DNA of 64,000 bases, taken from Perkinsus olseni. Its lineage: Eukaryota; Perkinsozoa; Perkinsida; Perkinsidae. Shown piece after piece: positions 1-64,000 of this stretch. Each line of letters opens with the position of its first letter. Positions within the stretch are counted from its first letter, which is position 1. Below the pieces are notes generated by a model, which ran no database searches, was not told where the DNA came from, and saw only the letters and a list, made by a program, of their open reading frames with translations. Where the stretch lies: positions 91,176-155,175 of the forward strand of contig JABANP010000086.1 in NCBI GenBank assembly GCA_013115135.1, in the 5' to 3' direction. Made by a program: the position numbers and the translations under genes.

Positions 1-2868
1 GGCCGCCGAAGTGCATGTTCAACTCGCTGTCCACAAATGTCGCGACATCTCGCCTTAGCAAGTCTTCGATAGGTTTGTAAACCTCTGGCGGCACTGCGCC
101 TGAGGAGCTCGCTCCGGCGTCCCCACCGCCGTGAATGACGGTTAGTATCAGATCAGCGTTGTTGATGATGAACACATGGGCTTTCTGAGGAGGCAGTTGC
201 CTCGAGAGAGCTACTAGGGCGGAGCGGAAGGCCGTGTGCAGCTGCCACAGAGTGTCCGTCATGGCCGTCTGGATCTGAGGCCAACCCTGCAAACAAGTGT
301 ACCTGACCAGAAGAGGGGCATACAGCCACCACCCGCAAACGCCATTCACACTCACAGGCTGACCGTCATCTCAGCGTAGCGACGTGACATAACATGCGGT
401 TTGGCGGAGGTGAGTGGCGGCTCAGTGTGGTCCGTCGCAGAGGCTACCGCACGGAGACTCACAATGTTGGTACGGAGCACCTGGGAGTATCCCGTCGCGA
501 ACAAGGAGGTGATGGCTGCGCTACTCATACCTCATTCAGCCGGGCCCAGAGCAGGGCGTGCATGTTAGAGAGATAGCTGTCCATGCACGAGAGCCTTCGA
601 CGACTCATTTGGCTCTGGCAGTGGTCCACAATCCGCAGCATGAGCAACATGCCTATCGAGTCCCAGGAGTTGGTCACAAACTTCTGCATAGAATCCATGA
701 ACCACGACAGAGTCCTACCCAGCACTGCTTCGTATATCCGACCAGCTTCAACCTAAGATACGCCATCAGCTACTGTTGTGCATCTCCATCACAAGCCCGG
801 ATCATTCGATAGGTACACAGTCGCACCAGCAGTGGTCTGATTCCTCCCACCGTCACTACCGTAACTTCGCATACTCACCGGCAGGTCATGGCAGTTGAAG
901 AAGTCGCATATGAAGAGATACTCGGAAGTACAGGTATCACACAACAACCGCTGATGAGAACGGAAAACCTGCTCGGCGTAGTACCTGCGGGAAGAAGAAT
1001 CCCCAAGAACGATGAAGCTCTCAACGGTACATCGGAGGTGGTACGTTCTCCCGCTGAGCCTGTGCTATGGCGGCGTGGGCCACTATGGGGTCATCGTCAA
1101 GCTCGGATATCACCTGATAGAAGACTTGGTGACGTCCACCGATGGTCGCGGAGAACTAGAATGTAAAAAAGGGAAAATGTGGTAATTTCAAACAATACAA
1201 CTGCGGTGCTAGGCCCGACAGCAGCTGTACGTCCGCTTGTCCACAGCAGAGTCATCGATAGCAGTACCAACACCCTAGTGTGGAGAACGACCGCAGCGCT
1301 AGGCGTAGTTGGACGAGTATACCGTCACCCAGGGTGGGCATAGTACCTTGCCCCTCCCTGCAAGTGAGAAGACATTGCCAGTAGCAGTAGTCTGCTTGCG
1401 TGCACCAAAGAGGCCTCCAATGGCATCACTGATGCCCGACTGCAATCGTCGTTCTACCGTTGCCTCACTACCCGCCTGCTCGCCGCCCCCCGTACTGAGA
1501 ACGAAGAAATACTACGACCGATTCTAGTGGAGCTGACGAGGCCCTCACATTAGGAGCTTGCCCGTCGGAGCTGCCAACTGCCACTTGACCAGAGACTGCA
1601 GATACAGACGAAACTGGTTGAGGTAGACTCTAGACATCGTCGTAACGTAGTAGTCCCGGACCTGGGAGGGACTTGCCAATTCCCAGCGGGTAGAGAGAGC
1701 CCTACTTGAGTGAAGCCCTCTGTGCAGTGGCGTTCGAGGAATGCAACCTGGCCCTTCAGCTGGACCAACACGTTACGCTGCAAGATCTGGATATTCGTCT
1801 TGGGCTTCCGAAGAGAACCTGCCAAGGAAGGGTTGCCAGGCGGCCCACTGGACGAGGAGGAGGTCCGACCTATCTTCGTTATGAGCAATTCCCGCGACTT
1901 CTGACTCGCACACAGCCTCAGTTTGTCCAATTCCGGCGACACTTGAGCGGCAGCAACACCTAGAAACAGCCACATCGCCCCCAGGCGAGAGCGTTCGGCT
2001 CCGCGCTTTACTTTGAGTTTTCAGTCGACCGCCATCAGCCTTGAAAGCTGTGATTTTGGAGGAAAGCTCCTCAAGCGCTGAGGCATAACCGTCGCTGTCA
2101 GCTGGCACCTCACAGATGCCCTTAACCAGAGCAGGCGATACCACAACCTGAACAAATCTCACGACTCAACCCCCTGCCTCAACGCCGACCTTATGAACGT
2201 AATCCTGCAGCTCCTGCTGGACGGCCAATCGGTTTTTCAACTTATCGTTCATCACCAAGGAGCTATGCTGGAGCGAGCGTATCTCGTCCGAAACACCTCT
2301 GAAAGCAGCGAACTCCCCCCTCCCCGCCCAGTGAGCCTCCACTACCGTAAGTGGCTCTGGAAGCCATCCAAATCCTTTTCAATCCGACTTAAAGCCTGGT
2401 CCGCTTCCTGCGCTCGTTTGTTGAGCTCCACCAACTGGCCCAATAAGAAACAATAGACGGGAGATGCCGCCGATGGCTACTCACATTCTTCGACTTCGCC
2501 GAGAATTCCGCCAAGACCGCATGCCGCAGCAGCCGCGCCTCCTCGTCCAGGCTGGCCTTCAAATCATCCAAAGGCTCTCCGGCCTAAAGCGACGTTGGGG
2601 CCAGCGGCATCCCCAACCTCCCTACCTTCAGTGCTCGAAGTAAGGAATCGTGATCAGCAGAGTCTCCCGCCTCAGCAAGCTTCTCGAATTTGGTCGCCAG
2701 GGCGGTGAAGTCCGGTATTGCCGGGCGGTGCACTCGAGGGAGGAGGAAGACGACATGACTGTGACAAAAACTGAGAAGCGCCCTCCGGTCCCCCCCTGCC
2801 GAGCGGTGTTGAATACGAACTCTAAAAGACAGCCTAGGGAGGAAACTTACCTTCTTCCGAGCAGGCAT
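1..2868 (-). CDS. VPS52: VPS52, GARP/EARP tethering complex subunit (3' end beyond window)
   Basis: This encodes the Vps52 subunit of the GARP/EARP complex, which tethers endosome-derived vesicles at the trans-Golgi network. Three stretches are diagnostic. One near 1.8 kb reads LRKPKTNIQILQRNVLV, preceded by an RxLLITKI stretch. One near 0.9-1.0 kb reads YYAEQVFRSHQRLL, followed by EYLFICDFF. One near 150 reads HVFIINNADLILTV, followed by an EVYKPIEDLLRRDV helix and HFGG at the window edge. The N-terminal part (2.0-2.9 kb) is a predicted coiled coil, as usual for the family. The start is the ATG of MPARKK at 2868, followed at once by a GTAAGT donor; it lies 110 nt from the stop of the next gene upstream. 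Many short introns are needed and not all are placed. The C-terminus is cut off by the window. The identity is solid, the exon map approximate. Confidence 0.85.
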
Positions 2869-2977
2869 GAGAGCCGCCTCGAGACGTTCGCCCCCTTCTG
2901 TCACTACGAAGCGCAACACCAACGAAAGGTGGAGGAAATTCTACCCTTCCATGTGGTCATGAGAAGCGATGGTGATC

Positions 2978-4728
2978 TCAAATAGCAGTCTCATGGGAGG
3001 CACCAGCACTACTGCTTCGAGCTGGGCTACCAACCTCTTCCAGCTCATCAGGCACCCCTCCAGGCGGAGTTACATCGCTTATCAGCTCCGGAGGTACCAC
3101 AAGCCTAGGCTGAGTCTCGGGATACCTCCGTCGAGGAGCTCCAGTCGAGGTCTGCGGGCGGCGGGGACTCCGATGCCTCCTCGTACGACTGCGCGGCCTC
3201 TCTCGAGCACCCTCACGATGATGGTAACTGAGGGGCTCGCACTGTGATGCCTTATCAACACCACCCCAGCACGACCATCGACATGAAGGGTTTCTCATCT
3301 ACTGAACCCCAGAGCGATGAGAACACGGTAGCGACTCCCGACCCTCTTGACCTGGTCGAAGCAGAAGTGCCGGGCCTGCTCCTGCGTGATGGTGATAACG
3401 ATGTCTCCCGCAAGGAGTATATCTCTGAAATAACCTCCTTGAGGCCCCTCACGAGCTCGTCCACTCGGCGTTCCTTGTCGACCAACTCCGCCCTCAGCCT
3501 TGTTCGCTCAGCCTGCCACCACGCTAAGACGACGGAACAGCAGAACCTCGTCGGGCTCACCTCTGATGATTCCGGTCTCCTCCTCCCCCGGCGGCTTCTA
3601 CTATTGGGTCTGCTGCTGCTACGGCTCTCCCCATCCGCTGACCCTATACGGTCTGTGTGGCCCTCCCTTCGACCCCGCGACGCGGCACTCTGGGGCCTTT
3701 GTGCGGTAGAGGAGGATGACGATAATGACGAGGAAGGGCGACACTCCAAAGCGTTGGTGGTGATCTCAGGCGTGTCGGACTTAATCTGATCACCACAACG
3801 GTTTCGCAACAGCAACGAAGCAGCAGTGGCACTTGGTCCTGATCGAACACCCAGTCCGACTCTGCATCGCTCCGCTCGCCTCGACCTCCATTTTCGTCAT
3901 CAATCATCCTCAATGCACTCTCGGGCCGTACCGAGACTACGCTGCCCCTCCCACCAACGTCAGCACCCCTTGCCTCCGTGGCGGGCTCCTCCTGAGATGG
4001 TATCTAATGTCGAAGGCTGCAAGATACAAGTACGGCATACCACTCTATCCGAGGGTAAGCCCAGTGCCTCCTGTATGAACCGTAGCACGACCTGAGCGCG
4101 ACCCTCCAGCGTGGACTGCGGTCTTGCCATGCCTACCAGCTCGCAGTCCCTATCTTCAAGAGGCATGCCACTGATGGCCTTGAAGGAGAACTCCTCACTA
4201 CGGGATGCCTCCTCACAATACGCCAAGAGATCTGCCTCATCGAGCCAAGGAGGCAACGAGTAGCTATCATCGTTTGAGATCTCCTGGAGCAGCCTAAGCA
4301 CCCGGGTTCGATCCCGACCCCTGTCAATTTCCCTCCGGCCTACTTGTTCAGCCCCGCAATAACACTACTTTGTTGCCGCTCATTCTCGCCATTCGCTGCA
4401 GCCTTCCGTATCGTCATGAATGCCGCCAAATTGGGCTGCCACAGAGCATCATCTCCACGTCCTACCACCACCACTACTACCACTACCCCTCCTGAATTCT
4501 CCGGCTCCGATACTAGTGCTATCTCCTCTAGCCGCCGTACCTGCTCCACTGACGTAGTCTCCCTTCACAGACGGCCATCCCCATATCATGCGTAAACGAC
4601 CAAGCTCCCGATCTATCAAGATTCACTCCTTCATGTACCAGCTGATTACTCAGAATACCAGTATACGGGATAACTCAATGTCCAGCGGTTCGAATACATA
4701 CCATCATGAGTGGGCCCAGCGAGTCCAT
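2978..4728 (-). CDS. Hypothetical coiled-coil protein
   Basis: I do not recognise this protein. The proposed start is MDSLGPLMM at 4728, with a GTATGT donor right after it; the stop is near 2978. Exons include a run of about nine valines (4.48 kb), an acidic helix-rich exon (3.96-4.29 kb), a Ser/Arg-rich stretch and a coiled coil rich in E, R and L (near 3.4-3.5 kb). One intron is well fixed: 4294-4343, 50 nt, phase 2, joining ..LN-K-LLQEIS.., and it carries a tRNA 3'-end-like module in antisense. The gaps to both neighbours on this strand are about 110 nt. An alternative is that the part before 4550 belongs to the bestrophin gene as a cytoplasmic tail. Confidence 0.5.
4302..4330 (+). repeat. 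tRNA 3'-end-like module 1 (antisense in intron 4294-4343)
   Basis: Read on the plus strand it has 5-nt arm CCGGG, loop TTCGATC, 5 nt, 7 nt, A, then ATTT. It sits inside a 50-nt intron of the minus-strand coiled-coil gene. Confidence 0.7.
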
Positions 4729-4838
4729 CTCTACAGAGCCGTTGTCTCTGTATCATTCGTTTGGATGATACGAGGGAGGTGAGCCCCGACCGCTCAAGGT
4801 GCGCTAGCCCGAGTGCAAACCATGCTCAATTGGCATAC

Positions 4839-7429
4839 TCACAGCCGTAGGAGTAGATACCAACTTTTCACCAGAGCACTTACGAAGTTCCTCTGGAGCT
4901 TCTGTATGGGAATATCGTTCGGATCGTCCCCAAAGGGCTCCTCCAGCTCCACACATATCCTGTTAAGCCCCGTGAACCCCACCACACAGAGGGTTGCGAA
5001 CAACATCGCTGGCGCCCTGTAGAATAGGGTGATGGAAATCGATAAGACCATCAACGACCGTACCATCTATCGAGAGAATGGGTGATTTCCATCGGCATCA
5101 GGAATACTACACCCAGGATGAGGAGCGACATCATCTGTGCGAAGGGGAAAGGGAAGGGGACCATCGCGATCTTCCATGACTGTCAACAGCGGCAATCGAC
5201 CACCGCCAGGAGACAGGCCGATACCTGATTGAAGCCGAGCATTCCGGTAGAGATCTCCTGAAAGACTCTGCTGAGTATGGGTGGTGGTATATTGAGCAGG
5301 TGGGGATCTGCTGCTGCTGTTGCGATGCCCTCTGTAATCCATTGGCAGACGAGGAGTATATCATCGGCACTTTGCAGAGTGGCCTTCTCATGGTCCGTCA
5401 ACTCGCCGATAATCTGGCCACAGCAGAATACCAGGCCACTTCCGATCGCCGATCGCCGAGCGTCGACACCAAGCAGTAGCCCTCAGAGGCTCGACAGCAG
5501 AACCCGCTTACTTCAAAATAACACTCATCCTCTGCGCCATCATCTCTCTCGCCGTCACACGCTCCCTGAGGAAACCCTGCTCACGACAGCCGCGGCATTC
5601 CCTAGTACCCTTCCTTCGAAGATTCTTCGACGTGCAACCGAGGCTCGCGATACCTGCACGCGATCGTGATCGACTCTTGAGCATCCCTCGAGAGCCGCGA
5701 GGATTGCGATCAGCGTCGCCATCAAACGTGTCGCCTCCTCTCGCCTGCAACTCATGTTCTAGAGTTCATTCGTATCTAGCGTTAATTAAGGTAAGATACG
5801 CAAAGAGTGTCAATTGAAAAACAGGGACTAATTGTCGATAAGAAAACCCATCGATCTAATTCATATATCTTTCTATCCGTAACTAGCACGCATAACCTCC
5901 TCAGCCCGAACGACTCTATCCAGTACGACACTCCGGCGCAATCGTACACAACTCGCCATCCAAGTCCGACACACGGCAACATCATCCGCCATGAGATCCG
6001 CACCAGCCGACCTTTATACCACCCTCTACTACGCCAATCACGCTCCATCAGTCTACACTGTCATTTTTACGAACTTACAGGAACTGGGGATGGTCGGCGA
6101 TGTCCTCGGCTTCACCACTCGGATTTTCCAGTGCATGCAGAGCTATCGCACTCGCCAGAGAGAACCAGTGCATGATTCTGGATACGCAAGAACCGACGGC
6201 GAAGATCATTCCTCGTGTTTCCTACTTATACTTGAACGCCTCTGATCGAGCTCGCAGAGCATCGCCATCACCCTTCTCGCCCCTCAGCGTTGCATTGGAG
6301 AAGGAAACCAGCTGTGGCGAAACAAGTCCAGGAGTGACCCGTACCACATCTTCCCGGATTCAGAAAACAGCTCTACTTTCGCTGCTCTCGACGACGGAAA
6401 ATCCGACGCACGCAATAGACGAGCTCAGCCTGGCATGGCCTTCCACAGCGAGCCATCCAAAAGAACAGCCACCCCGCTGATGACCCCCAGGAGTACTACC
6501 AGAGAGTAGGCATCACTCCATTTTGATATGAGCTGCCGCAGGCTGGTGAACCCTTCCCAGTATCTTTGCAGAGCCATGTTAGTCCGAAACACCACCATGT
6601 AACCGAGAATGGTACCATATATCTGGAAACATTCTCTCAGGATGGCAAAATCAACTCAATCCTTCATACGCAGCGGTGGCGGCCGAGTAAAAGCGAGAAA
6701 CCGCAGGAGGGTGGAACTAAGACGCCCGAGCTCTTGCGACTGATAGTCCGTTCGAAGAGGTTTATGACGACACTGGTTCCCTTTTTAACCCTCCCTTCGG
6801 CCCCTAGATAAGTTTCAGACCGTCAGACCAAGGACTACACTGCCGATGCACTACGAGTTTCCCTCGCTCCGCCAGACTGTATGCATCACCTGCAGTGCAA
6901 AGGGCTTCTCCATAACAATATGATGATTGAGGAAGTCTATATAGACGAAGAGGGCCGCAATAACGCAGGCGATCACCGAGTAGACGACTATCTGAATAGA
7001 CAGGGCCTCTACTGCACAAACCCGGAACCACAATACACCGCCCCCCAGTACAGTCAAGACTGACCACCTAGCACGACCTCCTGCGTCCTGCTAGTCTTCC
7101 GAGGTCTCGAAGCCTAATTTTCGATGATAGCCCTCGTCTCTAGATCCGAAAACTATCAGCCAACGTAGGTTTGAAGATTAAGCTCTTCATTCCCTGAGCA
7201 TCTCAATAACCTCGTCCCATGCTGGGATGCGCCGACGGAAAAATATTTATCATCGAGATTCGCTTCCAGTCCTGTGACACTTATGATGACTTTTACGACA
7301 CACCGAGAAGCGCATAAGCCATTTCCCTTCATGATACAGAATAACAGCTTGTACTACCCCTGGATAAGGCGATCCAACCCACTTGAAGATCAACCTTAAG
7401 GAGCTCTCGCCGTTATCGTACTCTATCAT
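4839..7429 (-). CDS. Bestrophin-family (UPF0187) anion channel
   Basis: This is a membrane anion channel of the bestrophin superfamily. Family landmarks read in order on the minus strand. The N-terminus is MIEYDNGESSLRLIFKWVGS. A first membrane helix lies near 6.9-7.05 kb. VVFRTNMALQRYWEG is at about 6.58 kb. The block VPFPFPFAQMM is at about 5.1-5.15 kb. The block LEEPFGDDPNDIP near 4.9 kb is the family's Ca-clasp/cytosolic signature. Between the last two, an intron of about 44 nt (ending TCTCGATAG) restores phase 0, and a 53-nt intron separates MLGFNQ from IAMVPFPF. I take the ATG of MIEYDNG (7429) as start because it matches the family N-terminus; an in-frame ATG at 7510 is possible. The stop at 4839 is the end of the open frame and may move with one more intron. 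Exons between 5.4 and 6.5 kb are not fully resolved. Confidence 0.75.
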
Positions 7430-7848
7430 TGTCAGCAAACCTACTGAAGACTTCCCCAGCCTCTGCAACCCACCTGATTCACTGCATAACACAACGCTTG
7501 GAGACCTCATCCACTTCCCGATCTATACAAAGGGAGCCCTCAGGGTGTATACAAGAGAGCTATCACAGATAGTAAAAGCAGCAGAGATGGAGTACAGAAA
7601 GGAGAAGTGACAGAAAGCAGTAGCAGCATGACCAGCACTAGGTCAGACCACTAAGGCCTAACTCTCGTCGTCATAATAGTAACGACAACAACAACAAGCT
7701 CAGAATAAAAGACATACGCCCCAACGAGAGTTACGGGGTAAGGAGTCACTTAGTAGCAGGACCACCAGGGCAGCAGCAGGTTTCATCAATATTATCGCCA
7801 TTTCGAGGGCTACGTCGATATACTAAACAACAAACGATACAGTGCTAC

Positions 7849-9142
7849 TCACTGCCTCTTGTCCGCGTCGTTCTGCGTGAGGGGCAATCTCTCCTTGTTA
7901 GAGGGGATTCCAGGGGCGGGCTTGCGCTCAGCTGGGGACACCACAAGTGGTGCGTTAAGGGGCGCCAACAACTCCGATACCTGAAAGACAGATGGTCACA
8001 GACGGCGAACTGGAGCCCTTCAAGATCAGCTTACCGGTTGCTTTTCGTGAAGACCGAAGGGAAGCTTGATAACTTCATCGTAAAGCAACTCGCCGTAGAT
8101 GAGCATAACGAAGCCCACGAGCTGCAGCAGGGACCACGCGGTGAGAGGCTCTCCAAGGCCCTTGTTAGGTGCTACGTAGAACCTGAAGGGGGCGAGAGTG
8201 GGAAGGGAAGGGACAGTCCGACTTAACCGCTTACATCAATACAGATACGATCCAGATGAGGATGGTCCTTGTGGCGTCAAGGAAGGTATGATGAACCGCA
8301 GAAGCGGTAGCAGTGACCATAACACCACAGAGGTTGAAGACGAACACCGACACGACGAACGATATGGTGAGCCACATAATGGCAGAGGAGTTGGCCAGCA
8401 TAACGAAGGAGTCCTTAGTATTCTCGATAACACCACCCACATCACCACCATGGATGGCGCCGACGACAGGAAGGGCGATGGCAACCATAAAGATGGTGCC
8501 CCAGAAACCTTCCAGACCGACCAGGGCAACAGGAGAGACGTCATGAGGGGGCTTCAATAGGAACTCTTCTATGACGTACTGGGAAGCACACACAATCTGG
8601 CCGCCGACGATGAAGCAGATACCGAGAAGAAGCTTGCCAAGGCTGACGACTTGCGTTTGGTTCTCTCGAGAGGCGACACTGGAGAGCCCGACGAACACCA
8701 GGGCAACTACGCAGATGATAACACCAGCCCAGTTGTGGCGATACATCTTTCGGTGAAGGAAAAGCACTGAGAGTGCCGCAGAGAAGATCAAGATACTTCC
8801 CTTGAGCATTTGGAAGACGGACACAGGGGTGTAGACGAGACCGATGGCTTGGAAGGAGGACCCCAGGAGATCGAATAAAGAGGGGATGGCAACCACGAAG
8901 AAGACGCGCTTGTTGACCTTGTCGACCTTGATGCTCTTCATCCAGATCATGAAGTAGTAGACGGGCAAGGCAAGTAGCATGGCAACGAACATGACAAGGC
9001 TCATGAACCAGGGCTTCTCGAAGAGATGGTAGGTGCCATCGATACCGAAGGCGCCGGTCTGGAACTGAAGCTTCTCTACGATGGAGTTGGCTGACCCGGC
9101 CAGGAGGCCAATCGTGAAGACGATGGCGAAGGTGCTCCACAT
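7849..9142 (-). CDS. SLC35F6: SLC35F6-like multipass transporter
   Basis: This is a drug/metabolite-transporter-superfamily protein of the SLC35F6 (TANGO9) type, expected in endomembranes; its substrate is unknown. The model is clean: exons 8235-9142, 8035-8182 and 7849-7980, with introns of 52 and 54 nt (both GT-AG), giving 395 codons plus stop, close to the animal protein's length. About nine to ten hydrophobic helices are visible. Family-like stretches are PSLFDLLGSSFQAIGLVYTP and VCASQYVIEEFLLKPP. The open frame begins at a TTG at 9175, but the first ATG (MWSTFAIVF) at 9142 starts the first membrane helix and is preferred. The C-terminal exon is a short charged tail. The intact frame contrasts with several frameshifted neighbours. 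Confidence 0.88.
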
Positions 9143-9725
9143 AGCGGAGGGATGAATCAAATTAAAGTTAGTCAACTAAAAACAGCAAAAGTATCTTCCA
9201 AGATTTTAAGAGGAGAAATGCTCCTAATTCTGATCACCGACACCCCTGCACCTCCCACGACCGTGGCGAGAGACTTGTTCAACTTCGGAAAAGGATCGAG
9301 AACCCCACATCGTAGAGAGAAGGTTCTAGAGAGGCCCCCAGTACATGTTCATACTAGCCATGTAGCTCTACGCTGCAACTACACCCACTTGCACTCTTGC
9401 ACAATCTTAAAGTTCCCCAATGCAAAGTTTACAGAAAAATCAGTTTATCACATCTAATTATCAAACGCGTTCGAGGGGTTGTCGACTTATGCTCGAACAG
9501 TCTTATGCCCAAAGCCCATCTCAACATACCGTAGCGGCCCTGGATCACACTAGAATGGCATCATGCTACCTCTTTCTAGAGCAGAAAAACTTTAACTACG
9601 CCCCGTTGGAAGCAACGTGTCACAGAGGTTAATTGCGTTGGTATTGTTTCACTCCTCATTCGGTCGTTGCACTGAGTATGTTGTAGAGAGTTGAACCGAG
9701 TTCAGCTTGGGCCGTATTTTGATTC
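9143..9725. other. Intergenic region between divergent genes
   Basis: About 580 nt separate the starts of the SLC35F6-like gene (minus) and the small protein at 9726 (plus). This is the only head-to-head spacer in the first 14 kb, so promoter activity for both directions is most likely here. It is AT-richer than the flanking exons. I see no TATA box, repeat or RNA gene I can support. Confidence 0.5.
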
Positions 9726-9968
9726 ATGGCCACCACCGCCACGACCTCAGAGGCGATGGAGGCCTTCTTGAAGGAGGCTGAGAAAGAGGAGGATGAAGAG
9801 CTTTATATCCCTCGCAAGTTCCGGAAGAAAACTCATAATCGGCGGCTGCCTAATAAGAGTGGATACGAGGTACTGATGGGTGACTTGCTGCGCTATGTTT
9901 CGACTGTTCAACAGACCATCCGTGAGTTCCTAGAGGGTCTCGAGGGTCGTCTTCCACACGCAGAATAA
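9726..9968 (+). CDS. Hypothetical small acidic protein (80 aa)
   Basis: This is an intronless open frame with an ATG in good context (ATTCATGGCC) and a TAA stop. It begins with an Ala/Thr-rich stretch, then an acidic helix (EKEEDEELYIP), a basic patch (RKFRKKTHNRR) and an amphipathic helix to the end. I do not recognise it. The acidic/YIP piece faintly recalls the N-terminus of DDX41, whose gene follows on the same strand, but a stop separates them, so a shared gene is unlikely. It sits about 220 nt ahead of the DDX41 exons. Confidence 0.5.
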   Translation: MATTATTSEAMEAFLKEAEKEEDEELYIPRKFRKKTHNRRLPNKSGYEVLMGDLLRYVSTVQQTIREFLEGLEGRLPHAE

Positions 9969-10187
9969 ATCCTGGGAGTGGTCCTGAGATTCAGGAGGAA
10001 TTTATTTAACGCGCCCAGTACAACCAATGCAGCATTGTGAAGTCCTGCAGTACGTAGATAGGGTTTCGCTACGCATGCGTCTTAGTTTTCCGACGCTGTT
10101 GGGCTTGGTGTGGTACGAAAACGCTCGGCTTATAGTTCGTATATTCTACCAGGGTCGATCGTTTGAACTTTCGTTTTCATTTCGTAG

Positions 10188-13455
<3,268 letters not shown>

Positions 13456-13633
13456 TCACTATTCTTCTACGTTACATTATTCGCTATCATTTCGTAGCAC
13501 TAGGTTTGTTGGGTTCCCTCAGTTCATACTTCCGGTAGTTGTCGGGTGTAACATGTCTAATACGGAAAAATCCTCGCGAGAATTCTGAGGAGTCCACGCG
13601 CGAAGGGGAGGAAGAGGAAGATTTCAGCGGGCA

Positions 13634-14302
13634 ATGGAGCTCGTGGAGAGGAGGCTGCGGGACATGTACGTCTTTGCGGCTTTGGGCCAAGCAGGTTTTC
13701 CTGCTTCTCATACAGTACTCATGACTGAGGGAAACTTCAGTGCGAAAGGTGCAGGGGTCGAACCTGGGTGGTTTGGTCCATTGCCGTCGGAGCGATTCGT
13801 TACATCCCCGGTGTCCCCGTCAGTCTCCTTACAACGGAGCAGCAGATCGCCTCTTTTCAGGGATGCCGACTACGAGGCAACTCTAGCAGCGGAGAAACCG
13901 AAGGAAGGAGATAAAGAAGAGGCCTCGGCCGAGGAGCTTGGGTGAGAACAGCATCATCATAGTCCTTGTCTCGGAGACCCGTAGGGGCAGGTACGACCGA
14001 CTCTGCAGTGACTCGAGCGATGACGAGGGAGGAGTTCGGAGCCTTCGTCAGCGGCCAAGTTGTGGAGGAGAGTAAAGGAGATGTCGACCGGCCGGCAGCA
14101 GCTCTCCATCCAAAACCGTGAGTCCTGTGTGGCATCAGATTGGTGGTGATGATTTATCAGGATGTCCCCCGAGAGGAGGCAGCGCATCCGGGAGACCATG
14201 GCGTCGATCCCTCCACCCGATGCACCCGAGTGGGCCCGAGGCCTCAGCGATGAGGAGTTCCTCAAGGCCGCCGTCCTCCGCTGCACTCGTCGAGATGAGT
14301 AG
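13634..14302 (+). CDS. Hypothetical protein
   Basis: I do not recognise this protein. The proposed start, MELVERRLRDMYVFAALGQ, follows directly on an acceptor-like TTTCAG. Exons then run to a helical C-terminal piece beginning MSPERRQRIRETMAS and containing PEWARGLSDEEFL, with a TAG at 14300-14302. A 75-nt intron from about 13749 to 13823 contains a tRNA T-arm-like module in antisense, whose complement supplies the GTGCAGGG donor. A GTGAGT...ATCAG intron follows near 14.12-14.16 kb. A very short intron near 13.94 kb is possible. A coding exon upstream of 13634 is possible too. Confidence 0.45.
13745..13767 (-). repeat. tRNA T-arm-like module 3 (antisense in intron near 13749-13823)
   Basis: On the minus strand it has CCAGG, loop TTCGACC, CCTGC. 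Its complement provides the GTGCAGGG donor of the host intron. The T-run spacing is not kept. Confidence 0.5.
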
Positions 14303-14642
14303 AACGACTGGTATGCATTCTTTCATCGTTCAATTGATGTTGCTTTCGATTACGGTCAATCTATTGGGCGAGTTCAAAGGGAACTCCCCGCGATTCGTGG
14401 GGAACCGCGTCAGGTTCGACGGGAACAGAAGGACCGATCCGCTCGGTCCGACTCAGAGTCTGAGTCTGGCTATGGCAACGCTCTTCTCCGGACGTGGGGA
14501 TGAATAGAGCTCCTGCCGATCTCCAGACTCAGTGAGAGCACCTCCCTGAGAGCTTATCCTTATCTAGACCGAGACTTGGAAAAATGCACATTAATGAACC
14601 AACTGGCCCTTCAACCGATTCAAACGAAAGTGAGAATTGTTG

Positions 14643-16268
14643 TCAGAAATTAACGGAAACATCATCTTGCATGGCACGAGTAAACTGAGGGGTGATGAGG
14701 AGCAAGTCGAGCGAATAGGGGCTCAACTTGTATTTCTCGAAGCACTCGGAAATCTCTCGAAGGCATCGCTCGGAGTACCTCATCGACCTGAGAGAATCCT
14801 AGGTTGATCCTTGCTCATCGCAGAAGAGTCGCCTACCTCTATTTGATACCGTGGCTGCGGGGCAACCTCGTCGACTTCGAACTGGATGCACCTCTTCAAC
14901 CTCCTCAACGCCTCCAAAGGGAGGCACCCCAAGTCCCGTGACACCGAGCAGAAGTAACAGATCTGGAAAGCCGCCAAAACCATAGCGGCAGACTCGGCGG
15001 GGAGGACAGTCGGGGCCACCGAAGGGACGATCTCCTGCAGGGGAGGGACCTGGGCCCGACTATCGTCCCAACCCATAAAGCGTAAACCATAGAGGAAGAA
15101 GCTCTCATAGGTGACCCTAGAGACCAGGGAAGGGAGGGCAGTGCTGGTGACGGGACAGGACAGACGGAAGCAGTCCGCGATGTAACGCAACTGAGGACAG
15201 CAGTGAGGGGAGGCGGTGGGGGGTCGATGCTCACGTAGGAGCCAGCAGACCAGCCTCGGCCTGCTCCACCAGGGTCTCCCTCTACTCCTCGGGACAGCAG
15301 GCCTTCATGCCGGTACGGAATTAGGGATATTGAATGAAGGGCGAGAAGGTAAGATTCACGATCAGCCTCCCGGGCTAAGCTGAAGAGCATCCGAGGTCGA
15401 CCCTGGCAGATCCTAAGTTGAGCTCACCTGTTCGCCAAGGCAGTGATATCTGGGTGGATATCGGCAGCCGTATTTTTCTGCATCCTGCATCGGACGTAGA
15501 GCAGCTGTGCTCTCGCCTGTGGTGAAGTCAAGGCCGCAGCTTCCGGCAGGTGCCGCTCCAGTCGAGGGGCGTTGATGGCCATCTGCCCGAAGGACGCAGT
15601 AGTTCAGGGACCCTCCTTCTGCTGGGCTGACCTTAGACAATCCAAACACTATTCCGACGAGGCCTCGGGCGTCCAAATGGTCGGAGGGACACCTCCCCTC
15701 GAGGAGGTCAGCTGCCCGACCTATCATCCTCGTCCACAGCTGGATGTCCCTGACCTCTGTCCGGTACCTGATCAGCCTACCAGCAGATTGCCCTCGTCAT
15801 TATTATTACATCGCCGTCGACATGAGGGGAAGGTCCTTCCCTGAAGCTACATCAAGTCCTCGAGTAACACAATCCGCCACCAGGGACCGGAGGGTCTCCA
15901 GCTCGGCCTTGGCGATGTCGTGGTTGACTGCCGCCGCCACGCCCAAGGCAACGTGGGCTAATGCAGTTGGTGATGGAGGGGTCGGTTGTCTTCCGGGAAG
16001 GTGGTGGCCACAAAGTGTATCTAACAAGCTTCGACCTTGGATACGTCTCGGAGGGTAACATCCACATCCTACCACCTCCCTCTCTAAGATACGCCACGAC
16101 ATCCATAATGCGCTGAGGAGTTTTCCGATCCCCCAGCTGGGCCGTACTGAGGTGCCGCAGCAGTAACGATACAGTGTCCAAGTCCGGACGCTGGGCCTTG
16201 AGGAACGACTGCAGAGTCGACCCTGTCCGGGCCTCGTGGTGGATGAACTTCCGCAGGAACCTTGCCAT
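14643..16268 (-). CDS. Helix-rich protein, possibly heptatricopeptide/RAP-like organelle RNA-binding protein
   Basis: The exons encode Leu/Ala-rich amphipathic helices, for example MARFLRKFIHHEA at the proposed start, RGLVGIVFGLSKVS near 15.6 kb, and a last exon with ERCLREISECFEKY ending at a TGA at 14643. Repeated short helices of the type found in apicomplexan and plant heptatricopeptide/RAP proteins make that family plausible, but I see no clear RAP domain. Introns of about 48 nt are visible, for example GTAGGCGACT..CTCTCAG near 14.80-14.84 kb. The start is chosen as the first good ATG downstream of the FHA gene, 115 nt beyond its stop; the open frame itself extends a little further 5'. 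The function is an inference. Confidence 0.45.
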
Positions 16269-16383
16269 TGACTCGGATGCCGCTGCCAAGGGCCACCCTC
16301 TGACCACATCAACGCAATACGATAGGAGTTGGGAGAGTAATGGTACTAGTAGGAATGGTACGTTATAATCTGCCGAAGGGTCA

Positions 16384-17786
16384 TCAGCCAAACATGTCCA
16401 CCTCTTCCTCCTCTTGCTTCTTCTTGGTCGTCTCGGAGGGGCCGTTCAAGACCGTGGAGCTCTTCACAAACGACATACGGAAAGGGTTGCTGCCGGTGAC
16501 GCTGGGTTTGCTGGCACCCGAGGCGACCTCCATCATCCTCTTCTCCAGTAGCGATCGGGGGGCCGGCCCGGCAGAGCCTGAGTACCCTAGGCCCGGACGC
16601 TCCGCTTCGGCTTCTGCACCACCATAGGAACCATCTAGGTCTGCAAGAAAAGACCCGTAAAATGCCGCGACTGAGAATCGAACCCGCGACCATGCCGTAC
16701 TCATATTGAGGTGTTTAGACTCTCTCATAGCTTCCGTCTCCTCAGTGACCTCTAACTGCTCCAACTCCCTCTCCTCCCTCCTCAGCTTGGCCTCCCGCAA
16801 CCCCTCCTTCCATCCAGTTAACCCCTCCAGTCGCCGCTTTCCGTTCACGCAGCAACGCCGATCGATCCTGCCGGAAAGCAGTCACATCGGGAACCAGATT
16901 TTCCCACCGCCCCTCATCCTCATACTACCTGATACCGTTCAGCGCGAGCCCTCTCTCCTCGAATCTCATCCTCAGTCTTGCCAAACATCTTCCTCCGGGC
17001 ATAGTTACTATGCAGTCCGAAGGCCCCTCCACTGGTCTCCACTATCGGCTGGGCCACAGCAGCTTCGGACTCCCCATCATCGCCCCCCGCTGGGCTCCCA
17101 TTACGGACATCGCACTTCATAAAACACCTCCGACCAAGTTGGATTTGCCCTCGGTTCTTGATTTCAACTTTTTCTCCTCGATCCAGTTCCCGCCCATCCA
17201 CAATGACTAGCCCGTGCAAGGCCTGGATTTGAAAACAATTCTGCTTCTTACTCCAGCTGATCCGGCACTGCTTGGTGGCATGGATATCCGGGAAGGCGCT
17301 AAGATCTGCTATGTGCCGGCCCAGCACGCCTCCAACCGTATCAACCCTCAGAATCTGTTCCGTGCGGTCCCAAGGAGAATCCAATGTCTCCAGAAAGGTT
17401 CTCATCTGGTCATTTTCATCGGCGCCAGCCTCCGGAGTGAAGTGCTGCAGCACCCAGAGCTTCCCTTGTACGGGGAGATCTCTGAATGTCTTCTCAACCC
17501 GCTTGGACAGCTTGAGGTTGGTGACCGTCTCGTCAACTGCTTTGTTGATGGAAACAACCTGCTGTGCGTCCGGAGGAGGCGGTTTGAAGGAAAGATAGAG
17601 CTCAGGGCCACCCGTAGTGAGCAACTCCGCCGGCGGCCGGGGGACGTTCGGTCCGATTTCGCAGGGGTTGGCCAAAGACCAGATGAGTCTCCCTTCCGAT
17701 GAGAGGCTATCATACTCATGCATGAGCACTTGGGGCAGAGTCAAGGAATACAACTTGCCAGTTAACGAGGAGAAACAGTAACCCAT
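16384..17786 (-). CDS. FHA-domain protein
   Basis: A 5' exon of about 287 codons begins at ATG 17786 (MGYCFSSLTGKLYSL) and contains a forkhead-associated phosphopeptide-binding fold around residues 150-230: LGRHIADLSAF for the first strands, an ISWSKK strand, then VDGRELDRGEKVEIKNRGQI with LGRRCF. The G-R-H order fits FHA, although the usual S-x-x-H is not obvious. The C-terminal half is charged (ARRKMFGKTEDEIRGER, then a coiled coil LREAKLRREERELEQLE) and ends EEEEVDMFG. Two introns are placed: one leaving ..RAER before GTATCAGG, and 16641-16700 (60 nt, phase 1), which carries a tRNA 3'-end-like module in sense. The domain is recognised but the protein is not assigned to a named family. Confidence 0.7.
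16658..16687 (-). repeat. tRNA 3'-end-like module 4 (sense in FHA-gene intron 16641-16700)
   Basis: GCGGG, loop TTCGATT, 5 nt, 7 nt TCGCGGC, A, TTTT. The arm pairing is degenerate, but the spacing from loop to T-run is exact. Confidence 0.7.
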
Positions 17787-18203
17787 GGTGGGGGTTCTAA
17801 AATTCCATACCTAGTTACAACAGTCGGGTGATGATGATGTTATCTCATTGACCCTGAGTACTACATCCACGCAGTCACTGAAGGTGTCCTTCATTTCCTG
17901 TTCGCGCGGTAGCAGTCTATGAGTGGTCCCCTTCCCAGAGGAGGAAGAGGCGTCTTGGTGGACGTGAGACCCTCGTCCATGGCGCTGGGTGGACATGGTG
18001 AGAGCGATATAGAGAAAGCTGTCACACACGTCAGTTCATGGCTAAGGAGCTGTTCAACGGAAAAGATCGATCCCAATCCTGATTGAAGTGCCACAGATCC
18101 TTCCCGTGGGAACAGCACTAAACACGACTCCGAGCGATTCTAACATCTGACATCGGGTACACCATGGGTGGGCTTTATCGACAGCATCGCGCCCCGGCCC
18201 CAA

Positions 18204-19718
18204 TCACAACAGAGAGTGATAGACCAGCTCTGCAGCCCTCTTCAGTAGCCTCTCTCTATTACCTTCATTTAGCTCTTCAAACAGGATCGATTTCTCAGTG
18301 TTGTCCATCAACCTGTCGAGGAAGTCCTGGATGGTTCTGCCATACTCCACCAACTGGGCCTCGCAGACGGCTTCGCTGTGTTCCCCCTGTATCCGAAGAG
18401 TTCGTTTCTCGGCCTCGCGAAATTTGCCTCACTGACTTAACCGGTACATCATCCTCCTTCCAAACTCTGAATGTGCACGTACTTTCGAGTCACCACCGAA
18501 GGCCTACCGCGTCCCCAACGATATCTATATCGTGCAGCTTGAGCTTGCCATTTGGATCTGTCGCGCCGAGTCTAATGGCCGCGGTCCTCGTCTTGGTCGA
18601 CTGTAGGACGGGAAGGAGAACAGAGCGGGTCAAAGCAGTCCCAGTATTACGATGGTGATAGGAGGGCACAGATAATAATAACTGCCGTTCTGGTGTAGTT
18701 TATCGTGAGCCAAACTCCAGATGAAGGCGGGGACCACCTCCACGTCCACTTCCGTCAAACGCTTCTCCCAAATTTCCCCCAGTATGCCTGAGACGTGCGC
18801 GGCCACGCTCACCAATCCGTCCTCGCCGATGGTAGAAGTAAGATCTGTCTTGGACTGGAGAGCTCGAGTTAGACCTTCTTCTCCCCATAGATCGGTCTGG
18901 CTTTTGCAAGTGGCTTCCGGATCGCTACTGATTCTACCGGGTACAATATCACCAACATCCAGCATGACGTTCATACGGTTGGTGTTATTATATTGGCTGA
19001 GGGGACACGAAAAGTGGACATCATGATTGACCATCGACTGGACATCCTCGTGCTCACCCGTTCCCCCAAACATATATGTAGTCCAGCGCGGTACGCCTGG
19101 GCGTAGGCTTTCCACGACGAACCAGCTGCTTCGCATGGACAATGATGCCACCCTAAGGTAGTTTGAGGGGGCACATGAAGGTGAGTAGAATCGCCAAGCG
19201 CTCACCAGGTTGGACTGCTCCTCAGTAGTCGAAGGACCCACTGGGAAGGTGTAAGAGAGGGAACAACGGTCCTGTCAACCAGGCGATGCATGAGAATAGC
19301 GAGGCCAGAGGAACGCTACCCAAACCCGATACGGCTCCTTCGTCTTCGCGTTAACATCATCCTAAAAAGGTCATTTCAACCGAGACCACGCCTCAATCAG
19401 CCACCAACTGTTACAAGAAAGTAGTACCACACCAATCGCAACTCTGCATAGACGAAAAGGACAAGAGACAGATGGAATAGGAGCGTACTTAGATCTCGAA
19501 CGAAATCTTACTTTTTCGCATTTCCTCCCCATGCACACGAGGCTTCTCAGAACGGATCTGACCCGCTTCGACCCATTTCCCTTCCTGCCCTTTGTATGAG
19601 CGGTGGCACTGCCACCAGCGCTGTGCTGTGCTGCTGCCGATAGTACTGCAGCCATGGCGGCTTCTACGACAGGAACGGTGAGGGCGAGGCCCACTGCAGC
19701 AACGAGGGGACTGCGCAT
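18204..19718 (-). CDS. Tandem secreted-protein family, copy A
   Basis: This is the first (3'-most) of five tandem, same-strand paralogs of a family I do not recognise. It has a signal peptide (MRSPLVAAVGLALTVPVVEA), then a Lys/Arg-rich linker. Later exons carry the family blocks: a Cys-containing strand like CSLSYTF, GGIIVHAKQLV, ALDYIYVWGNG, VMLDVGDIVPGR followed by an A-x-C, LWGEEGLTRAL, VPAFIWSLAHDKL, a CPPI strand, KLKLHDIDIVG, then a helical end with EAQLVEYGRTIQDFL. The stop is at 18204. Exons are separated by short introns at positions shared by all copies. It is expected to enter the secretory pathway; its role is unknown. It is closest to copy C. Confidence 0.7.
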
Positions 19719-20546
19719 GAGAGGAACTACAATGAAGTTGGAAGACAACCTGCCTGACCGAGCGAACTGCAAAGTGCAGCCTCAAGGAGCGATAAGGAAA
19801 GAAAGGAACTTTGAGGGCAGCAAACAGCGCACTTTGAGTAGCGCGCGCCACATATCCAGCCGTTTCGCAAACAGCATATCCAGCCGTTTCGGAATTGGAA
19901 CGCGCCTGCGCGCTTACTCTGGTGGTTATACGGCTCTCTTGCACTATTGAATCTTTCTCATGACCCCCAGTGACACCCTATCACGTACATCTACGGAATT
20001 CTGCAGCAGTCTAACTTCTCATCATGTTGGAACTTCCTGGAGTTTCACCGCCTGGCAGTCTGAGAGCAACCCGGGGCCGAGAAAGGAATGAAAACGTCCA
20101 ACTCGATTTTCCATCTTCTCCGGGTTAATCCGAAAAGACTCAGCTGCTTAGCCGAGGCCGAGCTAGTATTGCCATTGAGTAATTCAAGTCAGTGGAAGCC
20201 CTCGGGAAATCGACTTTCTCAGGGGATCAAGCTCTGTTAGAGTGTCTTGGAGTGGCTCTAAGCCATGACCTCGCGGATTGCATTTCAGAGACTCACAACT
20301 CGGCAACCGAGCACTTGGAGCTGGGCGACGGCGCCGTGGACTCGACCCACAGGAAGACTCTGCACGCTGATGAAAGGCGGCTGAACCACCAACACGTATA
20401 GATCATGTGGACGAGACCCCACAGTAACAATGTGGCAACCAACAACGGAACGGGCATCTTGCCACTGGCTTGAATGACCCTCCCAACCCTTGAACTCAAC
20501 TCACAGTCAACATCTCACACCCAGCACATCATGTTGAACAACGTAT

Positions 20547-22689
20547 TCAGTAGTAGGTCATCAAGGCGTGGTAGACAAGTTGGGCTGCCCTCTGCAACAC
20601 TAGGCTCCTCCTCTTCCCGTCATCAAGCTCCTCAAACATTATCGACTTCCTCGAGCTGCTGCTACTGCTGCTGCTGCTGATCAGCAGCCTCTCAAGATAA
20701 TCCTGTATGGTCCGGCCGTACGCGACCAGCTGTTCCTCACAGACCCCCTCGCTATGCTCCTCCTCTATCTGGGTCGTTGCTTCTTCTACATCCTGTAGCC
20801 TGCGTACTGACTTCTCCCGCACATCAGCTCCTCTCCAAGCCCTGAATACGAATGAACGACTACAGTGCATTCTTATTCTTACTGTGAGCGGGTTATCTCA
20901 ATCTCGTGAAACTTCAGTTTGTTCCACAACCCTGCCGCACCGAGCTTGATCGTGATGGTCTGTCCTCCAATCATCTGCAAAGAGCAGGACGTTTCTGAAG
21001 AGTGCGGGTGACGAACCGGACGGCGGACAGAAGCGGATGAGAAACTGAGAGGAGCTGCACGATGAGGCAGTGTGATAATGATGATCCATCCAGGGTCTCT
21101 GCCGTGTCAAAGTATTACGCTCCGCTCCGCAGTAGTACCGTGGTTTTTGAAGCTTTAATTCTGCCTAGCGTCTGGCTCTAAATGATGAGTCTCTTCGAGC
21201 GAGTACTACGCTCCCTATGATAGTGCGTCGATGATGAGCATTATCCAAATTAGTTACGATACGATAGAGATCAAGGAGCTGTCGCATTCCGACGGCTTCA
21301 AGCTAGAATCACGTGGACGGAAAATAAGTACGGCTGAGCCCTTCCCTTACGGTTTTGACGGGAGGGCACTGGAAATAACTTTTCCTCTTCTCATACATTC
21401 TCTCTTGCACCAGACCCCAGATGAGAACGGGCACTGTCGTTGGGTCAAGTCCATACCGTCCGCTCTGCCGAACCTCTTCCTGCATGCTCGCAATGTGTCC
21501 ACCAAGGGTTGCCGTTCTCAACGACACAGCCGGAGTGCTTCTCTCCTGTTTGAGGGCTCGAGAGAGACTTTCCTTTCCCCAAAGTTCAGTGTGCTCGCTA
21601 CAAGTCCTCGCTGCATCGTGGACGGGGTTACTAGGTACGACATCTGTCACGTGGGTGATGAGGGTCATGCGGTTGATGCTGCCATCTTGCCTGAGACCTC
21701 GCAGCCTACAGAGTCGTAGACTTCCTCTCGTGTAGGCTCACCCGTTTTCCCAAGCATAGACGAAGTCCAAGGCGTTACGTCTGTGAGCCTTCGGTTCCAC
21801 ATCATAAGTCAACTCCTTAGCATAGACAACAACTCCACCCTAAGATTCGCCAGAAAGTGCCGGGACAAGTCATGAAAGATTCGACCCTCACCGAGTTAGA
21901 ATCCCCATCGCTCTGGGAAGCTTCCGGTGACGGGAAGGTATAGGAGATGGAGCATCGGTCCTGGCAACGGTGAGGAGGCTTTCAAGGGTGGACGTCAAGA
22001 GAGGAACCCTACCGAAAGACGACCCTGTATTTTCTTTTTCGCCTTCCTTTCTGACGGATATATCACCCGAGACCTACGACCGGGCTCACTAACTTTATCA
22101 GTTTCGCGTGCATCCCCGGCAACCTGGGCGCACTCTGACGGGAGCGGGTTCCTAGCAGAGATGAATTGCCATTCAAAGGCCGGAGCATTCCTCACAGCAG
22201 GCGTTCCTTGTTCCTTTTCGATCTGCCCGGCTTCGGGCAAAACTCGGCGTCTGACCAGGAGAGGATAGGCCGCAACTTTGAAGGGTTGGTAACCGACCTG
22301 GTCACCATCAAGCCCGCTTTTGGAGGTGATAACTCGGATGCGGCGTCGTGGTGGGCTGTCCACCGGGAAACGTGGTGCGGCGGTATTAATCTCTCTTCTA
22401 GGGGGGTCCTCGGCCTGGGAAAGTAGACTGGCATGTAAGCGTGCAGAAGTGTACGTGTACGCACAGAAGATTCCGACGATGAATCGGAGGCCCCCTGAAC
22501 GGGTCAAAGACATCTCACTTTCTCTTCACATTCGTTGCTGGTGCATGCTATTTTTCTGAAGAAAGAACGCAAGCCCTTAGGTGCGCTATTCTCTTTCTTC
22601 TTCTTTTTCGCTGTACGACCAGTGCCAGCGCTCGTCTCGAAGACACTCAGCATGAGGCCGACTGCGATGACGTGACGAATCGTGAGCAT
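20547..22689 (-). CDS. Tandem secreted-protein family, copy B
   Basis: Second paralog. The signal peptide is MLTIRHVIAVGLMLSVFETS, then a KKKKK-containing linker and a Cys-bearing basic segment ending near ECEEKVRCL. Family blocks seen are GGVVVYAKELTYD and ALDFVYAWENG near 21.75-21.83 kb, a C-x2-(H/Q)-TELWGKESLSRAL exon, VPVLIWGLVQERMY, a QCPP strand, and a C-terminal exon with EEQLVAYGRTIQDYL and a nine-serine run. The stop TGA is at 20547. The middle exon is the most divergent of the five copies, for example VPSNPVHDAARTC in place of IxPxR...A-x-C. Confidence 0.65.
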
Positions 22690-23932
22690 AAATGCAGACC
22701 GATGAAAGGGTGAAAGCACAAACTGAGGAAGGGATGGAGCCGTTGGAGGGACGCCATGCTTGGGCTCAAGCTCGGGGAACAGGGGCGTCATCATCATTGC
22801 AATCGCACGCCTACTCTGGGCTGCTCTTGGCAACAGCGCGGGTGACACTCGGCAAGCTCTGAGCCTCAGAGTCTGAGGCGATCTTCTAGCGTATAAAGGA
22901 GAGTAGCTCATTCTACTACCTGGGTATAATGCGTCTTTGTGTGAGTTTAAAGTCCAACGCCGTGAACCGGTTTAGTCAGACTAGCACCGATGGGTATAAT
23001 GCATTCTGAACTCATATTAATCTCAATAGAGCGTCACATGACATTATGCATTACTTCATAACAGTACTTCATGTGACAGCATTCCATTTCCCCCCAAACC
23101 GAGAGCACAACCTCCTCCCTGAGCGCTCAGGTAGGCCCATCACTGATTCCAACTCAGCTTTGCAGGCGTGGGGGGTCTTCGGAACGCAAGCCCGCGGCCG
23201 GTCGAAACCGAGTAGTCTCTGAGGCGGTTCTCCAAGGTGGTGGCCTGCTAACTGTCAACTACGTCAACCCACAATGTACACTTCTCGCGAATCTTTCAGG
23301 AGTATACTGTACCTCCCCACCGATTGTTATGTCTACTGTTATCTTCATCCGACCGTCGGCTGCGAAGCCCCTGAGCCCCTGCTGCTCTGAGACAGGCAGC
23401 TTCCAATCGGACTTCTCCAATTGGCGACTCATCAATGATGATATTCTCAAGAATAATCTTTTCGGTTTTCCGCGGGTTCGAAAGCTGAGATCCGACCAGA
23501 AGATGCGAATCAGAGTCACCCATTGCGAACATCTCGATCGTCCTAGCGCTTAGCTCTACGGAGCCTCGCATGAACTCACTAGAAACCATACTGTTCAGAA
23601 GTCTATCTGCCCCAGGGTGAGGCGTCCGCTATGCCAGCGGTCGAGGATATCATTTTAACGAATGAAGACAGGGGTTTGGCGTTAAGATCGACTTCTGGAT
23701 GGGATGGTTGAGCTCGGAGCCAGGCATGCCGCAATGGGCGGAGTTCCGTTCCTGAATGCCTAGAGGAGCTTAGTAATATTGAACGCTTCTTGCCTGACTT
23801 CAAAGTTCTATTCTTATCGCTAAAGACCGGTCGCCGTCCACAACTCAAGTCCAAGTGACTTCAACACCAACTGACACCTGATACATCATGCAAAGCATCT
23901 TAGAACAGCACAACATATCAACTAAGTCCTAT

Positions 23933-25703
23933 CTAAAGTCTAACCTGGAAAAAGAATCGGTACAACAGGCCAGCTGACTTTTGAACTTTGTCCTTCATCT
24001 CATCCTCGTCACTCGGTGGTTCGAGCAACATAGATTTTCTCGACCTTTTCTTTATGTCGTCGAGGCACCTCTGTACGGTTCTGCCATACTCGACAAACTG
24101 ATTAGCGCAGAGGTCTTTGCTGTGAGGCCCCTTAATCTGAACGGTTTCATTTTCGAGCTCATGTATCCTGGCCATGCGCGCTGGCTGGACATCGCTCTCT
24201 CTCCAAGCGCTGAAGAAGAAGAAGACCTTATAACAGGTCGTCATTATGCACGCTTCTCCTTACCGCGATCCGATGACTTCAACTTCGTGCAGTTTCAGTT
24301 TGCTATCCGTGCCAGCTCCACCGAGCTTAAAGATGACCGTCTTGTTATCAGTGCTTTGCTACAAACAACAGATGGACCTCAGGCCCTCAACAGACTCAGC
24401 CATCCCCTTACTATGATGACGGGTGGACACACGTAGTAGTTATTGCTCTTCTCCTGCTCTCGTAGTTTATCATGCACCAAACTCCAGATAAAGGCAGGGG
24501 CCTTCTCTGGATCAGCGGTTTGATCTTCGTTTTCCCTTGCTTCCTCTTCCAGAGCGGAGATGTGGTCAATGAGCCCCGTTGTTTCCGGCGCCAACATGCG
24601 AGGTTGAAGTCGGCCAGCAAATCCTCCTCTCGGAAAGTAGAAGCAAGATCTGTCTTGGACTGGAGGGCTCGAGTGAGACCTTCTTTCCCCATAGTTCCGT
24701 TTGGCTAGTGCAGGTGGCTTCAGGATCGATAGTAGTTCTACTTGGTATGATATCGCCAACATCGAGCATGATGTTCATACGGTTGATGTTATTATATTGA
24801 CTGAGGGAGGTAATGGTCATCAAAGACAATCGGCAGGGCATCAGCGCTTGCCATGCTTACCCGTTCTCCCAGGCGTAGATGTAGTCCAGCGCGGTGTGCT
24901 TCAAAGCCGCCCCTCTGCCATCACGGACCAGCTCGTTCGCATGGACCACAATACCACCCTAAGATACGTATGGGTATCGGAACGCAAGTAGACCGACTCA
25001 GCCCCTACCATGTGAGGCTCCTCCTCATCAGTCTCCGGAGAATTGAGTTGGAAGGTGTAGGGGAGAGAACAGTCACCCTGAAAGCACGGAGGACAGCCCG
25101 TAGAGAAGACCGCGGTCGGGAGGACTCTACCGTGACACGGAGTTTTGGTTCTTCTTCTACCATGACTTGGATCTGAAAGAATTGCTACTGCTCCCCAATC
25201 CATCAGCCAACTAGATCGCCGCTCACCTCAGGCCTTCCATTCCCCTCGACGCTCTGGCTGCCTCCCGCAGGACCGGGTACCTGGCCAAGAGGAGTTACGC
25301 CACGGAGCGGAAGGGGAGGCCGTCGAGCAGCTGATGAAAGAACTCTTCTCGCATGAAGAGTTGTGAGAGTATGCCCGTGGATGACGACGCTACCTCGCTT
25401 CTGCCTCCACCCTCCTCAGCCTGAACCAGCGAGAACAAGAGTCACCGAGAATAGCAGACCAACCCAACGAGGAGCTCGCGGAAAAGAAGGCCGCTGTGTC
25501 CCTCAGCAATATCTTACCTTCTTGCACTTGCCACTGCGGCATCTAAGATTTCTCAGAAGGGAGCCAAACTGAGAGCTCGTGGATGCTTTCCTCTCTCCTT
25601 TCTCTGTCTTCTGTTTCTTTTTCTTCGATGTGGTAGCAGTAGCCGCCCCAACGTCATACACGCTGAGTGCGAGTCCGACGGCAATGACGGGGAGAGTTCG
25701 CAT
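23933..25703 (-). CDS. Tandem secreted-protein family, copy C (one frame break)
   Basis: Third paralog. The signal peptide is MRTLPVIAVGLALSVYDVGA at ATG 25703, then a Lys-rich linker and CRSGKCKKVRYC. Later exons show SLPYTFQLN, GGIVVHANELV, ALDYIYAWENG, MLDVGDIIPSR, LWGKEGLTRALQSKTD, APAFIWSLVHDKL, CPPV, and a last exon with ANQFVEYGRTVQRCL. Within the middle exon, near 24.60 kb, the frame carrying ..REEDLLADFNL and the frame carrying ..HISALEEEARENED differ by one base in the sense of a missing base, unlike copy A, which is continuous. This is either a pseudogenising deletion or a consensus error. The stop is at 23933. Confidence 0.62.
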
Positions 25704-26194
25704 AATGGAAAAGCCTCAACGCTGAGACATTTCAACCTCCGCGGGATGCAGGGGATTGCTGGAAAAAGTTCTTCGAGCCCAGCCAGTCTTCGCCCGCCCT
25801 ATTTCAAGGGGGCTCGCCTCCTGTTGAGTAAGTGCAGGGATGATGGAAATATTGGCCTCGAGCGGTTCCCAGCCTAAATCTTGCAATCTTGAACCCTCTT
25901 GCTCATCTCAGCATGACAACGTCCGCATAGACCAGCATCACATCCGCAGACCACTTTATAGCATATCGAGATTGAGCTCAATCCTCACGGTTCTAGGAGG
26001 GGCGGGAAGATTTCCCCTTCGTTTTTTCCCAATAAACTCACCCTGACTCACTCCTCTGTCCTGCAGTCACACTGGTAATGTTACTAGTCCTACAGTGTCT
26101 CCTCATTCTGACACCTCCCCAGCAACCCAACCGAGGAAACCTCGGACACCTCACATCTAGTACATCATGTGGGCATGAGTACAGCAAACTATTC

Positions 26195-28309
26195 TCACAT
26201 ATGACTGACCTTCGCCCACGGAAGAATGCTGTAGATCAGAGCGCCGACGGCCTTCAGCTGTTCCTTTCTCTTCTTTTCATTTGCACTAAGAGTACTCGGC
26301 AGGGTCGGCTTCGAGGCCCTATCATCGTCCATGCTGCGCTTCTCGATAGTCTTGGCATACTCGAATAGCTGTTCCTCACACAACGCTGTGCCGTACAGAT
26401 CCAGTAACCTGTCTCGAGTCCTTCTGTATCCTGTGCAACAGGTCGGCAGATGCCTTGGAGAAATCATTAATACCCCACACCCTGAAATAACAACAATAAT
26501 CTCACGCAGCACTCAAAGCACATGAGCATTAATATGCCGCCCTCACGGAGTACTCACCGCGAGCCTATGATCTCTAGTTCATGCAGCTCCAGCTTACCCG
26601 GCAAGACACTTCGCAGGGTTATGGAGAGGACATCCCTCCCAACATTCTGACCAGAGGAGCATCAAGCAGATGTACCTCAAAATGAAGCACTTTACCGTGG
26701 TTATAGGAGTGCACGTGTAGGGCACTTGCTTCGATTTAACATAAACAAACTCACGAGCGAAAACTGGAACCTCTTCCAGCTTCACGTACGCCGACTCTTC
26801 ACGTCGAGCTCTCTCCAGCACAGCCGACACGTTAGCAGCGAACTCCGATCCTTTGCCAGCCCACTCCCGGGCAAGCTGGCCCATCATACCAGACTGCCGC
26901 TCACGTCTCCGACGGGAAAATGAAGCGCCTCCTTCCGGTACGAAAGCCGAGCCTTGATGATGTTGAGGATATTGCGTGACGAACAACCCTGCTTGGCTCC
27001 ACAGTTGGACCCGCTCAGCACAGGAATGGTCGGGCTTGAGTAGCTGAGTGTACGGTATGATTCTGTGCACGCCGAGGAAGATATCTAGACGATGAAAGCC
27101 CGTTATCCTGAGCATGACAATAGTAGTACGACGACACACGAAAGGGGAGTCGCAGATAGGACCCGTTATCCCAGGAGTAGAGGTAGTCCAGAGCACACTT
27201 GGTCGTGGCGATGGGGACTGTATTATCGAAAGTCCAGATCTTGGCCCCAACAACGATACCGCCCTAAACCACCATACGCAAGCATTGCCCTGAGGTCGAG
27301 ACTGGGCAAGAAGCGTAATTGCTCCATCTCCAGTCTGTCTTCCTCCGATATGCTATGCATGAAAGATGTGGCGGTAAATGGGCGATTCGGAGTAGAGAAG
27401 GAATTGAGTGACGTAAATGGTTCCATTCCGTTCGACAGCATCAGCGACCATCACTAAACCACGGATGGCAATTTAGACGAAGCCTTCGAATCATATAGAG
27501 TACGCCGCGTACTAATGTTCATGCATATACTCCCTCTACTCGTCGTTGCATCATCCACGCATGACCGAACAAACACACCGACCCCTACGCCCTCATCGTC
27601 GCCGCTGCTGATCCCATCAGCCGTCGCGTCGCCACTGGGAGAGTAGAGGTACGAGAGGGAGCACGTATCCTGAGCATTCCGAAGATACGCCAGACGCACA
27701 GATCCGAGCCGCACCCTACTGTAAGACGACCTCCAGATTTCTCTTCATCCTCTTCCTCCTTCCTAGCCTGAAGAGATGAGAATCCTCGTGACAAAGAGGC
27801 TCCGAGAACCCCGAACTCCGCAAGGTTTCATCGTGTCACCAATTTTTCGCACCCTTGAAGGGTAACCCTTCAACCAAGCAAAGGCTACGGCTGGATCTAC
27901 AAACCCTTACGTCATAGAATTCCCTTCTTTCGACGATGTCGCTGACTCCAGAAAGACGAGGGTCCTGACCAAGGGCAAGTGGGCATCAAGGTGGGAGAAT
28001 ACAGCATTCTGTTGATGAGCGCGGAGAGTCGGGTCCTACCGCGCCATCCAGGTCGCCCTCTGTGATATCTCCTGTCTGAGAAGGACGTCAACTGACACCC
28101 ACCCGGGACCGCAGTGATGTGAGAGGGAGTGCATGGAGGGGGGGGGCAGAAGAAGAACGCCTTACTCGTCTCAACTTGCCCTTCTTCCGCCGAACCTTTT
28201 TCCACAGGGAATTGATTGGTTTTGGCAACTTTGTATTCTCCTTCGCTGCGTGGACAGCTCGATGAACGCTGAATGCGAGCAAGACAGTGACAAGAAGAGA
28301 AGATCGCAT
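26195..28309 (-). CDS. Tandem secreted-protein family, copy D
   Basis: Fourth paralog. The signal peptide is MRSSLLVTVLLAFSVHRAV at ATG 28309, then KLPKPINSLWKKVRRKKG. Family blocks are a DTCSLSYLYSP exon near 27.66 kb, GGIVVGAKIW, CALDYLYSWDNG near 27.17 kb, a SCAERVQLW exon near 27.0 kb, VPVFAREFVYVK, CTPI, and a last exon with CEEQLFEYAKTIEK. The stop is at 26195. Its 3' half (26.34-26.68 kb) is nearly identical to copy E, while its 5' half is not. D and E form a subgroup with an extra Cys before ALDYLY. Confidence 0.65.
26340..26680. repeat. Near-identical block shared by copies D and E (partner 28915-29255)
   Basis: About 340 nt of copy D, covering the penultimate intron and parts of two exons, recur in copy E at 28915-29255 with only scattered substitutions. 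The intervening segment around GAGCATTAATATGCCGCCCT is identical over long runs, including intron bases. The rest of the two genes is clearly more diverged, so this points to gene conversion or unequal crossing-over rather than a whole-gene recent duplication. Confidence 0.75.
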
Positions 28310-28779
28310 TGAGAAAGGGCTGAAATAATGGCGAGTGGTGCAGGATATCAGCTTCAGTACAACTGCCAGAAATTTTCAGCTCAGCCCGCTGTCCCGCCGT
28401 ACATGTAGCGCTACCGTTTCCCACAACGCGCTCGACAGGCAGCTGCTGCTGACCAGTTAAGCCAGACGTTCTCAGCAGACGAGTCCCGGCTCGAGAGTCG
28501 AATGCCCGATTGCCAGCTCGCCAGGCCTCTCTTCAATACCGGGTTTCCACCAACACTGTCCACGCGCTAGCCCCTTGAACACTGGTACCTCGCTACCCGA
28601 AGAGCTCAGCATCATGAGATCGACTCAGGAGGACAGCCCCATGTACGTTCCTTCCCGCATCGATCACAGTCGAGACCCCGTCCCCTCAACCCAATATGAT
28701 TAAACTCAAGCGAGAGAGATATCGACATCCCACACCTACCACACCATGAGCACACACATGAAGATTGTATGATGATGAT

Positions 28780-30761
28780 CTAACATACACCCGTGACAGT
28801 GTTGTAAATCAGCGTAGCAGCTGCTTCCAGCTGTATGCCTTTCCTCTCTTCGTCCGTTGCATTAAAGGTAGGGCCAAGTACGGGCTTCGACGCATCGTCG
28901 CTGCACTCGTGACGCTTCTCGATAGTCTTGGCATACTCGAATAGCTGTTCCTCACACAAAGCTGTGCCGTACGAACCAGTAACCTGTCTCGAGTCCTTCT
29001 GTATCCTGTGCAAGAGGTCGGCAGATGCCTTGGAGAAATCATTAATACCCCACACCCTAAAATAACAACAATAATCTCACGCAGTACTCGAAGCACATGA
29101 GCATTAATATGCCGCCCTCACGGAGTACTCACCGTGAGCCTATGATCTCTAGTTCATGCAGCTCCAGTTTACCCGGTAAGACACTACGCAGGGTTATGGA
29201 GAGGACATCCCTCCCAACATTCTGACCAGAGGAGCATCAAGCAGATCTACCTCAGGATGAGGTATCTTACCACGATTATGGGATAGCACGTGTAAGACAC
29301 TAGCTTGAATAAGGAATGAACATACTCCCGGATGAACACCGGAGCCTCTTCCAGGTCAGGGAACTCCGGACGATTCATCCGAGCTTTCTCCTTGATTGCC
29401 CGTACGTGGCCCGCTAGGCTCGTATTCGAGTTCGCAGATCCCTCAGTTTGCAAGGAACGGGCGAAATCGACAACTAAGTCGTCCTCTTTGAGCGGTTCAT
29501 CTCGTTGTTGTTGTAGAGCGAGTAATAAACCCGGCCTGCCCCATCTGCGGAGCCGTTCTGTGCAGCTGAGACGAGAGTCGAGTATTTGGGTATGAGGCAA
29601 GACGTTGCAGAGGTTGGGGTGAATGTTGATACGATTCATTCCAGGCAGCCTGAATGGCAATACGGTCCAGCTGCGGGCGGTCGAAGAAGGAGATCCTCAC
29701 TCATTATCCCAAGAGTAGAGGTAGTCGAGAGCACACTCTCCCTTCGAGGGGGCGGAGGCAAGCATCCCTACCTCGGCACCAACAACGATACCGCCCTGAG
29801 AGTGCAGCCAAGCTACATCGCTGGCATCGCTCCGTTCTCGTGACGAAACGTCTTCAATTTGAATGCAGGAGGTCCCATTACGCAACTCCCATTACATTTC
29901 AAATTTAATAATTGCCCTTTTTTATCATGGCTGAGCGATAGATGAGCGGCGGAGCATGTAAGTTATCCCGCGGTCTAATACATCTCTCCTGAGCCTCAAG
30001 AGCACTCCCAGGATCGTCTGTTAAACGTTGAATTTGGTCCTGGAAGCGCTCCTAAAATTCGGGAGGGCTCTATTGAACACCATCTATACTTCATCATCTT
30101 AACTCCTCGCAGCGCACGCACGAGCGAGCGGCAACACCACCACCTACGTCGCCCCCCTGCCCGTTGGTCGTCGTGATATCCTCTGTCGGAGAGAAGGTGT
30201 AAGACAGGGAACACGTTTCCTGATACAGAAGATGAGGGAAGGAAGAGAAACGTACAGCGGTATCTTACTTTGCGACGAGGTCGTGCTTTTTTGACCTAAG
30301 AGAAAATAGGTCGTCTTACATGCTAGCTAATGACCCACTCTGACCTCATTTTTTCCGATACCGAGATGTGCTTCAGCGTGGCGAGCAAGGAACCAGGCCA
30401 TGTCCTGAGGAAGGCCAACAATCAGATGGCATCCAATAGCGAACGCCGGTAGGACGCCCCCAGAGTAGCCTACAGCGGTGTATGATGGCTCCTTGACGAC
30501 GCCCTCGACGACCTCCATATCCTAACAAACATGTAAATTCGGCCGCACGCATGAGCCCCGCTACACACCGGCTTCCGTAGTTCTCTAAACAACACTGTTA
30601 CTGACCTGCTTCGGCTTCCCACCCCTAGATAGGAGTCGTTGAAGAGATGGTACTTTCCACTTCTTTCGCTTCGGTTTCCTCCCCGATGCGCTGGCGGTGG
30701 CCGCGTGAATGTTCTGCACGATGAGTGCGAGACAGGCAGCCGCTGCAGGAAGATTCCGCAT
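28780..30761 (-). CDS. Tandem secreted-protein family, copy E
   Basis: Fifth, 5'-most paralog. The signal peptide is MRNLPAAAACLALIVQNIHA at ATG 30761, then a RKPKRKKWK linker. Later exons hold ETCSLSYTFSPTED (near 30.19 kb), GGIVVGAEVG with CALDYLYSWDNE (about 29.7-29.8 kb), SCTERLRRWGRPGLLLAL, APVFIREYVHSL, CYPI, and a last exon with CEEQLFEYAKTIEK ending at 28780. Exon order and intron positions match copies A-D. It is about 1.1 kb from the divergent Na+/H+ exchanger gene. Confidence 0.65.
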
Positions 30762-31893
30762 TGAATGAAGGACGAGAAACACACGAACGCTCGAGGAGAT
30801 CTCTTCCGCAGGCCTGTGATACTGCTCTGCATGGGAATCTACTGTGCGTGAATCGATAGCCCAACGCCGGTACCGACTTAGTTACACACGGCGGCACGGA
30901 GTGATCATCAAATGGCCTGTCAAAAGGGTTCTTCCGAGGGGTATGTTCTGACTGAGAAGATCCCTTCCCTTCTTGTGGGATCCGCTCACGCATCCGAGGG
31001 GCTTTGCAAACCACCACCACACATGTCTCGTCACGGCCCGCCACCACGAGCATCATGCATCGTGAACGAGCAAGGCGTGATGAACGCAAGCAGGCTGATA
31101 GTAGTAGAGAGCGAATAATGCGCTGTGGGGTTCCTCCGACACCGGAGCCGCGACCCGGAGGACCACCCCAGAACAACTCTTGTTACAAGTGACTGTGCGT
31201 CTGCGCGCTAGTGCATGCATACTCAAGGAGAAGAACTAGGATCCTTCCGACACCGTATGTTGTGTTGGACAGTGACTTGCGCCACGCCCTACTAGTATGA
31301 TGATATTGAATCAGAATCGCTCATAGTGGCTAGTCGTATGTCTCCTCATCTCTGCATCCCTTCAACGCAGGGTTCACATGCAAATGGGATTCGGTGTTTT
31401 CGAGGGTTGCCCTCATCTTGCGCCGCTAAGATATTCTGATATTCCCATTGAGACCACCACAAACTGATTCGGAACAAACGCTGAGTCTCGTGGCGAGCGA
31501 CGCTCGTATGAGTCGCTCGAAGTTGTTGTGCCATTAGGCGATTCCAGGACGAGACTGATTTTATCCTGCAAAGGGTCTGTCGAGCCATGTCTTAAGTTCT
31601 TGCCAGAAGAAAACTTAATTTTCCCCGACTTGTGCCTGCGTGCAGCGCAGCACGCAGACGCACATAAGTGACTGCTAGTCTTTCCAACGGCTTCACGCCA
31701 ATGGTAGCCATGGAAAGCGGCCTCGCCGGGAGAGCATAGTTTAGCACGACTCTCACGTTCACACCAACAATCGCAAGACGCTTCACGCAGATTGACAGGG
31801 GCCCATGACGGGACCACAGAGTGCTCTCTGGATGAGTGTAATATACCGCAGCCGACCTTACACTTCATTCACGGTCGATGGTAGTTGATTACC
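30762..31893. other. Spacer between divergent genes
   Basis: This is the spacer between copy E (minus) and the Na+/H+ exchanger (plus). Open frames here are short, unspliceable into anything I recognise, and lack protein-like composition. It probably contains the promoters of both flanking genes. No repeat or RNA gene seen. Confidence 0.45.
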
Positions 31894-34704
31894 ATGCCCT
31901 CGCTTGATGACGACGCGTCCGCCTATGAAAGCGTGGTATCAGTAAATTCTGTTCTCTTCTCTGCCGGCCTGTTGCTGACCTTTGTATGGGGGTACTAAAA
32001 GTGCACTAGTCCAGAGGTATACGGCCATTCAGGTATCTCGTTAACACTGGCCGGGTCAAGCACATATCACAATCGACGGGAGCGGTTTTAGTTGGCTTCA
32101 TAATGGGCATTGTGGGGTCCTAGGTTCACCAGCGTCGAATGATATTCTCCTTAGGTGATCAGGCTGCTGGGAGTGGCAGACCGAAAGGAGATGTTGGGCA
32201 TGAGTGCGGAACTGTTCTATTTTGTAAGTTAAGCCAGGCTTACCACGTGGAATGAAATCCACGTCTATTAGCTGGCTGAGTAAGGGCGCTCCATGCCCAA
32301 CATCTCTAGGCTCGCGAGGAGGGCAGAGAATGAATGGCCCTTGTGGCGAACGATAAGCCTTAGTGTTTACTAGGCACTCCTACCGCCAATAATATTCGAC
32401 GCGAGTTTCTCGCTTAACACGAACATGTTCATGAACAACCTCACTTCCATTCTAACATTCGCGTTTATCGGTAGTACGGGGCGGACTGCTTACCCACTCG
32501 ACGCGGATTCCGTGGCTGGTATCCTCGACGGCCCAGGCACAACCATATCAGCCTACGTCACCTCAATAGGGTTGTGGACTTTCTCCACCTCTTGGTTGGT
32601 GGGTCTGAAGAACACGGAAGCCCTCCGAGGATACTGCATGACGTTCGGTGCCCTCATATCCAGTAGGCCTTCCTCCTCATTTCCGAGGCAGTACACTCCG
32701 GTGAAGGTACCGATCCAGTGGCAGTGATGGCCCTAATGGGTGGGTCCAAGTACAGACCGAATAAGACCTTGCATTCGCTGGTCTTCGGTGAGAGCGTCCT
32801 TAACGATGCAGTGGCAATCGTGCTCTTCGCGGCATACCAACGTAAGAACGAGCGCTTCTCGGATGACGGCCGGTCGGACGGTCAGGTCTTGGTGCTCATT
32901 TCAGAGGCATACTTCAGCCCACGGGGTACCTCCTCTGGGTTAGCACAGAGCCCGCTATTGCACTTCTTAACAGGTAGTATGGAGAGGTCCCCGGTTCGAT
33001 TCCTGGCGGGAACGTTTGTGAAAAGCCTAGTCCACTTCGAGTACCCTAGTCACATAGTGATGGCAGGAGTGAAGGGCGACCAGTCAACTGGGTCCGGTTG
33101 TCAGTCTATAGTGCCCCAGGCAAAGATACTCATGGGTATCGCCCTTTTCGTAGTTACCTTCGGGTCCGTTATATTCGGTATCCTCAGCGGAGCCCTCGTC
33201 AGTGCCAGCTACCGTAAATCGTGAGTCTGGCCTGTCCATGCGCACGCTGCTGGTCTACATGATCGCGGCTATCAGATCCCTGGTGTCCTACCCCAAGTAC
33301 GAGATAGCGGGTATGTTCCTGTCGATCTACCTCACTTTCTCTTTGGCGGAGTTGTTGGGCCTGAGCGGAATCATGGCGATTTTCTTCTTTGGCTTGGTGA
33401 GAAACCCCACAGCGTCCTCGCTTTGATGCCCGTCCCTTCCCTCAGATGTTGTGTCGGTATAATTTCCACAACCTCTCCAAGCCCTCGCAAGTCGCATCAA
33501 GATTGGTCTTCGAGACTCTTGCTTTCTTTTCCGAGACTCTCGTACGGCGTCGGCGGCTGCTATCATCGTCAGTAGCATTCTCCGTTGGGCCCATCAGGTT
33601 TTCCTCTACCTCGGAGTTGTCGCCTGCATGTCCATAGGCGAGTACCATTGGAACTTAGGTCTCATACTGTTCACTCTCGTCCTCATAGTAAGTCTCATGG
33701 GCTGCGACTGTCTTACGCCGTCGAAGTTGGATCTGCGGTACCCTGACTGAGTCTCGCGCAACCAAATTCCACGACTACCATCCATCGCCCGCTTCCCGTC
33801 AGGTGTTCGCCAGAGCGTGTAATGTGTTCCCTCTGTCGTGGCTCCTCAACCACTCTACCCGGTATGACCCCATCAGTAGGAACTCCCAGATAGTAGCATG
33901 TCGCGCCACCGTGGGGCGACCGTTCTACCGCTCCTCCCTCCTAAGGTCTTGTGGCTTGCTGGTATACGAGGAGCGATCGCCTTCGTGCTGATGCTTCGGG
34001 TACCCTCCAGAGTTGGTGACGATACACGAGACCTCCTCGTTACTACAACAATATCAGTACTACCAACAGCCCCTCTCCCGTGCATGAAAGCTCTTCTCTC
34101 TCGAAAAGTGTTAGTGTTCCTCTGCAGGTTGTGTTCGTAACGACTCTGGTGGGAGGATCTTTGGTGGAACACGTCGCTGTTATGCTGGGGGAACTTCGAC
34201 CTACGGCGGGGCCCCTGCCGACGCAGGAGACAAGCGAACCCGAGATTACTATAACCGATCCTTCTGCTGCCGACCCTGGCCTCTTCTACGTAGCAGTGCT
34301 CCTCCATCACCAGTGGCTCATTGACTCTTTAGGTACCGCCTGGCGCGTCCTCGAGCAGGAGCGCGGCTAGCCGAGTGACGCTGTCTACGGAGCTTGGTGA
34401 GAGGCTCGGTGGGGCCCTTGAGTATGTTGATCGGACATACGTACAGCAGCATCTCGGAGGGGCGGGAGGTGACTCTATCGGAGAGAGCAGCCATCAACGA
34501 GGTGGGGCATCATACCGTCCCGTTTCCCTCTGAGATGGTTAGTCGGGGCCAGCCTGGCTCCGTAACCGTCACCGGCCTTCCGCCGTCTTCTCAGACGAGA
34601 TAAGTGGAGAGCATCCTGCCGAGCCGGGAATTGACATCGACACCTATTATGAAGATAGTGAAGCCAAACGGCTGATGATGGGCCGAGCGGTCGTCTTCGA
34701 GTGA
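31894..34704 (+). CDS. Na+/H+ exchanger (CPA1/NHE family)
   Basis: This is a monovalent cation/proton antiporter of the NHE family, closest in flavour to endosomal NHE5/6-type proteins. The start is ATG 31894. Conserved pieces in order: a first helix SVLFSAGLLLTFVWGY, HISQSTGAVLVGFIMGIVG, LLPPIIFDASFSLN, FGALISSTDPVAVMALMG, FGESVLNDAVAIVLF (the DPV and ND ion-site region), LSGIMAIFFFGL, FETLAFFSETLVFLYLG, and the AGIRGAIAF arginine helix. The charged C-terminal tail ends DSEAKRLMMGRAVVFE at TGA 34702-34704. At least ten introns are seen, 40-60 nt mostly. The intron at 32224-32373 is 150 nt and contains an inverted copy of the preceding exon. The segment 32974-33030 (57 nt, divisible by 3) is a probable intron bearing a tRNA 3'-end-like module. 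The frame is intact throughout the conserved core. Confidence 0.85.
32188..32306 (+). repeat. Exon/intron inverted repeat in the Na+/H+ exchanger gene
   Basis: The exon bases GAGATGTTGGGCATG (32188-32202) recur as the exact reverse complement CATGCCCAACATCTC at 32292-32306 within the following 150-nt intron, with partial extension on one side. The stem would enclose the splice donor at 32224. Inside it, ACGTGGA/TCCACGT forms a second perfect 7-bp hairpin near 32260. Confidence 0.75.
32990..33016 (+). repeat. tRNA 3'-end-like module 5 (sense in exchanger intron 32974-33030)
   Basis: CCCGG, loop TTCGATT, CCTGG (4 of 5 pairs), 7 nt CGGGAAC, then GTTTG. The host segment is 57 nt with GT-AG ends. 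Confidence 0.65.
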
Positions 34705-35330
34705 TGCCCCATTGTGATGCAAGCCTTTTCACTCGCCTGTCTCGGGTTTCGTCCCACGTTCATTGCACTGCGTTTAATATTGATCCAGACTCTGTACACT
34801 GGCTATAATCTCGAACCATCTCTCTACTAAACGCTGTACTTGAGTTGTACAGTAGTTCCGCTATCACCGATCGAGCCTCGCTTAGCCCACTGGAACTCTT
34901 ACATCAATAATGAAGTAAAAAGAAAGCAGAAGAGTGCGCAAGAAAGGTCTGTTGTTTTTTCGAGCTGAGACCATACCCTCTATGTATGATTCACAGACCG
35001 GCAAGTAGCTCCTCGGAGACTTCCTTCAAACACTCCCGGTGCTGCGAGGATCGCCAATCTGCCGAAATTCAAACATCGCTTTGCTCACCCGATTTGATTG
35101 CTTCACGCGATACCGAGCCAGCTGGACTAAGCCCAGACCCCCTGCGTTACTCGCTCGATCATAACATCAACGTCGGCCGATGCTCTGGAAATGGTGACGT
35201 CTCCTCACAGCAATGACCTCGCCACGAGGGCATGTGTTATCTGGTTGGCAATCGCTCTCCCGGGGCCAGAGTTGGGCTTTGTTGCGTATGCGTTCATTGT
35301 CCCATTGAGTCCGGATGATAACTCAGTCCT

Positions 35331-35636
35331 CTAGTTGTATTGCGCTGGAGCAGACGTTTGGTACGCGGAGACGATAAGCTGTGTCCCGAGGATGGTGTTG
35401 CCGCGTATCTTGCGTGTATCTATACAGCTGTCTACACCTAGGCTGAGGTCCTCAGCGGCGCCTCCGGCACTTGTGCTTAGTGGTATCATTCGAGCCGGAG
35501 TCGATACCATTATCCGGATCATCATGGTGTCGGCGACTGCCATCTCTACCGTCCGAAAGGCAGGAAATTCCTTGCTTCCTTGTCGCACCTCCAACCCTGT
35601 TATGAGGATGATCAGGAGCAGACCCATCGAGCTCAT
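35331..35636 (-). CDS. Possible small secreted protein
   Basis: This ORF of 101 aa starts with ATG and a signal-peptide-like MSSMGLLLIILITGLEV, then a mixed hydrophobic/charged chain with two Cys. No family is recognised and there is no splicing evidence. The opposite strand is also open over the same interval, which weakens the call. Confidence 0.25.
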   Translation of the reverse strand: MSSMGLLLIILITGLEVRQGSKEFPAFRTVEMAVADTMMIRIMVSTPARMIPLSTSAGGAAEDLSLGVDSCIDTRKIRGNTILGTQLIVSAYQTSAPAQYN

Positions 35637-36586
35637 ATCTCTTTCTAGAGGAGTCCTCTATCCTTGGAGGCCTGATGCCGGATGGGACTCTTATCTCGGA
35701 TCTTCAGCCTGGTTCGGTCAGGAAGCCTACCACTGTTGATGGAGGAACTACCTACCACCTGGCTTAGATCAAGAAGAAGGTAGGGAATCGGTTCGCTGTT
35801 GCTTGCCTTGATCGAGGCAAGGCAGGCCCTGGGTTATACCACATTTTGAAGATATGAAGGAGACCAGGCGAAGGTATTTCGGGTCGCCCAACGAAGGGTA
35901 GAAAGATACTCCTCAAGTTGTTGAGAGGCTAGAGTCACACGGCCTTGCTAACCTCCGTCGCCATGTGCAGCGCCAGCCGAGCGCATGCTGTTAGCGTCGC
36001 GAGCTTGCTCGTCTGTGACGTCAGACTGCTAATCGATATCTCATAGTTCATCGCGGAATGAATCACTCTCCCTTCTTCATCGTTCCCGCACAGCATCTTC
36101 AGTGGGAGACATTTACCTACCTCCCCATGTTGCGTTCCAACATTAATGCTTTGGAGCTCGAGACGCTACACAATCAATCACGCGGAACTTCGTCTAATGA
36201 TAACAGTGGGATACGACACTAGGTGAAAACTTGTGCTAGCGGTGGAGTGTAATCGCGTTGCGTGCTAATGTGTAAGACAACACGACACAACACATCTGGA
36301 GGTATGCACGAAGTCACTCTTCGTCACCCAGGTACCCCCGTTTCCGTTTTATCCACCCTCCCTGAACCCTGCAAAACCGAGAGTGTGGGTGAGCTCGTCG
36401 CCATCCAAAGGATGGGGTGGGCTGGACGTGTCTAGTTGCCGTTACCATGGTGCGGTGTTCAGGTCGAATACTCGGCGTTCACGGGCATACAAGTCCGTGG
36501 TCGCTAGAGTTTCGGCTGTTCCGGTTTCAGGTGTGTCCCCCTCCTCCTCCTCCCTCACACTCGGAGGTTTCACACGTCCAGAAGGC

Positions 36587-37020
36587 TCAGACTGTACCCT
36601 CAAGCACACGTGCTTTCAAAATCACAGACCGAAACAGTTGTGAGAGCTCCCCAACAAGTGCAAAAATTTGATTGACAACGGCAGCGGATACTTCCTGAGT
36701 CGGCCAGAACAGGTCGTTTGGAATGTTCACACTCGAACCAGGTGAGTTAGAGTATCCGTTGAGAGAGATAGGGTTGCGCACGACTCCAGAACTCAAAGCC
36801 AGATCATTCCCAGATCTCTTAGGTCAAAAGGGGTGAGGAAAGTCCTGAAGGACTTCATCTCATCAACTGTGATGATTCGGATACTCTCCTTCACGGAGTC
36901 GACTGCTGGATAAAATGTGTGAAGAATAGCATTACAATAGCCGTTAATGTGAGTGTAAAAATGAAGTCTTATTTTGTAGCCATCCCATATCTGATACGGC
37001 ATGTCAAACTCTCGTAGCAT
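36587..37020 (-). pseudogene. Two offset reading frames, possible decayed gene
   Basis: A 75-aa frame (residues like YQIWDGYKIRLHFYTHING) ends at about 36796, and the next frame, offset by one base, continues with NPISLNGYSNSPGS and a helix QEVSAAVVNQIFALVGEL. The two overlap exactly where a one-base shift would join them. No family is recognised. It could be a broken gene, one exon pair, or chance. Confidence 0.25.
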
Positions 37021-37589
37021 GGACCGTTAGTTGATCAAGACATGTTTCCCAATCTCGGAGTAGAAGCATGCTTGGCGGACACCCCTCCAAGTAGCAACGA
37101 CGATGGCGCTAAAGCGCGAACATCCACAAGTACTCGGAGATTGACTGAAATGCTGAGATGCACACACCATGCAAACAACGGGCAGTCCTGAGAATAATAT
37201 AGCGCGTCACTCTCCGCCGTGAAATTCCACTTTACTCACTAACGCGCTCTTGCACTTGATGTGGCAACGCCCGAGAGGTGCACATCCAATTGTTTGAGGC
37301 TTGCCTAGAGGCGATTGAATATGCACTTCAGGACTACTAAAGGGAGGGCAGGTAGCAGGCGTCTTACAGTAGTCAGCACAAACCGCCCAGGACCAACCGA
37401 AGAACGAGTCCTGAGGGCAAAACCAAATCAGAGTACCGACCGGTCATTTGGATCACTGACGACTCCCTGGGAGTGTTGATTGCCTCTACCCACCTGGCCA
37501 ACTATGTCACTGTCCGTGTTGCACTCGCACCCATCATTGCAGTTTACTGGCTTATCATAGTTGTTGCCAACTGATTTTACAAAGCACTT

Positions 37590-37880
37590 ATTCGCGAAGC
37601 CCTATTGGAGAATATCTCTACCTCCGGTAAGGTCGATGAGGCTCCCGTTGACCGACGGAATATCGACCGGAGCGGCCCTAAGGCCGAAAAAAGAAGTAAC
37701 GGGCCTCCAGCAAGAAGACTTCTGGCGGCACTTACGAGCTACTCCCTGGGGGGCTCCTGGGCCTTGAGCTCCGAAATAGCGCCACTCAGACACATGAAGC
37801 ACAGAATCCCACCCGAGATGGGTATGGTGAAAAGGCTTATCGACAACGCGCGGCTCACGACATAGTTCTGAGTGGATGGA
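37590..37880 (-). CDS. Possible membrane-protein exons
   Basis: On the minus strand a frame reads NYVVSRALSISLFTIPISGG followed by a strongly hydrophobic stretch, then a GTAGCTCGT..CCAG intron-like gap and another hydrophobic frame with LLAGGPLLLFSALGP. Two membrane helices are plausible. No ATG, stop or family could be settled. The plus strand is also open here. Confidence 0.2.
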
Positions 37881-38569
37881 TCATCAATCAGATCTAGCCT
37901 GGTTGACTTGACAGGCCACTACGACCACGACGACCAAGAGTACGACATCTAACGCTTGCGCTTGCGTTGGCGTGCGCCTTTTACAGCGCCGTGTTGACTA
38001 ATAGCCTGCTTATTGGGACTCTCACAGTGAACGCAAGCCATCGTAGATAGCCATAGGTCTCAGCAGTTCTTCACAGTTACAGTTCTAAGGACGTCCGAAT
38101 CATGTTGAGCTAACATTGAACTTCTTCATACTATTCTTCATATGATTATGCGTGCTACTAGCTTTGAAAGAAGAAAGTAGCGTCGCGAGCTTCCAAGCTT
38201 AACATGCGGGAACTAGGGTCTCCGCATCAGGCGAATCGACAAAGTCTATTATTAGAATGGTTGTGAATGGTATGAACTCCGTCGCTGAAAGCACTACGCC
38301 GGAATGCACACATAGTAAGAGTCGGTCACTGAACCTCCATCGCAAGACACGGAGAGAAGAAGAATAGGGGTGTTGTGATGGGCGAGGGTGGGCGTGGGGT
38401 AATGACTCGACAACGACTCAGTGTGATTCGGCTCCCGATCACGTGCTTCCCGAGTATTGACCAGATCAGTCATCACTGAGGATGATAGTTACACTAGGAC
38501 AACGCAATATGGACACGGAACAGGAAATGTGCAAGTGTACACAATTTGACGTAATGATGATGATGATGA

Positions 38570-41500
38570 CTAGAAGCGGCCAATACGTTGCCGCTGTTTT
38601 ATGGTACGTGCTAGGACATCACGCTCCTCGAAGGAGAAGGCATCGAGTGGTGGCTGGAGGGACTCGTCGTAGGTTTGACGAATTATGGCGAAGCCCGGCT
38701 GCAGGGTTGAATCTGAAATTGGAACATTGCGAAGAGACCGAATCTCAGAGCGTGTTGCACCTGATCCAGTAGCCGCGATAGTCCCATTCGCGCAAGTCGG
38801 GCAGGTGAAGCTGGTCGCATCCGGGCGACACACCGGCACACTTTTGGTGATACCACTTATCGCACACATCGCAGGTGATCCACGCATCGGTGTCAGTATA
38901 AAGGGTCGTGACAACATTGCAGATCTCACACATATCAGTGTACACCTACAGAGAACTCCAGTGGGAGCCAGCCCGTTTCCTCCAGGCAAGCTTACCGTCG
39001 AGAAGTGTCGACAGCACTCCACGATGTAAAAGAATCTCATCTGAAGGGTGTTGCGGATGTACTCGTCAACTGGTGGTGCCAAGACGGGATTGTCGCATGC
39101 TCGCGTCAATAGAGGAGCATCAGGGAGACGCTCCGGGTGCTCGAAAATGTCAGTGCATCGCAAATTGTGTGTAGCCCAGTATTCCTGAAAACAAAAGCTG
39201 ACTTCCTTCACGTGGCGATGATTATTCCCTCACCAATGTTCGTCGGTCGCCAACCCACGGCCGAGGCCTAGTCCTGTCAATGCCCAAGTTGTGGACGAGA
39301 CATTGCGCACGAACCCTCCAGTCGAAGGCTGCCTCGATGATCGTAATCACTCTGTACTCCACCAGAAGGGCCAATGGCAGGCGATCGATCTTCATCAAAA
39401 CCTCCTGAACAGGGCAGAGCATCAAGTCTCCAGGGGAGCGCCATTCATCTCACCAGTAAGTCGTCCACCGATACCATCACCAACGGCTTCATATCATCGT
39501 CACTCCCTTCCGCCCCTTCACCTTGTCGTGGCGGTGGCTCCATGCTGAGATGCAGCTCCCAGGGCTCGCAGTCCGCAGCCGAACTTCCCGAGCTCCGTCC
39601 TGAGCATGAAGACCCCTCAGCCACGAGAAGCCTGTGGAGCTGCTCACCTTCGACAGAGGATGGCCGAAGGACTTTGAACCTCCTCAGAATAGATCTCACG
39701 CTCTTCATGGTGCGACCCAGCACCCGATAGAGCTGCTGCACCTCCGGCACCTTCAGTCGAAGTCTCCTGCTCCACGCCATCAACGCCACGCAATCAGGCA
39801 CTGAAAGAACAACACGTCAACCGACGGCGAAGCAGGACGGCTCACCAGTGGGCTTGGGACTCTGCAGTCTCGTCATGAGCGCTCCCTTCTCAGCTCGTCT
39901 CTGCTCCGGCGTCATCGTAGCGAGTATCTAAGCAACCAACAGAATACAGCCGGTACGCGTGTAACCATACCAACCCTTCGCCTCTTCCTAATCTCTACTT
40001 CCACCGGTGGCTCCAACCCTCGACACTCTCGGAGCATCCCAAGGCGCCAAGTCCAGGATACGCATCGACCACGGCAGAGACTCCGACGGGGTCTCCGTTG
40101 CCAGCAGCTCCAAAGCCTTGTTCCGCCTGGCCGGTTTCCTAGGCGGGTAGTAAAGGGGAAGGGGGTAAGCGTAGTCCGGGACCCCGTCCACCCCTGGCTG
40201 GAGGCGTCCTTGGACTAGTGAGTCTCGAATGGCCAACTCGATGATATTTCTGATCTCCTCATCGACCTCTTCGTCGCCATCGGGCCCTCCATCAGCAACA
40301 CTAAGACAGTGATGGACCTGAAAGAGATGACCTGTGCTGTGGACCTACACCTGGCCGGACGGGAGCCCACCTGTCGCTCGAGTGTCGACGCCTCCTCTAC
40401 CGCTCTCTCCAATTCCGACAGCAGATGACCATCACAAGTGAAGACTGCATGCCTGAGCTCGGGTGGGCACTCAGAAGGCCCCTCAGAGAAGCTCTCTTCC
40501 GACTGACAAGAAGCGCTCAAGCGCTCGTGAACACCCCAGCGTCACCACCTACCCCAGGAGACTTCAATACCCTGGTGGAGGGAGCATCCACCGAGTGGCA
40601 TATTTGTCTCGCTCTCTCCAAGGTGCATTCCGGGTCGGCCAAGGCCTCGGACAGACGAGCGTTGTCCGATCTAGCGCGAAGCTCTCGCGACAACCACTTG
40701 TCGGCCCCTCCTTGGACGAGCAGCTTCTTCGATTCAGCCAGCAAGCCGCGAAGACTCTCCTCTACAGGATCCGAAGGCGGTGAGCCTGAACGTACGATGG
40801 ATAACCACCCACCTCCGAAGACCGCCGGTTCGATCCCTGGTCTCACCATTTTCTCCCTCAGAGGTAGTCCTAGTAGACCTCCCAGGGCTGCCACCAATGA
40901 TCCGCTTCGTGTAGCTATCAACGATCGCCGTCATCGACTTCCTCCAATTCTCCTTCGATTCGGCGATTTGTTGAGACAAGGAGCGCCACTCTTCCGAAGC
41001 AACGATCAGCTCTCGGCACTTAGCGAATTCTTCATCTTCCACCGAGGCCGCTCGGATGACCTCCTCAGCGCTTTGCAGGGAAATTCTCCTGACGTGAAGG
41101 GACCATCAGATACGCAGAATCAACTCGAGAACGTCCCTTACTTTCTCCTGGACCGTCGGCTCAGGTACAGAGAGTACCACTGGTCAGCCTCGGCAGCTGC
41201 CTTGACGAACTCCCCGTCCACCGGCACTTCAACTTCGAAGGCATCGAGTTGAGCCATGAGCTTCCTCAGAGCACCGAGCGAGAACTGAGCCTCCGAGTCC
41301 GCCTCTCTCTTCGCCAACAGGTCTGTCAGCTCCTGTTGCCATTCCCTTGCAGCTTCCTTCCGCGGCGAGCGCACCAGAGATGAAGCCGACCTGTCCACAA
41401 TACTTTCATCGAGGAGCTCAAGCCGTGTTACCCGACAGATGAAAAAACCATCGACGGCGCGAATGATGACAGAATTCAGCACAGAAGGGACAGTGCGATC

Positions 41501-44500
41501 CAATTTCGTACCTGGGCGAGGAAATCCCTCGTAGCCATGTCTTTGAGAACTGGATCCTCGTCGAGCTCTCGAACATACCCGCAAACCTATACAGGAGTAT
41601 CACCACCCCCAAAGATAAGATCTATCCTACAGCTTCCAATGAGGGTCTCGAAGCCCCTTCCATCCGCTTCTCGTTCTCGTTCCAGTGGAAGAGCTCTCGA
41701 GCCCTCCGCTGCCACTCCAGCAGAGTGTTCACCAACGACCTCAGCGAGCTGCAGAAACAACAACATCGACCGACCCTACATCAAGAGGAAAGGTGTCACC
41801 TCTCGAAAGCCGCCACACGGGACCTCGACCGGTCGACGGCAGCCAGCAACTCCAACAGCTGTCCAAAAAGCGATGACTCGGCCTCCTCTGTGGCCTTCCG
41901 CTTCTGCGATTCGACTTTCTCGGACGGCGCTTCCGCTGGCTCTTCCTTGACATCTTGCTCTCTTGCTTCCACTCGACTTTTCTCCATTCGTTGTACTAGG
42001 TGCAGCGTTCTTCTCTCCAACTCAGAGTTTTCAGTCAGTATGTCATCAATTTTGGCCACTAATTCCGGGACCCTCACCAAGCCACTATCGATCTCCCGGA
42101 TCACCCGACTCAAATGCTGCCAGCCAGAGATCTCTATCGGCCTAGTGACCCTGAGAGAAAAAATACCTGCACCAGGAATCGAACCCGAGACCTCACTCAC
42201 CCCAACAGACCCCGAGCAGCCGACTCGATGCCAGTGAGAGTCGAGATCAGATCCCACTCTCCCTCACAGGTCGAATCTCTAACCCGATAGGATTCGAACT
42301 CCACCACAGCCTCCTCGGTCGAGCTCGAAGATTCCTTGCTATCTTCGACCTTGGCCTCCTCCTTCTCCAAGCTGACTTGCCACCTCTCCTCCCACACAGG
42401 TAAGGACTCGATGAGGGACGTACAGGCCTGCAGCCACAATCAACATCACACGTGGTCTCACCCACAAGACGCCGATTCCCAAGTAATAGTGAAATATTTA
42501 CTAATTTTTACTAATTCTACGACTCGTAACTTAGTAGAAATTTAAATCTAATAATAATAGTTTAATTAAAATTTTGTTCTGTAAAAACCCGTAATTTGCA
42601 AATTTTTCCTGTAAAAACTCGTAATTTCCGAGTTTTCACTGTAAAAACTCGCAATTCACAAATTTTCACTGTAAAAACTCGTAATTTGCAAATTTCCACT
42701 GTAAAAACTCGTAATTTGCAAATTTTCCGTGTAAAAACTCGTAATTTACAAGTTTTCACCGTAAAACCGCCAACGAAAGGCTCACCTTTTCGATCTTAAG
42801 AAGTGTCTGGTCGAACTGCACCGGCTCCTGCGATGGCGGGGTCACCAGTGGCGAGGTTGTCCCCTCTGCCCTCTGCAAAGCCTTCAACCTGCTCGGATAT
42901 CTCCCACTCAGTTCCTCCAATGACGATGAGGTAAGAGGCATCTGACGCGCCATAAGCATGGATCAACCTAAGATACCCTCCGCGGATCAACTTACCGTGC
43001 TGACCTCCCTCCGGACATCCCAGGCCCAGACCTCCTCCCTCATGGCAGTGAGGAGGTCATCGAGAAGGTCCCCAGCCTTAGTCCCGACTATACCAGTACG
43101 CATGTAGTCCATGAAAAAGAAGGAAAGGGCTCGCAGTCCCCCAGCAGGTCGAGGAAACTGACAGCAGACCAAGATTAGTAATGGCGATGATGACGCATTA
43201 ACCCACCACAGCCAGCTCCCCCGAAGGATTCGTCAGCTGCTTCACTCGTGCCTCCCAGGCGTCAACCCCGTCCGCCACCCGACAGATCTTGCTGTAGAGA
43301 ACCTCGTCCCGAAAATTCAACCCTTTGCCGCTGTCACGCAGTTCGACAAAAGTCCTAGAGCTCGGCAGGAAGTCCAGATTCTCCCGGATCTCTCGATCAT
43401 AGAGCGCCACTTGCCATCTTAACTCCTCTAGCAAATTCTCAACGAACGCTGGTCCCTCCGTCCAGCACCACTTCCCGCCTTGGGACTCAGAGAGGGGCCC
43501 TGCTCATCTATCGACAGCCGGTCGCAGCTGACGCAGATCTTTCTCGTGTATCCGACCTCCCAGGCCTCCACCGCCCTCTCAGCTCTCCTCTCCCACTCCT
43601 CGCCCCTCTCGACCGCAGACTTGACACTATTGAGACACTTCGACAAGTCCACTGCCTTAGCTATGCCACTCTGCCTGATCTCCTCCAGTACCATCCTTCC
43701 CTCAACAGCCGGTCTCGGTGCGCCCCTCTAGCAGACGATGGCACCTCTCCTCCCATGCCATCGCTCGCCTCATCAGCGACTCCAATCGACGACATACCTC
43801 CGGTACGCAGACCCGCGGCAGCTGGTAATGCTCTTCCCACAGCTCACGGAGGCCGACTACCGAGAGGGCTCCCTCCACACTCAATACCCTCCACCAGGCC
43901 TTTGCCGCTCAACTGCGCATCGTCCACAGCCAGGGCTCGACTAGCTCGCTCCCGCCAGGCCATGCCAGCGTCTCTCGCCTCCTCCAAGACCCCAACGATC
44001 TCACTCGACTCAGTGGTTTCATTATCCGCCAAACCTCGAGCGTTGAGGTCGTCCAGCAGCTCCATCACTACATGCAGTGGTACACGACTTCTCTTCCCTT
44101 CCAGTTTGGCCTTCGCCCTATCCGTCCACTCCGATAACGCAGGGGTGGCAGAGCTCGAGACCGCTGGCTTCACCGTAGTCGACGCGTCAGTCGAAGACAA
44201 GTGCCTGAAACCAGTCAGAAGATATCACCACACCCAGAGGAGCCGCGGCTGACCTGAGGGCCCTCGCTGGAAGGACTTGCAGGGCCTCCCCTTCCTTCAC
44301 CAGCTGCTCCCTCTCCTCCTTCTGCCATCGGTCTTGGAGCACCCGCGCTTCGAAAGCCTCTGCTGGGGATATCAGACGGTGCAAGGCAGCAACCTGACAT
44401 GACGACCATAACGACCCCGCACACCACCACCCGATCGGATCGTATCACCTGAGGATGCAAACCGTCAAAGATCTTCTCCAGCACCCTCCCCTCGCTCCAC

Positions 44501-45096
44501 AGCGCCGTGGCCTCTGGCAGAGTTAGTTTCCGCTCCCCGCCAACGACTGCCTCCGCCTCCCGTTTCCACCTCTCAAGTCCCTCCAGGCCCCTCCCGAGGC
44601 CCCGGACCTCCTCAACTTGCCACTGATTCCGCCGCAACGTCCGAGCGCTGAGTGAGCTGCTCACCATCGTACTCTCTTCATACCAGTCAGCCTCCCTTCG
44701 CCCAGACACCACTGCAGCAGGCAGCGGGCCTCGAGCCTCCAGGGCGTCCATAACAGTATCAACGTCAGCCTGCAGGAAGGGACCTGCCGAGCTCCTCTGC
44801 ATGATCGTATCGCAGAGGCCCGCCGCCAACTCTGTTAATTTCGGACTTCGCCTCTTCTCATCAGGCCTGGCGACCTCCTTCTGTCGCAGCGTTATCTCTT
44901 TCCTCTCCTTAGAGGGCAGCACCAAGGGCACCACCGCCTGATAATTCGCCCCCACCCGACTCGAATTCTGAGAGCTACGGTACTGCAAGAACCGCATATT
45001 GTGATTGGCTTGCTCGGCCGCATGTCCCTCCGCTGCCGTGCTCTTAGACGGCGGAGCGGAGGTCGTGGATGACGATGAAGAGACGGTGGTGGCCAT
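38570..45096 (-). CDS. Large chromatin protein: ELM2-like N-terminus, PLU-1-like helical region, PHD finger
   Basis: This multi-exon gene starts at ATG 45096 (MATTVSSSSSTTSAPPSKS). Soon after comes SRVGANYQAVVP, resembling the RVG-x-x-YQA-x-IP core of ELM2 domains. Then follow about 5 kb of helical segments in which a Trp recurs in W-(K/E)-x-(R/E)-A-x-x-(A/L) contexts (LERWKREAEAVV, MAWRERASRALA, AWEERCHRLLEG, EWERRAERAVEAW). These resemble the PLU-1-like region of KDM5-type proteins. Near the C-terminus (38.76-38.93 kb) is a C4HC3 PHD finger: CEICN, ITCDVCDKWYHQKC, then FTCPTC, the last part one base out of frame. The stop is at 38570. Introns at 40786-40894 and 42151-42200 carry tRNA 3'-end-like modules; the intron at about 42434-42787 holds a 30-bp minisatellite. 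No JmjC domain is visible. It is probably a histone-tail reader or scaffold in the nucleus. Confidence 0.65.
40824..40852 (+). repeat. tRNA 3'-end-like module 6 (antisense in PHD-gene intron 40786-40894)
   Basis: GCCGG, loop TTCGATC, CCTGG, 7 nt TCTCACC, A, TTTTC. A GGTGAGC 7-mer at 40779 could pair with 6 of 7 acceptor bases, 70 nt upstream of the discriminator, hinting at a once-complete tRNA. Confidence 0.7.
42158..42187 (-). repeat. tRNA 3'-end-like module 7 (sense in PHD-gene intron 42151-42200)
   Basis: TCGGG, loop TTCGATT, CCTGG (5 pairs with wobble), 7 nt TGCAGGT, A, then a run of six T. The host intron is only 50 nt. Confidence 0.75.
42581..42770. repeat. 30-bp AT-rich minisatellite
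   Basis: Six units plus a partial repeat with a strict 30-bp period (the GTAAAAACTC phrase recurs at 42581, 42611, 42641, 42671, 42701, 42731 and, truncated, at 42761). Most units contain AATTTGCAAATT, a perfect 12-bp palindrome, or a close variant. The array lies in an intron of the PHD gene, just after a GTGAGC donor at 42787. Because the period is a multiple of 3, both strands show long repetitive open frames, which I regard as non-coding. Confidence 0.9.
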
Positions 45097-45188
45097 AGAA
45101 AGGAGGGCACGGACACCCAAACAATCCCTAACAGCCCCGCAACTCCGCGCATGCCATGCAACGCAACACCACCTGTTCTGATGACAGC

Positions 45189-45401
45189 TCACGTTAAATT
45201 TCCGAGTAACTTTCCAATACCATCCTTCCCTCGCTCAGCTTCCCTCACCGCCCCGGCGACCCGACGCAGGCTGATCTCCCTCCTTCTTAACCGATCGAGC
45301 TCCCCCAGTACCTCCTCCCGCCGAAGCCCTAGCCGTTCGGACACACACCGCGCCAAGTCAGCCACAACGTCCATCTTCTCTCCCGCTGCCGAGGCTGCCA
45401 T
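45189..45401 (-). CDS. Hypothetical small helical protein
   Basis: This is a 70-codon frame with ATG (MAASAAGEKMDVVADLA), a basic/acidic amphipathic helix and a stop at 45189. It lies between the end of the TGS1 frame, which it slightly overlaps, and the start of the PHD gene on the same strand. It could be a separate small protein or a 5' exon of the PHD gene. No family is recognised. Confidence 0.35.
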   Translation of the reverse strand: MAASAAGEKMDVVADLARCVSERLGLRREEVLGELDRLRRREISLRRVAGAVREAERGKDGIGKLLGNLT

Positions 45402-47172
45402 ACTCCCAAGCGCACCCACCGAGAGGCGGCTTCGTCATGAGCGTCCGCAGCAGCGCTGCAGCCACCGACCCTCGCCAGAATAGTAGCGGAGGAACAGGCA
45501 GCCGAGGGGAGGCCGATCGATCGATGAAGACTAGGAGCGCCTTAGTGTGAGGCTCAGGGCTCGTATAACGTATGACGAGTATCTCAAGGAGTGGTATTGG
45601 GCCTGCACGCATGCACATCTCCACCAAGGCATTCAGATCGGTATGGCGAGGCAAGTAGAGGACGACACGGTTGAACCGGCAAGCTGGGCTGGTGGCCCAA
45701 TCCGTGAGCTCGCAACTCGCCGGATCATAGACTGGCGTCGAGTAACAGCTAGGGCCGCCCCAAGGTGGTGATAAAAATAACAAAGATTTGGTATCACTAG
45801 GCTTGCAAGGCCCGGACATCTCCCTCCAAATACTTCACTTTACCATCGGCGACCCCGTAGACACCGGCATTGTGCCGGGCGACCTCTAGTCGAGCTTCAC
45901 TGATGTCACAGGCCACTACTTGACCGCCTCCCCTCCCGCGGCTCTGCAGTGCGAACTGTATAGCATTGCCGCCGACGCCAGCGCAACCATCAACAACCTC
46001 AGCCGCATCGCCGTAGCGAGCATAGATCTCTTGCGCAGTGAAACGGGCGATGTTCTCAGGTGTCACCTCGAACCATGCGGCCCGGTCCATCTCAATACCC
46101 TCGTCATACCGACTCCACATTATATACCGTCTCTTCCAATCTTCTCGAGAGATCCCTCTTGGCCGTTCTTGCCGATGGGCGTTCGGCACTCGTCTCGGCG
46201 GGCGGCCACAGGTCTTCGGGTCGAACTCCTTGGGAACCATCATGACCAGTGTATCATGGAACATAGCAAACTTAGTCTTTCCCCCACACAGTGACCCCTC
46301 TCCTATGTAACCGAATATAGTACTCCTGTTGGGGACTTCCACATGGCGATGCGGACGAGGGACCATCGGAAGGGACAACTGAGAAATTCCGTGGTGCCTC
46401 ACCTCCAAGCTCTCTGAAATGGTGAGACCCATCCCACTGAGCCACTACAGCACAATACAAGGAGCCCTTTAATGATAAGACGTGAATGATAATACTACTT
46501 AGTGAATCTGTGTACGTTTCAGGAACAACGATGGACCCGGGTTCAATTCCCAGCACCTCCAATTTGAATCACATTCGAGTCCTCCTCCTCCGAGGCATCA
46601 GTATCAGCCGTGCGCTCTCCAAAGGTGGCCATGGTCGTATCTTTCATATCCTCCTCGGACGAAATAGATGATCCACAACCAACCTCAAGGTCCGTGCTCT
46701 GCGATCGACCAAAGATACGCCGCACTCCTCGCCTCCGTCCTGCACTACCTCCACATCCCCCCTCGCCAATGGCTGCTGGGCCGCTACTTTATTAAACCAT
46801 TTCATATCCGAGGCTGCAAGCTGGCCGATCACATGATCCCGAATGCCAAACTGAAGACAATCTGCCTACGCTGAGCACCCCCTAACGGTGACGACTCACC
46901 CGAATCGCCTTGATCGCTCTGCTGGGCTGTCCGCGGACTCGGAGACTTCGGAAGCCCCACTCAATTTCACTCCACGTTAACCCCGTGACAGGCGACCCTT
47001 CAGAGGACGAGTCAATCCATTGGAACCGAGGATCATCTCCCTGCCAACGCACTATGATAGGCGACTCACAACCGCGCTCGCCCGATTGATCGATAAAGCA
47101 ATTGCCCACCTCTGTTTCAGGATCTTCCATCCGCAGCAAATATTGCGACAGGTCGTCCATGCAAAAATGCAT
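45358..47172 (-). CDS. TGS1: Trimethylguanosine synthase (TGS1)
   Basis: This is an SAM-dependent methyltransferase that turns m7G caps of snRNA/snoRNA, and trans-spliced leader mRNAs where present, into trimethylguanosine. Conserved blocks: YIMWSRYDEGIEMDR, WFEVTPENIARF, VVDGCAGVGGNAIQFAL (SAM-binding motif I), VACDISEARLEVARHNAGVYG, LEGDV, and LSPPWGGP (catalytic motif IV) near 45.77 kb. Motif IV follows LEGDV at exactly the family spacing only if one base is removed from the GGG of CCGGGCC near 45.82 kb; otherwise the frame closes. Upstream exons reach a plausible ATG at 47172 (MHFCMDDLSQYLLRMEDP). The intron 46508-46556 (49 nt) contains a tRNA 3'-end-like module whose complement forms the donor. 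The C-terminal stop is uncertain. Confidence 0.82.
46537..46565 (+). repeat. tRNA 3'-end-like module 8 (antisense, spanning the donor of TGS1 intron 46508-46556)
   Basis: CCGGG, loop TTCAATT, CCCAG, 7 nt CACCTCC, A, ATTT. The exon/intron border falls inside the module, so its complement GTGCTGGG is the splice donor. Confidence 0.7.
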
Positions 47173-47251
47173 ATCCTCCCGATAAAGCCGACTGTACCCC
47201 TACCACACCATCACCAACTCCTGCCCACCATAACCCCCCCCAAATACTTAC

Positions 47252-49551
47252 CGGCAAGCCCCTTCCAGCCGAGTCCGTGGCAGGCAACACGTACAACGGC
47301 GAATACTGCAACCAGAGGTTAGTGGAATCTATCCGCTCCGGTCCACGATATGGTTGGAGAAAACGCAAGATTGCAAGTGAATCGGTTGCATTAGTCTTGC
47401 CATTGTAATCTAACAAAACAGAGAAAGCGCGCTCTCTTTGGCCACGTAACCCAAGTATCATCACCTCCACTGTTAGGCGTGCTCGAGTAGAGTTGTATGG
47501 TTGCTTCATCCGCCAATGGACTGCCGCTGCCCACCAAAGGCTCCACTGAGACCACCTGTCAAGACAACGCCTCCGCTTCCCGAAACAGGACACCCCTACG
47601 ATCGTAGTTAAACGCCATCCAGGAAGATTCAACGGAAAATTGAGCATATCGAAAATACAAACCGCCAGAACTCCCCTCAACGGTTCGGAAATTTGTCGTT
47701 TCCGCCAGTCGTATTACCGTGTAGGCCAGAGTTGGACGTTGAGACCTCCTCGTTCGGAATCTGCTGGTGATACCATTCCGCTCGACTTTGAGGAAATGAG
47801 TGACCGGCGATAGCATCTCAACCTGATGCAGGTGATGATGAAGGTCGTTAGACATACACGATTGACCCTCTCGCTACGGAAATCTCTCATTCAGTGCCCC
47901 CCACTCAGTAAAGGGTGTTTCACTGCGGTGTGAGTGACTTTGCCGGCGAGAAATGAGTGTTTGGCGATGAAAATTGGGCCAGAGGGGCTCAATATCATAG
48001 AACATGCGACGCCGGAGTTTGATAGATCCTCGAGGTGTGCAGCCGGAATTACAACGCGAAAGGACCCTTGCATGGCGGTCTCGCGCACTCACACTGCAGT
48101 GAAACACCCTTTACTACAACCCATTGTCATCCCTCACTACTCACAAGAACGAACTTGTGGTCATCCTTATTACGCCAAATTCACAGGAATCCGAATTTTG
48201 ACTAAGCCATGTAATAATATGACACCAACGGTGATGGGCCTACCTCAATAAGGACCTTAAGACCATTAAGATCGGTCGGGGTGTCGGTCGGGTCGAAACG
48301 GCCGTCATGCACCACTGCGGATACCAAGTCGCTATCGGCGGTGTAGGTGATCTGCGCCTGAAGATAATAAGAATACCGTAGCCAACAAGGCAAAGCCACG
48401 GCAGCACGCAAAGCAGTCAGGGTTCCCCCAGACCTACAACTGAGACGCCCGCACAGGCCACCAACACAACTCGCGGAAAGAGGGAGGTTGTGCCTTCCGC
48501 CGAGCATCCGGGCGCTATAGAACCCACCTCGGAAATGAGAGCCACTCGGAACCCCTTTACTACCGTCTCGAGGTCCTTTCCCGGGTATGGTTATGTATCT
48601 GTCCTTAGCTCGGGAGGAGGAACTCGACGTCCGCTGCTTCTAACAATGATGTGGTGGAAGATGTGGTATGGCGGATGACCAACCTTAGTGGTAGAGAGGA
48701 GCCTTGACCTCTTTGAGGAGTTGCAACAGCACCACAGCCTCTGTGCCCTCAATAAAGGGTTATGAGCGAGCAGATCACCCGCCGCAACACGGACATCAAT
48801 GACCTGATGGGCCTCCAATACTACAGGACACAGTAAGCCGTCCATAAGACTTCTATCGACCATAATTCCAACGCAAAGATCGAGCGGACGAGGAGTGCTA
48901 CACCACCCCGTACGAGACAGCACCCTCTACTGAACAGCTATTCCAAGCCGATCACACAAGGGACACGGCGTCTATACTCGAACTGCGGAGAAGCCGCTCT
49001 AGTCGGCTGCCTCAGCTTTCCTGGGTCTATTGTCACTCCCATCGCACCCCTGTAGTACCGTTCCAACGTCATCGTGAGTGATGGGCAGGCCTCTGCAGAT
49101 GGGCTGATATACCATCACTCTGCTCACCACCGCCGGATGGTCTCCACGACGACGCTTCCCTTGGGGGTATCTTACTGGCTCGGTTGACTCCGCCTCGCTC
49201 GAACTCGTCTGAGAGAGCTCTACAGTAAGTCCGCCCCTTCACAAGCCTTCGCCCCTTCAAGGCCGCATTGAAAGCCTGGCTCGGCCACTGACCCCACGCG
49301 AGGTCCCCCAGCCCAACCGGCAGAAACACATCGTTATTGGTAACCCTTCCACCACCCTCGCCGATATGGCCTAGTACTACCTCGCCATTCTCACTACTGG
49401 CGGGAGGCGGTGAGCTCGCCCCTTCTTGGCCCAGCATCTCCTCATCCGAGGACTGCTCAGGAGACGGCGAGGATGCCTGACCAAAGGCTGATTCATCAAC
49501 CAACGTCGAAGCCAACCCTCGTTTTATCACCTCTCGACGTCTGTATCTCAT
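47252..49551 (-). CDS. Rxt3-like protein (Sin3/Rpd3L histone deacetylase complex)
   Basis: The start is ATG 49551 (MRYRRREVIKRGLASTLVDE), followed by a Ser/Glu/Pro-rich, probably disordered N-terminus. Two pieces resemble the Rxt3 domain: QITYTADSDLVSAVVHDGRF (about 48.3 kb), like the family's Y-x-D-D-S-D-hydrophobic-x-x-x-x-x-H-x-G, and DLHHHLHQVEMLSPVTHFL then RNGITSRF with LAYTVIRLAE (47.7-47.85 kb), like its PPL...R-x-G-I-x-S-R segment. The last recognisable exon ends at a GTAAGT donor near 47251. How the gene terminates before the TGS1 ATG (47172) is unclear; splicing into TGS1 would make a fused transcript. Homology was recognised from motif pattern only. Confidence 0.5.
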
Positions 49552-50343
49552 AGGGTAGTGAGAGTATAGTCAAGCTAGGCAGTAGAATGAGCCAATCGCC
49601 ATACAATTTCTCGTCTTAATCACTAACAACCGCGCACGCCCAACTCTAGCGCTCGCCCCAACTGCACTATCACTTTGCGCTGACCCCCTCGAGAATTGAG
49701 TTGAAGTGCGCGGTTTACCGCCTCATCGTGGCGTGGGAGTGTTAACACAAAGCTAAACCGAACCTACGGCGCTCGACAGTCACCCAGCGGGTGGCGACTG
49801 AGTGGCGGCAAAAATTCCCTCCCCCCTGTTTTTCCATGCCTTCGCCACTACGATTACTACCGAGGCCGTGGTTCTGTTCGAGTTGTGCATTGGCCGCATT
49901 GGTACTCGACGATGCTAGCCCTTACTCATGGTCGTTTATAGTGTAGTTGCGGATTAGTCGTTGACAACGACTCGTTGTACTCATTTTAGCGTCTTAACCA
50001 TGTTTCACTGTGCGTACTGCATACTTTTGGGGTTGAGGGATGATGCTGCCACTGGTTACTGCCTCTGAGTGCATTGGTCGTAGTATGGGCGATACGCCTC
50101 AGGCGTGTGATGCCCCGGTAATAGAAAAAAAGTGCGGTTTCAGAGCTGGCCTACTGAACACCCCCGCTGAGCATGGTCAACATCAATGGCTCGCGTAACG
50201 TAGGATTACAGCTGGTCCACGCTTGCCGGCGCTGCATCCCCGGGCTGATCGAGGTTAGTGAGCGATGGTCTCAATTTAGTTTCCCCGAAGGCGTCGGATA
50301 TAGTCTTCCCCGGAAGACTTTCCCCACTTCGAAATGCCCTCCT
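49552..50343. other. Intergenic region
   Basis: This lies upstream of the Rxt3-like start and downstream of the next minus-strand gene. Six frames are mostly closed. Near 50.31-50.38 kb the phrase CTTCGAAATGCCCTC occurs twice 24 bp apart. No RNA gene or mobile element seen. Confidence 0.45.
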
Positions 50344-50840
50344 TCAGCCGTCTTCGAAATGCCCTCGGGGGAGAGAGAGGGAGCGCCTCCGTCCATGGGT
50401 GAGGAATCCAAGTGAACTGTTTCCCGTTGTGTTGCTAACCTTGACGACTGGCGAGCCGACGAGTTCCCTCGGTGGTAGTAGCTCTCCCGTTACATTGTCT
50501 CCTGACCAGAGTGCGATATGACCGGGTAAACTACGCCACTTCCCGATCGAATAAAATCTTTTTTCTGCTGATTCAAAAGGGCATGAAAAACGGAATTCTG
50601 TCATGAAAAAGTGTTCATCCACTTTGAGTGCTTTGGCAAATTTAAAGAACTCGGGCCGCGCTAATTGAGTCTTACTGCACATGCCATCAAATCAAGTTGG
50701 ATCATGAATTCAGATTCGGTGACGAAGCGAAGTCGGTTTGACAATTCTTCAGGCTCGGTGACACTCGCTGAAGTGCTATCAAAATCGTTCAAATTGGCCG
50801 GAGAAGATTTTATCGGTGTAGAAGGAAGTTCGGCACTCAT
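50344..50840 (-). CDS. Hypothetical protein
   Basis: Two overlapping frames look protein-like. One starts at ATG 50840 (MSAELPSTPIKSSPANLND, then TESEFMIQLDLM). The second, from about 50682, reads PEFFKFAKALKVDEHFFMTE and ends near 50344. They join through a short intron or a one-base shift near 50.68 kb. I do not recognise the family. The divergent gene at 51004 starts about 160 nt away, so a shared promoter is likely. Confidence 0.4.
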
Positions 50841-51003
50841 ATTGTGTGCCCTTCCTGGCTTTCGACAAATCCAACATCAAAATTTGATGAGAAGTAGCGG
50901 GCCGCCCTCCGATCGGGCTAATGGGTTTGGTTGCTGATTCGACGAAGTGAAGGGTGGATGATAATGTTGGTGTATTGGCATCAAGAGCAGTAGGTTTTTC
51001 TTA

Positions 51004-52541
51004 ATGCTCCAGCCGCGGTCGCTCCTCCGCCTCCAGTCGACCAGCAGGCTCCTCATCTCCGCCTCCCGAAGCTGCATCTCAGCTCCTCTTCGCTGCACGC
51101 CACGGCGGTTCTGCACGGGGCCTGTTGCTAAAACTGAGGAAACGAAGCAGCAGAAGCAGCAGCAGCCTGAGAGCAAATGGAGGGGCCCTCTGGCATTTGG
51201 TAGTACAATGGGATACTTGGAGGCGTCACGCGCCGCGAAATTCGGTGGTACCATCATCAGGTGCTGCCCTGGGGTTGGGCCTTGTGGGCCTGATAGCGTA
51301 CGATCCGGGAGTGCTGGACCAGATTAAAAAGGCTATGTCCAACGAGCACTTGGAGAACTCAGGAGACAAGGCCTTTTACTACGTTAGAGAAGAGGGACCG
51401 AGATGAGCTCAAATTTGTGGGGAAAATGATACCGAAAATGGAAGAAGATCAGTTCGATAATACTGATAATATCATCTTAGTGGTACTATCAGAACCTTGC
51501 ACAAGCGCTCCCATTACACCGTCTTTTAGACGTTCAATAGCGAGCAACAGCGGAGAGAAAATCTCTTGCAGCTCGGCAGCTTCATTCGAGATCTACGGGA
51601 TACAGCGCTCGCTAATAGAGTGGCTGAGAAGACCAGCAATCTCGAAAATGTACAACGGTCTCACCGGGGTTCGAACCGGGGTCCTCGACGTATCCCTGTT
51701 GTAGACACACTTCTACTACGCTGTGGCTCCAGGGGCATCACCAGATGATAAGTTGGATTTCATCTTGTACAAGGGGCAGAGGCGGCAGAAGGTGCAGCTG
51801 AGCGGAGAGGGGAGGGAGGCCTCCCAGAAGGTGGTGGACGAAATGGAGAAGTACTGCGGCGGAGCGAAGCGACTGGGGAACGTCGGATAGGGCGTCTCTG
51901 CAGGTTTTTCCAGCCTATGAGTCGGCCGTTGGACGAGCTACCGAAGTTCCCCGAGGAATCTCCCGTAGAGGAGGTCAGCGCTCTCAATTTTAACGATAGA
52001 GTTATTGCAGCCGCAAGACCGGACATGGCAGTTCTATTACAAATGTGATAACGGGATCATGTTCCACAACTCGACCTATTCTGTATCTAGCAGGCGTGGA
52101 CCTTGGATATGTCAGGTATGAGGATTCGTGTTTCCTCTGCTTCCTCATGCGGCCTTTTGTAAACCAACTAGAAGACACCTTCCGACGTGCTCATCTCCCC
52201 ATCACAATAAAACGCCTCAACATCGAGAAGAACGATTTCCCTCTCGGGTAGTGCCTTCCCTCGTCAAGTATACCCTCACCCATCCACCTGTCAGATGTCC
52301 CGTCGCACGAGGCACCCCGACCTTCGTTCTCTATCGCGGTTATTCTCCCAAACCCGAGAAACTAGTAATCATCAGCCTCACTTCCAGAAGGTCATAACTG
52401 ACTTGTCAGGCCGAGTTCCGCCCGAGAGACATTGTGGATCGGATACGGACAGACCTCTTGCATGAGCACCCCGGCATAACGCTATCGGAGCATTTACTAC
52501 GGAAATGGGAGGGCATGGTGAACCAGGTGTCCCAACGGTAA
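51004..52541 (+). CDS. Membrane-anchored thioredoxin-like protein, probably mitochondrial
   Basis: The start is ATG 51004. The first 40 residues are Arg/Ser/Leu-rich without acids, like a mitochondrial presequence. A membrane helix follows (FGAALGLGLVGLIAYDPG). After a charged middle part comes a thioredoxin fold: DMAVLLQMYED, a CFLC redox motif, PFVNQLEDTFRRAHLPI, and the cis-proline strand RGTPTFVLYRG. A C-terminal helix (AEFRPRDIVDRIRTDLL) precedes TAA 52539-52541. Introns: 51200-51260 (with CGCGCCGCGAAATT), 51650-51704 (tRNA T-arm module), 51851-51903 (with GCGGAGCGAAGC), one near 52047-52112, and one near 52249-52294. One surplus base near 51402 (GGACCGAGATGAG) must be removed to keep ..EEGRDELKFVGK.. 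in frame. Likely a disulfide or redox role in the organelle; the family is not named. Confidence 0.65.
51665..51690 (+). repeat. tRNA T-arm-like module 9 (sense in thioredoxin-gene intron 51650-51704)
   Basis: CGGGG, loop TTCGAAC, CGGGG, 7 nt TCCTCGA. There is no T-run at the expected place. GGTTCGAACC is itself palindromic. Confidence 0.55.
51851..51903 (+). repeat. Intron module GCGGAGCGAAGC (thioredoxin-gene intron)
   Basis: This 53-nt intron contains the exact 12-mer GCGGAGCGAAGC at about 51858. Exact copies also lie in three introns of PAP2_C copy A (about 60774, 61065 in reverse, 61395). Confidence 0.7.
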
Positions 52542-52565
52542 CAGCGGCCTGAGCCTTCCCGATCG

Positions 52566-53089
52566 ATGGGACGCTTGGTGCTGCTCAGGTTCCAACTCCT
52601 ATCGCAGTTGATAATGTGGAATACTGAGCTGGAAAAATCACAGATGGTCCTGGCGGGTGTCAGCAGCTCCGCTCCGGAGGCGGTGAGCACACTTCCCTTC
52701 ACACCGGGAGCTCGTCAGTTCCCTTGTAATCGGTCAGGTGAGGGCGATGGGCAAGTACTTAGTGATGGCTAGCTCGGGTGACGATAAGGAACTCTTCACC
52801 ACAGTGGTAAGCGCCGTTGTGATGTGCCGAAGGAAGGGAGGGATCCGTCAGGTTTCCGAGATCATGTCGGCGGATATGAAACGAACGGATCTCTTGGATG
52901 AGAATATCAAATACTTGAACAAGGAAGTAATGCTGGCACAGCGAAAACGGGTTTTTGCCGGTGTGATTCTGCCCGTTGGAACAGGTGATGAATGCTGAGA
53001 TGGACGCACTTGTGATGGCCGAAATGATGGCAGAGAACGTTGTTCAGCTTGAAGAGGAGAAAGGAGAGGCTTCCGAGCGCATTGCCTAG
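52566..53089 (+). CDS. Hypothetical helical protein
   Basis: The start is ATG 52566, 24 nt after the preceding stop, which is too close for an independent promoter but compatible with trans-splicing or an extra exon of the gene before. One intron lies at about 52684-52740. The protein is all-helical, with SAVVMCRRKGGIRQVSEIM and KYLNKEVMLAQRKRV. Near 52980 the frame needs one base removed (GTTGGAACAG) to continue into EQVMNAEMDALVMAEMM and the stop at 53087-53089; without it the protein ends at 53000. No family is recognised. Confidence 0.42.
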
Positions 53090-53631
53090 TGTTTCTGTGA
53101 TAAGCATCTCGCGTTGTTAGTGTAACACAACAAGATATTTCTGAACTTTGTCTTGAAATCCTTTTACGTATTACGTGTATTTTCAATGAAAATTCGATAA
53201 TGATCAACAACTGTTATGGACAGACGACTTGAAGGAAAATATTATCATCGGAATCAGAAAGACGAATGCTGTAGCACCGGCCACTGGCCGCATTTGTAGA
53301 ATTGCGAACCACGAAGTATTGTCGAGCAGCAAGAAGGCAGTTCAAACCATCACTGCGCTGCCAGGGGTAGTGGTCACCATAGGGGGTGGCATGGCCTCTC
53401 TTGGAGCTCCCTTCCTACGACTCTAACAAGGAGCAACGCATGTTAACAAGATGGCGCATTCACAGCTCACCATAGCTTCCGCATGTTTGATGGCTTCATA
53501 GAAGTCCTGCAGATGCAAGAGCTGAGCGTAGGTTATTGGGAGAGAATCCGACTCACTCACATGCAACGACGTGGACGACCTATGATTCGAAGGACGGAAG
53601 TTTTTGGAGAAGTATCCCTACGTGGATCACC
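53090..53631. other. Convergent intergenic region
   Basis: This lies between the 3' ends of a plus-strand and a minus-strand gene. It is relatively AT-rich at 53.10-53.25 kb. No protein-like frame or RNA gene is recognised. A plus ORF at 53229-53426 lacks any supporting feature. Confidence 0.4.
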
Positions 53632-55112
53632 CTACACTTTTCTTGCCGCTTCAGCCCAATAGTCGGTCTCCAGGTGGTCCCCATGAGGGGTAGCGATCGC
53701 TGCACCGTTCTCCTCGCCGGCGGTGTACGTCCCACCCGGCGACAATTGTGCATGCGGTATGAACTCGGGAGCATCTTTGGACAGCTTGCGGGTGAACTGA
53801 AGAGGCTCTGGCATCTTACCCGAACCTTTACGGCTAGCCTGAAGCAGCAAACTCGACGAGGAGAGGGCTTGGAGGGCACCCCATAGCTCGCTATTCGCCC
53901 CGGTTGTCATCCGTTCCGGGCCCCATACCTTGGCTGCCTTCCCATGTGGTGACATCTCCAATGGAATGACGCTGATCTTTCTCTTCTCTGGTTCGCCATT
54001 TGTTTTCTCTACTTTCTTGGCCGGCTTCTTCTGTTCCTTGGAGTCAGCAGCGGTTTGAGTGGTTTCGCGGGGGGCGGCTATCTTGCCCCTAAAAAAGGAC
54101 ACGCATCAGCCGCGCAGGTCGTCGAATGAAGGTCCACCCGGCCAACTTTTGTCAGTGTCCCAGTATCAGATGCACGGTTGCACGCGTGCGCAAACGGAGA
54201 CGTTCATCCGTGCGACTCCCGATTACGCTGCAATAAGCTTTTCAAGCGCCTTTGGTCCTCCAGGGAAGTGGTGATACTTAGTAACTGAAAGTTCCATGGA
54301 GAGGCTGCTATGAGAAGCAGAGAATAACAGCTGCGGGATTCGAACCCGCGCCCTTTCGGACTAGCGCCTGAAGCTAGCGCCTTAGACCGCTCGGCCAAAC
54401 TGTCGCTGAAATTTACGCATATAACTCACCTTGGACGTTGGTTGGAATGAACTTTCCGCCCTTCAGAGAAAGCTCGAAGGTAACTTCATCGTCAGCCGTC
54501 GGGTACCTCGAAGATTGGATCAATTGACGATGTAACTGTGCCGGGTGAAACACCGCCACCCCGGCGCCTGTCCCGAATTTACCAAAACTCTTTCCCTCCA
54601 GAATCTTTGAAAGAATCCTTGTTGACTTCCAAGTCACCCTTCACCTCGGAAGAGGTTATCATGCCCCGACCCCGCTTGACCCAGAACCTTTTAAATCCGA
54701 CCTTCCGCCAAGCACCATCATCGTCGTTTCCGCCACAACGTGAAACGAGACCGTCCGCCCTACTCCATCCTCACCATTGGATCCATCCGGTGTATCGAGA
54801 AGGTCCTTCGGTCTTGGACGGAGCGCTGCTTTCCGGAGACTTTTCAGCTGTCGGAAGATCAGCAGTGGCGGCAGGTTTGGTGCTTGCATCCTGCTTGACG
54901 TCGCTGGTCTTGCCTTTGGTCGAACTACCAGTTGCCGCCTTCACGTCACTCTTTTCCGTCGATTCCTCCGTTGCTTTTTCCTTCTTTGATGCAGTAGGAG
55001 AGTTCGCAGCAGTAGTAGGAGCCGTGATACCCTCCTGGTCTGCTTTCTTCGTCACCTTCTCCCCAGCCTTGGTGGCGTTGGTCACGCGTTTGCGTGTCTT
55101 TGGTGTCGGCAT
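53632..55112 (-). CDS. Cold-shock-domain protein with PAM2-like motif
   Basis: The start is ATG 55112 (MPTPKTRKRVTNATKAGEK). About 110 residues of Lys/Ser/Thr/Ala-rich, low-complexity sequence precede a cold-shock-like OB fold: RFWVKRGRGMITSSEVKGD, AVFHPAQLHRQLIQSS (second RNA-binding strand) and DDEVTFELSLKGGKFIPTNV. Between the first two, one T of a TTTT run near 54.58 kb must be dropped to keep frame. After an intron at 54089-54429 (341 nt, unusually long, containing a tRNA gene) comes a C-terminal region with KLSKDAPEFIPHAQL, which matches the (L/N)-x-x-x-A-x-E-F-x-P pattern of PAM2 motifs that bind the MLLE domain of poly(A)-binding protein. The stop is at 53632. It is probably an mRNP protein in translation or mRNA stability. 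Confidence 0.6.
54325..54404 (-). tRNA. trnL(CAG): tRNA-Leu(CAG), inside an intron
   Basis: A full class-II tRNA fold is visible. The acceptor is 7 bp (GACAGTT with AGCTGTT, two G-T pairs). The A box is TGGCCGAGCGG. The anticodon stem is CTAGC/GCTAG with loop TTCAGGC and anticodon CAG. The variable arm is extended, and the T-arm is GCGGG-TTCGAAT-CCCGC with a perfect B box. The discriminator is A. It lies within, and on the same strand as, the 54089-54429 intron of the cold-shock gene. A strong T-run is not immediately downstream (TTCTCT). Confidence 0.92.
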
Positions 55113-55580
55113 TCTACCCAGTTCCAACAACTAGTGCCCCCAATCCGACCCGACAACCCTCGATTGACCCACTCAAACTCATCCCGATGGCATCCGTAGT
55201 CGTATCAGTCCACACTCGCATGACCAAATTTCATAGAAAATTGGAGTCGGCCTTTAGCTTCATCAACCTCCGAGTCCTGCGCGGTAGAAGTCTGTAAGAG
55301 TTGCAAGACGCGGAAACTACGGGAGCCGCTGCATCTCCGTGACTACCTGCGAGGCCTCCAGACGATCTTCCTTGGTGAGCAAGGGCTTGTATAGCTCAAT
55401 AGCGCCCGCATGAGCCGACTCATCCTCTCCTTCCTCAGAGAAAATATACCTGTTGGAATATGACTTTGTCATGGTGACCCGGGCAAGGTTGAATCGTCAG
55501 CAACGCAACTCCCTATTCTACTACTGTAATCGTAGTTTGAGAACTCTGCAACCCCGTGAAGGCGGCCCTCGAGAATGGCC

Positions 55581-56868
55581 TTACTTCCACACAGTATAAC
55601 CAGCCGAAGCTGCCAAGCTTACAGCCGCTACCCCGATGGATCCGCCCGTCATCACGGCTGCCGCAGTGCCTGAGAACCGCAGTGCTCATTCTATAGCCGA
55701 TCGGGAAGCTCACCAGAGGCGACCGTGGCTGCAGCACCGCAGCCGACTGTACAGGCTCCCGCTGCTGCCGACAAGAGAAGCTCTGCCATCAACGTGATAC
55801 CAAGAATACCAAACTCCATCAGAGTTCCCCAATAACTCAATAGTGACGAGAGTAAGCCACAAGGACAACAACGGACAGAACATGGCGACAACAAGCACAC
55901 TGTCTGTGAGGGGGGTTGACGGGACTGAATGCCGCCTCAGCCAGGACCAGTATGAGACTCACACTTCCACAGACCACCGTGATTATTCCTAGCATATCCA
56001 TGGTACTGATGCCTGAGAGACCTGGACTGCCCCGCAGCCTTACCGCTAACGCTCCACTACCTTTTATACTCATCGAAGATGAACCCATGCCTCTCAAATA
56101 CCGCAGGCCTGCCAGGAGTTGATGCGCCGTCATTGGGAGGCGCCGCCTCTGGAACGTTCGCGACCTCCTCAGAAGGCTTCGGGCCAGCAGCAGCGTGCAG
56201 CCCCACTAAAGAAACACTATTCTCGAGAACGGCAATCCTCTCCTCATCACCTCGACGACTGAATGGCGGGTCCTCCGATCGGTCCACACCCTTCCACTGG
56301 CCAGTACGCATGTCGATGGAAGCACTCCAAGGGAGCATCTCCTCAAGCTTTGAAGGGTCACTGAACTCCAACTCACCACCCTACAGACACTCGCCCCTAC
56401 CAATCGAAGCCTCCTGTTTGCTCTTTTCGCGCCGAACTTGAGATCGAAGCCTCTGCCAGCTCCCGCCCTACTCGGCATGACGCCTCCGCTGGTACTTTCG
56501 AGCCATCAGACTTCGAGCGTCCCCCAAAGTGGACGAAGGCCTCGTTGGGACGCGTCGAAGAGAAGTTCCACACCTCATCGCTCTGCAACAGGATGCCTAG
56601 TGACCATCCTCTGCCAAGCTGGTGCGAGGAATTTCTCCGCGTTATTACATTTGCTCTGCCTATGACCAGCGAGGTTGAATTTATATGTCCGTCGGCTGAT
56701 GTCCCGCCAGAGGGGCATGCGACGTGTGGAACAGTGTTATGAGTGTTCAGCTTGCCGCCTCGAAACCTACAGGGTGAACAGTACACAACGTCCATTGTGC
56801 ACGAATAGAGAAAGATACCGCTTTAATTCATCAACATTTAATTGGAAATATTCACTTGCGTTCAACAT
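55581..56868 (-). CDS. Hypothetical multi-span membrane protein
   Basis: The proposed start is ATG 56868 (MLNASEYFQLNVDELKRYLS). The middle exons are soluble and charged (WSLGILLQSDEVWNFSS, LPWSASIDMRTGQWKGVD). A 40-nt intron (GTAGGGGCGAG..GAGTTCAG) joins the frames before DPSKLEEML. The C-terminal part is hydrophobic: MLGIITVVCGSVSLILVLAE, FCPLLSLWLTLVTIELLG, then a Gly/Ala-rich helix pair (MTGGSIGVAAVSLAASAGYT) ending at TAA 55581. Between the first two helices the joining is unclear; one short intron or one-base shift is needed. The family is not recognised. Confidence 0.45.
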
Positions 56869-57844
56869 GATGATCCGAAGGGCCCAGAGAGCACGCAGAC
56901 TTTCCGGAGACCCGCACTCAGATACGCAAGCTTGCAACACTCAAAAAGAGGGCCGACTCGCCTCGATGCAGGAAATGCCCTTGGGGGCCAAAACGGCTAA
57001 CCAAGAGCAGCCCGAGGGTTGTAGTACTAAGTGATGTAGTGTCGGTCGAGGCTGAGTGCCACCACGAGCACCAGCAGCTGCAGCAGCTGTTGCCGTGTGG
57101 CATAGGATTCCAACAGGATTGGAAGCCCGTTCACCGTGTTCTAATCCAGTTTCACGCTACGGGGTTCCATTGCTACAAGATAACCCGCCGATTTACCCAC
57201 GGACACGCCCAAGCCCCGATTTCTCGGGATTTTTCAACTATGATCTGCCCTGCGTCCAACGCTGTAGACGAACAGCGTCACAACCATCGCAGCGCCCATC
57301 GACAGCGCCCTCTCCTCTCAGACAGGGCGATACATCCCCCCGAGCCGAGCCATTACTACCCTTGGTCTAGGAACAAATTGCCGTCCCTGCCGCTGCCGTC
57401 AGCCGAAAGGGAGTTGCTGATGAGACGAATTCCGTACATGCTCAAAGCAAATAAAAAAATCCCACCCAAAAAATGCCAATTGAAAACTCAGCGAGAAGTT
57501 GTTAATAATCCGAAACTCAAGCCCACATCCTTCGGAGGTCGTCCTCGTCGTCATACCGACCGTAGCCGCTCGACTCCTGTATGGCTCGCCAGGACGCTGG
57601 TTCGACATCAGTCGGAGCTTCGGGAAAGTTACAAACCTGCAAGGGAAGGGCCTTGCATCCATAGAAAGGTGATCCTTCTACGATTGTCTAAGTTGAACGG
57701 CTTCGAACGAATGCCATCAAATTTTGACGGCCGAATGAACTCCTTGGTTTGAGTATTGCTAACAACGCTTCGACTCCCGCAATGATGCAACTACGCTGCA
57801 CTCATGACACAGGACTACTTCCCCACGACTTTTGGCGAACGACA
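56869..57844. other. Region without a supported gene
   Basis: The plus strand is open for 237 codons (57039-57752), but the translation is His/Pro/Arg-rich without helices or motifs, so I treat it as a chance frame. The minus strand shows only short frames. It may contain the 5' region of the minus-strand gene ending at 55581 and the 3' UTR of the one ending at 57845. Confidence 0.4.
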
Positions 57845-58582
57845 CTATTTCTTCTCAACGATTCTCGCAATAACGGCCAGATGAATCGACCGAAAGCTTA
57901 CATTCGTCATCAAGAACTCAGCCACGATTCTAGCGAGCGGTAGCTTCTCCACATCAGTCCCTTTCGCGAAGCATAGCAAGCCCGGTATGTCATCATCCAG
58001 TCTCGTGATCAGACCGCCGCCAACTATGCGCTCCTTATCGATCGTGGGCAACTGAAAACGAAGCTCTTCTTCGTATCAGAAGGGGGAGGTAAAGCACACT
58101 CACCCCGAACGTCTCTTGGCTCCTGAAGACCCTCAAGGGCGTGTTCACTTCCAAATCACTGTCGTCCTGTACGTGGCTGCTCATACTCGACACAGCAAGG
58201 ACTTTCGAGAAGCCAGATTTGGCTATCCACCGTGAGAGCGCTTGCCCCAGCAGCCTCTTCCGTCGATACGAACTGCGAAGCTGCAGCACCTACGAGTGAC
58301 AGCCACTCCAGCGCTCTGTAATCTGCTGTTGTGAAGTAACCACACCATGTAATCGGTCCCTTCCTTGCCATAAAGTTCCATGCCGGTGGAAATACTCTTT
58401 CCATCGTCCAACGTCTGTACAAGGGGTTCGATGAACGGGGAAGTGAAGACTCCCGCAGGAGCGAGCTGAAAACAACGAGCGGTTACCCGAGAAAGCCGGC
58501 CGACGTCTCTTACTACCTCCAAGGCCTCAATAAGGTAGTCACATGCAAGGCCTTCTATAGAGGCGAAGCTACCGCAGGACAC
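57845..58582 (-). CDS. Hypothetical protein
   Basis: Protein-like exons read IEPLVQTLDDGKSISTGMEL, then LEWLSLVGAAASQFVSTEEA with LTVDSQIWLLES, then a last exon with LPTIDKERIVGGGLITRLDD, GLLCFAKGTDVEKLPLARIV and a stop at 57845. The first two pieces are offset by one surplus base near 58.35 kb. Intron-like gaps exist at about 58.46-58.51 and 58.11-58.16 kb. No family is recognised and the start is not fixed. The N-terminal exon may lie upstream of 58582. Confidence 0.4.
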
Positions 58583-59160
58583 TATGAGCGTCTTTCCCCT
58601 TCAGGTCTCGAACTCCCTCATCCAAGGGCCAGAAAGTTAAGTCATCGGAAAGGCTCTGCGTCTACAGGCAGTAGAACCTCGCGTTGGGTGTCCTGCATTA
58701 GGATGAAGGTATAATAAACCTACTTAAGAGAGTTCTGCTTTCAGAAAATTCAGAACAGCTCTGAGCCTCACTACGACCCATGACGACAGTGAATTGTAGT
58801 CGAGTGCTGCTGCACACACACTTCGTCCAGTCCAAAGTGAGGCTACCCCAAGACCTCCAGTGTAACCCACTTGAGTACCAAAGTACTCTCTGTTACAGAG
58901 AACAGAATCAGTACGTGTAAGGGCGTTAGTGTATTGTTATCGTGTACATGCCGTGCCACTCCCCGCGGCTATCCTCGAGCGAGCGCTCCACTTTCGTGCC
59001 GATTTCGCAATACGTTTTGGCTCAGGTTCCGCGGCCAATCGACTAAGAATGGCCGCGGGGATATTCAGGATATTCCTCTGACAGAAGACTTTTGTGAGCT
59101 CACTTCAAGATTCGACCTCACTGCAACACCCTCTTAATGCATCGCGAAATATTGTTGCAA

Positions 59161-59462
59161 TCAGAGCCCACTGAACCCCCAGAGTTTTCGTCGCAGAGGA
59201 AAGTTATCTACCACATCAGCAACAATCTGCGCGACATCGGTGGAGTTGCTGTTGGCCACCAAGTAAACACGCAAAACAATTTTGTGGCGCGGCGGTAGCG
59301 CACGCCCCGGTCAACGCAATGAAACAAGAATGATCCTAGTACAAGTTTTGAAGCGGAGAAAAGTAGCGCCAGCGAAGTCAGCCTCAACAACAACGAGGAG
59401 TCCTTATTGTATACCACTGTTATTACTACGCAGCAGTATACTGCTACCCCTACTGTCCGCAT
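59161..59462 (-). CDS. Possible small secreted protein
   Basis: ATG 59462 opens MRTVGVAVYCCVVITVVY, a signal peptide or anchor, followed by a hydrophobic second segment. A 55-nt intron (59249-59303, GTGCGC..AACAG) contains CGCGCCACAAAATT, one of the intron modules recurring in this window. The downstream exon reads either a short Cys-rich end or, in another phase, TDVAQIVADVVDNFPLRRKL with a stop at 59161. The phase does not settle, so the model is weak. Confidence 0.3.
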
Positions 59463-59929
59463 CGCCTCGGCGTAGGGCCCCCACTCAGGGTCAACACAGC
59501 ATCACCATTTCGTTAATAGAAGAGCAATATCGTAATCACAACAGTGTGGGAGTCATTACCAAGGAATAGAGTGATGTTACTGATGATGCTACCCAATAGG
59601 GATAATTCATACCACTCACGTGCCAACGGACGCGAGATTACAGCAAACGGAGCACTGCTGCCGCTGCCTCGCAATAATATTAGAATGCCGAGGCAGCGTG
59701 AGAAATTTTACAAATGGTAGGTCACGGGAGGTTTGCCGGTCGAATATGAAAAACTTTGATGGTAGTGCCAAGACGGACTCTGATGTTAGTCATAATACTT
59801 GTCAACAACGAGGAGAGTAAAATTTGGTACGGCTGGCGTAGTCGCGACCTTCATAAAATCTATTATAGTACGGTTGCCACTCATTTACCTGAAAGACACT
59901 CAAAATAACCAAGACCACCACCGAAGGCT

Positions 59930-61298
59930 TCATCCGCCACCTGTGGGCTGTGGAGATTCGCCTAGTTCCAAGTCCCTGTCTCCAGGAGACGTCCTTGTAC
60001 TGACCGAGGATATCTTCTGATGCTGACTGCTACCACTGCCAGTGCCAGGAGAGGGGGCCGCTGTGTGATACCCTTCGGCAGCACCCTCTTCCTCATCATC
60101 AGAGACTCCCGGCGATGGGATTGACTCATCGTCCAGTCGGAAGTCGTTAGGGACCTGAACATCATCCATACCGTAACTTACCCAACTTTCGGAGACCTAC
60201 GAAGTGAGCGAAGGTGACCCACATGCAAGGCACTGCGTAGGCCGCAACAACCTGGAAAGAGAAAACAATGGCGGTAGCTTTACCAGGGCGTCGAGGGAGA
60301 CCTACCACGTCAACACTATAGTGTGACCGAGAGGCCACGATAAGGAATCCTTGCAAAATAGTAAGCAATAGCAAGAATATCTTCAGATACATGTTACGGC
60401 TGTATCGGACTGAAGCAACAAGAGGATGGTCCCCGGTTCGAACCGCAGATGGGGCATTTCTATTACATATTCCGCATGTGACAATGATCGTGTACATCAT
60501 ATGGCCCGAGAATATGAGGTCACTACAGCCGCCAGATGTGAAGAGCCTAGTGAGGATGACACCCCAGTCTGCTGGTGGATTGAACTCCTCCTCAGCGCAA
60601 TGTTGTGCCGAACCCGGCAGTAACTGACGAGAAGCGTCATGCCATGAAAGAGGGACTTCGATGAACTTACTGTAACCATGAAAGTGATAAGTCGAGCATA
60701 AGTAGCCAAGCTAGCTACAACACCCCACCGCCAGAGCATATTCATGGCGCCTGAAAAAGGCACAAAAATAGGCGGAGCGAAGCAGCAGCGCATCTGAGCA
60801 CTCCTTACGATGAGGAAAGGGAAAGAAGAGAGGTCGCAGTACATAACCCACACCCAAAATCAAGCTCAAGTAGTTTGTAACATCACCAGGAGCCACCTGA
60901 AAATACCGGAGAAAAATGACTACGAACATCACTTACGGAACAGTATTACCGCTGCATCAACGAGGCCAGTGCCGAACCACTCGAAAGGGAAAATCATGGA
61001 TTGGATTGCCTGGTCCCTTATAAGGGCCGTAACTGAGCAAGGAAAATGACAGGCGACCCAGCTTCGCTCCGCTTAGCTTACACTTCATATTTTGCAGCAT
61101 AATAGTAAGCCATATTATGCACCCAATTGTGCACGATAAGTGTCAACACAAACCACAAAATACCCCACCTGAAAAGCAGCCCTTATCCGAATCCCTCCGA
61201 CCCTGACAGACCCACCATGCTCCCTTCTTCAACACGGCCCACTCCAACGGCCAAGCCTCTTTGATGTAATCAATTCTAGCTCGCCAGATCGCCTTCAT
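59930..61298 (-). CDS. Sphingomyelin-synthase-like (PAP2_C) protein, copy A
   Basis: This is an integral membrane phosphotransferase of the sphingomyelin synthase/PAP2_C family. The family moves a phospho-head group onto ceramide; the actual substrate here is unknown. Hallmarks: a C-x-D...SGHM segment before an IIVTCGI helix (the D3 motif with a catalytic His) and SRSHYSVDVV (the D4 motif with His and Asp). Multiple helices are visible, including TILQGFLIVAS and VVAAYAVPCMWVTFAHFVG. The cytosolic tail is acidic and Ser/Pro-rich, with a stop at 59930. Introns: one near 60730-60790 and one at about 61015-61065 each carry the 12-mer GCGGAGCGAAGC or its complement; 60410-60466 carries a tRNA 3'-end-like module. 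One surplus base near 60992 breaks IHDFPFEWFG. The start is the ATG of MKAIWRARIDY; an upstream exon is possible. Confidence 0.72.
60432..60459 (+). repeat. tRNA 3'-end-like module 10 (antisense in PAP2_C copy A intron 60410-60466)
   Basis: CCCGG, loop TTCGAAC, 5 nt, 7 nt ATGGGGC, A, TTTC. It is absent from the homologous intron of the neighbouring paralog. Confidence 0.65.
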
Positions 61299-62049
61299 TC
61301 GTTCCCAACACGATCTCTTGCGCGGTGCTTGCTCTCGAAGGTCGGTTTTCGACTCTTCCACTGTGGGAGATGCTACGAAAAATGAAATCAACAGCGGAGC
61401 GAAGCAGCTACCTACTCACCTAATTCAGGTACACAAGCATTGTTATCGGTCACCCCAAGGCCCCCATCTTCTGTAACTGGCCGAAGTACCAAGACAGATT
61501 CATCGCGGTGACGATCCTGTGGTAGGTCCGAGGGTGACATACGCGAGTAACACAAACGCTAACTATTCCTGACCGCAAACCACGTGAGCTGCTCTCACAA
61601 CGCATGCAACGAGGGTCTGCTCCACAGCACGCATGCACGTCCGGAGCAGCAGCGTCCCCATGCAACTCAATACCGAGCAATGATGACAATCTTACGGCTG
61701 CCTCTACATTAAAACGTCCTTCGGCACCCTCATCAAAATGAACTGAATTGGCGCCAACGGAATCTGCTATCAGTAATATGTAACTTGACCGTGGTGAAGC
61801 TGACGATAATCGGTGTTGCCTAGCTTCGTTGCACAACTCTCAAGAACGCCTCAGGTCTCGTGGCGCTTCAAAAAAACTCTCACCATGTGCGTGGGGGGCG
61901 GCAGCAAACGTAATGATAATGAAAGCTTTGTGGTACAGAAGGGGGAGCCGAGGAGCTAGTGAAAGCACCGGCGAGAACACTGCCTCTTTGGCTGCCAGCC
62001 TCGCGAAGTTCTTTTCAAAAATATTCCGGGTTTGATAAATTCATACAAC
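61299..62049. other. Spacer between the two PAP2_C paralogs
   Basis: A GTGAGT..TTTCGTAG intron just 5' of copy A's first coding exon (about 61372-61418) contains GCTTCGCTCCGC. The minus strand is open over 61450-61836 but starts without ATG and lacks protein-like features. No other gene seen. Confidence 0.4.
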
Positions 62050-63798
62050 TTATTGTTCTCGAGGAGCCTCAACAGCAGCCACTGCGTGCGAAGACGCTTG
62101 TGCTGCGGAGACAGATGACGACGACGCTCCTGTGGCGCCGCCTAGCTCCAAGTCAGGCACACCTCCACCAGGCGAATCGGGTAGGACAGCGGGGACGCCC
62201 ACATCCAGGCTAGTTTTGGGCAGCGGCACTGTGTTGGGACCGATGTCCTCAGGGACCTGCGGGACGCATATAAAACAGCGAGATCACCGATTAATCAGCA
62301 GAAGGCCGATCAAACACAATTCTGGCGCGTCATGAGACCAGCCCGTAGCCCCTCTTACAAAGTACGCAAACGTGCACCAGAACGCAGGTATCGTGTACGC
62401 GGCAACAATCTGAGACAACAAACAGAATCTAACACCCCTATGAAACGCAAGGTTCAACCTACCACATCCACGCTGTAGTGGGCTCGTGATGCGACGATGA
62501 CGAAGCCTTGTAAGATATTCAAAGCGAGGCATGTTATTTTAATGTACCAGTTCTGCGCGTACCGAACTGAGAAGAAAACAACCCATGCAGGCGAATCGGC
62601 AATGCTCGAAACCAAGACGGCCGAAACTCCGCACCTCAGTGAACGTCACTTTCTATGTGACGTAGTATCAAAACGAATGCTTCTACGAGGAGAAAGATTT
62701 TCGATCATAGAACATCCGTGAACATTTCTAAAACAGAAAGAATATGCGCTGCAGATGATTACGCTGCCGGAATCGCGCTCAGCGATTAATCCTATCCTGA
62801 TGACGATACCAAAATGAAATACTACTGCTCTATTCTTCGAAATCTCAGCAACTACAAGCGCCACTCCCACAGTCAGAACGAGTACTCCCACAGTCAGAAC
62901 GAGTATCCAGACAGCGTTAAGCGTATTATAATCCCCCATCCCCTTCATACATATGGCACATGTAGCCAATATGGCATACATCATGTGACCCGAGTAGATG
63001 AGGTCGCTGCAACCACCGGATACTGACAGATGGGTGAAGATCTCCCCCCAATTCTTAGGCGGGTCGAACTCATCTTCAGAACAATGCTGCGCTGAGCTTG
63101 GTAGCAACTGCGAGGCACCACTTCTCTTCAGCCGAAATCGATCGTTCGACCAACTTACCGTGAAAATAAAAGATATGCAACGCCCGGTGACGGTGAAGAT
63201 GCTCATGGTCAAAACTCGCCATAAAATGTTCATCGTACCTGACCATCATTCTCATCAACCACAACCCGAGGACACCGAAGCTGCTTACGTGTCGGGAATG
63301 AGAAAACGAGGGGCCTCAGAGCGTAAACTATCGCTATCACAAGTGTTATGTACAGCACTATGTCCCCCGGAGGAAACTAAAAATTAATAAAAAATCTACA
63401 AGGCTCGTATCTGTGCAGCACTTACCGACCAATCGACGAACGCCGTGCCGAACCATTCGAACCCAAAATCATGTATGTTGTTGTTGGGCCCCTTGTATGG
63501 TCCGTACCTGTCGTATAAATCATCGTCACAACAACACTAAGAGCCTCTTAGTAAGAGGGCGCCATTACACTTGGTATTTTGCTGCGAAATAATAGGCCAT
63601 GTTGTGCACCCAATTGTGGACAAGCAGAGATATGAGCCCTCCTACCATGTACGGCCTACAACCCAGATAATTACATTAGGAGTACGGCAAGGAACGGTAT
63701 TACCATCCCTTTTTGAGAACGGCAAATTCTACTGGCAGGGCCTCTCGCATGTAGGCCTTCCTCGCTTTGAAAAAGGACCGCAGTGAGGGACCCGTCAT
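62050..63798 (-). CDS. Sphingomyelin-synthase-like (PAP2_C) protein, copy B
   Basis: This is a tandem paralog of copy A with the same exon layout. The start is ATG 63798 (MTGPSLRSFFKARKAYMREA). Conserved pieces: LLVHNWVHNMAYYFAAKYQV, NNNIHDFGFEWFGTAFVDW, the D3-like GGCSDLIYSGHMMYAILATC and D4-like SRAHYSVDVV, VAAYTIPAFWCTFAYFVRG. The tail is acidic/Ala-rich, starting VPEDIGPNTVPLPKTSLDVG, with TAA at 62050. The intron homologous to copy A's 57-nt tRNA-module intron is 62567-62950, 384 nt, and lacks the module. The frame looks intact. About 750 nt separate the two copies. Confidence 0.75.
62863..62904 (+). repeat. 21-bp tandem duplication in PAP2_C copy B intron
   Basis: A 21-bp unit starting ACTCCCACAGTC occurs twice, head to tail and without mismatch, inside the 384-nt intron 62567-62950. 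Confidence 0.85.
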
Positions 63799-64000
63799 GA
63801 ACGCCAATGACAGCTAACTGAGTTCAATCTCGCTAGAACCCCAACTCAACCTCTAGCATATCTTCCGTTTCACGGAATCAGCGCGCGCCCAAAATTCAAC
63901 TGTCAGCGCACCAATATTCTCGCTCGCCCGAAAATGCGCGAGAAAATTGCGCAAAGTTCATTCACAGGAAAGTACAGCAAATCACCCGGTCCCGGTACCA

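Follow-up and report, generated by a model that had tools for sequence, protein, structure and literature searches.

Transfer RNA-derived SINEs are dispersed elements of more than 100 nt that carry a B box and a Pol III terminator and whose copies form subfamilies. Extra-TFIIIC (ETC) sites consist of a B box without a tRNA gene and are occupied by TFIIIC without Pol III; TFIIIC binding by itself does not require a terminator at a set distance. The Amoebophrya lineage is related to Perkinsus. In this parasitic dinoflagellate, spreading introner elements carry inverted repeats of 8 to 20 nt as well as hairpins, and over 60% of the introns depart from GT-AG (PMC7789003). Introners are short similar introns dispersed over unrelated genes in both orientations, with the element making up most of the intron; in the main text of PMC9860276, the terms tRNA, SINE and Perkinsus are each absent. 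The nimtRNAs are mitochondrial-derived full cloverleaves that lie in human introns and are reported to aid splicing (PMC7722341).

We describe here a module of about 35 nt from Perkinsus olseni (GCA_013115135.1), in which 61.48 Mb in 968 contigs were scanned. The module begins at about tRNA position 44, in the variable loop (AGGTC), takes in the T-loop/B box and then the 3' acceptor strand, and ends in A73 and a T-run. With tRNA-derived SINEs it has in common the B box, the terminator and dispersed subfamilies, but it has neither an A box nor a tRNA 5' half, measures about 35 nt rather than more than 100 nt and is concentrated in introns. Like ETC sites, the modules hold a B box without a tRNA gene, to which they add a terminator at fixed spacing. 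The introns that contain them resemble introners in being short, similar, dispersed over unrelated genes, present in both orientations and composed mostly of the element, whereas the ends of the similarity are not fixed to the intron ends and the probable source is a tRNA 3' end (compared with the main text of PMC9860276). In contrast to the Amoebophrya elements (PMC7789003), the modules lie in GT-AG introns, have a putatively tRNA-derived core and show no excess folding. Intronic sequence of tRNA derivation is common to the modules and the nimtRNAs of PMC7722341, but the modules are 3' fragments in which T-stem pairing is at chance. In a literature search covering mostly open-access journal papers, we found no description of tRNA-3'-end introns or introners.

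The window, that is, the whole stretch of 64,000 nt that was analysed (JABANP010000086.1, positions 91,176 to 155,175), is numbered below from its first nucleotide. It also encodes a transporter with 92% identity to a protein of Perkinsus marinus, which parasitizes oysters. Introns were predicted by a simple gene model that was self-trained on 264 kb, without RNA-seq, and that returned 841 introns, 697 of them of at most 110 nt, with an AG|GT context at both ends; this model misses genes, merges neighbouring ones and may use some long introns as connectors. A second intronic motif, GTATCTT, was seen in the predicted introns. The module profile was trained on 41 modules located outside the window and outside C1:1-200000 and was used at a threshold of 18 bits, so that the 264 kb, held out of training, constitute an unbiased sample; the 30 loci L002-L031 were selected by motif. 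Within the window, the profile recovered nine of ten sites proposed in an earlier, sequence-only reading, at 4305, 12716, 16684(-), 32993, 40827, 42185(-), 46540, 51677(-) and 60435, as well as a real tRNA-Leu gene. The features concerned are as follows.

4294..4343, minus strand: predicted intron of 50 nt in the coiled-coil gene, with an antisense module, GGTTCGATCCC, at 4305 on the plus strand
12696..12757, plus strand: intron of 62 nt in DDX41, with a sense module; junction VLE|YLLLKG supported by homology
16641..16700, minus strand: predicted intron of 60 nt in the FHA gene, with a sense module
32984..33018, plus strand: module in the exchanger gene; provisionally called exon by the gene model
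40786..40846, minus strand: predicted intron of 61 nt in the PHD gene, with an antisense module
42151..42200, minus strand: predicted intron of 50 nt in the PHD gene, with a sense module
46414..46572, minus strand: predicted intron of 159 nt in the TGS1 gene, with an antisense module, GGTTCAATTCC, at 46540 on the plus strand
51650..51704, plus strand: predicted intron of 55 nt in the thioredoxin-like gene, with an antisense module, GGTTCGAACCC, at 51677 on the minus strand
54325..54404, minus strand: tRNA-Leu(CAG) gene, inside a predicted intron of 145 nt (54285-54429) of a host gene on the same strand
60410..60466, minus strand: intron of 57 nt in PAP2_C copy A, with an antisense module
62567..62950, minus strand: module-free intron of 384 nt in PAP2_C copy B, matching the copy A module intron in codon and phase

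Host gene names are those of the earlier reading, DDX41 having been checked by homology; the sites had been given as hosts without coordinates, and we inferred their mapping. The proposal that all ten lie in short introns held for seven of the nine profile sites, which fall in predicted introns of 50 to 62 nt, while one lies in an intron of 159 nt and that at 32993 in a predicted exon. The tenth site, taken as 13764(-), was lost: it scores below the profile threshold, lacks a T-run at the required distance and falls within a predicted exon. As for the tRNA-like spacing claimed for eight sites, A73 is present in seven of the nine, and at least three T follow directly in six; two others read A-ATTT, and the one at 51677 reads GTT. 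The original site figures were thus slightly generous; the occurrence of modules in both orientations was confirmed, since the held-out profile found sense and antisense copies alike.

The motif is clearly in excess in the window, where GGTTCGA occurs 22 times compared to 8.9 ± 2.9 in shuffles (shuffle maximum, 19) and GGTTCGATYCC, with at most one mismatch, 11 times (5 exact) compared to 2.3 (maximum, 7). Genome-wide, GGTTCGATYCC was found 1,692 times (870 and 822 on the two strands), and the reversed pattern 45 times (25 and 20). Extending the pattern to GGTTCGATYCC-N10-ATTT gave 413 matches (215 and 198) against a single control match, or 1,566 against 3 when one mismatch was allowed. The spacing is strict: with spacers of 5 to 15 nt before ATTT there were 533 matches (control, 1), of which 413 have exactly N10, and a spacer of N8 gave just one match in the genome. 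When any base was accepted at T-loop position 59, the number rose from the 413 with T to 698 (control, 2), and the presence of all variants at this position indicates several tRNA T-loop types among the modules. The phenomenon is therefore genome-wide and much larger than the window, and counts of 413 versus 1 and 1,692 versus 45 refute chance or a coding artefact as the source of the modules, leaving such an origin a negligible probability.

An alignment of 56 modules, which includes three real tRNA genes (Leu, Ser and Glu) and only one of the near-identical duplicates L018 and L019, has a sharp 5' edge. Conservation begins abruptly at position 44, positions 44 to 48 being A in 38, G in 43, G in 47, T in 34 and C in 50 modules, while in the 32 columns upstream no base is found in more than 25 of the 56; no conserved column there corresponds to an A box, an anticodon arm or any other tRNA 5' part, so that of the hallmarks of a tRNA-derived SINE these 56 modules have the B box but not the A box or 5' part. 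The 10 nt following the B box are diverse, with 90 distinct sequences among the 100 matches listed of the 413 and a mean pairwise identity of 0.39, yet they group into subfamilies: 70% of these 100 have a neighbour identical at 8 or more of the 10 positions, compared to 42% (maximum, 58%) in column shuffles. A 33-mer representing one subfamily has 30 copies within 3 mismatches (control, 0). The derivation from tRNA 3' ends put forward earlier is thus borne out by the N10 spacing peak before A-TTT, by AGGTC at positions 44 to 48, by the C that 80 of the 100 matches listed carry at position 72 and by the position 59 variants, and on these sequence features descent of the modules from tRNA 3' ends is well supported.

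The T-stem pairs are formed in 27, 39 and 33 of the 56 modules, compared to 27.6, 37.1 and 27.9 expected from shuffling, thus indicating that the modules as a set are linear tRNA-derived sequence and not folded T-arms. The B-box core looks better preserved than the T-stem. From the ratio of exact to one-mismatch copies (413:1,153), change amounts to about 16% per site over the 15 fixed positions, less than in the surroundings, although part of this conservation is ascertainment since the patterns were selected via the B box. This would fit use by the host as TFIIIC sites as well as retention of a promoter by the source elements. We also considered whether the modules belong to real tRNA genes, but ARAGORN found none at the module in the 30 loci, and Rfam reported a full tRNA there in 1 of 20, namely, L022, which scores 40 bits, has three broken acceptor pairs and was missed by ARAGORN. 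L008 and L012 gave weak Rfam matches to the tmRNA 3' end. Folding of 25 module introns (z of -0.33) did not differ clearly from that of 150 sampled other introns (-0.02; P = 0.12). By these measures (ARAGORN in 30 loci, Rfam in 20, pairing and folding), the modules do not retain the cloverleaf that characterizes functional tRNA genes and nimtRNAs.

In the 264 kb, the held-out profile gave 16 matches of at least 18 bits, compared to zero when the sequence was reversed. Apart from the one at the real tRNA-Leu, these matches (15) are distributed over short introns (11; 6 sense and 5 antisense), longer introns (2, both antisense), a predicted exon (1, at 32998) and sequence outside genes (1). With 11 of 15 in predicted short introns that make up 13.9% of bases (P = 3e-7), the modules are concentrated in short introns. 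At the motif-chosen loci L002-L031, 31 matches (L018 and L019 both counted) comprised 16 sense and 4 antisense in introns, while the remaining 11 lay outside predicted genes, exons being free of matches; 3 of these 20 intron calls, L019, L030 and L031, are 263 to 286 nt long and possibly connectors. Over these loci and the unbiased sample, sense copies in introns outnumber antisense copies 22 to 9 (P = 0.03), or 22 to 11 (P = 0.08) if the two antisense matches in longer introns are added.

Module introns have the usual length. Eleven of the 13 in the unbiased sample measure 49 to 62 nt and two measure 156 and 159 nt, the median being 55 nt compared to 51 nt for all 841 introns. Since insertion of about 35 nt into an intron of about 50 nt would give about 85 nt, this counts in favour of intron creation. 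The 25 module introns used for splicing, pair similarity, flanks and folding were clear short ones picked by hand, leaving aside a second CK2-alpha call (92 nt) and L019, L030 and L031. They consist of the core with variable flanks, whose median length is about 8 nt on the 5' side and 16 nt on the 3' side; the longer one flank is, the shorter the other tends to be (correlation of -0.52, n = 23; -0.39, n = 22, for introns of at most 70 nt), in a table in which the antisense L004 and L017 were scored as sense and one window intron was omitted. In sense copies, A73 and the T-run lie some 6 to 27 nt upstream of the intron end, where they may act as branch-point A and polypyrimidine tract.

Exons flanking a module intron were joined and compared to solved proteins, and five junctions gave an uninterrupted match: those in CK2-alpha, DDX41 (in the window), eIF4E, the kinesin motor domain and dynein heavy chain. 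In both the CK2-alpha and the eIF4E gene, two of the predicted introns contain a module-like core. Paralogs were then compared at three of these sites; junction residues (about 57, 44 and 61) were placed by hand, as were the codon alignments for PAP2_C and the dynein contig C59. Of the 13 other contigs compared at the dynein site, 10 can be aligned across the junction without extra length; among these 10, C501 and C72 contain stops and C46 reaches 14 residues past the junction. C59 has a module-free intron of about 250 nt one base away, and C292 and C298, outside the 10, are not readable as to intron state. All four eIF4E paralog matches lack extra length, two clearly and two ending 10 residues past the junction. 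None of the 17 kinesin matches has room for an intron: 3 are clear, continuing far beyond the junction free of stops (C445, C168 and C290), 5 are interrupted by stops and 9 reach at most 12 residues past the junction, and the last decide nothing, since the query's own intron-bearing kinesin gene runs on 10 residues past it. These comparisons cover module introns, and general fast intron turnover could account for the absences.

We then compared the modules to introners. Among the 25 module introns, 22 of 300 pairs are similar at E ≤ 1e-5, involving 17 introns where at least 4 are called for, compared to 31 of 237,705 control pairs (62 introns), although this is no independent test, the introns having been chosen by motif and by hand from putatively unrelated host genes. 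The 15 control pairs listed all extend to the end of the exon flank, like overlapping or duplicated neighbours. For an intron to count as an introner, the similarity has to extend close to all four ends of the two introns compared (main text of PMC9860276); only 1 of the 22 pairs does so within 10 nt, and the modules are therefore not filed as introners, although they may work like them. No clean target-site duplication was found among 53 modules. The string shared by the two flanks is slightly longer than in mismatched pairs (4.40 versus 4.08 ± 0.12, n = 53; reached in 0 of 200 shuffles), an excess of which the AG|GT context at intron ends may explain part. The introner-like character suggested by the sequence-only reading is thus supported in part, by the usual intron length and by the several dynein, eIF4E and kinesin paralogs that clearly lack the intron, but not as regards intron ends, which are unfixed, nor at PAP2_C, where the position is shared with a module-free intron.

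The best explanation, to which we assign a probability of about 0.47, is that the modules are dispersed SINE-like tRNA-3'-end pieces that became introns. A serious rival, which we regard as possible though doubtful, is that tRNA-derived pieces entered existing introns that were later trimmed to the preferred length of about 50 nt, leaving mostly the module. The shared intron position of the two PAP2_C copies, with the module in copy A alone, keeps capture by older introns in play, and the module-free intron one base away in dynein C59 points the same way, as do the variable position of the module, the negative flank correlation expected if total length is held, the two long introns among the 13 unbiased ones and the tRNA genes that also lie inside predicted introns. 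Capture would nevertheless require precise trimming in which a 35-nt module survived, given that 11 of 13 hosts measure 49 to 62 nt, and at each of the three sites compared, several paralogs have no intron.

The B box and terminator might instead be kept for TFIIIC binding or for short Pol III transcripts, with introns tolerating them. The core and T-run being kept best, at about 16% change per site, with T-stem pairing at chance and N10 diverse, is consistent with such selected sites, as are the two orientations; the fixed-spacing terminator, superfluous for TFIIIC binding alone, and the partly ascertained conservation argue against them, and we consider this unlikely. Still less probable, indeed very improbable, is that a T-arm hairpin or tRNA-like fold aids splicing at the RNA level. 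The bias towards sense copies and the T-run ahead of the 3' splice site are in line with a helper of this kind, but T-stem pairing and folding are at chance, antisense copies lie in introns too, and GGTTCRA occurs on the sense strand in just 12 of the 697 short introns of the 264 kb. The splicing-helper hairpin offered earlier thus found no support, and an RNA-level splicing signal alone was rejected in view of the presence of both orientations.

According to the preferred reading, in which SINE-like pieces became introns, copies of tRNA 3' ends would have spread, presumably by reverse transcription of Pol III transcripts, as a family divided into subfamilies, and some would have inserted into protein genes. 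In sense copies, the T-run would serve as polypyrimidine tract and a nearby GT and AG would be taken as splice sites, the outcome being an intron of the usual length of about 50 nt that is mostly module. Short copies of tRNA-gene tails, forming the bulk of some small introns, are thus a possible source of new introns. A more far-reaching proposal, which we advance tentatively, is that tRNA 3'-end fragments constitute a mobile, intron-making class of elements, and thus introners of tRNA derivation. Pol III transcripts that are truncated and end in an oligo-U tail would be reverse transcribed into exons, and the inserts would be immediately spliceable because the terminator doubles as polypyrimidine tract.

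If this is true, tRNA-3'-end insertion would account for roughly a thousand Perkinsus introns, if not more. As a single small genome holds 413 exact copies, or 1,566 when one mismatch is allowed, the proposal is testable across Perkinsus strains and species. How new spliceosomal introns originate is a long-standing question. Most of the introners described so far fit DNA transposition (abstract of PMC9860276), and a tRNA-derived source that supplies its own polypyrimidine tract would offer introns another, simple origin.

All four tRNA genes that ARAGORN detected in the window and in loci L002-L051, which were taken from elsewhere in the same genome, lie inside predicted protein genes, a placement to be read with the caveat that the gene model can over-extend genes:

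window 54285-54429, predicted host intron of tRNA-Leu (ARAGORN and gene model)
L045 6209-6290, tRNA gene within a predicted protein gene
L051 6763-6834, tRNA gene within a predicted protein gene
L023 772-845, tRNA gene within a predicted protein gene

Three of them (Leu, Ser and His) are hosted by introns of the gene model, and the fourth, tRNA-Glu, is found in the dynein gene, in a stretch that the model divides into an exon and introns and that is probably a single intron.

On contig C25, five of the tRNA-3'-end-like modules recur at regular intervals (G000:C25:66712-74124), spaced by 1,763 nt three times and then by 2,099 nt. Locus L052, which surrounds the first of these, carries two tRNA-like stretches, not within recognisable coding sequence.

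Within the window, three adjacent gene models at 18600-30800 (-) form a predicted tandem protein family sharing a CSLSYTF...GGIVVHAKEL-type domain. AT-rich repeats (GAGTTTTTACAGTG...) adjoin the PHD gene model at 42624-42762 (-), and their plant-miRNA matches in Rfam were weak and under the cut-offs.

Besides the modules there is a second motif, built on GTATCTT, the most over-represented 7-mer of short introns. A search of 264 kb (window and C1:1-200000) also returned three copies of the perfect palindrome GTATCTT-N14-AAGATAC, all with the same gap between their two arms; three shuffles of just the window sequence gave none:

C1 80382-80409, palindrome copy
C1 95433-95460, palindrome copy
C1 131914-131941, palindrome copy

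Among predicted introns of the window and C1:1-200000, the following exon frequently started with GT (G, 57%; T, 48%), and AG|GT thus tends to flank introns at both ends.
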